From IMG/VR virus record IMGVR_UViG_3300011115_000378, positions 1-33,912 of that record: a stretch of 33,912 bases of DNA; one strand, written 5' to 3'. The position numbers and the translations under genes were made by a program. Source of the stretch: a virus. Numbering within the stretch: the stretch's first letter is position 1; every line of letters starts with the position of its first letter. Positions 1 to 33,912 of this stretch are shown piece after piece. The notes beneath the pieces were generated by a model, which ran no database searches, was not told the origin of the DNA, and saw only the letters and a list, made by a program, of their open reading frames with translations.

Positions 1-127
1 CCATTAGTGACAATACTAATACCATTGCTGATACCTGTGTTATTAAATGACATCAAGTTTTCAGCGTTGGCCACAGGATTGGTTTGATCCTGTGTGCTGT
101 ATGCTTCAATATATTGTCTGCCATAAC
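1..127. repeat. Terminal direct repeat (assembly overlap), left copy
   Basis: These 127 bases are identical to 33786-33912. The fibre reading frame continues perfectly when one copy is removed, so this is an overlap of a circular contig and not a biological duplication. A length of exactly 127 equals a common de Bruijn k-mer size. The physical ends of the packaged DNA cannot be inferred from it. Confidence 0.95.
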
Positions 128-2822
128 TGATGTTGTTGCTAGGCAACGGATTACCTGCTGTGTTGGTCAATGTGGCTGTTGTGCCGTTTAGCACCAAATA
201 ATCATTGCCAGCACTGTTTTCCAATATAATAACATCACTGCCGATATTTGCTGATTCTGGACTAAAACTTGCTACTAAACTATGTCCAGTAGTCCAATTC
301 TGTCCTTGTTTATTGGCAAAAAAACCAATTCTACTGCCATTGGCATTTAATGCCCAATTTTCAGTGGCTTCACTGAGAACTTGACTAGCAAGAGCAAAGG
401 CACCACCAGTGGTTTGAACATTGTTAAAACGGAAGTTACCTAATTTATCACCACTCACTGGTAATGTTAATCCACCACTGCCATTTATTGCTGAAGATGC
501 TGTGGTTTGGCTGATACTAACTGTCCAAGTAGATCCACTGCCACTGCCTGAAATATTAGCAGTAATTGTAGTTCCATTGGCAACACCCGTGCCATAAAGT
601 GTTTGACCCACTGCTACTCCACTGCCAGCAGTTTGTGTGCCAATGGTCAGTGTAGTTCCGCTGATGCTTGAACCTGTTGAAGTAAAACCTGATCTATAGT
701 TAGTGCTAATACCTACACTGGCACCAGCCTGGTTGTTAGTGTTTAATAAATTACCTGTAACACCTAATACTTGGCTGGAGTTAAAAGTGCCATCCATAAA
801 CACATAACTAGTACTATTAGTTTTATCTAATATATTAAAAGAGTTGCTTCTTAAAAAACTTGTTTCAAGATTTTGTTGAAATGACACTTGAAGACTGGTA
901 GCACTAGCAGGTGTGGCCACTGGCTGTGTTAAGAAACGCACGCCAGCACCTACATTATTAATACCATTACTCCAGTTTTCTGTGGCATATAATCTAACAA
1001 GGGCTGGAAAAGAACTCCATTGATCACTAAGCCAACCAGTGCTGGTATATCCAGTGCCTATTAGGTCAACTAATCCATTGGTTGAATTCACATTTAATGG
1101 TGTGGCTGCTGTGCCTCTGGCTGCTTCACCAATAATTGAATTTCTTGGAATGCCACTGGTTAAACTAGCACCATAATTTCTTAATACTAACGCTGTTCTA
1201 TCTGCAACTTTGTCTGTGTTATCAATGCTGATACCAGTTGATTGTCCTGAAGGACCGATAAGTTGATATACATCACCAGTGGCTTCACCAGCACCAGTTC
1301 TAATTGCACCTTTGACAATATTACCAGGAAAATCTACATTTGGATTATATCCAGTGATTGGTGCTAATGTTATAGCAGTATTACCATCACTGGCTTTGAT
1401 ATCATTGCCAAAAATAGTTAAATCACCTTCTACTGCAACATTTGTGCCAGTAAAAGTAAGATTTCTATTACCACCACTACTAAAAATTTCATTACCAACA
1501 ACAAATAAATCACCTGCTACAGTAACACTACCAGTTGTAGGTGTTAATGATAATGCTGTTGTTCCATCACTGGCTTTGATGTCATTGCCATTTATACGCA
1601 AGTCGCCAGCAGTGGTTAAATCACCAATGCTACTTAATGTCATTTTATTGGCATACGCGGCACCGGCCGCCATTAAACCAAAGTTCATTTCAAAGTCTTC
1701 ACTGCCCACAGTTAAATTAGTTGAATTAACAGCAATGTATCCAGAATCTTTGAATGTAGTAGCATCTGTTTGTCCTTGAAATGCCAAACTTGTTCCAAAA
1801 CCAACAACAGGTGCGCTGGCTGTTTGAGTTGCTTTTAACACCAATGCTCTTGGTGCAGAATTAGTAGCAGTTGAATCTCTTTGTATAAAAATTGCACTAT
1901 CAAGAACTCCTGTGCTAATACCTTGTCCAGTAACAGTTAAGTCACTGTCAATCTGTAAATTACCATCACCATCTAAAGTCATTTTATCGTCATAAAACGC
2001 ACCATTCTTCATTAAGCCAAAACCCATTACAAAGTTTTCGCTGCCTGGAGTAATATCAGTTGTTCTTACATTAAGATAACCTGCTCGTTCAAAATTACTT
2101 GCGGCAGTTTCTACTTCAAAGTCTAATAATGTTCCAAATCCAATTGCTGGTGTTCCAGTGCTGTCTGCTCTTAATGATAAAGCACGAGCCGAAGTATTGG
2201 TGTTGCTGGTATTTCTAACTGCAAATACTGGATTAGCATTAGCAGATTCCAAATACATAGTGCTTGCTGAGGCTGGATAAATGTTTAAGTCACCTGTGGT
2301 AGTTGAGATAGTTTGGTCATCAACAACACCAACTGTGATGTTACCAAACGTTGATCCACCGCCACCAGGCAATGCCCAAAAAATATTACCTGTGCCATCA
2401 GTGGTCAATACCTCATTGGCTGCTCCATCGGCATACGGGAATGTATAGTTAGGGAAAGCAGTGGTGCCATCTGCGTTCCAAAGCCAATCTCCATTTACAC
2501 TTCCAAAAACCGTGCCTGCTGTATGATGCCACCCTAATCCATATTGGCTCATTGACAATACACTATTATCATCACTAAACCCACCATTTAATGTAAGGTA
2601 AGTATTTCCAGATTGTAAAGTTAAAACACTGGGACTTGGATCACTGACTATAACTGGTGCTACACCACCAGTGACTTCTAAATTACCAGTGCTGTTGTTT
2701 ATACCTCCGCCTTTAATATCTATGTCGCCATCTGTGGCAATATTACCTGTGGCAGCATCTATTGTTGCCGCGGTGTCGCCTATTGCGAGACCAAATTTTA
2801 CTTTAAATTTTTCGTTACTCAT
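1..2822 (-). CDS. Large tail fibre protein, N-terminal 940 residues (gene continues across the circle junction)
   Basis: The ATG at 2822 has an AAGGA site about ten bases upstream. The frame stays open to position 1 and continues at 33785, ending with TAA at 33446; together this makes 1053 codons plus stop. The N-terminus (MSNEKFKVKFGLAIGDTAAT) is of a type common in marine phage fibres, probably the virion-binding part. Two related blocks of about 75 residues follow (roughly 1965-2190 and 1625-1855), sharing GFGT, GSE-F and KMTL motifs. After them come repeats containing GNDIKASDG. A Gly/Ser/Thr-rich beta insert at about 480-690 resembles one in the 403-aa adaptor. The protein is probably a trimeric receptor-binding fibre. 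It is the last large gene of the tail block, just after the 430-aa fibre-like gene. Function is inferred from composition, repeats and position. Confidence 0.85.
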   Translation of the reverse strand, partial: MSNEKFKVKFGLAIGDTAATIDAATGNIATDGDIDIKGGGINNSTGNLEVTGGVAPVIVSDPSPSVLTLQSGNTYLTLNGGFSDDNSVLSMSQYGLGWHHTAGTVFGSVNGDWLWNADGTTAFPNYTFPYADGAANEVLTTDGTGNIFWALPGGGGSTFGNITVGVVDDQTISTTTGDLNIYPASASTMYLESANANPVFAVRNTSNTNTSARALSLRADSTGTPAIGFGTLLDFEVETAASNFERAGYLNVRTTDITPGSENFVMGFGLMKNGAFYDDKMTLDGDGNLQIDSDLTVTGQGISTGVLDSAIFIQRDSTATNSAPRALVLKATQTASAPVVGFGTSLAFQGQTDATTFKDSGYIAVNSTNLTVGSEDFEMNFGLMAAGAAYANKMTLSSIGDLTTAGDLRINGNDIKASDGTTALSLTPTTGSVTVAGDLFVVGNEIFSSGGNRNLTFTGTNVAVEGDLTIFGNDIKASDGNTAITLAPITGYNPNVDFPGNIVKGAIRTGAGEATGDVYQLIGPSGQSTGISIDNTDKVADRTALVLRNYGASLTSGIPRNSIIGEAARGTAATPLNVNSTNGLVDLIGTGYTSTGWLSDQWSSFPALVRLYATENWSNGINNVGAGVRFLTQPVATPASATSLQVSFQQNLETSFLRSNSFNILDKTNSTSYVFMDGTFNSSQVLGVTGNLLNTNNQAGASVGISTNYRSGFTSTGSSISGTTLTIGTQTAGSGVAVGQTLYGTGVANGTTITANISGSGSGSTWTVSISQTTASSAINGSGGLTLPVSGDKLGNFRFNNVQTTGGAFALASQVLSEATENWALNANGSRIGFFANKQGQNWTTGHSLVASFSPESANIGSDVIILENSAGNDYLVLNGTTATLTNTAGNPLPSNNISYGRQYIEAYSTQDQTNPVANAENLMSFNNTGISNGISIVTN

Positions 2823-2842
2823 AATTCACACAATCCTTATGT

Positions 2843-4135
2843 TTAATCTAAACTAATTCTGGCTACAGTAAATGTAGTTGAATTAGTACTTGCTGGTGTA
2901 GCGAGGATACTTATTGTTCCTGCGCTTATACTAGCGGTGAATGTGGCTAATGCCGCAACACTTGTATACATTTCAGCGTATGTTGTTAGATACGCTGTAG
3001 TGCCTTTATAAAATGCCAGTGCTTCTAGCATTTGAATATTACCTGTGACATTATCAATAATTCTAATAACTGACTTTTGACTTGCTCTTGTAGTTCCACT
3101 AATAGGCACAGTTGCCGTTGAAGTTGTTGTAGTTGTTTGTGTGTTATAAGTTGAAATACCATCAACAGTGACTTGACCAAAAGCCACGCTGCTTGTTGTA
3201 GCAATATCCTGTGGTAAACTTAATGTCACTGCACCTGTGGGGCTACTGGCAATAACTTGATTGGCTGTGCCTGTAATACTGGTCACATTGCCTAAACTAC
3301 TAGCAGAAACCCATGACATTGCTCCACCAGTAGTGGACGCTAATACATAACCGCTGGCTGCCGGATATGCCTGCGGTAAAGTATAAGTTTGATTTGCAGG
3401 AGTAAAGCCAGCAAATAATTCTACATATCCACTAGTAACTCCAAATAAATGAACTTGTTTATCAAAATAAGCACCATTTCCATTTATTTCTGCGACTTTC
3501 TTTTCTATATTATTTCCATATGTATAAACATTAAATGATGTATCGTTGTCGCCAGGTGATACACTGCCAGACTCCCAATTCAATTTTCCCAATGAACCAA
3601 ATGATCCATTAGTAAGTGTGCCTTCTGCTAACATACCAACACCATAACCAACTGTAGGAGTTACAGCAGTGCCTGCTGTAGCGGCTATACGCAATGGATA
3701 TATTACACTATTGTTGACGGTATTATAAATGTTGTTAAACAAAGTTCCATTAACAACGTTATCTGTATAAAGAGCAGCATTTGTTGGACTGCTAAAACCA
3801 GTTTGTAATACATCAGCGTTATTACCAATATAAAGTTGTGTGCCGCTGGTAACAGCACTATTAAGATATAATGCTCCAGTGGTAGTAGTAATAGTATTGT
3901 CTGTGGCAACACCTATTGTGATATTACCCAACGTAGCACCAGCAAATGTTGGTGTTGCGGTAGTGGCAACATCTTGACCAATGTTGACTACAACATTACC
4001 TGTTGTGGGGTTTACTGTTACACCTACCCCGCCATTTACACTATAAACACTGCTGTTGACTAAGCCTGTGGTAAAACTTGTGGTATTACTGTATAAACTG
4101 GTTGAATTGGCACTTGATACTGTTCCTGTTGTCAT
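2843..4135 (-). CDS. Tail fibre or tail spike-like structural protein (430 aa)
   Basis: The ATG is preceded by TAAGGA at good spacing. The protein is rich in Thr, Ser, Gly, Asn and Val with repeated short beta-strand phrases. GNITIGVATDNTITTTTGALYL (about residues 70-90) closely resembles GNITVGVVDDQTISTTTGDL in the neighbouring 1053-aa fibre, so the two share a repeat family. A Gly-rich start (SVNGGVGVTVNPTTGNVVVN) and the repeated phrase QDVATTATPTFAG / QDIATTSSVAFGQ are typical of fibre shafts. It lies 20 bases upstream of the large fibre gene and 10 bases after the adaptor gene. It is probably a second fibre or a fibre-attachment protein; the exact role is not visible. Confidence 0.75.
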   Translation of the reverse strand: MTTGTVSSANSTSLYSNTTSFTTGLVNSSVYSVNGGVGVTVNPTTGNVVVNIGQDVATTATPTFAGATLGNITIGVATDNTITTTTGALYLNSAVTSGTQLYIGNNADVLQTGFSSPTNAALYTDNVVNGTLFNNIYNTVNNSVIYPLRIAATAGTAVTPTVGYGVGMLAEGTLTNGSFGSLGKLNWESGSVSPGDNDTSFNVYTYGNNIEKKVAEINGNGAYFDKQVHLFGVTSGYVELFAGFTPANQTYTLPQAYPAASGYVLASTTGGAMSWVSASSLGNVTSITGTANQVIASSPTGAVTLSLPQDIATTSSVAFGQVTVDGISTYNTQTTTTTSTATVPISGTTRASQKSVIRIIDNVTGNIQMLEALAFYKGTTAYLTTYAEMYTSVAALATFTASISAGTISILATPASTNSTTFTVARISLD

Positions 4136-4145
4136 AATTAATTCC

Positions 4146-5357
4146 TTACTTGATGTTGTATTGGCGATACTGTCGTGGTTGCCATACTGATGTTAAACGT
4201 GTGTGTCCACCACTCCATTTGCCTAGATTGTTTTGATCTTCAACAATGTTCCAAGCATTTTCATATTTTTGTTGATATACTGCGGCATCTTCTGCATTGT
4301 GGCGTTTGATATAATATTCACGCAGTGTGCTATATACATAACCTTCTGCCCATGTATTCAATACAGCATTGGTTTGAACAGTTTGATTTGTTAGTGTGAT
4401 ATCTGTGATTGTACCTGCTGTGGGAGTTGTTCCGCCTGTGGCAGTAAATGTAATGCCAGTACTACCAACTAAACTTGCTACTGTGTATACACCTGCACCA
4501 CCGCCTAAACTACCACTGCCTGCAGTAGCAATAATAGTATTACCAACGCTCAATCCACTATTACTGACCATGCCTGTGATACTGGCTGTCCAAGGACCAC
4601 TACCACTAATTGATCCCACAGTGCCAGTTGTGCTGATAACAGTATTTTGAACTGGACTAAACAACAATGGCCATGCTTTGTAGTAATACATGTTAATCAA
4701 ATCACCTTGAGCAATGTAAGGTAAGAATTGATACTTGTCATATACTTCACTGAATTTACCGCGGATAACTGCTGGCACGTTTACTGGTTGTAAGTATAAC
4801 TGTGCAATCATACCCTGTGTGATAATATCTCTGTCACCAATTCTATCATAGACAATCCATGGTCCAGTTTGGCTGGCAGCATTACCAGTTGTGCTAAACA
4901 CTAATGTGCCACTGACAGTGCCTGTGTTAGCCGTGTTCAATGTAATAGTGCTGCCAATACCACCACTGCCACTAATATTACTAACAACAGCACCTGTAGC
5001 AATACCAGTGCCGCTGACTACCATGTTAAGTTGTAATGCCTGTGCTGGCACTGAAGTTAATACAATGGTATAAGCACCACTACTGCCTGTGGCTGTAGCA
5101 GTAGTTGTAACTTGTTGTCCTTGTTTGAAAAACAATATGGGCTTGTTCATGTCTCCTGGAATAGGAATTCTACCATTGGCATCTGCTACGCCAATGTTTT
5201 CTGGTGCATATGGGTCACTGCGTAGTGCGGGCAGTTCAATGTTACGCATTGACAATTCTGCCATAAATATACATTTTTTGATTTCGGCGTCATTAGTTGA
5301 ACCAGTAAAGTCTTTGATAAAATCTACTAAGTCATTGGCTGAGGGGATTACAAACAT
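4146..5357 (-). CDS. Probable head-tail adaptor protein with two beta-domain inserts (403 aa)
   Basis: The start has a TAAGGAAATAG site. The N-terminal ~85 residues (MFVIPSANDLVDFIKDFTGS onward) and the C-terminal ~90 residues (an alpha-helical stretch with WAEGYVYSTLREYYIKRHNA) suggest a head-tail connector of the T7 gp11 / P22 gp4 functional type. This is inferred from size and position after the capsid block. Two Gly/Thr-rich beta modules interrupt it: about residues 86-160 (GTGIATGAVVSNISGSG) and about 235-325 (SGSGPWTASITGM to GGTTPTAGTITDITLT). The second is clearly related to part of the 289-aa protein at 15788-16657, and the first to an insert in the large fibre. An uninserted adaptor would be about 220 aa, so the inserts explain the unusual length. 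Confidence 0.6.
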   Translation of the reverse strand: MFVIPSANDLVDFIKDFTGSTNDAEIKKCIFMAELSMRNIELPALRSDPYAPENIGVADANGRIPIPGDMNKPILFFKQGQQVTTTATATGSSGAYTIVLTSVPAQALQLNMVVSGTGIATGAVVSNISGSGGIGSTITLNTANTGTVSGTLVFSTTGNAASQTGPWIVYDRIGDRDIITQGMIAQLYLQPVNVPAVIRGKFSEVYDKYQFLPYIAQGDLINMYYYKAWPLLFSPVQNTVISTTGTVGSISGSGPWTASITGMVSNSGLSVGNTIIATAGSGSLGGGAGVYTVASLVGSTGITFTATGGTTPTAGTITDITLTNQTVQTNAVLNTWAEGYVYSTLREYYIKRHNAEDAAVYQQKYENAWNIVEDQNNLGKWSGGHTRLTSVWQPRQYRQYNIK

Positions 5358-5373
5358 TTTCTATTTCCTTATT

Positions 5374-5934
5374 TTAACCTGTTCGTTGCGGATATGGTAC
5401 TGCAACTGGGATTGGTAATTTCCCGCCTGGATAACATACATAGGCAGGATATTCAGTTTCAACTACACGATAAAACTGTGCTTTCATAGTTCTATCATTT
5501 TTAAGTGCTGTCCAAGGAATACCACCAAAGTATTGATCACTGATACGAATACTAATAACTGTGGGCAACTCCATCCATTTGTATGTTAAATTACCATCAT
5601 CACCTATGGGTGCCATTGGATCTGGAATACCTAATTCTGCGGCATGTCTATAGTTTCTAACACGCTCTTTGACTTCTTCAATGTTTTGCTGTTCGCGGGT
5701 AATGAAGAACTTACCATCTTGACGTCCAGTAGTAACTTTGATGTTATTACCTTTGTTCCAACTTGTTCTGCTCCAATCACCTTTCATTGACTTATATAAG
5801 TCATCATTTTGCAATAACTTATCTGCTATGCCATTGTGATTGGTAATCATACCACCGTGATCTTGTCGGTAGTAGTTATAATTCTTTTCTGGATCTGTGT
5901 CGTCCAAATATTCTGGTCTATTAATATCATTCAT
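5374..5934 (-). CDS. Structural-region protein of unknown function (186 aa)
   Basis: I do not recognise this protein. The frame is open back to a TTG at 5961, but the ATG at 5934 (MNDINRPEYLDD) is preferred because the added residues are arbitrary and the upstream space is filled by a terminator and a [AC]TAAATA box. The protein is soluble and mixed charge, rich in Asp, Asn, Tyr and Trp, with no membrane segment. It has a Pro-rich tail (GGKLPIPVAVPYPQRTG). It is the first gene after the capsid terminator and precedes the adaptor, so a head-completion or connector-associated role is plausible. No strong Shine-Dalgarno site is visible before the ATG. Confidence 0.7.
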   Translation of the reverse strand: MNDINRPEYLDDTDPEKNYNYYRQDHGGMITNHNGIADKLLQNDDLYKSMKGDWSRTSWNKGNNIKVTTGRQDGKFFITREQQNIEEVKERVRNYRHAAELGIPDPMAPIGDDGNLTYKWMELPTVISIRISDQYFGGIPWTALKNDRTMKAQFYRVVETEYPAYVCYPGGKLPIPVAVPYPQRTG

Positions 5935-5941
5935 AGTTAAG

Positions 5942-5948
5942 TATTTAT
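5942..5948 (-). promoter_or_regulatory. ATAAATA box, candidate late-type promoter
   Basis: The minus-strand heptamer ATAAATA, within CATAAATAC, sits 8 bases before the ATG at 5934 and just downstream of the capsid terminator. That would restart transcription for the connector and fibre genes. It belongs to a set of eleven intergenic copies. Confidence 0.4.
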
Positions 5949-5970
5949 GCTGTTCAAACAAAGGCTCAGC

Positions 5971-5993
5971 AAAAAAGGGCCCGAAAGCCCTTT
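5971..5993 (-). terminator. Intrinsic terminator after the major capsid gene
   Basis: On the minus strand a perfect 7-bp stem AAAGGGC/GCCCTTT with a 6-base loop runs into six T residues (5976-5971). It begins about 28 bases after the capsid stop codon. This is the clearest transcription stop in the structural half and separates the packaging/capsid genes from the connector/fibre genes. Confidence 0.85.
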
Positions 5994-6021
5994 CTTGTAT
6001 TACATTTAATTCTATTAAGAA

Positions 6022-7194
6022 TTAAGGAGTAACGTCGCCTGCACCTAAGTTTACACGACTTACCAATGCCGCTGGGCGAGCACCTGGTAAAGAGGCTTGT
6101 GCTGTAGTGCCTGCTGTGATGTTGTTTAGAACGCCCACGCCTGCAGGGTTTCTGCAAATCAATGTACCTTCCATGATGAACTGATCCAATGAAGCGTCAG
6201 CATTACTGAATACTTCGTTGTTAGGACCTAGGTCACGTAGTGAACCCCACTGGATAACGTCTTCATTCAAGAAGAAGATTGCGTTAGCATTTACAGAATC
6301 CATGATCCAAGAATCAAAGATTTCGTATGTGTAGTTGAAGTCACCTTCATAAGTTTGAATTGTATCACCACGTGCTGAATCAACACGATTGATACCACGT
6401 GACTGAGCAATGTTATCGCTGATACTAGTGCGTAGACTTGTAGGAGCAACTACTGTGCGGATCTTAGCGTTGTAGCGTTGTTCAGCAACTGTTACCAATT
6501 GCTTGTATAATGCTGGGCTGAAGAACTGGTTAGTAAATGTTCCACTGTAGAACTGAGCACCGTTAGCATAAATCTGCAATGCGTTACTTGCTTGAACAGC
6601 AACGTCAGTAGATTCATTGTTGTAGAAAGAATCTAAACCGCTTGTTGTTCCAGAAGTTGTATTGAAAGATTGTGTGCCAGCGAATGAAGTCAATGAACCC
6701 ATACGACGACCAGTTTGACCACTTGGCAAGCCAGAGGCTGTGCCTGTTTGACCAGCATACTTAGTGCCGATTTGATCATTGCGAACCAATTGTAGTTCAA
6801 CGTCAAACATCAATTCAATCAATTGCTTGACTTCTTGATATGCTTGTGGATCACCACCAGATTGCATAACAGCGCGAGCAGTGCCGGAAGCGGCAATAAC
6901 TGTGCTGAAAATCTGTGTGTAGTTACCCAAGTTGTAACGCTGATTGCTCTGCGCTTGACTTGTAGCAACTGTAGCACCTTCAACCTGTGCTTGTACACCA
7001 GGTGTGCGATAGATGTCATCAGTCCATAAAGGCAAAGTTGAGTTAACTTTACGCTTCTTAGACATACACATGTTTAGAACAGGAGTATCATCTTTAACGC
7101 GGTTGGACACATCTAGGTCCAAATCTTTGACAACGATGTCGCTACCATATGCTGTAGTGCCGTTACCAATTTGACTTGTTGTAATTTCTGCCAT
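6022..7194 (-). CDS. Major capsid protein, SU10/DUF5309-like (390 aa)
   Basis: The ATG has a strong site (AAGGAG, six-base spacer), fitting a highly expressed gene. The N-terminal third carries features I associate with the SU10 MCP family (DUF5309; phages phiEco32/SU10): a PVLNM strand, LPLWTDD (about residues 54-60), then AQVEGATV and NYTQIFSTVIAASGTA (about 92-107), followed by helices with EVKQLIELMFDVELQLVRN. Length is right for that HK97-fold family. It forms the icosahedral shell. Its neighbours agree: the scaffold gene lies immediately upstream (20-bp gap) and a strong terminator immediately downstream. The family is named from remembered motif order. Confidence 0.88.
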   Translation of the reverse strand: MAEITTSQIGNGTTAYGSDIVVKDLDLDVSNRVKDDTPVLNMCMSKKRKVNSTLPLWTDDIYRTPGVQAQVEGATVATSQAQSNQRYNLGNYTQIFSTVIAASGTARAVMQSGGDPQAYQEVKQLIELMFDVELQLVRNDQIGTKYAGQTGTASGLPSGQTGRRMGSLTSFAGTQSFNTTSGTTSGLDSFYNNESTDVAVQASNALQIYANGAQFYSGTFTNQFFSPALYKQLVTVAEQRYNAKIRTVVAPTSLRTSISDNIAQSRGINRVDSARGDTIQTYEGDFNYTYEIFDSWIMDSVNANAIFFLNEDVIQWGSLRDLGPNNEVFSNADASLDQFIMEGTLICRNPAGVGVLNNITAGTTAQASLPGARPAALVSRVNLGAGDVTP

Positions 7195-7214
7195 TTTAGG
7201 CTCCTTAAATTAAA

Positions 7215-8378
7215 TTATCTACCTCTGCCCGACTTCAATCGTTGAAGTTGAGCCATTAAGAGGTTGTCTCCGGCTTTTTTGTCACCGGACTTGGCTTGTT
7301 CACGAAGTTTTTCAATGTTATCATTTGATCCTTTGCCAGTGTTGGAACTTCCTTTGCGACTAGTTAAAGCCGCCATAGAACTACCAGCACTCTTAGTAGA
7401 AGGTTTATCTCTATATCTTAGACCATCACGGACTAGGCTTAATAATGCTTCGTCACTGCTGATCAAATCTATATTTGGCACACCAGGAATTATTTCCTGT
7501 TTGGCGTGTGGCCACAACTTGCCTACCTTTTCACGTATTTCATTAAAGACATATTCATTTTTCAATTCCTTGTCTGTAAATGCTTTGCGTGAACTATCTA
7601 ACCTTTGGCTGACCTGCTGAGCACGAACCTGTCTAAACTGTTCCACTGCTGGCTGGATTTGATTAATCAAACCCTGTTGCTGGCGAATGTATTGTTCATT
7701 TTGATTCATACTTGCTTGGATACGGGCTCTTGCACCTGGATCCTGCGTTCTAGCCAATTGTTGTTGGAATGTAGTTTGATAATTTTGAGTTTTCAAAATC
7801 TCATCATACGCACCTTGCAACTTTGGTTGGATGGTAAACTCCATTGCTAGTGTTAAACCTTCCTGTCTGCTATAAGTCTCTTTTAGATACTCATCAAATT
7901 CAGCCTTTTGAACTTTAAGTTCTCTGGCTTCTTCATGTATTGCTGATCCTTGACCTAAAATACTTGCGGCTTTCTTAGCATCAATAACGACTTCTTTTCC
8001 ATTCTTCATGAACTTGAATTTAGCATTGGGATTAGTCTCCGCAAATTCAACAAAGTCAATTAACTCGTTTGCTTGAGAATCATTACTATCGGCGCTTACA
8101 GTTTCCTGGGCATCCGCTTCTTGACCGTCGCTGTCATATTCTGTGTCGTTGGTATCACCAACTTCGGCGTCAGCGTTTCCGCTGGGTGCCACAGGGTTAG
8201 ATGTTTCTTCTGCCACATCATCTACTCCTGTTGCAGTTGTTTCGGTAGCACCAATTTGATTACGCAGTGTGTTTTCACGCATTGCGGTCATTTTAGCGGC
8301 TATAGAATCCAAACTTGGGACTGCGCTTTGACCAGCGGCCGCACCAGTATCGGTGTTAGGACTTGTCGTTGTTTCCAT
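7215..8378 (-). CDS. Probable capsid scaffolding protein (387 aa)
   Basis: The start has an AAGGAAAATAA site. The protein has the classic scaffold build: a disordered acidic N-terminal region (about residues 45-105, very rich in Asp, Glu, Thr and Asn), a long Gln/Arg/Glu-rich helical or coiled-coil centre (about 160-270), and a basic Ser/Gly/Lys-rich C-terminus ending in a helix (NLLMAQLQRLKSGRGR). Such C-termini bind capsid subunits in P22-like systems. It lies between portal and capsid, the usual place. There is little sequence signature, so the call rests on position and architecture. It acts inside the procapsid and is expected to be absent from the mature virion. Confidence 0.75.
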   Translation of the reverse strand: METTTSPNTDTGAAAGQSAVPSLDSIAAKMTAMRENTLRNQIGATETTATGVDDVAEETSNPVAPSGNADAEVGDTNDTEYDSDGQEADAQETVSADSNDSQANELIDFVEFAETNPNAKFKFMKNGKEVVIDAKKAASILGQGSAIHEEARELKVQKAEFDEYLKETYSRQEGLTLAMEFTIQPKLQGAYDEILKTQNYQTTFQQQLARTQDPGARARIQASMNQNEQYIRQQQGLINQIQPAVEQFRQVRAQQVSQRLDSSRKAFTDKELKNEYVFNEIREKVGKLWPHAKQEIIPGVPNIDLISSDEALLSLVRDGLRYRDKPSTKSAGSSMAALTSRKGSSNTGKGSNDNIEKLREQAKSGDKKAGDNLLMAQLQRLKSGRGR

Positions 8379-8387
8379 TTATTTTCC

Positions 8388-8732
8388 TTAATTAATATCG
8401 GGCACTTCGTTAGTGCTTACGATACGGTTCTTTAAATAAACAGCCCGCTTAAGGCTGCTTACAAAATTGTCAATACCAGCAAGTTCATTGCTTACAGCAA
8501 TTCTTCTAGCATTGTCGTCTGGTTGATGACTGCGAATGGACGCTAATTCATCAGCAAGACTAAATTTAAAATGATGAACAAACATCGCGAGATCTTTGTT
8601 TTTCAATAATCCTTCAGCAAGACTACCATAATGTTTAACTTGGTCCTTTTGACTTGTAGTTAACTTACTGGGTTGACTTAGGTCAACTGTGAGTCTGCTG
8701 TTGTAAAATTCCACTGTGTCTTCGTTTATCAT
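8388..8732 (-). CDS. Small protein between portal and scaffold, function unknown (114 aa)
   Basis: The ATG at 8732 lies 32 bases after the portal stop; the gap holds a CTAAATA box. The protein is mostly helical and soluble: an N-terminal strand region with VEFYNSRLTVDL, then helices (VKHYGSLAEGLLKNKD, FKFSLADELASIRSHQ). No membrane segment or known motif is seen. The gene is followed 9 bases later by the scaffold ATG. Position suggests a role in head assembly, but I do not recognise a family. Confidence 0.72.
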   Translation of the reverse strand: MINEDTVEFYNSRLTVDLSQPSKLTTSQKDQVKHYGSLAEGLLKNKDLAMFVHHFKFSLADELASIRSHQPDDNARRIAVSNELAGIDNFVSSLKRAVYLKNRIVSTNEVPDIN

Positions 8733-8754
8733 ACTGTTCTATTCTATTATATGT

Positions 8755-8761
8755 TATTTAG
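8755..8761 (-). promoter_or_regulatory. CTAAATA box, candidate late-type promoter
   Basis: The minus-strand sequence GCTAAATAACAT lies in the 32-base gap between portal and the 114-aa gene, 22 bases before that ATG. The following TATAAT has no convincing -35 element. Confidence 0.4.
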
Positions 8762-8764
8762 CAA

Positions 8765-11047
8765 TTAGGAATATACTTTTGGATCGCCTGCTGCCATACT
8801 CATAAAATCTAGTTGCGACTCAGCATCTTGACCAGCAACTTCCATTTCTATCTGTTTTGCTTTGATATCATTTAAGTTGGCAACACTTAATTTCTGTTTG
8901 TCATCTGGACTTGGCTCTCTGCCTGCACTTGCTGCCTTACCTTGTTCAATCATTGCCGCTACTTCATCATCACTTGGCAAGTAAGTATTACAGTCTTTGA
9001 CACCCAATACGTATAGTGTATCTGCAAATGGCTTTTTAATCTTTTGATACATTTCAGGTGTCATTGTGCCTTGTCCAACTAAGTTAGTTAGTGCTGTGTA
9101 TAAATCATTTTGACACTTTTGAATAATCTGTAAACGACCCAATGCGTTTTCTTCACTTTGCATACCTAATGCTAGTTCTAAACGGATTTGCTTTCTATCA
9201 CAGAAGTCCATGTCATCCCAACTTTGATAATCCATGAACACTGGCTCTTTGTTTTCACCACATTGTTGTGCTAGTTTCTTAACACCATAATCATCACCGT
9301 ATTGAATTAATGTACGCCATACCAAGTATAGTGCTTCTTTCAATCCTTCTGCGCTGTTACGCACAGTATTGTCCTGAATGATTTGATTTGGACTTAGTGC
9401 CATTTGTAATTTGATACCGCTGTTACCTGGTGCCATAACTTCTGGATTGAATACATCCTGAGGAGTAGTCATACCAACCATGGCCATTGTGTCTTGTTGT
9501 ATGCGGTTCATAGCAACTTCTAAGAACTGCAAGTTGCCACTGGGAGGAGGCATTTGGTAAATGTCTTTTGCTGGATCAAATTTACTATCAAGAATAAAGA
9601 TAGCACTTTCGCCATCCTGCATCATTTCAAAGTCAACTCTGTCTGGCTTAACACCAATACGAGGAGTTGCTGTTAGTAAACCTAATTGTATTTCTGCACG
9701 GGCTGCTGATGTGTTATACTCTTGCATTGGAATAACTGATTCAGCAATACTCATACCATAGAAGTTGCCTGGTAGTGGTTTTGGACACATATTAGCCACA
9801 GGAATAAACTCTACTTCTCTAGCACTGATAATATAACTGCCTGAATAAATCAATTCAATTAGTTCTAGTTCGCCATCACCATCAATGTCATATTTGTTCC
9901 ATACTGTTACGATTGAAACTTGTCTTGAATCTGGATCTGCACTTGCGGCACTGCTTACAGGAATACCCATAACTGGCACACTATCACGTGCGTGAATTGC
10001 TAGATTGTTTAATACTGAACCTGCTTGGTAAGCACCATTCATATTGTATTCTGCGTGAACACGAAAGTGCTCAATGTCAATGCCTGGATATAGTTCAACT
10101 GCTTCTTGAATAGTCATTGGATCGTAGTAACCACAGAATGGTTGATCCTTCATCTCTGGCACTGTAGGATCACAGATCCAGTAGTGTTGAGCAATAGGAT
10201 GAAACTTAATATTGATTGAATAACCAGTTAGTTTATACTTGGCACTATAAATTGTATTGCGCTTGATAGCATCGGCGATAATCTGTTGTTGATTATCCAT
10301 TTCATTTAACTTCATGTCACTGACAGCAGTGGACATTGAGTCTTGATCAAACTCTTCTGGTGCTTGACGCATGGCAACATCAGCCAAATCCAACATTGAT
10401 TCTGCTGATTGTGCTTCTTGTTCACCCAATAATTGTTGTATCTCTGCCATGGCTTTTTCCATGTCAACGGAGATTTGACGCTTGCTTTGACGTAGTGTTG
10501 TTAATCCACTTTCAGCGGCTTGTAGTTCATAGGCTTTTAGTTGATCTAGAGTGCCTTCTGTTTCTACATAACGATTAATCTTTTCACGCACTGGCTTGAT
10601 CATCATCATACCATTTTTGTGCATGTTAGCATCCATGATCCAACGCTCTAAAATAAAGTGCGGATCATTCATTTGATTAACAACTTTGTTAACCATGTTA
10701 GTTGCTTGACGTGCGGCTATTTCATCATCTTCTGTGTCTGCTACAAATTCAAAGTTAATTTCCCCATTGGGCATAAGTCCTTTGGCAATAACTGCTGTGG
10801 CATAATCCACAACAGGCTTAACGCTGGGATGAATATAGTCAATACCATTTACAGGTGCTGTACTGTCTGTAACTGCTAAACACAAATAGTGATAATCACT
10901 AGCACGGTTAACAGCATTCTTAGTTCCTAAATAGCGCAGATAACTTGCCATCTTGACATCCATTTGATTCTTCATACGCACAAAATTAGCGTTGGTTTTT
11001 CTATTTTGATTGATGTCACTGACAGGGGTATTCTTGATTTCCAACAT
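8765..11047 (-). CDS. Portal protein (760 aa)
   Basis: The ATG has an AAGGA site nine bases upstream. It is a large soluble protein (760 aa, P22-like in size, larger than T7 gp8). Features fit a portal: an N-terminal helical stretch, KGLMPNGEINFEF (about residues 89-102), a long coiled/helical insert rich in Gln and Glu (about 165-260), a wing-type segment with VTVWNKYDIDGDGELELIEL (about 380-400), and a clip/stem region with PKPLPGNFYGMSIAESVIPMQ (about 424-444). The C-terminal ~60 residues are helical. It forms the dodecameric ring at the head vertex through which terminase packages DNA. It lies between terminase and scaffold, with a conserved 43-aa gene directly upstream. Assignment is from gene order, length and motif style. 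Confidence 0.85.
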   Translation of the reverse strand: MLEIKNTPVSDINQNRKTNANFVRMKNQMDVKMASYLRYLGTKNAVNRASDYHYLCLAVTDSTAPVNGIDYIHPSVKPVVDYATAVIAKGLMPNGEINFEFVADTEDDEIAARQATNMVNKVVNQMNDPHFILERWIMDANMHKNGMMMIKPVREKINRYVETEGTLDQLKAYELQAAESGLTTLRQSKRQISVDMEKAMAEIQQLLGEQEAQSAESMLDLADVAMRQAPEEFDQDSMSTAVSDMKLNEMDNQQQIIADAIKRNTIYSAKYKLTGYSINIKFHPIAQHYWICDPTVPEMKDQPFCGYYDPMTIQEAVELYPGIDIEHFRVHAEYNMNGAYQAGSVLNNLAIHARDSVPVMGIPVSSAASADPDSRQVSIVTVWNKYDIDGDGELELIELIYSGSYIISAREVEFIPVANMCPKPLPGNFYGMSIAESVIPMQEYNTSAARAEIQLGLLTATPRIGVKPDRVDFEMMQDGESAIFILDSKFDPAKDIYQMPPPSGNLQFLEVAMNRIQQDTMAMVGMTTPQDVFNPEVMAPGNSGIKLQMALSPNQIIQDNTVRNSAEGLKEALYLVWRTLIQYGDDYGVKKLAQQCGENKEPVFMDYQSWDDMDFCDRKQIRLELALGMQSEENALGRLQIIQKCQNDLYTALTNLVGQGTMTPEMYQKIKKPFADTLYVLGVKDCNTYLPSDDEVAAMIEQGKAASAGREPSPDDKQKLSVANLNDIKAKQIEMEVAGQDAESQLDFMSMAAGDPKVYS

Positions 11048-11071
11048 TATTGGGTTTCCTTAACTAATGTA

Positions 11072-11203
11072 TTATTTAGCGTTTTCTTTAGGGGCATCTT
11101 GTTTTGGCTTTTGTTCTTTAGGATCCTTCTTGCCGAATATGGCATCCCAGTTATCACGGATCTTTTCCGTGTTTTCTTTACGGCGTGTGCTACCCTTACC
11201 CAT
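11072..11203 (-). CDS. Conserved 43-aa protein of the MGKGS-RR type
   Basis: This short gene starts at ATG 11203 and ends at TAA 11074-11072. Its start overlaps the stop of the upstream 73-aa gene (TAATG), a typical coupling arrangement. The peptide begins MGKGSTRRKENTEKIRDNWD and continues with AIFGKKDP and a Lys/Gln/Pro-rich tail. From memory, small proteins starting MGKG-RR and containing NWD-IF are found next to portal genes in several marine podoviruses; their function is unknown. It is highly basic and might contact DNA or the portal. The in-frame overlap and recognisable peptide make it a real gene despite its size. Confidence 0.75.
   Translation of the reverse strand: MGKGSTRRKENTEKIRDNWDAIFGKKDPKEQKPKQDAPKENAK
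11073..11079 (-). promoter_or_regulatory. CTAAATA box before the portal gene
   Basis: GCTAAATAATAC on the minus strand overlaps the stop codon of the 43-aa gene and lies 25 bases before the portal ATG. The Shine-Dalgarno of the portal follows it. It could be a chance effect of the stop codon here. Confidence 0.35.
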
Positions 11204-11424
11204 TAAAACTCTCCTGGCATGATAATTTGTGGACGACTCATTTCGTCTTTTACTTCTGCTAGATCACAGGCAGCACAATAGTATTGTGTGTCACTGTCAT
11301 CCATTTCATAGACTGTGTGGGGTGTGTTTGCTACCATTGCAGCCATTTCAAATGCTTGAGCATGTTTTTCACACAATATCATTGTGTTTTCTTCTATGGC
11401 ACAAATGAATAATGGTGGAATCAT
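11203..11424 (-). CDS. Small putative zinc-binding protein (73 aa)
   Basis: The ATG has an excellent AAGGAG site and overlaps the preceding stop (ATGA). The protein has Cys18-x2-His21 and Cys50-x2-Cys53 (ILCEKHAQAF and YYCAACDLAE), a pattern that could hold one zinc ion in a ribbon or knuckle fold. No other motif is recognised. It sits in a three-gene coupled run (69, 73 and 43 aa) between terminase and portal, so a packaging-related or regulatory role is possible. Function is not known. Confidence 0.72.
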   Translation of the reverse strand: MIPPLFICAIEENTMILCEKHAQAFEMAAMVANTPHTVYEMDDSDTQYYCAACDLAEVKDEMSRPQIIMPGEF

Positions 11425-11630
11425 AGTATTCTCCTTAGATGCTCTAATTCTTCATCAGTTAAGAATAACTCAAACTTACATTCAAGTATATGTTCACTGG
11501 TTAATAATATATGCCATTGCTCTGTGGAAGGCACCCAAGTCTTAGTAACTTTAACTTTGTAATCTTCATTGTCTATTACATATGGATCGGCTTTGCCACC
11601 ATATACAAAAAATTGTCCATGCTTTGCCAT
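11421..11630 (-). CDS. Small protein downstream of terminase, unknown function (69 aa)
   Basis: The ATG lies ten bases after the terminase stop, with a weak GGAA site; its stop overlaps the next start (ATGA). The fold looks like several beta strands followed by a C-terminal helix (FELFLTDEELEHLRRIL). That ending resembles the end of the 67-aa protein at 13251-13454 (LEIFLILSHDELKSLVDYL), so the two genes flanking terminase may be distant relatives. Function unknown. Confidence 0.7.
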   Translation of the reverse strand: MAKHGQFFVYGGKADPYVIDNEDYKVKVTKTWVPSTEQWHILLTSEHILECKFELFLTDEELEHLRRIL

Positions 11631-11640
11631 TGTCTATTCC

Positions 11641-13251
11641 TTAGTTTGCTGAGAAGGTCTTCTTCCAAGCGGGTTTACTGCTGTCATCAGGTTTGATGTA
11701 TCTGTCTCTCTGTGCTGCCATTCTTTGCTGTGGACTACGATTGTCCCAAGGTTCAGCAATGCCTTGCAAGCAAGCCATTAATGCGTATCTTGCTGAATCA
11801 ATACAATCGTCTGGATCACTGAAGCGACCTTTCTCGTCTACATAATAGTTAGTTGCTTCACTCAAGAAGTTTGTGCAATTTTCATTGACCATTAAACTTC
11901 CTACCTCCAACATTTGTCGCATTTGATTTATACCATAACTTTTGTGATTGGTTGTTCTGCCCTGTTGGTCAGGTGGATTCATAATTGCCTTTTCATAGAC
12001 ATTAAGTCCATAGGATTCAAATAGTTCACGGATGCTACTACTGCTCATAGTGTATCTGCCACTAGTGTTTGCGTCAGCAGGTAAAACAATAGGAGTGCCA
12101 AACACTTCAGGACGAAGTAAATGATTGATATATTGCGTGGGCACTGCTTCTTCAATGCCCTGCACAACAATTTGTCTATGTAAGAAAGCAGTTTTTTCAT
12201 ATGGATCCCAATACATTAAACTAATAACTGTTTTGTCATTTACCAATCCTAAGTCTAATGCAATTACACGTTGTATGTTTGACATACGCATAAAATCAAT
12301 GTCTCCAGATTTATATGTGGGCCAAACACCAAGTTGAAACACAGCACCTTTGCCCATAACAGGTTTACCTGCAATACGTGCTTCACGTTCATGTGGCAAG
12401 TAATCACGCTCAAGTTGTCTGCGTGTTTCTTTTAATAAGAATGGTTCGCCCCAAGGACTGTATTCAGGAACATCATCCCAACTTACACGAATATATTCAT
12501 AGCCTTCTTCTTTGTTCCAGAATTTACTTACAAGACCGTTGAGTCCTTTGAGCGGAGTAAACGAACATAAAACTTTACCCTGCGTGGTAGCAGTTCGCGT
12601 AACAATCTCACTGAAAAAGTCATCGGGCGGTTGTTCATCAAATACTGCTAGGTTAAGTTTGAAACCTTGGAGTTGTCTAACCTCCTGAGTGTAGTTAGCA
12701 AATAACAAATAACTATTGCTTCCAGATACATGCCTAATTTCACAGCCGATATTGTTGGCTCCATCATTACGCATAGTGTCAGCAACAATGCAATCACGCG
12801 GTATAGCACCAGTTCCCAAGTTTTCAACAATTTTAACATCCTGTGTTCCTAATAATTCATTTTGTAATACCAATGCAACCTGACTCCAACCTTCACCTGC
12901 TACCATAGCAGTAATAGGACTAGTGAATCTATGTCCCACCCACCAGTCTGGATATATGCCAGTTAGGTGCATGGCAGTTTCATAACATGTACTTACTGTC
13001 TTACCAACTCGGTTGGCAGCAAGTATTCCTCTACGTTCGCTTGCTCCTGTGGTAAAGAACTTCTTTTGGTGTTCAAATGGTCTAAAGTATTTAAGTTGGT
13101 TATACTTCATTTCCTCAGCAACTTGAATACTTAGATCCATTAGTTTTGTTTTTAATGGTCCTGGTATTGTTTTAAGTGCTTCAACTGTTAGGTCGTGTTC
13201 ATCCACTGCCCAACGTAATGCTCTAGCCATTAATACATCATTGCCCAGCAT
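11641..13251 (-). CDS. terL: Terminase large subunit (536 aa)
   Basis: The two-domain packaging motor is clear. The ATPase domain has Walker A AANRVGKT (residues 78-85), Walker B LNLAVFDE (199-206, Asp205/Glu206) and a coupling motif SFTP (230-233). The RNase H-like nuclease domain has candidate metal ligands Asp333 (ALDLGL), Asp393 (PADANTSGR) and an acidic cluster DPDDCIDSARYAL (about 479-491). Length is normal. The ATG at 13251 overlaps the previous stop (TAATG) and has AAGGA seven bases upstream. Three small genes separate it from portal. It translocates DNA into the procapsid and cuts it. It is the best tree marker in this genome, and its clade would indicate the packaging mode (cos, pac or direct repeats). 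Confidence 0.95.
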   Translation of the reverse strand: MLGNDVLMARALRWAVDEHDLTVEALKTIPGPLKTKLMDLSIQVAEEMKYNQLKYFRPFEHQKKFFTTGASERRGILAANRVGKTVSTCYETAMHLTGIYPDWWVGHRFTSPITAMVAGEGWSQVALVLQNELLGTQDVKIVENLGTGAIPRDCIVADTMRNDGANNIGCEIRHVSGSNSYLLFANYTQEVRQLQGFKLNLAVFDEQPPDDFFSEIVTRTATTQGKVLCSFTPLKGLNGLVSKFWNKEEGYEYIRVSWDDVPEYSPWGEPFLLKETRRQLERDYLPHEREARIAGKPVMGKGAVFQLGVWPTYKSGDIDFMRMSNIQRVIALDLGLVNDKTVISLMYWDPYEKTAFLHRQIVVQGIEEAVPTQYINHLLRPEVFGTPIVLPADANTSGRYTMSSSSIRELFESYGLNVYEKAIMNPPDQQGRTTNHKSYGINQMRQMLEVGSLMVNENCTNFLSEATNYYVDEKGRFSDPDDCIDSARYALMACLQGIAEPWDNRSPQQRMAAQRDRYIKPDDSSKPAWKKTFSAN

Positions 13252-13454
13252 TACATGTTCCTTAATTTATTCATTGTTATTTTAGTGTCAAGATAATCTA
13301 CCAGTGATTTTAATTCGTCGTGACTTAGTATTAGAAATATTTCTAAATCATCTTTGTCTTGATTTAATCTAAAGTGAAGTTCAAATTGATCTGGACCAAC
13401 CCAAACTCCACCTATGTCTACCGCTGAATCTTCATTATGTGTTAGATTGAACAT
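13251..13454 (-). CDS. Small protein upstream of terminase, unknown function (67 aa)
   Basis: The frame is open to a TTG at 13475, but the ATG at 13454 (MFNLTHNEDS) is the better start; it overlaps the end of the 102-aa gene by 20 bases. Beta strands are followed by a helix (LEIFLILSHDELKSLVDYL), resembling the C-terminus of the 69-aa protein on the other side of terminase. Its stop overlaps the terminase ATG, so translation is likely coupled. No known family. Confidence 0.68.
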   Translation of the reverse strand: MFNLTHNEDSAVDIGGVWVGPDQFELHFRLNQDKDDLEIFLILSHDELKSLVDYLDTKITMNKLRNM

Positions 13455-13743
13455 TACCAAGTTTTTCTTTAACAATGTAAACGTGATGTATTGCAGTGCT
13501 TAGATCACTGAGTTCTTTACTGGATAATTTCCAAGTATCTGGATTATCTAATTCAACACCATCACGCTTGTCTAATCCTGCTTGTAAACGTTCTGTTAAC
13601 AAGCGTAGGATATGTTCTATTTGTCCAGGAAACTTTTCAGCAAAAGCAACTCTGTGACTGGCATTGATCTTTTGTAGGATTAATGTGTCACTGACTCGGG
13701 CTTGTTCAGTGGCTTTGCGTATTTCAGCATCACGTGCTATCAT
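13435..13743 (-). CDS. Helical protein upstream of terminase, possible small terminase (102 aa)
   Basis: The ATG at 13743 overlaps the previous stop (ATGA). A TTG five codons earlier is also in frame but unlikely. The protein is nearly all helix: RDAEIRKATEQARVSDTLIL, then RLLTERLQAGLDKRDGVELD, then SSKELSDLSTAIHHVYIVKE. It is the nearest larger gene before terL, where small terminase subunits usually sit, but I see no clear DNA-binding motif. The 139-aa gene at 17513-17932 is the competing candidate. Function is therefore left open. Confidence 0.7.
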   Translation of the reverse strand: MIARDAEIRKATEQARVSDTLILQKINASHRVAFAEKFPGQIEHILRLLTERLQAGLDKRDGVELDNPDTWKLSSKELSDLSTAIHHVYIVKEKLGNVQSNT

Positions 13744-14531
13744 TTTGTCAAGTCCCAAACATCAGTAACGCCGTCGCCGCCTAAACTGATAAACTCTCTG
13801 TCAATCCATGTATCCCATTGATTGCTGGTGTTTACTTTGAAACTCTGCATCAATCCACGTAGTTTACGACCCTGTGGAGTTAGTGTACCATCATTACGCA
13901 CAATAGTCTGTTCACCACTGCGGGGATCAACCCATTTAATAATTTCAGGACGTTCACGACCATACTTGTCTAATTTCATACCATGTGGACGTTGTTCAAT
14001 TGGTCCAACAATTTCATAACTGATTTCACCACTCTTGTATTTGCGAAAGTATACTGACACTTTCTTGTCCTGCATACGTGCTTCAAAGTCAGTGTGTGGA
14101 ATTACATTACTGACAAATATGTTTTGTAGTTGTGTGGGTTCTGGTAAATGGTTGTCTCTAGCAGGCACAGGCTTTAAGTCTTCTACTGGCACTAGTTCTG
14201 TTCTATCAATATATGGATTGTCTCCGCCAAGAAACTTTGGATCAACTTCTAATCCATTTAATACATCCATGGCAGTTTGATATTTTAATTTATTGGCACG
14301 ACCTTTTAGGTTTAATACTATACCAGTTTCATCAAATACAAATCGTTCTAGTTCTTTGGCTGTAGGGAAGTCTGTCATTAAGCCATCAAGGTCAAAGTCT
14401 GCTGTGCTAGTTGACTTTGGTTGGATGCCAGCAACTTGTTCTGCTACATCAATAATTTCTTGTTGTGTGGGCTCTTCGTCCCAGGGACTGGCTACTTCTT
14501 GAGTAGGCGGTGGTGATAATTTCTTGTTCAT
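13740..14531 (-). CDS. Conserved-looking phage protein of unknown function (263 aa)
   Basis: The ATG at 14531 (MNKKLSPPPTQEV) has AAAAGGAATAG just upstream; the frame extends eight codons further to a non-ATG start, which I reject. The N-terminal ~50 residues are acidic and Pro/Gln-rich, probably disordered. The rest is mixed, with LNGLEVDPKFLGGDNPYIDR near residues 90-110 and a beta-rich, basic C-terminal part (VSVYFRKYKSGEISYEIVGP, then EIIKWVDPRSGEQTI). No enzyme motif is recognised. It heads the coupled run 263-102-67-terL, so it is probably expressed with packaging genes. Confidence 0.75.
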   Translation of the reverse strand: MNKKLSPPPTQEVASPWDEEPTQQEIIDVAEQVAGIQPKSTSTADFDLDGLMTDFPTAKELERFVFDETGIVLNLKGRANKLKYQTAMDVLNGLEVDPKFLGGDNPYIDRTELVPVEDLKPVPARDNHLPEPTQLQNIFVSNVIPHTDFEARMQDKKVSVYFRKYKSGEISYEIVGPIEQRPHGMKLDKYGRERPEIIKWVDPRSGEQTIVRNDGTLTPQGRKLRGLMQSFKVNTSNQWDTWIDREFISLGGDGVTDVWDLTK

Positions 14532-14556
14532 TTCTATTCCTTTTAATATAAGCAAA

Positions 14557-14606
14557 GGAAACTATTGTTTCCCCGCTTACTATGCTATAATAAGACTATT
14601 GTCTTA
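14557..14606 (-). promoter_or_regulatory. Twin hairpins with the same four-base loop
   Basis: On the plus strand GGAAAC-TATT-GTTTCC (14557-14572) and TAAGAC-TATT-GTCTTA (14591-14606) are two perfect 6-bp inverted repeats with identical loops (AATA in the minus-strand RNA). They fill most of the 82-base gap before the 263-aa gene. They may be RNA processing sites, protein-binding hairpins or a weak terminator. A U-rich tract is absent. Confidence 0.5.
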
Positions 14607-14610
14607 CAGT

Positions 14611-14617
14611 TATTTAG
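14611..14617 (-). promoter_or_regulatory. CTAAATA box upstream of the 263-aa/terminase run
   Basis: ACTAAATAACTG on the minus strand overlaps the stop codon of the 56-aa gene and precedes the twin hairpins; the next ATG is 79 bases away. It belongs to the intergenic [AC]TAAATA set. Confidence 0.35.
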
Positions 14618-14784
14618 TATGGACTTGTAGAACCTACAGCACCTGTGCGACTGTTTGTCGTTCTTGGTGTTGCTTTAGGCTTAACTGGTTTACTGGGTTT
14701 AGGTGGTTTAATCATTTTAGGCTCTTTGGCCTTTTCTGTTTTCTTCTTAGTCTTGGGTAAGTTGAATTTTGTATATGTGGACAT
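14614..14784 (-). CDS. Small basic Lys/Pro-rich protein (56 aa)
   Basis: The ATG at 14784 directly follows the stop of the 225-aa gene. A longer frame to 14826 uses a non-ATG start inside that gene and is rejected. The sequence (MSTYTKFNLPKTKKKTEKAK onward) is extremely basic, with KPPKPSKPVKPKATPRTT repeats and an SPY end. It is likely disordered and may bind nucleic acid, like small virion proteins that condense DNA. No family recognised. Confidence 0.62.
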   Translation of the reverse strand: MSTYTKFNLPKTKKKTEKAKEPKMIKPPKPSKPVKPKATPRTTNSRTGAVGSTSPY

Positions 14785-14785
14785 A

Positions 14786-15463
14786 TTAATAACCTGAGAA
14801 TCCACCGCCACCAAACAAACTACCACCCATGCTAGGATTAGTATTGAATTTAGAACCTTCTAATTCATCGTAGTCACTGGCCATTGGATTTGGATTACCA
14901 AACATTTGTCCAAGACCTTGCATACCTGTTTGTAATGCTTGTTGTCCTGGAGCACCAAACATATTACCAAACATTCCACTAAAACCTTGACCAACAGCAT
15001 TGGTTACCATGTTACCCATATTGCCGCCGAATAAGCCGCCATCTGGATTTCCTGGATTTCCTGGAAGATTGTTTTCACCTTCTATCCAATTATTAATCAT
15101 ATCTGCTTCACTTAATCCTGGAAATGGTTGTTGTCCAGGATTAGGCTGTGGATTGAAAGGCTGTGGTGGAGGTGTCATCGGCTGTGGTGGCATCATCGGC
15201 TGTGGTGGCATTGGACGCTGAACCGGTGTTCTCATCATAGGTTGACTAGGATTAAACGGATTTGGACGTTGTGCTTGTGGCGGCATCATTGGACGCTGAA
15301 CCGGTGTTTGCATTTGAGGTGCTAACTTTGGTGCTGGCTTGGGCATAGGTCGTTGAACTGGTGTTCGCATTTGTAAAGCAGGACGAGTTGGTGCCGCCAT
15401 GCCTTGACGATTGACAATATTACCTATATTGCCTAGGCCTCTTGACTTGGGTGATATTGCCAT
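14786..15463 (-). CDS. Proline/methionine-rich repeat protein, probably virion-associated (225 aa)
   Basis: The start ATG at 15463 follows the upstream 100-aa gene by nine bases. Residues ~30-120 are built from Pro, Met and Gln and contain three near-copies of MRTPVQRPM. Then comes a short folded or helical piece (SEADMINNWIEGENN, about 127-141). A Gly/Phe/Asn-rich tail follows (GNMFGAPGQQALQTGMQGLG and GSLFGGGGFSGY). The composition indicates disorder. Such low-complexity proteins occur in structural regions of marine phages, but no function is known to me. Confidence 0.75.
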   Translation of the reverse strand: MAISPKSRGLGNIGNIVNRQGMAAPTRPALQMRTPVQRPMPKPAPKLAPQMQTPVQRPMMPPQAQRPNPFNPSQPMMRTPVQRPMPPQPMMPPQPMTPPPQPFNPQPNPGQQPFPGLSEADMINNWIEGENNLPGNPGNPDGGLFGGNMGNMVTNAVGQGFSGMFGNMFGAPGQQALQTGMQGLGQMFGNPNPMASDYDELEGSKFNTNPSMGGSLFGGGGFSGY

Positions 15464-15472
15464 CGTTGTTCC

Positions 15473-15775
15473 TTACTTCTTAGGTGATTTGTATTTTGCA
15501 GGTAACTTACTGCCATTAGCAGTTGAGTTGGCTTTAGGCCCGACATTGGTATTGCCACTAACACCTTCTAATGCTGGATTAGTTACACCTGCTTGTCCAC
15601 GTCCACGCATTTCAAGTGCGCTTGTTACCATTTTAGCCAATACACTTTTCTCACCTGAACTTGCGGCTTTTTCTGCTACATAAGTATCACGTTTAGTCAT
15701 AGTGCCTGCGTTGCCTGTTGTAGGACCACGCTTTTGGTTAATCTCTTTGTTTCCCATTGGGTTAGTTGATTTCAT
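15473..15775 (-). CDS. Small protein with one RGPTxGN motif (100 aa)
   Basis: A basic, Gly/Asn/Lys/Ser-rich protein. Near the N-terminus NQKRGPTTGNAG matches the GRGPTxGN motif that appears twice in the 116-aa protein at 17000-17350, suggesting common origin or a common partner. The middle (RDTYVAEKAASSGEKSVLAK, then MVTSALEMRGRGQ) is probably helical. The C-terminus is basic (KLPAKYKSPKK). Gaps to both neighbours are about ten bases. Function unknown; virion association is suggested by context. Confidence 0.72.
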   Translation of the reverse strand: MKSTNPMGNKEINQKRGPTTGNAGTMTKRDTYVAEKAASSGEKSVLAKMVTSALEMRGRGQAGVTNPALEGVSGNTNVGPKANSTANGSKLPAKYKSPKK

Positions 15776-15787
15776 AATATTTTCCTT

Positions 15788-16657
15788 TTATGGTGCTACT
15801 GTTATAACTACTGTGTCAGTAGTTGTGTATTGACCAGTATTTGCTACTGCTGTTGTAAATGCACTGCTGTCAACTGCTGTGCTTAGACCAACATTTCTAT
15901 ATAACGCAAATGTAGTTGGTGTTAATATATCAACGAAGTATGTATTACTACCACTAACGCCAGCAGTTAATAATTCTGTCATACCTACTACTGCTGTTGG
16001 TGTCATAGTAGGAGCAGGTATTGGTGTCAATGTTTGACCAAGTATTGGACCAGAAACAAGATTAGTTGTGTTAAAAGTTCCGGATACTGTGTTAACACTT
16101 AATGTGCTTGAACTACCATTATAATTTACACCAGTAATAACTGCTTTTGCGCCACTGGTTGCTTGAGTAATTGTTTGACCAACTTGAAAAGTTCCTGTGC
16201 TGGCACTTTGTGTAAATGTAAGTGTAGCATCGCTGATAGTAATTTGAACAACATCGCCACTAGCCAATAATGGAGGCAATGTGCTTACTGCTGGTAATGA
16301 AATATCAGTGACTGTGCCTGCTGTGGGAATAGTTCCACCAATTTTATTAATGGTAATGCTTTGATTGCCAGTTACTGCTTTAACACTGACTTCACCACCT
16401 GCGGCAAAAGTGCCTGCGCCGGCTGTGGCAGTAATTACATCACCACTGCGTAGTCCTGCTGTTGTTGTCATCAATGTTAGTGTAGCAGTCCAAGGAGCAC
16501 CTGTTGTGCCTGAACCAGTAACTGTGCCAATTGTGCCAGTTGCGCTAACAACTCTAGCAATTACTGGAACTGTGACTACTGCTGGACTTGCTTTGCTAAC
16601 ATTTGCAATTAAGTTAGCGTATATGTTTGGGATTAAATCTGTTCTTATGACTGTCAT
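15788..16657 (-). CDS. Beta-rich structural protein made of phage insert domains (289 aa)
   Basis: A strong AAGGAG site precedes the ATG. After a short N-terminal helix (MTVIRTDLIPNIYANLIANV), most of the protein consists of Thr/Val/Ser/Gly-rich beta modules. Residues ~30-115 (GTIGTVTGSGTTGAPWTATL to GGTIPTAGTVTDISLP) are plainly homologous to the second insert of the 403-aa adaptor (4391-4650 region). Further modules follow, including QVGQTITQATSGAKAVITG and a C-terminal TYFVDILTPTTFALY unit. It is probably a virion surface, tail or decoration component. The repeated domains recombine between unrelated phage proteins. Confidence 0.7.
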   Translation of the reverse strand: MTVIRTDLIPNIYANLIANVSKASPAVVTVPVIARVVSATGTIGTVTGSGTTGAPWTATLTLMTTTAGLRSGDVITATAGAGTFAAGGEVSVKAVTGNQSITINKIGGTIPTAGTVTDISLPAVSTLPPLLASGDVVQITISDATLTFTQSASTGTFQVGQTITQATSGAKAVITGVNYNGSSSTLSVNTVSGTFNTTNLVSGPILGQTLTPIPAPTMTPTAVVGMTELLTAGVSGSNTYFVDILTPTTFALYRNVGLSTAVDSSAFTTAVANTGQYTTTDTVVITVAP

Positions 16658-16667
16658 GTTATTCTCC

Positions 16668-17003
16668 TTATCCTACTAATGTTACAGGTGTAACATATAC
16701 TGTAACAGCACTGGCTGCACTGGCAGCAAGATAAACTGTTTGAAATGCTTGATTGTTCAAGACTTGAATAAATTCGGTTTGACCAGCACCTATAACAGTT
16801 CCTGCTGTGGCCACTGATAGTGTGGTTAGTTCAGCATCAAAGAAAACAGGCACAGTTGAACTGGTGTTAGTTACTTTTAAGTATAACGGAGTTTTTGCTC
16901 CTGCTAGATTGCCTGTTACTTCAGCAAATGTAACATCACCAGTTGCTGGTGTTGCGTTTGCTGATAAAGTAATAACAGGACCGGCTAATTGATATGCGCT
17001 CAT
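16668..17003 (-). CDS. Small beta-rich protein, possible head decoration protein (111 aa)
   Basis: The ATG at 17003 overlaps the preceding stop (ATGA). The sequence is a run of alternating beta strands (YLKVTNTSSTVPVFFDAELT, then AQTEFIQVLNNQAF-like strands) with many Ala, Thr and Val, no charges in clusters, no signal peptide and no membrane helix. Size and composition fit a decoration or tail-tube type of small virion protein, but no motif proves it. Confidence 0.7.
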   Translation of the reverse strand: MSAYQLAGPVITLSANATPATGDVTFAEVTGNLAGAKTPLYLKVTNTSSTVPVFFDAELTTLSVATAGTVIGAGQTEFIQVLNNQAFQTVYLAASAASAVTVYVTPVTLVG

Positions 17004-17350
17004 CGTTGATTACCTTTAGTTGGGCCACGACCGACATTCATCTTGTCAGCATCGCCTTTATAATTTTGTCCACATACTGGGTCCCAAGCACGAGTGCCAC
17101 CTGGTGTGCGAACTTGTGGATTACTTGAACCCATAAACATTTCTTTACCTAGTCCACTCTTTGGAACACGAGCGGCATCTGGATATGTGCTGTCATCATC
17201 ACTGTGATTACCAACTGTTGGTCCACGACCTTTGTTGATTAATGCATCGCTGTTGGTCTTCATATGTTGATTACCACTATACTTGCCTGTGCCGCGACTA
17301 AATCCAGGTGCAGCCGCGCCAGTTGCTGGGTTTACTTTTTCAAACTTCAT
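17000..17350 (-). CDS. GRGPTxGN-motif protein (116 aa)
   Basis: The ATG at 17350 overlaps the stop of the 48-aa gene (ATGA). The protein is Gly/Asn/Lys-rich and probably extended. It carries GRGPTVGN near residue 42 and GRGPTKGN at the very C-terminus, and the 100-aa protein has a third, related copy. I recall this short motif from small proteins of marine phages, without a known function. A single Cys lies in WDPVCGQNY. It may be a multivalent peptide binding a repeated virion partner. Confidence 0.72.
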   Translation of the reverse strand: MKFEKVNPATGAAAPGFSRGTGKYSGNQHMKTNSDALINKGRGPTVGNHSDDDSTYPDAARVPKSGLGKEMFMGSSNPQVRTPGGTRAWDPVCGQNYKGDADKMNVGRGPTKGNQR

Positions 17351-17493
17351 TTTGATTTTCCTTTTTTACTTGCTGCCGCACGCTTAGTAGCGTATGCGAT
17401 TGCCACGGCTTGCTTTGGGGGCTTGCCTGCGGCTATTTCCTTTTTAACATTCTTAGTGAATGCTGGTTTACTAGTTGATTTAATTAACGGCAT
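17347..17493 (-). CDS. Small conserved basic protein of the MPLIK...GKP-KQAVAIA type (48 aa)
   Basis: The ATG is at 17493 and the TGA at 17349-17347 overlaps the next ATG. The peptide begins MPLIKSTSKPAFTKNVKKEI, continues AAGKPPKQAVAIAYATKRAA and ends in Ser/Lys/Gly. From memory, small proteins with this G-P-KQAVAIA pattern are widespread in marine and other phages and of unknown function. A helix with Ala and basic residues is expected. Overlap with the next gene and the recognisable peptide support it, although it is very short. Confidence 0.75.
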   Translation of the reverse strand: MPLIKSTSKPAFTKNVKKEIAAGKPPKQAVAIAYATKRAAASKKGKSK

Positions 17494-17498
17494 ATTGT

Positions 17499-17505
17499 TA
17501 TTTAT
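17499..17505 (-). promoter_or_regulatory. ATAAATA box, candidate late-type promoter
   Basis: GTATAAATAAC on the minus strand lies in the 19-base gap before the 48-aa gene, only five bases from its ATG. A transcript started from it would be leaderless or nearly so. Confidence 0.4.
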
Positions 17506-17512
17506 ACTGATT

Positions 17513-17932
17513 TTACTCAGCGTCTTCCTCTTCAGTTTCTTCTGGATTGACCTCTTGATAAATGCCAGTCAAGTTTGCCAAAGCCTGTGTAAACGCAATT
17601 TGTTTTGCTGCCACTGCTTCGGCACTGTCTGTTACTTCTATCTTTGCCAATGTATTCATAACTTTGTTTAATATTAGGTTGTGATACTTCAGCGTTGTTG
17701 CTTTGTCGCCTTCATTACGTGCGTTGAGAAAGTCTTCTACTAATAGTTCTTCATAATCACGTCCGCCTGTTTGAGCATCCAATGCTCCCAACAAACTTCT
17801 AATACTGACTTGATCTCTGCTGCCCTTTTTACGGCCTGCGCCCGCACGATATCCACCGCGAGTTCCCTTATAAGGACTGTTGTCAGTGCCTATAAGTTCT
17901 TCTTCCTTTTCAATAATTTCTTTTCTATTCAT
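17513..17932 (-). CDS. Possible terminase small subunit or DNA-binding protein (139 aa)
   Basis: Residues ~23-45 read KGTRGGYRAGAGRKKGSRDQ, a basic Gly/Arg segment like the AT-hook-like GGxRxGAGRxxGS motif often seen at the N-terminus of phage small terminases. Helices follow (VSIRSLLGALDAQTG, YEELLVEDFLNARNEG, TLKYHNLILNKVMNTLAK, VAAKQIAFTQALANLTGIYQ), with an acidic C-terminal tail. This build fits a small terminase or other DNA-binding adaptor. It is unusually far (4 kb) from terL, which lowers confidence. The alternative candidate is the 102-aa gene just before terL. Confidence 0.7.
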   Translation of the reverse strand: MNRKEIIEKEEELIGTDNSPYKGTRGGYRAGAGRKKGSRDQVSIRSLLGALDAQTGGRDYEELLVEDFLNARNEGDKATTLKYHNLILNKVMNTLAKIEVTDSAEAVAAKQIAFTQALANLTGIYQEVNPEETEEEDAE

Positions 17933-18042
17933 AATGTTATTAAGTTAATGCTGTACAAGTTACGCTTGCCTATTCGTTGTTGCCTGGATTAGAAAGACAC
18001 AAAATCATTCCAGTTCTTGATAGCATTAGGGTGTCTTAACCT

Positions 18043-18474
18043 TTACTCCAATGTTGATCTAATCATCCAAATAGATTTTTCTAAATCTAATGCTTGGTCC
18101 TGGGCATAGTTGCTGATTTCTTCCAGGTTTTCTTCACTGGCTATTGTGATTAAATCTTTATAATCTTCTAGCAAGTGTTCTAAGTCCATCATCACTGCTT
18201 CTAACAATTCATCTGCTGTGCCTTCAATGGCATCAGTGGGTATTGTAGCATCAGTGATAACATCCATAATGTTGCAGGGCATGTATTCCTGCATGGTGCG
18301 TAAGATTTCACCAATCTTATCAATCTCTGCTTGTCTACGTTCGTAAACACCTTGAAGTAACTTATGGTCACTTCTAAAGTTACGTCCAGTTACGTTTACA
18401 TGTGCGGCATGACTTCTAAAGTATGCTACAAAGTTATTGTTAAACACTAATGTTAGTTGTTCTGCTGTTGTCAT
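18043..18474 (-). CDS. Dps-like ferritin-fold protein (143 aa)
   Basis: The ATG overlaps the stop of the 238-aa gene (ATGA). Helix A-B sequence H25-VNVTGRNF-(x3)-H37 and, further on, D52-(x3)-E56 align with the Dps di-iron site. Compared with E. coli Dps, His51, His63, Asp78 and Glu82 are matched by His25, His37, Asp52 and Glu56, while Asp67 is replaced by Gln41. The rest is four-helix in character (MMDLEHLLEDYKDLITIASE, then YAQDQALDLEKSIWMIRSTL). Dps proteins form 12-mer shells that oxidise iron and bind DNA. Here it is somewhat short, lacks a basic N-terminal tail and sits inside the virion gene block, so it may be packaged or may protect DNA during infection. Confidence 0.8.
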   Translation of the reverse strand: MTTAEQLTLVFNNNFVAYFRSHAAHVNVTGRNFRSDHKLLQGVYERRQAEIDKIGEILRTMQEYMPCNIMDVITDATIPTDAIEGTADELLEAVMMDLEHLLEDYKDLITIASEENLEEISNYAQDQALDLEKSIWMIRSTLE

Positions 18475-19187
18475 TGTTGTGGTCCTATTACTTTACTGGC
18501 TGCTAATGCTCGCATTTTATCTCTTAATGATTGTGTTGCTGTAGCAGCACCTGCTGCAGCGGCTGGCACAATGTTTCCAGTTAATGCACCTAAGTGATTT
18601 ATCATAGGAATCTTATTTGCGTATTGATTAATCAATGATGGAGCAGCCACTGCTTGTCCAGGATCACCTTGAACAACGCCTGGTAATGCCGCGCCTGCTT
18701 GAGCACCCATTGTTGCGCCTGTTATGCTACCTTGAAGTCCGCCATAACCTCTGGCAATGTTAGCAACTTGAGGACCAAACTTTGCTGCCAATGCTGGACC
18801 ATATTTTGCTGCCAATGCTTCAGCACCACGAACACCAAGTTGTGCGCCTTTGACTGCTCCACCAACTGCGGGTATAGCAAAGCCAGCAACTTCACCTGTT
18901 GCTGTGCCTAGATTTGCTGCCAATGGATTTGCTTCTTGATACTTTTGTCCTTCAGCATAAGTTGCAGGCGTTAAAGTCTTATTAAGATATTCTGGTAAAC
19001 CAAATGTTAGTGCGTTAACAGCGTTGGCTGCAAATGTTGATATGCCAGCATCTTTATATTGACTGTTATCCGGAGCAACTGGAGTTGCCTGTGAACTATT
19101 CAATTTTTTTAATAGTTCAGGATCCTTGACATACTCAGTTTCATTGAGTTTTTTTAATAACTCTGGATCAGTTACATATTCGCTCAT
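18471..19187 (-). CDS. Probable internal virion protein with duplicated DPELLKKLN motif (238 aa)
   Basis: I choose the ATG at 19187 (MSEYVTDPELL). It overlaps the upstream TGA (ATGA) and has AAGGA 11 bases before it, whereas the ATG at 19199 has no usable spacing. The first 30 residues hold a tandem repeat, EYV-DPELLKKLN, twice. The remainder is Ala/Gly-rich with long hydrophobic helical stretches (AGFAIPAVGGAVKGAQLG, GAQAGAALPGVVQGD, GNIVPAAAAGAATATQ), a membrane-active pattern known for internal head proteins ejected into the host. It follows the 823-aa transglycosylase protein, like T7-type gp14/15/16 clusters. Role is inferred. Confidence 0.7.
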   Translation of the reverse strand: MSEYVTDPELLKKLNETEYVKDPELLKKLNSSQATPVAPDNSQYKDAGISTFAANAVNALTFGLPEYLNKTLTPATYAEGQKYQEANPLAANLGTATGEVAGFAIPAVGGAVKGAQLGVRGAEALAAKYGPALAAKFGPQVANIARGYGGLQGSITGATMGAQAGAALPGVVQGDPGQAVAAPSLINQYANKIPMINHLGALTGNIVPAAAAGAATATQSLRDKMRALAASKVIGPQQ

Positions 19188-21655
19188 AGAGGTTTCCATC
19201 CTTTACCATCAAACACATATGTTTTACCATCAATAACTTTAGTTTGTTGACTGCCTGCGGCTGTGGCTGGGGTTGTTTTGACACCAGCCATAATATCGTT
19301 CATACGCTTGTTAGCATCTTCAAATATTTTAGCACCTTGATTCTCATCAAAGTCAATGTCAAATTCCATACGATCAAGATTTGGATTTGCACGACGTGCT
19401 TTAACCCATGCTTTAGACTTGGCCTCAGTGTATTCAATCTTTGCCTTAGCATATTCCAACGTTGCTTTAGCAGCCGCTGGCTTGTCACCAATACTGCCTA
19501 CAACTCCAACAACACGCTGACTTTCTTTTTCACTGTTTGTTTGACTTGCTGATAATCCACTGCCAGTAATAGCATTAACTTGTAGATTACGATAGTCATT
19601 CATTGTTTGATCAAACTCTGCTCGTTTATTAGCAGGAATGTTTAAGTTACGTGCCAACGTATCCAATGATTCACCTTTGCGTTCATTGCTACTTTGTAAG
19701 TCAACGAAAGCACGCCATGCTGGACTGTTTGTATCAATACCCCAAAACTCTGGATTCTTATCAATGGCATCTTGCAAGCGATTAATAGTTGCTTTTTGTG
19801 GTTGAGCAGTTTCTAAATTAGTGGCTAGTTTTTCATTATACTTTTCATTAGACTTACTGCGTTCTATTCCTTGTTCTTTACCAATAGCAACATTAGTTTC
19901 TAATGCTGATGTTCCACCTGCTGGCATACCACCACCTTGTGTAACACTTACTTTACCTTCAGCATCAGGAGTAATAATTTGTTTTGTCTTTTGATCAACT
20001 AGAATAGGTTTGCCAGCATTTGATGAGCCTGGAGCACCATAACCAACAATGGCAACATCAGTGCCATACTTGATATTTGCTTTAGTAAGTTCATCAGCAC
20101 TGGTAGTGGCTGCTTTAATAATTGGATCCCACGCAAGACTAACTTTCTTGCCTGCTTCTGCTTTGGCAGTTGCTGTAGTAATACTTTCTGGTTCCCACCC
20201 TGAACTAATATCAAACTTCTTACCGCCTGATTCAATGTATGTCTTAGTTTTGCCGCCGCTTGTGTCAGTTACTCTAACACCGCGAGCAATAACTTTGCCG
20301 TCAGCATCAGTTTTAACATAAGCAGTTCCGCTTACTTCAGGTTTATAACCTTTACCACCTGTGGCAAGAGGATTGTCAGCATTGTATTGAGCAATTTCTT
20401 TAGCAGTTAATTCTTTGCCTGTAACAGTATTGATACCATTAATGGCCATGCCATTGGCAGCAACTTTAACTATCACTGGTTCATTATTGATTGAATCTGC
20501 TTTATCAGTGCCTATGCCTAACTTGTATAGTTCTTCATTGGCTAAATCTTTTAATCCAAATGCCGCATATAACATGCCTTTTAATCTGCTGCCTTCGCCT
20601 TTACGCTCACGCAAGAGTCTGGCTAATTCATTTTCATCCAGTTTGCCTGCTTTGTCTTTTGCTTTTTCATCTTCACGTTTTTGTATAATTAAATCTGCTG
20701 CCGTGTCACGGGCACGTTGTTTTAACCATGGTGGCAATGTTGAATCTTTGCTAAATGTTATTAGATCATCTGGACTACTTTGAATTGTTTCATAATTCTT
20801 TAAATGATTATCCAAGTCTGCCTGTGCTTGACTGTACACTGGTGTGCCAAACTCATCAAAACTGTTTGGTGCAGGTTGTGGTGGTGTTTCGCCTTGTATA
20901 CCAGCATTGGCTTCTTGAAAGGCTTGTTCTTGAAAAGGACTTACAGGGGCTAGTGGTTGTGCTTGTGCTGGTTGTGCTTGTTGAGCCGCACCTGAACTAG
21001 CACTTGGTGCACCTGCAAAGCGACCATCTGCTATCTGTGTAAGTCTTTCTATACCACCATTGGCTTTAGCGGCTGCTTCACTTACTTGTCTTGTTTTTAT
21101 GAATCTGGCAGCACCATCTGGACCTAACAAGTGACTAAGTTGTAATGCACCTGCACTGGGTTCAATACCTAACTGTGTAAGTCTGGCTTGATTGCGTCCT
21201 ACTAATGTATTATATCCACGGTCATGTTCTTCCTGTGTCCATTCCGTAATAGGTTTATTAAGACTTGGATCTTGTTTAACAATATCTTTGTAAGCGGCAT
21301 CTGTGATACCATATGGACCAAATGCTGAACTAGTTCTTTGTCCTTGTTCGTTGGCAGGAAAGTGATATCCAATGTTTGGATTGTTGCCACTTTCTTGTTG
21401 TCTTGTATAAGCCGCTTGGTCTTGTGCTACTGGAGCAACCTGTGCTACAGTTTGTTTATAAGCCGCTTGTTGTCTTTGTAGTTCAGGTGGTAGAGATTCT
21501 TTAGTGACTTTTTCTACTGTGCCATCACCGTAGGTTTTGATCTCCTGTGTTTGAACAGCATGATCATTAAGTTCCTGCTGTTCACGCAGTCTGCGTTCTT
21601 CTTCACTTTCGTATTCGCCAATCACATTGCCGAACTGATCCATTTGGTATGCCAT
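19184..21655 (-). CDS. Internal virion protein with lytic transglycosylase-like domain (823 aa)
   Basis: A soluble, charged protein. Residues ~80-190 look like an SLT-type muramidase: QQESGNN with candidate catalytic Glu88, then SSAFGPYGITDAAYKD (109-124, matching the GPYQ-type motif), and WTQEEHDRGYN. Long helical, Lys/Glu/Ala-rich regions follow to the C-terminus (VFDGKGWKPL end). In T7-like phages such an enzyme in the ejection apparatus opens peptidoglycan during DNA entry. No separate endolysin is seen in this genome, so this domain might also be the only cell-wall enzyme. The ATG at 21655 follows the 320-aa gene by ten bases, with an AAGGAATAATAG leader. Confidence 0.75.
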   Translation of the reverse strand: MAYQMDQFGNVIGEYESEEERRLREQQELNDHAVQTQEIKTYGDGTVEKVTKESLPPELQRQQAAYKQTVAQVAPVAQDQAAYTRQQESGNNPNIGYHFPANEQGQRTSSAFGPYGITDAAYKDIVKQDPSLNKPITEWTQEEHDRGYNTLVGRNQARLTQLGIEPSAGALQLSHLLGPDGAARFIKTRQVSEAAAKANGGIERLTQIADGRFAGAPSASSGAAQQAQPAQAQPLAPVSPFQEQAFQEANAGIQGETPPQPAPNSFDEFGTPVYSQAQADLDNHLKNYETIQSSPDDLITFSKDSTLPPWLKQRARDTAADLIIQKREDEKAKDKAGKLDENELARLLRERKGEGSRLKGMLYAAFGLKDLANEELYKLGIGTDKADSINNEPVIVKVAANGMAINGINTVTGKELTAKEIAQYNADNPLATGGKGYKPEVSGTAYVKTDADGKVIARGVRVTDTSGGKTKTYIESGGKKFDISSGWEPESITTATAKAEAGKKVSLAWDPIIKAATTSADELTKANIKYGTDVAIVGYGAPGSSNAGKPILVDQKTKQIITPDAEGKVSVTQGGGMPAGGTSALETNVAIGKEQGIERSKSNEKYNEKLATNLETAQPQKATINRLQDAIDKNPEFWGIDTNSPAWRAFVDLQSSNERKGESLDTLARNLNIPANKRAEFDQTMNDYRNLQVNAITGSGLSASQTNSEKESQRVVGVVGSIGDKPAAAKATLEYAKAKIEYTEAKSKAWVKARRANPNLDRMEFDIDFDENQGAKIFEDANKRMNDIMAGVKTTPATAAGSQQTKVIDGKTYVFDGKGWKPL

Positions 21656-21665
21656 CTATTATTCC

Positions 21666-22628
21666 TTAAATTAATTCAGGCAACTTAGTATAGTCTACTT
21701 GATAGTATCCTGAACTGTGTACACTGACTGCATCAGCATATTTTGTGTTTAGCAAATCTTGTGCCATTGCGCCTACTTGTGGTTCCTTGTCCCATACATA
21801 GTTATAAGTATAGACCTTAATTCCATCTACATCTTTGACATGTTTAATATTTTCTTTTAACCTAACGTCACTGAAGAATGGAGTAAATGGTAATACCTTA
21901 CCAATTAGGTCATTCCAGTCTGCGCCTTTTTGCTCACTAGTGCCTACTGCGCTAGGATATGGAGTAGTGCCTAATGTTGGAGCAATGCTGTAACGAGCAG
22001 CCAAGTTTTTGTAGTATTGATCTGTTGGACTTGTTGACGCTGCTTGTTTGGCCTGTGCCGCAGCCAATGCGCGATCCATGCCGCCATAACCAATTTGAGC
22101 AAGTTGATTACCCACTGCTTGTCTTTGTCCAGCAACATCACGTTGTACCTGTGCCGCTGTGTTAGCCATTAAACTTTGATTCTGCGATGCTAAATTCTGT
22201 CCTGCTAATGCTTGTCTGGCAGAACCTAAATTACCTGCGCCACCAAACTGTGCTTGTTGGTTAGCAACGTTTTGCATATACTGTGCCTGTGCTGGCTGTA
22301 ATGCCGCTCTTACTTGATTGGCTTCATAGTCAGGAGCAAATAAACTTTGTAAGCCACTAACACCTGTGCGTAGTGCTGATTCGCCTACACCACCAGTTGT
22401 TTCTTGAACCTGTCCTGCTATACCGCCAACGTTTTGTGCAGCCTGTAGCATGCCAGGAGCATTGATATTGTAAATGTCCTCAGCGCCCTGCATACCTCTG
22501 CGGTAATATGGCAATGCTTGTTCAATTTTGAACTTGCTGAGAGCATCCATTTCTGCTTGTTGACTAGCAGGTATGTTAACTGATTTTGTGGTAGTTGGTC
22601 CACCGAATAGATCATCAAATAAACTCAT
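21666..22628 (-). CDS. Virion protein with C-terminal S74-type chaperone domain (320 aa)
   Basis: The start has AAGGAAAAGAT. Residues 1-250 are Gln/Ala-rich and helical (LQPAQAQYMQNVANQQAQFG, AGQRQAVGNQLAQIGYGGMD). The C-terminal ~70 residues are a peptidase S74-like intramolecular chaperone: SDVRLKENI (Ser253 to Lys258, the spacing of the Ser-Lys self-cleavage dyad), then YNYVWDKEPQVGAMAQDLLN and a final YYQVDYTKLPELI. S74 domains usually trimerise and clip themselves from fibres. Here the domain is on a helical, non-fibre protein and somewhat short. It lies between the 1040-aa Hint protein and the transglycosylase gene, a tail or ejection-apparatus position. Confidence 0.75.
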   Translation of the reverse strand: MSLFDDLFGGPTTTKSVNIPASQQAEMDALSKFKIEQALPYYRRGMQGAEDIYNINAPGMLQAAQNVGGIAGQVQETTGGVGESALRTGVSGLQSLFAPDYEANQVRAALQPAQAQYMQNVANQQAQFGGAGNLGSARQALAGQNLASQNQSLMANTAAQVQRDVAGQRQAVGNQLAQIGYGGMDRALAAAQAKQAASTSPTDQYYKNLAARYSIAPTLGTTPYPSAVGTSEQKGADWNDLIGKVLPFTPFFSDVRLKENIKHVKDVDGIKVYTYNYVWDKEPQVGAMAQDLLNTKYADAVSVHSSGYYQVDYTKLPELI

Positions 22629-22647
22629 ATCTTTTCCTTGTTTGTAT

Positions 22648-22654
22648 TATTTAG
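22648..22654 (-). promoter_or_regulatory. CTAAATA box before the S74-domain gene
   Basis: GCTAAATAATAC on the minus strand lies in the 31-base gap, 19 bases before the ATG at 22628. The ten-base sequence is identical to the box before the portal gene. Confidence 0.4.
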
Positions 22655-22659
22655 CATCA

Positions 22660-25600
22660 TTACATTGCGTTGCCTGTGCCCGCGCCTGCTCCTGTGCCAC
22701 CGCCATCACCGCCACCTGATCCACCGCCATCACCTCCACCACCTTGGTTCTGGTTAGACATCAGTGCGTATTCATATTGTGCTTTAATGTTGTTCACAGT
22801 TTCCATATCACCAGCAGCCATTGCCGCTGCCAATCTCTGTGCCATATCATTGCCTAATACACTGGCTACTTGTTGAACTTCTGCTGAAGTCATATTATAA
22901 TTTGTTGGTGTTACAGGTCCTGCAACTGGAGGAGTATATGCTTGTAGTTGGTTAACAGGAGCCTGTGCCAAACTTGGATCATATGCTTGAACTCTTGTTG
23001 CTGGAGTAAATTGTTCTGGAGTATAACGTCCAGCAATAATGTCTTCATAGTCTTGAGCACTCATTGGTGCCGCAACACCTTGAGCACCCCATGGTGTTTC
23101 TGGTGCTGCCACTGCATTGTATGCCTGTGCGTTAAATGTTGGTCCTGCTTGGAATCCATGTCCACCCCAGAAGTATTTGCTTTGTGCGTCATTGGTTGTA
23201 TTGTAAAACGGTGTTGGTTCCATCATACCAGGATTCAATCCAACACCTGTGCTTAATGTTGTTGGAGGAGTTGTAACTACTGGAGGAACAACTACAGGAG
23301 GTTTAGGTGTCACTGGCGGTAATACCACAGGAGGAACTATCACTGGAGGAGGAACAACTGGTGGCACTACTGGTGGCACTGGTGGCACTGGTGGTGGTGT
23401 TATAACTATTTCAGGAACTACTGGAGGCACTACAGGAGGTAATGGACTCTTATTGTGACTTAACAAGCCTTGACAAATGTAAGTATGTGCATCATCAATA
23501 GTAATCATTACTACTGGACCAGGTTCAACTTGTTCAACACTCTTAACTACTTTACCGCTGAGTATATCTCTAAATTTAACATCTTTGGCTGTTACCCAAG
23601 AATCTACTTTATCAAAGAACTTGTGATCATAACTACAAACAATTTCTGTGTCTTCAAACTTAATCTTTAATCTTTGTGCATTAGGAATAATCTCTGTGTG
23701 CGTTACAGGATGATCTCCCCAAGCCATGGTATGTTCATGCTGTGTTCTAACAACATCACCCACGGCTAATTCTCCAGCAGGCTTTTTACTGCCATCGGCT
23801 AGATGTATTAACATTTCTGGACTTGGACAAGTTGGTTTAGGTGCCACAATTTCAACTGTAGGAACAACTGGAGTAACTGGTTTGTCTGCAACTATTTCAA
23901 CAACTGGAACATCTGGCACAACTGGCTTAACTGGTTTATCAGCAACTACTTCTACAACTGGAACTGTGTCATCTTTCTTTGTTACTTTAGTGTCAACTAC
24001 TTCTACTGTAGGCACTGTAGGAATTACTGGCTTGACTACTTTATCACCTGTGACTGTTACTGTTGGCGTAGTAGTATCATCTGTCTTTGTTACTTTATCG
24101 CCTGTTATTTTTATTTCAGGAACTGGTGTTTTTAAATTAGTATTCAACTGTGTGGTAACTGCTGCCAATATGTTTGGATCTACCATAGTTGGAACTACGG
24201 GTGCTGTTACAGCAGGATTGGCTGTGCCAGTTACGTTAACTGTTTCTATGCCAGGAGTTACTGGTGCTACGCCAGTGCCAGCGCCAGTGTTTTCTATAAA
24301 CTGACTAATTTGTTGATTACTCAATCCCTGTGCTTTCAAACTATCAATTAAAGCATTGTCAGCCAATTCATTGAAGTCAATGCCTGCTCCTGGTATAGCA
24401 TCTACTGGAGGAACATAACCTAAGTCTGCGGCACTGGCATTCTCTAACCATTGTCCAATTTGTGCGTTGCTTAGACCCTGTGCTTTTAAACTATCAATAA
24501 CACCTGTCTCTGCTAGGTCGGCAAAGTTAACTGTTGATCCATCTATGGCACCACCGAATATACTGCTACCGCCTCCGGCTGTTGGTGTGCCACCTTGTAG
24601 GTATCCACCCAATGCACCACCAGCACCGCCTAACAATGCTCCTTTAAGAACATCGCCACCTTGAGCGCCTGTTAGTGCTCCGCTGATGATAGCGTTGCCC
24701 AATGCGTTTGTTGCTACTGCACCTGCACCTGTGCCTAATAATGCATTGCCCAATAAACCGCCTGCGCCTGTGGCTGCTAAGGCTAGTTGAACTATGGGCA
24801 TCCATTGTCCTGCATCACTGCTACTCTGTGCTGATGTATAGAAATATGGATTACCTTTGTCATCAAACTGAACACGATAACCTGTGTTGCCTTTACCAGT
24901 ATAAGTGCCACCGAATGCGTCACCTGTTTGGCGCTCACCATAGGTATTACCCACAGTTTGTCCTGTGAGTTTATTACCAAACGTTTCTATCTTTTGATTG
25001 CCTGTAAATGTTTGATTACCTTGTTCATCATAACTGTATGTTGGTTCTTCTTTGACAATCTTACCGAACTGGCTGATGTCTGTGATACCAATGTCACCTA
25101 AGATCCTTGCCATGTCTGCGGCATTCTTTTCTGCACTTCCAAATCCTTCACCAGTCCATTTACTTGTTGTGCCTTGACCTAAAATCTGTTCTACCAAACT
25201 CTTTGGCTGTACTACAGGAGTTATCGTTGGAGCAACTGGAGCAGTAGGCGCCATTGGTGCGCTATACTGTGGCTTAGGTGGAGGAGCAGGTGGCTCATAC
25301 ATTAGTGGTGATTTAATATCAGGAGCAATGGGTCTTGGTGGAATAATCTCTACCGGAGCAGGAGGAGGCTCTGCCTGTGTTTTAGTCTGTGGTTGTGAGA
25401 AATAATCTAGTTCACCAAAGTTGCCAACATTACTACCAAATGATGTATCTTCTAATACTGTGCCACCGCCTCTGGAATAGTTAACAACTGGTTCTGGATA
25501 AACTGGTGCTCGTTCAACGGGTGCTGGCGGTGCATAGACTGTGGGTGCAACTGGTGCTTGAGGAGGCTCAGGAGGTGTATAAGTCTGTGGCTGAGGTTGT

Positions 25601-25782
25601 TGATAATATGGCGTTACATTTGCTTGACTAAAGTAATTATTAATCGTGCCAGTGTCATAGCCTGTTGCTCTAGTCAAGTCATCTAGACTTACTCCATACT
25701 GCTGTGCCGCTGCCGCAATGGCTGCTGGATTTCCAATGTTTGCTTGAACATAGGCTTGAATGTCTGCGTCGCTTACTGCCAT
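22660..25782 (-). CDS. Large proline-rich virion protein with embedded Hint (intein-like) domain (1040 aa)
   Basis: Domains in order: a small helical start (DADIQAYVQANIGNPAAIAA, about residues 5-50); a Pro/Gln-rich linker (about 55-200); a folded part with KWTGEGFGSAEKNAADMARI (about 205-330); a Gly/Ala-rich hydrophobic stretch (about 330-400); two tandem modules with IDSLKAQGLSN (about 417-500); Val/Lys/Pro repeats of the VVEIVADKPV type (about 550-650); a Hint domain from Cys652 to Asn777; a pure Pro/Val linker; and a globular C-terminus with a Gly/Asp tail. It is a central tail or internal-head component by position. The Hint domain has a Cys start and His776-Asn777 end but Lys at +1, so complete splicing is unlikely; cleavage at one or both ends could cut the protein in two. 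Confidence 0.8.
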   Translation of the reverse strand: MAVSDADIQAYVQANIGNPAAIAAAAQQYGVSLDDLTRATGYDTGTINNYFSQANVTPYYQQPQPQTYTPPEPPQAPVAPTVYAPPAPVERAPVYPEPVVNYSRGGGTVLEDTSFGSNVGNFGELDYFSQPQTKTQAEPPPAPVEIIPPRPIAPDIKSPLMYEPPAPPPKPQYSAPMAPTAPVAPTITPVVQPKSLVEQILGQGTTSKWTGEGFGSAEKNAADMARILGDIGITDISQFGKIVKEEPTYSYDEQGNQTFTGNQKIETFGNKLTGQTVGNTYGERQTGDAFGGTYTGKGNTGYRVQFDDKGNPYFYTSAQSSSDAGQWMPIVQLALAATGAGGLLGNALLGTGAGAVATNALGNAIISGALTGAQGGDVLKGALLGGAGGALGGYLQGGTPTAGGGSSIFGGAIDGSTVNFADLAETGVIDSLKAQGLSNAQIGQWLENASAADLGYVPPVDAIPGAGIDFNELADNALIDSLKAQGLSNQQISQFIENTGAGTGVAPVTPGIETVNVTGTANPAVTAPVVPTMVDPNILAAVTTQLNTNLKTPVPEIKITGDKVTKTDDTTTPTVTVTGDKVVKPVIPTVPTVEVVDTKVTKKDDTVPVVEVVADKPVKPVVPDVPVVEIVADKPVTPVVPTVEIVAPKPTCPSPEMLIHLADGSKKPAGELAVGDVVRTQHEHTMAWGDHPVTHTEIIPNAQRLKIKFEDTEIVCSYDHKFFDKVDSWVTAKDVKFRDILSGKVVKSVEQVEPGPVVMITIDDAHTYICQGLLSHNKSPLPPVVPPVVPEIVITPPPVPPVPPVVPPVVPPPVIVPPVVLPPVTPKPPVVVPPVVTTPPTTLSTGVGLNPGMMEPTPFYNTTNDAQSKYFWGGHGFQAGPTFNAQAYNAVAAPETPWGAQGVAAPMSAQDYEDIIAGRYTPEQFTPATRVQAYDPSLAQAPVNQLQAYTPPVAGPVTPTNYNMTSAEVQQVASVLGNDMAQRLAAAMAAGDMETVNNIKAQYEYALMSNQNQGGGGDGGGSGGGDGGGTGAGAGTGNAM
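23452..23829 (-). other. Hint domain (A-type BIL-like) inside the 1040-aa protein
   Basis: These 126 codons encode residues 652-777. They begin CPSPEMLIHLADGS and contain a block-B-like S717-x2-H720 (CSYDHKF). They end with the DDAHTYICQGLLSHN block F/G, His776-Asn777. No homing-endonuclease insert is present. The next residue is Lys778 rather than Cys, Ser or Thr, which is the hallmark of A-type bacterial intein-like (BIL) domains. Proline-rich repeats flank it on both sides, forming exposed linkers. Confidence 0.85.
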
Positions 25783-25806
25783 CTTTGTTTTCCTTTAATC
25801 TTATAT

Positions 25807-26922
25807 TTAACGTTTTATAACCTGTGCTGTGAAACTTCTAAATCCATAATATGCTATTGCAATAGGTTGAATGTTAGGACTGGTTGTTGGATTGTTTGGA
25901 TCATAATATTGATTGTTAAAATATATCTCAAACGTATACAAGAAGTATCCCAATCCAGGATTGTCTATAACATTATTAAATGTATACGATTCAGGTCTAA
26001 AATATGTATAACCATCATATATCACAGTGTCAAATAATGTATATGGAACCGTAACTAAGTTTCCATCCAACTCCCATTCGTATCCATTATACACATATGG
26101 AAATGCTAATGCTCCATTGGGCAATGTTGTAGCATTCTTTGCTTTATATCTGTTTATTCTTAATTCATAGGTCACAGGATCTAATCCAGGATCTATACTA
26201 GTATATGTAGGATTGTTGATATATCCTTTAAAAGGTGCTTGACAAGTAATAAACACTCTGTCTGTTGGACCATTCACGCTGACAGGTGCAAACAAGTCCG
26301 TAACTATGTTTTGTTGTTGCCAACTTATTTGTCCACCTGAAGAATATGCTGTCCATGTTTGGGCACCATCTAATCTTAACAAACGCAGTGTGCTGATAAA
26401 TGGACCAGAACTATGAACTGCTATTCTATAATCTCCATTGTATATTGCTGGAGTCACTCCTGATATTGTTACCTTTTGATTTAACGCAAAACAGTTTTCA
26501 GGACCATTAGTTGTGAATATAAATTCCGTGTTTGTAGTCAATGGAGTAGTAATGTATGTTCTATTAACTGTAATGTCTACATCAATGATATTGTTAGTCA
26601 CACTTGTAATATTTGTGATAACAACGTTGGGAGTTGTGATACCTGGCGGTGTTGTTTGGTAAAAGTCTATGCTACTTAACTGTGGCCAATAGTTAACATT
26701 ACTTGGACTTGCGACATTACCTGTGACCGTAACATTATTAGTAAACGGTGCTGCCATGGCATTAGTAAGCATATCATATCTAAATGATGTTACTACATTG
26801 TTGGCAGGATCAGCAGTTTTACTTACGCCTTCAAAGTTTTGTCCTAAACCTGTTGGTCCACTAAGAAGATAATTAACTGCTTCAACAACAGCATCAGGAT
26901 TGTCTATTGGATATTGACTCAT
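25807..26922 (-). CDS. Tail-region structural protein with beta inserts (371 aa)
   Basis: The ATG overlaps the previous stop (TAATG), so it is coupled to the 639-aa gene. The N-terminal part (NPDAVVEAVNYLLSGPTGLG, then QNFEGVSKTADPANNVVTSF) is of a type I associate with marine podovirus structural proteins of unknown role. Around residues 120-205 there is a beta insert (TNTEFIFTTNGPENCFALNQ, KVTISGVTPAIYNGDYRIAV), similar in style to one in the 639-aa protein. The last 100 residues are Tyr/Asn/Pro-rich beta sheet. Likely part of the tail hub or fibre attachment; no enzyme motif. Confidence 0.72.
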   Translation of the reverse strand: MSQYPIDNPDAVVEAVNYLLSGPTGLGQNFEGVSKTADPANNVVTSFRYDMLTNAMAAPFTNNVTVTGNVASPSNVNYWPQLSSIDFYQTTPPGITTPNVVITNITSVTNNIIDVDITVNRTYITTPLTTNTEFIFTTNGPENCFALNQKVTISGVTPAIYNGDYRIAVHSSGPFISTLRLLRLDGAQTWTAYSSGGQISWQQQNIVTDLFAPVSVNGPTDRVFITCQAPFKGYINNPTYTSIDPGLDPVTYELRINRYKAKNATTLPNGALAFPYVYNGYEWELDGNLVTVPYTLFDTVIYDGYTYFRPESYTFNNVIDNPGLGYFLYTFEIYFNNQYYDPNNPTTSPNIQPIAIAYYGFRSFTAQVIKR

Positions 26923-28841
26923 TATCTATCATCTTCCACTTGTGTGTACTGCCATGTTATTGCTGAACATTGCCAAGTGTCTGTATAACTTACATCACTT
27001 ATTTCAATGTTGTTTACACGGAATGCATTTTGATTAATCTGCGCCCAAGGATTACTTGTATCTAATGTCACTGTTATTGGTGTTGATACACTGCTGGATG
27101 ATCCCACTGAGTTGGCACCTTCTATGGTAATGTCAATACTGCCTGTTGAAGGAACTATGACTACGCCACGGCTATCCACATTGTTGACTTCAGGTAGGAT
27201 ACGATGAACCATCATCTTGCCGCTGTAGTCTTTTAATAACTTGATATTGTTTTGTCTATACACTGATGTTATGTTGCCATTTGGATTACCTGTAGTAGTT
27301 AGAAACGCTGTGCCTTGATCTTTCATAACAAGTTTTTTACTGGCAGCACCTTGAACATAAACAACTGTTCTACTTGCTGGGTCATTCTTCCAAGTACTTG
27401 AACCAGTGTCATAATACCATACTGGACTTTCCACAGTGGAGATAGCATTTGAGACATCACGTGGGGGATTCCATATATCTAAATCATATCTGTATGCCAA
27501 CATCTTATTTGGCACACCATTTGTTGCCGCTGTGGTTGGATAGTATATTTCAATTTGATTCTTATTGGTGTTTACTTCCATGAATATTTTATCAGTATGT
27601 AAAGGATCAACTTGGTCAAAGAACCAATTCTTTACACGTTGATTACCTAGACCTGTAAACTCATTACCATCAAATACCCATATATCTCTGGCATCAATAC
27701 CATATACCATTCTGTCAGTATTAACACTACAACCAGGATTCAATAGTCCACGACCAGTGTTAAACAATCTTACACCAATGATTGGTGCTGATGTTGTTGA
27801 ATAGTTTAATGGACTGAACACAACTGTGTCCCAATAACTACAAATGAATAGTTGTCCGTTGCTGGGAAAAGCATCTTGAACAGGTCCACGCAATGGAACT
27901 TCAAGTTGGTTGGCCACGTTTTGAATTGTTGGTTCCCATGTTGAGGGCATTTGATTTAAGCCAAAACTTTGACTCCATTGCACTGTGGCAGGGAACCTAG
28001 TTGCTACATTGTCTAAGGTTGTAATTGTTAAATCTCCAGCAACCAATATACTTCCAACATTTGGTGTTGAATACATACGCAGAAAGCCTGCTTTCAAACT
28101 TTTCCATACTGTGGGCAAATAGTTCCACACATAACTTTGATTGACAGTGCAACTTGTGCCTAATGTAATGCCTGTCAAAGCACAGGTTATCTCTACATAG
28201 GTTGTTGTACTTGCTGTGACTTTCCAGTTAGCATTGAATGCCGCAGTGGTAGCACCTTGAACTAGAACATAGCCACCAATATCAAAAGGTATTGTTGCCT
28301 GTGCTGTGGTAAAGGTTATTCTTACTGTGCCTGTTGTTGGGTATGTTATTGCTGTAAATGCCAGTTCTGTCTTAGTGCCATAACGAACCATTACAGGAGC
28401 ACCCGTGCCTTCATCAGGCCAAAACATAGGATTACCTACATTGTCATTGAACACTGGCACTGTGCCGTTCCATGATTCTGTGATATTAGTTGCCAGTGTA
28501 TAACCTGTGATTGAGGGCTGTATGGTAGCACCAACGTTGGGATTGATCTTAGTCCAAGTTAAGTCTTTACTGGCATACCAATCTCCGGCTGTGTTGGCAA
28601 CAACAAACCAAAAGAATCCGTCTTGTCTATAACTGCCAGTGACAAATATAGGAGTGCCAGGCACTGTGGCCAATATCTCTTTGTCTCCAAACACTGATTT
28701 CAATCCACGAACATCAGTTTCAACATTACTACCTTCATTGTATTCATTAGGTCCAAGTGCGGTACTAGGCACATCAGGAGTATAACTCATCTTGCTGAAA
28801 GGTTGTCTTACTTCGTTTAAGGGATTCTTTATATTGGCCAT
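26922..28841 (-). CDS. Tail nozzle / DNA-stabilisation-like protein (639 aa)
   Basis: A large beta-rich protein with no membrane segment. The N-terminal phrase NEYNEGSNVETDVRGLKSVF (about 32-52) and repeated strands ending in Trp/Phe (GSYRQDGFFWFVVANTAGDW, VYGIDARDIWVFDGNEFTGL) fit beta-propeller nozzle proteins, the functional class of P22 gp10 or T7 gp12. A small beta insert (TIPFDIGGYVLVQGATTAAF, about 183-235) interrupts it. It is the first gene of the long late run, after the tRNA, with a possible promoter in the 80-base gap. The Shine-Dalgarno site is weak (GGAA four bases before the ATG). The fold call is inference from pattern and position. Confidence 0.65.
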   Translation of the reverse strand: MANIKNPLNEVRQPFSKMSYTPDVPSTALGPNEYNEGSNVETDVRGLKSVFGDKEILATVPGTPIFVTGSYRQDGFFWFVVANTAGDWYASKDLTWTKINPNVGATIQPSITGYTLATNITESWNGTVPVFNDNVGNPMFWPDEGTGAPVMVRYGTKTELAFTAITYPTTGTVRITFTTAQATIPFDIGGYVLVQGATTAAFNANWKVTASTTTYVEITCALTGITLGTSCTVNQSYVWNYLPTVWKSLKAGFLRMYSTPNVGSILVAGDLTITTLDNVATRFPATVQWSQSFGLNQMPSTWEPTIQNVANQLEVPLRGPVQDAFPSNGQLFICSYWDTVVFSPLNYSTTSAPIIGVRLFNTGRGLLNPGCSVNTDRMVYGIDARDIWVFDGNEFTGLGNQRVKNWFFDQVDPLHTDKIFMEVNTNKNQIEIYYPTTAATNGVPNKMLAYRYDLDIWNPPRDVSNAISTVESPVWYYDTGSSTWKNDPASRTVVYVQGAASKKLVMKDQGTAFLTTTGNPNGNITSVYRQNNIKLLKDYSGKMMVHRILPEVNNVDSRGVVIVPSTGSIDITIEGANSVGSSSSVSTPITVTLDTSNPWAQINQNAFRVNNIEISDVSYTDTWQCSAITWQYTQVEDDR

Positions 28842-28861
28842 ATGGTTCCAGTCTATTGTAT

Positions 28862-28868
28862 TATTTAT
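28862..28868 (-). promoter_or_regulatory. ATAAATA box before the tail operon
   Basis: CATATAAATAATACAAT on the minus strand lies 20 bases before the ATG at 28841. It contains TATAAATA, the exact T4 late-promoter octamer, and heads the longest unbroken gene run in the genome. Confidence 0.45.
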
Positions 28869-28924
28869 ATGTTTTTACAGTCAGCGAAAAAGAAAGATAA
28901 AAATCATATGTGAACTTATTAGTT

Positions 28925-29002
28925 TGGCAGGGGGTACAGGATTTGAACCTGTGCATGGCAGAATCAAAATCTGCTGTCTTAACCGAACTTGACGAACCCC
29001 CA
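28925..29002 (-). tRNA. tRNA-Gln (anticodon UUG)
   Basis: The minus strand folds as a complete cloverleaf: D-stem GTC/GAC, anticodon stem GCAGA/TCTGC with loop TTTTGAT (anticodon TTG, reading CAA), and T-arm ACAGG-TTCAAAT-CCTGT. The acceptor stem pairs TGGGGGT with ACCCCCT, the discriminator is G, and CCA is encoded. Position 1 against 72 is U-U, an open pair, where E. coli tRNA-Gln has the weak U-A pair that GlnRS opens. It lies between the 87-aa gene and the tail operon. It may supplement CAA decoding for the Gln-rich virion proteins. Confidence 0.93.
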
Positions 29003-29009
29003 GTATTCA

Positions 29010-29273
29010 TTAACTTACCTGCATGACATCAAAGTCTTCACAGCCAAACTTATGATTAAGTCTTCTAACCTGTGCCTTTGCATTGCCAAGATTAGTATAG
29101 GATAACTTTTGATATTTGAATCCCTGTGTAGTCATAGTGTTGACATGTTGTCTAACTCCGCAGGGTTTGTCTTTGTATGTGACTACATAGTAACTTTCTG
29201 CCTGCATGATATCCCAAGTTGAGCCATCACCTACTTCTGCTGTCAGCATTATTTTTGGAGAAGGACGTGCCAT
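29010..29273 (-). CDS. Small protein of unknown function next to the tRNA (87 aa)
   Basis: The ATG lies two bases after the stop of the 67-aa gene. A beta-strand-rich protein (STWDIMQAESYYVVTYKDKP, CGVRQHVNTMTTQGFKYQKL) with a short basic helix (NAKAQVRRLNHKFGCEDF) and no known motif. Two Cys residues (C38 and C77) are present. It ends seven bases before the tRNA. Function unknown. Confidence 0.68.
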   Translation of the reverse strand: MARPSPKIMLTAEVGDGSTWDIMQAESYYVVTYKDKPCGVRQHVNTMTTQGFKYQKLSYTNLGNAKAQVRRLNHKFGCEDFDVMQVS

Positions 29274-29274
29274 A

Positions 29275-29478
29275 TTATACCTTTAAAAATCTATCTATTT
29301 CAGGTTCGCTGAGTTTGGCCAATACCCATGCTTCATCTGTGAATTCTACTTCATAGTATTCAAGTTCTCTGTGAAATGTTATTTTACTAGCAAATTTATT
29401 ACAACAATTATGTAATCTTCGTTCTTGATCATCGTCCATGTTAGCAAGACGGAATAGGTCTGTTTTTGCTATTACCAT
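29275..29478 (-). CDS. Small protein of unknown function (67 aa)
   Basis: The ATG follows the HNH-gene stop by one base, so coupling is likely. The protein is acidic with a Cys-Cys pair in LHNCCNKFASKITFHRELEY and a strand-helix ending (VLAKLSEPEIDRFLKV). That ending has the same strand-plus-helix pattern as the small proteins flanking terminase, a weak resemblance only. No Shine-Dalgarno is seen. Confidence 0.65.
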   Translation of the reverse strand: MVIAKTDLFRLANMDDDQERRLHNCCNKFASKITFHRELEYYEVEFTDEAWVLAKLSEPEIDRFLKV

Positions 29479-29479
29479 A

Positions 29480-29857
29480 TTAGAAGTAGTCTTTCTTTAT
29501 TGGTTTCATTGTGGCTTGTTTGATTATTTTGTTGGGTCTAGCACCATGTTTCTTTAAGGGTTTGATTTCCCAGTGATTTGGATTTAAACAAGTCTTTGAT
29601 CCACAGGCATGTGTTACTTCTTTTTCTTCACAGTCTTCATTAAACCAATCTCTGTATAAGATTCTACAGGCCTGTGTCATTTGTGGTATGCCATTTTTTT
29701 GACAGCCAAATAGAGGACCATGCTGTGTTTGTGCAAAGTTAGTAGCAGGCCAACATTCATCTGGACCTAGACGTATGACTTTTTCATTTAGGCGTTTTGT
29801 GTTCCAACTCCATTGACCTACTTGTTTTTTGTTTTCTGGTTTTGTTTTGTTTACCAT
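29480..29857 (-). CDS. HNH endonuclease-like protein (125 aa)
   Basis: The pattern Cys35-Trp36 (DECWPATN), HGPLFG, then VTHACGSKTCLNPNHWEI (residues 81-98: His83, Cys85, Cys90, Asn92, His95) is that of the small phage HNH_3-type nucleases. In these, the H-C...C-NP-H motif forms the zinc-stabilised beta-beta-alpha metal site. Both ends are basic. Such genes are often selfish homing enzymes but can also assist packaging as nicking enzymes. Here it is in the accessory region, away from terminase. The upstream gap holds two overlapping ATAAATA boxes. Catalytic activity is unproven. Confidence 0.72.
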   Translation of the reverse strand: MVNKTKPENKKQVGQWSWNTKRLNEKVIRLGPDECWPATNFAQTQHGPLFGCQKNGIPQMTQACRILYRDWFNEDCEEKEVTHACGSKTCLNPNHWEIKPLKKHGARPNKIIKQATMKPIKKDYF

Positions 29858-29878
29858 TTGTTATTTGCCTTTATATGT

Positions 29879-29889
29879 TATTTATTTAT
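29879..29889 (-). promoter_or_regulatory. Two overlapping ATAAATA boxes before the HNH gene
   Basis: TATAAATAAATAAC on the minus strand gives two overlapping ATAAATA heptamers (29883-29889 and 29879-29885), about 21 bases before the ATG at 29857. The 59-base gap is otherwise AT-rich without structure. Confidence 0.4.
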
Positions 29890-29916
29890 ATGATTAGTTC
29901 TATATATAGATAACTG

Positions 29917-30669
29917 TTAACCTTCACTATTCCATTGTTCAGTGTATGTGGGAAACTGATTCATAACTGCTCTTGCTTCATCTTCTTTTTGTACACTGAA
30001 TAGATATAAAATTCTGCGTTTGAACTCTTCATAGGCTTCATCAGTAGTATTACTAACGATATAATTTGTATTGTTATAGTCTGCTGTTATCAATGCATCT
30101 TTGATTGAGTGTGGTCCAGGAAAGCCTTTGTATATTCTAACTGAGGATTGTTTACGTCCTGCAACATCATCTGCACTGCATTTTTGATCCAATATAAATT
30201 CATGTTCAAAGTCTTTGGCCATCCAGCGTATTTTCCATTGAAAGAACTCTGGACTAACCATTTGCCTTATTGCCACAACAGCACTGACTTCCTGGGGCAT
30301 TACCCATTTGAAGTGTTTGCGCTTATCCGCTGTTTGGAAACTTTCATTCATATTTGGCATTGCAACTAGTGCAGGGATTTGAGCATTGATTCTACCACTG
30401 CGTATTTCATAGTTTAGGTTATTGGCTACATCAATACAACTTTCATAAAACTGTTGATTATCTCTCCAATAACTCAATCTGCGTAATTGGCTGGGTGGCC
30501 ATACCAAACTACTTCTAAGTTTGATTGGGCTACCTTTATGTAAGAAGTTTAGTTCAATCTTATATCTGTTTTTGACATCAGTTTTAATGTCAGGAATTTC
30601 ATACCAACGATTTGCTGGCAGTGTGGGTTTGTTATCGTATATTGTTATACCTATTTGGTTTACTCTCAT
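29917..30669 (-). CDS. Accessory-region protein of unknown function behind four repeats (250 aa)
   Basis: I choose the ATG at 30669 (MRVNQIGITIYDNKPTL). The frame is open back to a GTG at 30777, but that extension is made of the repeats and has no ribosome site. The protein is mixed alpha/beta, basic in the first half (KNRYKIELNFLHKGSPIKLR, then PSQLRRLSYWRDNQQFYESC), with no membrane segment and no motif I recognise. It is the largest gene of the accessory region and the only one preceded by an array of 18-20 bp repeats. It is therefore the best candidate for a DNA-binding regulator or replication initiator, but the sequence itself does not show such a domain. Confidence 0.72.
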   Translation of the reverse strand: MRVNQIGITIYDNKPTLPANRWYEIPDIKTDVKNRYKIELNFLHKGSPIKLRSSLVWPPSQLRRLSYWRDNQQFYESCIDVANNLNYEIRSGRINAQIPALVAMPNMNESFQTADKRKHFKWVMPQEVSAVVAIRQMVSPEFFQWKIRWMAKDFEHEFILDQKCSADDVAGRKQSSVRIYKGFPGPHSIKDALITADYNNTNYIVSNTTDEAYEEFKRRILYLFSVQKEDEARAVMNQFPTYTEQWNSEG

Positions 30670-30682
30670 ATTTGTCTTTCTT

Positions 30683-30890
30683 GGTGTGCTTTTAGTAATA
30701 CTGCTTGTTGAGTTGCGGTGTGCTTTTAGTAATAAGACATATAATATTATATATACTAACATTATTACTAAACGCACACCAGAGGTGCTTATTGCGTTTC
30801 ATAACAGAAGCACTTCGTGTATCTCTTGACAGAGATTTGTTGTTTGTTGGAGTCAAGAGAAAAGGAATGCCTTATTACTAAACGCACACC
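30683..30890. repeat. Four copies of an 18-20 bp repeat, two in each orientation
   Basis: GGTGTGC[T/G]TTTAGTAATA occurs at 30683-30700 and 30717-30734 on the plus strand, and inverted at 30761-30780 and 30871-30890. The two inner copies face each other around an AT-only-like core (ACATATAATATTATATATAC), forming a 19-bp stem with one mismatch. A 9-bp inverted repeat TCTCTTGAC/GTCAAGAGA (30822-30830, 30852-30860) lies between the third and fourth copies. This fills the 245-bp gene-free stretch before the 250-aa gene, with one copy ending 14 bases from its ATG. It looks like operators or origin iterons. Confidence 0.85.
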
Positions 30891-30898
30891 TGTTCCGG

Positions 30899-30921
30899 AA
30901 AAAAATGAATCCATCATTCAT
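30899..30921 (-). terminator. Possible intrinsic terminator after the 75-aa gene
   Basis: On the minus strand ATGAAT-gatgg-ATTCAT is followed by a seven-T run. The stem is short and AT-rich, and it overlaps the stop codon of the 75-aa gene. A weak but plausible terminator insulating the repeat region. Confidence 0.5.
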
Positions 30922-31141
30922 CCCCGAGGTCATTGTTCTTTACCATGCTTGTTACTTCTAAGAAGTTTGGATTTAGCACAGTTTGTATTATTGTGCCATC
31001 ATCATATACTTGATATTGTTGCCAATCGTAATCACCAAAAGTCATGTTGGCATACTGGAATATTTCGTAGCCGTCTTGCTCAATGCTGACTATGTCATAT
31101 TCAAAATGACCAAGTTTATCGCTGATTATTTGAACTTTCAT
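30914..31141 (-). CDS. Small acidic protein of unknown function (75 aa)
   Basis: The ATG overlaps the stop of the 142-aa gene (ATGA). The protein is acidic and Tyr/Asp/Gln-rich (FQYANMTFGDYDWQQYQVYD), with likely beta strands and no Lys/Arg cluster. Small acidic early proteins are often inhibitors or DNA mimics, but no specific similarity is seen here. Confidence 0.65.
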   Translation of the reverse strand: MKVQIISDKLGHFEYDIVSIEQDGYEIFQYANMTFGDYDWQQYQVYDDGTIIQTVLNPNFLEVTSMVKNNDLGDE

Positions 31142-31566
31142 TTTACTGCTCCAAACAAGTCATTGTATGCTGTATTGGTTTGAGCACGTAGATTACCCAT
31201 GCGCCATTCCCAACTTGTTTCTTTTTTGATTGCGGCTGCAAACATAGGTTGCATTACACCATTTTGTCCAGTGCGCCAATTAACTATATTACATGCTATC
31301 AAATCCTTTAATGGACACTCCAACATCTCTCCGTGTATTTTGTTATAGCCACGATGCGTGTTGTATTTTGGTAGTGCGCCTTGGGGATGACTTCTGTTGA
31401 ACAAGTATTGTATTTCACCCACTGTGAAACTACCCTTGTCGTCAAAGTTTTTCATTGCTTTAGTTATTGCTGGATAACCATTTTCATCCAACTTACTATC
31501 ATACATGTTTTTGAATCTGGTTTGACAACTGTCTAACCACTGTGCTGTGTTTTTTAATGCGGACAT
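31138..31566 (-). CDS. Accessory-region protein of unknown function (142 aa)
   Basis: An exceptionally strong Shine-Dalgarno (AGGAGG, five bases before the ATG) suggests high translation. The protein has a helical start (MSALKNTAQWLDSCQTRFKN), an FTVGEIQYLFNRSHPQG segment near residues 47-63, and a C-terminal part with WEWRMGNLRAQTNTAYNDLF. It is basic overall with no known motif. The upstream 120-base gap has an ATAAATA box and the terminator of the previous gene, so it probably starts its own two-gene unit with the 75-aa gene. Confidence 0.7.
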   Translation of the reverse strand: MSALKNTAQWLDSCQTRFKNMYDSKLDENGYPAITKAMKNFDDKGSFTVGEIQYLFNRSHPQGALPKYNTHRGYNKIHGEMLECPLKDLIACNIVNWRTGQNGVMQPMFAAAIKKETSWEWRMGNLRAQTNTAYNDLFGAVK

Positions 31567-31642
31567 CTCTGCCTCCTGTAATATGTAGATTTATAGGTTC
31601 TACTTTGACCTTTTGTATTTGCCAATACTTTCTATCCTAATG

Positions 31643-31649
31643 TATTTAT
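31643..31649 (-). promoter_or_regulatory. ATAAATA box before the 142-aa gene
   Basis: TATATAAATACATT on the minus strand contains the octamer TATAAATA. It lies 76 bases before the ATG at 31566 and just after the terminator at 31661-31684. Confidence 0.45.
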
Positions 31650-31660
31650 ATAACACATTC

Positions 31661-31684
31661 AAAGAAAGGGGTCTTAGCCCCTTT
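31661..31684 (-). terminator. Intrinsic terminator after the 115-aa gene
   Basis: On the minus strand AAAGGGG-ctaaga-CCCCTTT is followed by CTTT, giving a T-rich run TTTCTTT. It begins three bases after the stop codon of the 115-aa gene. Confidence 0.85.
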
Positions 31685-31686
31685 TA

Positions 31687-32034
31687 TTATGGTGTTCCGT
31701 GTTGTAAGTAAAACGCTTTGAGCATAACTCGTTTTAGATATTTGTGTGGATTTTTTTTGAGTTGTTTAAGACGAAGTTTTTCAATACTGCGGCCAAGTGC
31801 ATCATAGTCTGTGGTGCTCATCCAAATTGAATGTTTAATTTCTTTGATACAGGCCTCAAATGTGGTTAAGTCACTGAGTTCAGCGTAGCCCAAACTGTCA
31901 GTGTCAACTTTCTTTTCACCGGGACGAAGCAAGCACCAAGCATTTTCTTTAACTACGAAATCATGACATGCTTCAACGAGTTCGCTGTCAATGCCCTGCA
32001 TCCACATTATAGATTTAAATTCATTGTATTTCAT
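31687..32034 (-). CDS. Early-region protein of unknown function (115 aa)
   Basis: The ATG has an excellent AAGGAG site and is driven by the near-consensus promoter at 32066-32094, giving a short leader of about 25 bases. The protein is helical: MKYNEFKSIMWMQGIDSELV at the start and a very basic C-terminal half (SIEKLRLKQLKKNPHKYLKR). It forms a one-gene unit bounded by a promoter and a terminator, typical of an early host-takeover or regulatory gene. No family is recognised. Confidence 0.75.
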   Translation of the reverse strand: MKYNEFKSIMWMQGIDSELVEACHDFVVKENAWCLLRPGEKKVDTDSLGYAELSDLTTFEACIKEIKHSIWMSTTDYDALGRSIEKLRLKQLKKNPHKYLKRVMLKAFYLQHGTP

Positions 32035-32065
32035 TTAGGTCTCCTTTTGTTATTGCCTATGCTGT

Positions 32066-32094
32066 ATTATAGCAAATGTATTTAGCAAAGTCAA
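32066..32094 (-). promoter_or_regulatory. Sigma-70 promoter P2 (extended -10)
   Basis: The minus strand has TTGACT, a 17-base spacer and TATAAT preceded by TGC. Expected transcription starts about 32059-32060, 25 bases before the 115-aa ATG. A CTAAATA box (32079-32085) lies within the spacer. Confidence 0.85.
32079..32085 (-). promoter_or_regulatory. CTAAATA box inside the P2 spacer
   Basis: GCTAAATACATT on the minus strand sits between the -35 and -10 of P2, 44 bases before the ATG. The same site could serve early and late transcription or be a repressor target. Confidence 0.3.
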
Positions 32095-32154
32095 GGAAAA
32101 ATATAAGATTTGGAGATCTTAATATTTTGAAAACCGTTCGCGCAGCGGCAGTGT
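32095..32154 (-). ncRNA. Possible short RNA from promoter P3
   Basis: From the predicted P3 start near 32154, about 60 bases run without a start codon to a hairpin TAAGAT-ctccaa-ATCTTA (32104-32121) followed by TATTTTT. This would be a short transcript with a GC-rich 5' part (CCGCTGCGCGAACGG). The hairpin is weak, so read-through into the 115-aa gene is equally possible. Confidence 0.35.
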
Positions 32155-32160
32155 GTAGTT

Positions 32161-32189
32161 ATTATAGCATTATTTCGTATATAAATCAA
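32161..32189 (-). promoter_or_regulatory. Sigma-70 promoter P3 (extended -10)
   Basis: The minus strand has TTGATT, a 17-base spacer and TATAAT preceded by TGC. It lies just downstream of the strong terminator at 32207-32244, and in tandem with P2, 95 bases upstream of it. Confidence 0.8.
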
Positions 32190-32206
32190 CATCAGTTCAG
32201 CCAAAA

Positions 32207-32244
32207 GAAAAGCCCCAAGAATGCCTAAAAACTTGGGGCTTTTC
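32207..32244. terminator. Strong bidirectional-type terminator
   Basis: A perfect 13-bp inverted repeat GAAAAGCCCCAAG/CTTGGGGCTTTTC with a 12-base loop. In minus-strand RNA the stem is followed by TTTTGG and ends in CTTTTCTTTT; the plus strand also ends in TTTTC. It stops the transcript of the 56-aa gene before P3. Confidence 0.85.
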
Positions 32245-32245
32245 A

Positions 32246-32268
32246 AACACAGTTATTGCAACTGTGTT
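32246..32268. other. Extra hairpin beside the terminator
   Basis: AACACAGT-tattgca-ACTGTGTT is a perfect 8-bp inverted repeat directly upstream (in minus-strand sense) of the strong terminator. No T-run follows. It may stabilise the 3' end of the RNA. The remaining gene-free bases (32269-32363) show nothing further. Confidence 0.55.
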
Positions 32269-32363
32269 ATGTAAGGGCTAACACATATTAGGATATATTA
32301 CTTTGGCAAATAACAAAAGGTTTTCTATTACAGGAAACAATTTTTTCGCCCCTACATTATTAC

Positions 32364-32534
32364 TTATCTCAATGCTTCTAATTTACGCTGTTTATCCAGT
32401 AATTCCTGTTGAAGTTCATGTCTCTGTTCTTCCGCAGTCATTTCGGCACGCACTATCTTTATAGCATCACTGATGTCCGCACCAGTGTATAGTTGATACA
32501 TTATTCTAATTTGTTCTAAGCAGTCTTGGTTCAT
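32364..32534 (-). CDS. Small early protein, probably from a leaderless transcript (56 aa)
   Basis: The ATG is at 32534 and the TAA at 32366-32364. A perfect TTGACA-17-TATAAT promoter ends at 32541, so transcription should begin at or within a base of the ATG. No Shine-Dalgarno exists. The peptide (MNQDCLEQIRIMYQLYTGAD onward) is helical with a charged C-terminal coiled coil (ERHELQQELLDKQRKLEALR-like heptads). Its strong promoter and own terminator mark it as an independently expressed early gene. The sequence recalls small regulatory or inhibitor proteins, without a specific match. Confidence 0.72.
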   Translation of the reverse strand: MNQDCLEQIRIMYQLYTGADISDAIKIVRAEMTAEEQRHELQQELLDKQRKLEALR

Positions 32535-32540
32535 GATATT

Positions 32541-32569
32541 ATTATAGCATATAAGTTATTTAATGTCAA
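32541..32569 (-). promoter_or_regulatory. Perfect sigma-70 promoter P1 (TTGACA-17-TGCTATAAT)
   Basis: The minus strand carries full consensus -35 and -10 hexamers with the optimal 17-base spacer and an extended -10. It is the strongest promoter visible and drives the 56-aa gene without a leader. Confidence 0.9.
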
Positions 32570-32577
32570 CTAATACG

Positions 32578-32599
32578 AAAGTATAACTACCTATACTTT
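32578..32599. promoter_or_regulatory. Inverted repeat upstream of P1, possible operator
   Basis: AAAGTATA-actacc-TATACTTT is a perfect 8-bp inverted repeat starting nine bases upstream of the P1 -35 element. The position suits an activator site or an UP-like element. Confidence 0.45.
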
Positions 32600-32614
32600 A
32601 GTATGATTTACGAC

Positions 32615-32645
32615 AAAAAAAAGCCCCCAAGTTTCCAAGGGGGCT
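32615..32645 (-). terminator. Intrinsic terminator after the 188-aa gene
   Basis: On the minus strand AGCCCCC and GGGGGCT, with a 10-base loop, are followed by eight T residues (32622-32615). It ends the fibre/61-aa/188-aa transcript before P1. Confidence 0.88.
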
Positions 32646-32673
32646 AAGAGTTACTATTAAATTAACACACAGA

Positions 32674-33240
32674 CTAGTTATCACAATAGTCTGTATCATC
32701 CAATTCCAGAGGAATTGGATCTTTGAGTATTGCTCTTGCATTACCCAATAACGAATCAACATATGCTGTGTCATCGTTAAAGTATTTAATCTTTAATTCA
32801 TCAAAATATCCCATGGTATACAAGCGTTCATTGTCAGTCATATTTCTATCACTGATGTTGTCACGTGTCCAAAGCAAAGTTCTTTTTTTGTTTATGTGCG
32901 GAGGTTTGAGATGACACCAAACTGCTGATTTATTACAGCATTTAATCCAAATGTCAACATCATTAATCTGTGATTCTGGCACATACATTAGTGTGATCCA
33001 ATGATTGCGATGTGAATCAAAATATATAACTTGGTCTTTGATTAACAAACATTCCGTGGCTGTTTTGGTTACTATGGCACGATTATAGTTATCAGGTTCT
33101 GGTGTTGGATAATCTGTGTATTCTCCATGCACTTTTTTCCAACCTGTTTGTCTTGCTAAAGGTACTCGTGGATCTATAAAATCTTTGGCACCTTTGTATT
33201 CGCTGTGGTATGTCCAGTAGACATATCTGTTATTGTTCAT
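32674..33240 (-). CDS. Protein of unknown function at the end of the fibre operon (188 aa)
   Basis: The ATG at 33240 follows the 61-aa gene by 18 bases; TTTAAATACTGG lies in the gap and no strong ribosome site is seen. The protein is Trp/Tyr/Asp-rich (YVYWTYHSEYKGAKDFIDPR, NHWITLMYVPESQINDVDIW) with a Cys pair (IKCCNKSAVWCHL) and a charged C-terminus. There is no signal peptide or membrane helix. Its position after the fibre and a possible holin suggests lysis or a fibre-chaperone role, but nothing in the sequence identifies it. Confidence 0.72.
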   Translation of the reverse strand: MNNNRYVYWTYHSEYKGAKDFIDPRVPLARQTGWKKVHGEYTDYPTPEPDNYNRAIVTKTATECLLIKDQVIYFDSHRNHWITLMYVPESQINDVDIWIKCCNKSAVWCHLKPPHINKKRTLLWTRDNISDRNMTDNERLYTMGYFDELKIKYFNDDTAYVDSLLGNARAILKDPIPLELDDTDYCDN

Positions 33241-33258
33241 ACCAGTATTTAAAGACTA

Positions 33259-33444
33259 TTACCGTGAATTGAGTTTTGTTTCAATGCGTTCTAATGCTTT
33301 ACTTTGGTGTTCGCTGTTGGTGTGTATGATGGCAGTCTTCTTATCTAAAGCATCAATCTTTTCATTTAATGATAGATAGCCAGTGCCACCAATACCCAAA
33401 CTGCCTATCACTATCCAACTTAATTGTTTCAATGTGAATTCCAT
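33259..33444 (-). CDS. Small membrane protein, possible holin or spanin (61 aa)
   Basis: The ATG is preceded by GGAG and starts two bases after the fibre stop. A single N-terminal hydrophobic helix (LSWIVIGSLGIGGTGYLSL, about residues 8-26) is followed by a hydrophilic coiled-coil-like tail (NEKIDALDKKTAIIHTNSEH, then ALERIETKLNSR). This type II membrane layout is shared by short phage holin-like and Rz-like proteins and some tail accessory proteins. No partner spanin or separate endolysin is recognised. Confidence 0.65.
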   Translation of the reverse strand: MEFTLKQLSWIVIGSLGIGGTGYLSLNEKIDALDKKTAIIHTNSEHQSKALERIETKLNSR

Positions 33445-33445
33445 A

Positions 33446-33912
33446 TTACGCTCCTACTGGCACTACTGTTAAAATAACACTGGGGATTGCTGGCACCACA
33501 CCTGCTGCCGCAACATAGTCTAAAACAACTGCTGTGCCATCACTCGCCCAAGCAAGTTCATAATAGTCTCCTGCTGCCGCACTGACAATATAGTTCCACG
33601 CTGCCATAATTCTATCACCGTTGCCAGCAATTCTGGTATCACCTGCTGAGTCGGCAACATTAGCACCATTCTTCTTTAACCAAATAAATGCGTTGTGTGC
33701 TCCACCTGATGTTTGATTTAACTGAGCACTGAACTGAATGTTATATACTCCAGCATTACTCATTGTAATACGAGTAAGTGTTGTGCCATTAGTGACAATA
33801 CTAATACCATTGCTGATACCTGTGTTATTAAATGACATCAAGTTTTCAGCGTTGGCCACAGGATTGGTTTGATCCTGTGTGCTGTATGCTTCAATATATT
33901 GTCTGCCATAAC
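33446..33912 (-). CDS. Large tail fibre protein, C-terminal part (continuation of the gene at 1-2822)
   Basis: This is the 3' end of the fibre gene, open to the right edge of the window. The internal Met at 33859 is not a start, because the same frame reads through it from 2822 on the circle. The last ~110 residues (from about ITMSNAGVYNIQFSAQL, then WLKKNGANVADS) look like the C1q/TNF-like beta-jelly-roll tips found on phage fibres, a likely receptor-contact domain. The stop TAA lies two bases before the ATG of the 61-aa membrane-protein gene, so the two are co-transcribed and probably coupled. Confidence 0.85.
   Translation of the reverse strand, partial: YGRQYIEAYSTQDQTNPVANAENLMSFNNTGISNGISIVTNGTTLTRITMSNAGVYNIQFSAQLNQTSGGAHNAFIWLKKNGANVADSAGDTRIAGNGDRIMAAWNYIVSAAAGDYYELAWASDGTAVVLDYVAAAGVVPAIPSVILTVVPVGA
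33786..33912. repeat. Terminal direct repeat (assembly overlap), right copy
   Basis: This is the exact copy of positions 1-127. Removing it leaves a 33,785-bp circle. Confidence 0.95.

Follow-up and report, generated by a model that had tools for sequence, protein, structure and literature searches.

Boxes and genes of the window

The window, i.e., the whole stretch of 33,912 nt analysed here, carries all of its called genes (simple ORF calls) on the minus strand, and the gap fraction is 4.4%. The first 127 bases are identical to the last 127 (1..127 and 33786-33912; no strand assigned), which leaves ~33,785 bp of unique sequence and marks the window as a complete genome, either circular or terminally redundant. 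Similar end overlaps were found in three relatives, and the ends of another contig lie at adjacent TerL positions. Judged from these ends, the genomes are complete, circular or circularly permuted, with a size of ~34-37 kb, and in complete genomes the absence of a gene carries meaning. The ORFs 3-2822 and 33446-33910 probably belong to a single gene that spans the seam.

The exact count of the heptamer [AC]TAAATA gave 11 matches on the minus (coding) strand and 2 on the plus strand. The eleven coordinates listed in the initial annotation of this DNA were each exact and on the minus strand, and the reverse orientation, which it had noticed just twice, near 5265 and 10928, occurs only at 5263 and 10927, both within genes. 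The total of 13 in the whole window is no excess over the 17.4 obtained from shuffles; the signal therefore resides in placement and strand. As had been claimed, the boxes are confined to gaps or to stop codons at gene ends: 10 of the 11 sense boxes are entirely within gaps, and the remaining one, at 11073, shares bases with the stop codon of ORF 11072-11203. Dinucleotide-shuffled gaps held 2.7 boxes on average and 9 at most, and none of 2000 shuffles reached 10. Antisense matches in the gaps numbered 0, against 0.85 expected from the shuffled gaps.

All sites described below are on the minus strand. The box ATAAATA at 5942..5948 is located 7 nt before the conserved ATG (5934) of gene 5374-5934, which is predicted to be leaderless, and an intrinsic terminator is found just upstream. 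CTAAATA at 8755..8761 stands 22 nt before gene 8388-8732, whose family is boxed in 10 of 22 cases and has a homologue in the sister clade (see below) too. The CTAAATA boxes at 11073..11079 and 14611..14617 precede the portal gene by 25 nt and gene 13740-14531 by 79 nt, respectively, the latter with an inverted repeat in its leader. At 17499..17505, ATAAATA is separated from the ATG of gene 17347-17493 by exactly 5 nt; a Shine-Dalgarno sequence is absent, and a leaderless mRNA is predicted. The degenerate box CTTAATA (17938..17944), which precedes the ATG of gene 17513-17932 by 5 nt, corresponds to an intact box in relatives and is probably a decayed copy.

In the remaining part of the window, CTAAATA at 22648..22654 lies 19 nt before gene 21666-22628, a family with the box in 20 of 20 members, and ATAAATA at 28862..28868 lies 20 nt before the virion gene 26922-28841. 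The 1040-aa product of ORF 22660-25782 weakly matches a PT-HINT domain, under Pfam's cut-off, and a tRNA-Gln (TTG) gene (28925-29002) is placed directly upstream of the boxed virion operon. The matches at 29879 and 29883 had been counted as separate sites; both are exact, but they overlap and form a single double box, ATAAATAAATA (29879..29889), 21 nt before the HNH gene 29480-29857. ATAAATA at 31643..31649 is 76 nt before gene 31138-31566. Finally, CTAAATA at 32079..32085, 44 nt before gene 31687-32034, lies between the two elements of a sigma70-type promoter (32066-32094), in the 17-bp spacer.

Conservation and spacing of the box in related genomes

When IMG/VR was scanned with the portal protein, 80 relatives were obtained (78-87% identity); these are non-independent samples. 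The portal gene was boxed in 80/80 of them: the 77 nt that precede the portal ATG contain exactly one [ACT]TAAATA in each, at a distance of 20-36 nt, and the flanks, the spacing and the upstream gene vary around the kept box. All 64 distinct portal upstream sequences were boxed, against 7.8 expected from shuffles. In 22 related contigs (644 kb), 217 matches were on the sense strand, 162 of them touching gaps, and 34 on the antisense strand, 8 of them touching gaps. An unbiased count of over-represented gap words in the same contigs returned just the Shine-Dalgarno sequence and ACTAAATA, the latter with 67 occurrences versus 2.6 expected and 0 for its reverse complement. The initial annotation had said that many same-strand copies inside genes, or a lack of conservation in relatives, would refute its proposal; neither was found.

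The relatives sharing the box span 35-47% G+C. In the sister clade around MW202484, whose portal is 46% identical, 68 loci showed no sense bias, with 50 sense and 70 antisense matches, and no comparable gap enrichment (11 and 12 touching gaps). The box is therefore a clade-specific trait.

The distance from the box to the ATG was bimodal. Among the 185 gap sites of the 22 contigs, 52 were at 3-7 nt, 35 of them at exactly 5 nt, none was at 8-11 nt, and the remainder were at 12 nt or more, mostly at 15-28 nt. The Shine-Dalgarno sequence was absent from 47 and present in 8 of the close class (n = 55), and it was present in 39 and absent from 6 of the class at 14-31 nt (n = 45). The families of genes 5374-5934 (19/19 boxed at 5-7 nt), 17347-17493 (13/14 boxed at 5 nt) and 17513-17932 (16 boxed, every one at 4-6 nt) belong to the close class, and those of the portal gene, 21666-22628 and 26922-28841 to the far class. 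A transcription start 6 nt past the box would account for both, i.e., a leaderless close class and a far class with ordinary leaders. The ATG of the leaderless class is most often 5 nt after the box, and +1 is a predicted position.

The orientation of the box follows the gene. The relatives have an opposite-strand gene, acetyltransferase-like by eye and missing from the window; in 16 of 18 cases it is boxed on its own strand, 19-28 nt before the start. It sits between the Dps-like gene (18043-18474) and 17513-17932, where the window keeps the degenerate box at 17938-17944. In the family of gene 5374-5934, a terminator-like hairpin was found directly upstream of the box in 19/19 members and in none of the shuffled controls. 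No conserved -35 or sigma70 -10 element was detected around the box at the gap sites, and the information content near -35 was 0.12 bits or less. The 8-bp box is the sole conserved element, as in promoters of the T4/Aeh1 class, where it reads (T/a/g)(A/C)TAAATA; the boxes here have it with A or G at -13 and C (57%) or A (30%) at -12. From the spacing classes, the own-strand orientation, the upstream terminators and the absent -35/-10 elements, we infer that the box is a promoter, and its assignment to the T4/Aeh1-like late promoter class is well supported by these sequence features.

The family of gene 13740-14531 has its box 43-79 nt upstream. In the window (14532-14610) and in most relatives, the leader contains an inverted repeat between the box and the Shine-Dalgarno sequence, with perfect stems of 8-12 bp whose sequence differs. 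In several relatives this inverted repeat begins about one base after the box, which fits awkwardly with a predicted +1 six bases past it.

Early and late genes and the search for a reader

Ten of the 22 contigs had sigma70 promoters with at most one mismatch in their gaps, mostly in the variable region. Of 16 strong ones in the family, 4 have the ATG at exactly 6 nt past TATAAT, which is an internal sign of leaderless starts. The two strongest of the window precede 31687-32034 and 32364-32534. The latter promoter has the consensus TTGACA-17-TATAAT (32541..32569, minus strand) with TTAAATA in its spacer and is located 6 nt before the ATG, so that 32364-32534 is predicted to be a leaderless early gene. 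These genes belong to a hypervariable early module (window 29000-33300; relatives G002-G025), in which the replication genes differ by relative (DUF5906, VapE-like, Prim-Pol, AAA, and the polymerase-like F51/F79); none was recognisable in the window.

The boxes stand before the portal, tail and other virion operons, as expected for late promoters, and it is from this placement that they are called late. The boxed variable genes include no helicase, primase or polymerase-like family. MCP, TerL and several others are not boxed themselves and would be transcribed together with other genes, MCP and TerL by readthrough.

The T4 late box is tied to gp55 and the sliding clamp in T4-related phages, and late transcription in T4 depends on gp55 and is linked with replication. 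A homologue of gp55, which T4 late systems encode, was not found here: phrog_234 had no match in 39 records, and neither a gp55 HMM against all ORFs nor hhalign against the families, with Aeh1 gp55 added, gave anything significant, while the positive control, Aeh1 gp55, was recovered at 100%. Family scans of the proteins showed no gp33 or gp45 sliding clamp family among the matches listed. The earlier remark that gp55, gp33 and the clamp are unrecognisable thus holds for gp55 by profile searches, and for gp33 and the clamp it is judged from family scans alone. Among the matches listed for the scanned families, there was no sigma factor or RNA polymerase. For the proteins of the variable region, the matches listed were to primase, helicase, HNH and similar families, and a weak single match may lie beyond the 25 of a list. 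No early family is common to all genomes and could thus serve as a universal early reader; eight long genomes have ~20 families in common, mostly virion or unknown.

The orphan early gene 31687..32034 (minus strand; 115 aa) was considered as a speculative reader candidate, because 20 residues are weakly gp55-like, and was rejected as a gp55 relative, with an hhalign probability of 18% and no homologues in viral contigs or phages. Profile searches with four core proteins against PDB gave no significant match, and AlphaFold predicted two long helices for 13435 and an alpha/beta structure for 13740, neither of which had a PDB fold match at E<=0.001. A host search against genome contigs found no relative, and among open papers none was seen that describes the box in podoviruses lacking gp55. 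The likeliest reader is a small diverged or new phage factor acting on the host polymerase, in line with the small polymerase-reprogramming protein offered as one option in the initial annotation; a host sigma factor, or one supplied by a co-infecting T4-like phage, is less likely.

Comparison with known promoters and possible readers

The T4 late promoter is TATAAATA at -13 to -6, and that of Aeh1, a T4-like phage of Aeromonas, has CTAAATA from -12 with a or g at -13 (PMC1524935, PMC2988020). With respect to the predicted +1, the boxes described here share with Aeh1 the sequence (a/g)CTAAATA, with CTAAATA from -12, ahead of late genes. However, Aeh1 has a genome of 233 kb and encodes gp55 and gp45, whereas gp55 was not found in this family with its genome of ~34 kb, in which many genes are predicted to be leaderless at exactly 5 nt from the box. 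They share with T4 the single box at -13 to -6, again in the register given by the predicted +1, and the lack of a -35 element; they differ in their bases at -13 (A or G) and -12 (C or A), and in that gp55 was not found and the clamp and gp33 were not recognised among the matches listed. The first proposal for this DNA, a late promoter system similar to the T4 late box, is strongly supported and can be narrowed to the Aeh1 variant. CTAAATA motifs have also been reported from an Ackermannviridae phage (PMC7283392).

The phiEco32-like phage SU10 uses a single motif, tAATGTATAtA, 6-8 nt upstream of the start, with an ECF-type sigma (PMC4281155). It is likewise a podophage, with the gene order portal-small gene-scaffold-MCP, a Dps-type gene and phage-controlled single-motif promoters (PMC4281155), but the box here differs from its motif and such a sigma was not found. 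The best hhalign probability for the SU10 sigma was 1.8%, and the defining features of phiEco32 sigma36 promoters were not seen.

Taken as a whole, the data make it highly probable that a T4-late-class box of the Aeh1 variant drives most virion operons via a phage-supplied factor. The element (a/g)[C/a]TAAATA would span -13 to -6, and transcription would start 6 nt past its last A. Host sigma70 promoters would run the early phase, and the box would then drive most virion operons, several of the genes being leaderless with the A of the AUG as the predicted +1. We infer that the box initiates transcription late in infection and is read by the host core RNA polymerase with a phage-supplied specificity factor in the role of gp55, perhaps a small early protein that is unrelated to gp55 or has diverged strongly from it.

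A host-encoded alternative sigma factor as reader would account for the missing phage reader, but is unlikely. The box has T at -11 and no -35 element, and to our knowledge there is no bacterial sigma with these properties. In addition, the same box occurs across relatives of 35-47% G+C and is unused by the sister clade. Slightly less probable is reading in trans by gp55, with gp33 and the clamp, from a co-infecting T4-like phage. The sequence and register of the box match the Aeh1 late promoter, and neither gp55 nor an early family common to all genomes was found; however, these phages have their own early sigma70 promoters and, in many relatives, replication genes and look autonomous, and no helper is known. 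If it were true, a fully equipped phage lacking a late sigma would have adapted its virion operons to the late box of T4-like phages, would have them switched on just when a T4-like co-infector supplies gp55, and would thus parasitise the late switch of another phage. A single-subunit or virion RNA polymerase of the phage, reading the box as a short promoter, is improbable: F51 and F79 are polymerase-like proteins by motifs seen by eye in three relatives, but neither the window nor most relatives show them, and no RNA polymerase family is among the matches listed.

The initial annotation had also offered a repressor or RNA-processing site, and both are disfavoured by the fixed 5 nt to leaderless ATGs and by a box that tracks gene direction. 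An operator for a repressor or activator is very improbable. Sigma70 spacers of the window do contain two boxes or box-like words, and TAAATA occurs in 4 of the family's 16 strong early promoters, but the box is non-palindromic and oriented, no sigma70 element is conserved around it, and most copies have no surrounding sigma70 promoter to repress. An RNA signal for translation or processing is the least probable reading, because the box, although near start codons, is 43-79 nt upstream in the family of gene 13740-14531, never occurs at 8-11 nt, and in the leaderless class lies outside the predicted mRNA.

The same box and register without a detectable gp55 in complete genomes of 34-37 kb would mean a new minimal specificity factor, or else dependence on another phage. 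Such a factor would have either converged on gp55 or diverged from it beyond recognition. The 185 gap sites of the 22 contigs are predicted transcription starts, many of them leaderless, in a widespread group of uncultivated aquatic phages.

The strong early sigma70 promoters that hold TAAATA in or beside them (4/16) include 32066-32094 and 32541-32569 (minus strand) of the window and those of relatives G014 and G018, and they are possibly dual or switch promoters. Another word, CGTTACG, recurs in early sigma70 spacers (G005 25269, G010 15364, G019 17591 and 19265; oriented coordinates) and is perhaps an operator.

Follow-up and report, generated by a model that had tools for sequence, protein, structure and literature searches.

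Passages of a published study of type A BILs describe a reaction in which Cys1 forms a thioester, cyclization of Asn brings about cleavage, and ligation possibly proceeds through the freed α-amine (PMC4031507); ligation by way of an α-amine requires no Lys. Parts of a second report state that the domain BIL2 forms an isopeptide bond to the amine of a lysine (PMC8616854). Excerpts of other articles describe BILs in hypervariable regions of proteins (PMC7765530) and Hint domains in polymorphic toxins (PMC3482391). The occurrence of Hint domains in phage proteins is not in itself new, since names in BFVD already carry the word Hint for other phage proteins and genes of phage NCTB are annotated as encoding intein-domain proteins. 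Our search of open-access PMC found no published account of the phage Hint family described below or of its lysine. Here, we compare with these systems a Hint domain encoded by a 33,912-base IMG/VR virus record, the whole of which was analyzed and is designated the window.

The window carries an exact terminal repeat of 127 bases (positions 1-127 and 33786-33912) and is therefore probably a complete, terminally redundant genome. A gene at 3-2822 and a reading frame at 33446-33910 have coding sequence in common, which indicates that the record closes on itself. The gene that harbors the Hint lies among genes for virion structural families (Table 1), and residues 194-331 of its product match the gene located directly after the portal-type gene of MW202710. 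A search of the host protein against PHROGs returned no match. An earlier note on this DNA had called the host a virion structural protein; the gene does lie in a phage structural module, and we regard its product as a putative virion protein on the strength of its structural neighbors and the position of its MW202710 relative next to a portal-type gene. The S74 end of the protein encoded next to the Hint gene is short and represents another domain type known for self-processing. Elsewhere in the window, positions 18043-18474 (minus strand) encode a protein that matches the DNA-binding family phrog_3636 (E = 7e-27) and, weakly, a starvation-inducible regulator; this protein is presumably Dps-like.

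Table 1 Features of the Hint locus, with positions in the window
Feature	Position	Strand	Basis
Host protein, 1040 aa, putative virion protein	22660..25782	-	ORF; neighbors are virion structural families
Hint domain, residues 652-777 (126 residues)	23452..23829	-	Residues, Pfam, profile search, AlphaFold, Foldseek, VIA-align
Codon of C652 (Cys1), by homology the nucleophile of the N-S acyl shift	23827..23829	-	Translation
Block B, S717-Y-D-H720	23623..23634	-	Translation and alignment
Block F His766 in AHTYIC	23485..23487	-	Translation and alignment
Block G His776-Asn777 (His776, 23455-23457; Asn777, 23452-23454)	23452..23457	-	Translation and alignment
+1 Lys778, conserved across family	23449..23451	-	Translation and family comparison
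Pro/Val-rich repeats before Hint (bounds approximate)	23830..24180	-	Read from sequence and L007/L006 comparison
Pro/Val-rich repeats after Hint (bounds approximate)	23240..23439	-	Read from sequence and L007/L006 comparison
Stretch missing from L007: Hint plus Lys-Ser-Pro-Leu	23440..23829	-	blastn of gene against L007
Next gene downstream of host gene: virion structural family, Peptidase_S74 (endosialidase chaperone) end	21666..22628	-	PF13884, 9.4e-6; phrog_6121, 2.5e-14
Second gene upstream of host gene: virion structural family	26922..28841	-	phrog_3287, 1.1e-22

All hallmarks of HINT domains are present in the window Hint: Cys/Ser at position 1, (T/S)xxH in block B, His in block F, and His-Asn in block G. 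Translation of the reading frame agrees with the earlier note, which had described an intact Hint with Cys652, an S-x2-H block B, and His776-Asn777 followed by Lys, placed it between Pro-rich repeats (the flanks are Pro/Val-rich), and given the sizes of the N- and C-terminal fragments as 651 and 263 amino acids. Structure prediction, which the note had proposed as a check, yielded an AlphaFold model with a pLDDT of 91.2 (input alignment of 68 rows, the window's included). Foldseek searches with this model retrieved Tetrahymena BIL2 first (E = 3e-12, TM 0.82), followed by DnaB inteins and a Clostridium BIL. In VIA-align, a variant of the SspDnaB mini-intein (Z 20.1) tied with BIL2 (Z 19.8, rmsd 2.1 over 136 residues); the best 50 rows were Hint-fold entries with Z scores of 14.7 to 20.1. 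A profile of Hint relatives searched against PDB found BILs and inteins and detected BIL2 by sequence at E = 7e-13. The Pfam family PT-HINT (PF07591) matched the whole host protein at E = 3.1e-5 and 24.7 bits, below the cut-off of 27.7 bits; when the record was searched in six frames, the score exceeded the cut-off, at 29.7 bits. By its modeled fold, the window Hint belongs to the HINT superfamily.

Position +1 is occupied by Lys778 rather than Cys, Ser, or Thr, and we therefore rejected the classification of the domain as a class 1 intein; a His-Asn end without Cys, Ser, or Thr at +1 is the arrangement of A-type BILs. The location of the domain in a Pro-rich linker of a phage structural-module protein is also unlike the usual habit of class 1 inteins, which occupy a conserved site in an essential enzyme. 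Pfam found no ubiquitin-like flanks of the BUBL/BIL2 type in the host protein, the flanks of which are Pro-rich repeats, and no domain at its cut-off downstream of the Hint, where an uncharacterized toxin might still lie. A pretoxin Hint that releases a toxin is not favored for the window, given that phage relatives without the Hint share the sequence downstream of it.

These two close relatives, L006 and L007, encode the same host protein without the Hint; their best segments are 79% and 81% identical, and searches of both records revealed no Hint. When the host gene was compared with L007 by blastn, homology ended at base 1953 of the coding sequence, the last before Cys1, and restarted at base 2344, which defines the inserted unit as Cys1 to Asn plus Lys-Ser-Pro-Leu. 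L007 has six other bases at this position, and the comparison with L006 gave looser bounds (1909 and 2356). Judged from the L007 comparison, the +1 Lys lies within the inserted unit. RNA folding at the left boundary disclosed nothing. Since both halves of the protein are found in one chain in these two close relatives, a permanent split of the host into two pieces, as the earlier note had envisioned, is not favored. No Hint was present in 44 other loci with similarity to the N-terminal half of the host protein, of which 26 have a complete 3′ end; the 501-residue query for this search stops before the Hint and thus does not bias the result against it. VrlC-type proteins exhibit a pattern similar to that of the window host: four cultured cyanophages have a short or Pro/Arg-rich stretch between two conserved halves, and in that place uncultured relatives carry a Hint together with additional sequence. 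VrlC is described in passages of one study as a baseplate component (PMC7029224).

Relatives of the window Hint were gathered by profile scans of IMG/VR, and residues after His-Asn were part of no search pattern; AHTYIC was itself a search pattern, so its invariance in the first scans is partly an artifact. The members of a 68-domain set are as little as about 26% identical in pairwise comparison and form 30 groups at 60% identity. Cys1, the His residues of blocks B and F, and His-Asn are conserved in the set of 68-69 domains, and of the 104 distinct family domains with an untruncated 5′ side, 102 have Cys1. Over 45 close, overlapping pairs, dN/dS has a median of 0.16, by which measure the family is under purifying selection. 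This selection, together with the intact active-site residues, led us to reject the possibility of a decayed intein.

The proteins that host these domains are diverse. In 72 of 83 loci, the sequence has more than 40 residues ahead of the Hint; the N-terminal flanks of these 72 form up to 21 clusters, although BLAST clustering may split remote kin. A PHROGs scan of 23 host representatives matched 5 to phrog_358 (DUF4815/VrlC type) and 6 to tail families (tail fiber phrog_5616, central tail fiber J phrog_31, tail proteins phrog_1101 and phrog_376, and, for one and weakly, phrog_1330); the other 12 had no structural or tail match. The Hint may be N-terminal, internal, or C-terminal and often lies in Pro- or Gly-rich linkers. 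Proteins with N-terminal Hints (L130, L133, L135-L138) start with Met-Gly/Ala-Cys, such that the N-side part consists of only two residues. C-terminal Hints have tails of 5-14 residues and, in the shortest case, the L286 group, end in SHN-Thr-Lys-stop, after which a new reading frame begins. Some regions that follow the Hint (L111, L113, L139, L141-L145) resemble DUF4214 by eye, which Pfam supports for L122 only, located on the same contig as L145.

The number of Hints per protein ranges from one to four. A first check of 15 Hint-bearing records found one match in each; in a second check of 17 records, L265 had four matches, L259 and L163 two each, L197 one strong match plus two weak ones in another ORF, and L223 two pieces of a single match. 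L259, L152, L153, and L163 encode two-Hint proteins. Outside IMG/VR, the GenBank fecal phage record MT835519 contains a family member with HN-Ile-Lys, and the other GenBank phage matches among those listed (about a dozen examined) look like inteins or more distant Hints. Two scans of genome contigs with narrow patterns found no bacterial or archaeal relatives.

A lysine near His-Asn is characteristic of the family. In 106 distinct domains with an HN end, Lys is found at +1 in 74, at +2 in 27, at +3 in 1, and at +4 in 2, and is absent from the first five residues in 2; position +1 or +2 is thus Lys in 101 of 106. To our knowledge, A-type BILs have no fixed +1 residue, and in this respect the family departs from them. 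The 106 domains are distinct Cys1-to-Asn sequences, related to one another, that comprise those of the window and MT835519, with the rest from IMG/VR. They exclude seven outgroup loci (L051, L088, L089, L206-L209); L223-L233, which are related to an NCTB domain (9 distinct sequences, each with Lys at +1); and, as lacking HN, the first domain of a tandem array (two variants plus a cut copy) and L181, which is cut by the contig end. A scan with patterns from the N-terminal half only, many contigs of which had appeared in earlier scans, produced 69 loci; Lys was at +1 or +2 in 56 of the 60 with a correctly assigned end, and the remaining 9 belong to the tandem array and were resolved separately.

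By comparison, the background frequency of Lys at residues +3 to +22 is 4%. The 53 Lys codons at +1 in the set of 68 are AAA in 34 cases and AAG in 19. Neither Cys nor Ser occurs at +1 in the 106 domains, and Thr occurs in two, each time followed by Lys. When Lys is at +2, the +1 residue is aliphatic in 23 of 27 domains and otherwise Thr or Tyr; these domains also have shorter tails (set of 68; Mann-Whitney p = 6e-8, uncorrected for relatedness; 8 of the tails are truncated where the locus stops). A quick tree of 80 rows was built from which residues after Asn were excluded; it has few columns and many open forks. On this tree, the +2 state requires seven changes, at least three of which are forced by starred, well-supported branches. 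The seven changes indicate that Lys is retained when its place shifts. Because the Lys is conserved, lies inside the inserted unit, and on the tree has switched repeatedly between +1 and +2, we consider it a probable participant in the reaction; the +1 Lys is not a decayed splice site. A salt bridge from the Lys to the near-invariant Glu of T-x-H-E-x-T was weakened as the sole reason for conservation, given that L133 and L135-L138 (Gln) and L204 (Gly) keep the Lys without the Glu.

The tandem array consists of four Hints in one protein, set in poly-Pro linkers (L264-L268, L270-L273, and L276, the first Hint of which is cut), and its first pair exhibits complementary loss of His-Asn and Cys1. 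In L264, L265, and L271, domain 1 keeps Cys1 and has Ser-Arg-Thr-Val-Lys in place of Ser-His-Asn, with Val-Lys at the matching place; domain 2 lacks Cys1 and retains His-Asn, which is followed by Arg-Arg. Only 2 of the 104 domains with an untruncated 5′ side lack Cys1, and the same 2 are alone in having no Lys within five residues. Both are variants of one lineage, and the joint loss therefore counts as one event. The pattern suggests that Lys acts in concert with the Cys1 thioester rather than in Asn cyclization.

Lys was found at +1 or +2 in none of eleven phage inteins and BILs that served as an outgroup (0/11). Their +1 residue is Cys in L051, L207, L300, and L304, Ser in L088, L301, and L303, Thr in L208 and L302, and Ala in L206 and L209; the HN of L301 and L302 lies beyond the matched part and was assigned by motif. 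In phage NCTB (LT598654; L210), three genes of the tail region are annotated as intein-domain proteins (3420-7334, 8698-9159, and 9159-10679). BN7874_132 and BN7874_136 have HN-Ala, and BN7874_135, a 153-residue protein with a short Hint, has no clear Cys1 and ends HN-Lys-Val-Asp. BN7874_135 speaks against a strict link between Cys1 and Lys. Distant phage Hints from IMG/VR (L223-L233) have HN-Lys in all 11 loci; together with BN7874_135, they show that HN can be followed by Lys in domains beyond the family as well, chiefly NCTB-type phage Hints.

The data thus comprise a fold match, intact active-site residues, a conserved Lys, the bounds of an insertion, and purifying selection. Tentatively, and with slightly less than even confidence, we favor a model in which the window Hint is an active, phage-type domain of BIL layout that uses the Lys after its terminal Asn as the acyl acceptor. 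Acyl transfer to Lys and subsequent Asn cyclization is the simplest reading of the joint retention of Cys1, His-Asn, and the adjacent Lys. Cys652 would attack the carbonyl of Thr651 to form a thioester with the assistance of block B His720, after which attack by the side-chain amine of Lys778 would join the 651-residue first part to Lys778 through an isopeptide bond. Cyclization of Asn777, assisted by His776 and His766, would then free the 126-residue Hint; the roles of the His residues are borrowed from inteins. The expected product is a 914-residue isopeptide-spliced protein, in which a branched lysine within the Pro-rich linker would connect the two halves and which may be put to use in virion assembly. 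In relatives with a C-terminal Hint, the reaction would remove the Hint and leave a short Lys tail on. BIL2, the top Foldseek match, provides a precedent for an isopeptide to lysine and supports Lys as acceptor. Several points count against such a role: the amine of lysine is mostly protonated at neutral pH, three Cys1-bearing domains place their Lys no nearer than +3 or +4, HN-Lys is shared with phage Hints outside the family, and the BIL2 precedent is limited by its acceptor in a flanking domain and by its tie with the SspDnaB variant. It is somewhat less likely than not that tailed phages possess a widespread class of splicing domains that form a Cys1 thioester, ligate through the side-chain amine of a +1 or +2 lysine, and finish with Asn cyclization to generate isopeptide-branched virion proteins or self-removed end caps; this class would stand beside intein classes 1, 2, and 3 and would operate in virion assembly.

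Cleavage without ligation is nearly as likely as acyl transfer to lysine. An ordinary A-type BIL, which we consider a doubtful but serious candidate, would use the Cys thioester and Asn cyclization to cut at its N- and C-terminal ends, the freed α-amine would bring about minor ligation, and the Lys would only tune rates or folding. The window Hint has all of the A-type residues, and BIL2 and the Clostridium BIL 2LWY have the same fold. Passages on type A BILs report splicing in which a free amino group attacks and cleavage products dominate (PMC4031507). This mechanism requires no particular +1 residue, yet Lys is nearly constant at +1 or +2; moreover, L006 and L007 encode both halves as a single chain without the Hint. 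The earlier note had also read the domain as an A-type BIL; the layout agrees and would in principle allow cutting at either end or transfer of one end to an amine, but the note had taken as the mere absence of a splicing residue a Lys that is a conserved feature. It is improbable that the Hint acts in trans as a device for covalent attachment, passing the thioester of the first part to an amine (of lysine or another group) on a second virion subunit or a host-surface molecule. The matches of some hosts to tail fiber, central tail fiber J, other tail families, and DUF4815/VrlC would suit such a device, as would the conjugation of BIL2 to other substrates that is reported in parts of one study (PMC8616854); the conserved Asn with its adjacent Lys points instead to a reaction in cis. 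The patchy distribution of the Hint (0/44 other host-family loci) and the diversity of its hosts might reflect a small, mobile, mini-intein-like passenger tolerated in linkers, which we consider very unlikely inasmuch as 126 residues leave no room for a homing endonuclease and the active-site residues are kept under a low dN/dS at linker sites from which the domain could easily be lost. Least credible is an inert Hint fold kept for binding, which the fold and linkers alone would permit, in view of the retention of Cys1, the block B and F His residues, and His-Asn despite the low identity within the family.

Our analysis offers a testable rule for a phage Hint family with several tail-protein hosts, in which the lysine after His-Asn is almost as conserved as the catalytic residues. 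If the Lys is the acyl acceptor, as we favor, phages would make lysine-branched proteins without an outside enzyme, which would account for completion of the reaction by Hints that have no Cys, Ser, or Thr at +1 and might provide compact, ATP-free ligation tools. If the domains only cleave, they would still point to self-processing of structural proteins in many uncultured phages.

Among known systems, PT-HINT is the nearest Pfam family and is likewise preceded by an N-terminal part and followed by another region; it differs in that the window's scores straddle its cut-off (24.7 and 29.7 versus 27.7 bits) and no Pfam toxin domain lies downstream. The NCTB-type Hints resemble the family as Hint domains in phage genes, with HN-Lys in L223-L233 and BN7874_135. 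However, L223-L233, which are 30-33% identical to the NCTB domain, form with it a separate group on the tree, and BN7874_132 and BN7874_136 have HN-Ala. A-type BILs, of which we take the solved Clostridium thermocellum BIL (PDB 2LWY) to be one, share Cys1, the His-Asn end, and the lack of Cys, Ser, or Thr at +1, whereas the phage family keeps Lys at +1 or +2 and has phage proteins as hosts. BIL2 of the Tetrahymena thermophila BUBL1 locus (PDB 6Y75 and 6TMM) differs in its ubiquitin-like flanks, its ciliate host, and its low identity of about 21%; its acceptor lysine is placed in the downstream flanking ubiquitin-like domain and, in the passages concerned, is not said to be +1 (PMC8616854). It is nevertheless the top match of the window Hint in Foldseek and profile searches and tied for the best in VIA-align, and by entry title its ends are Cys1 and Asn143 (both mutated to Ala in the entries).
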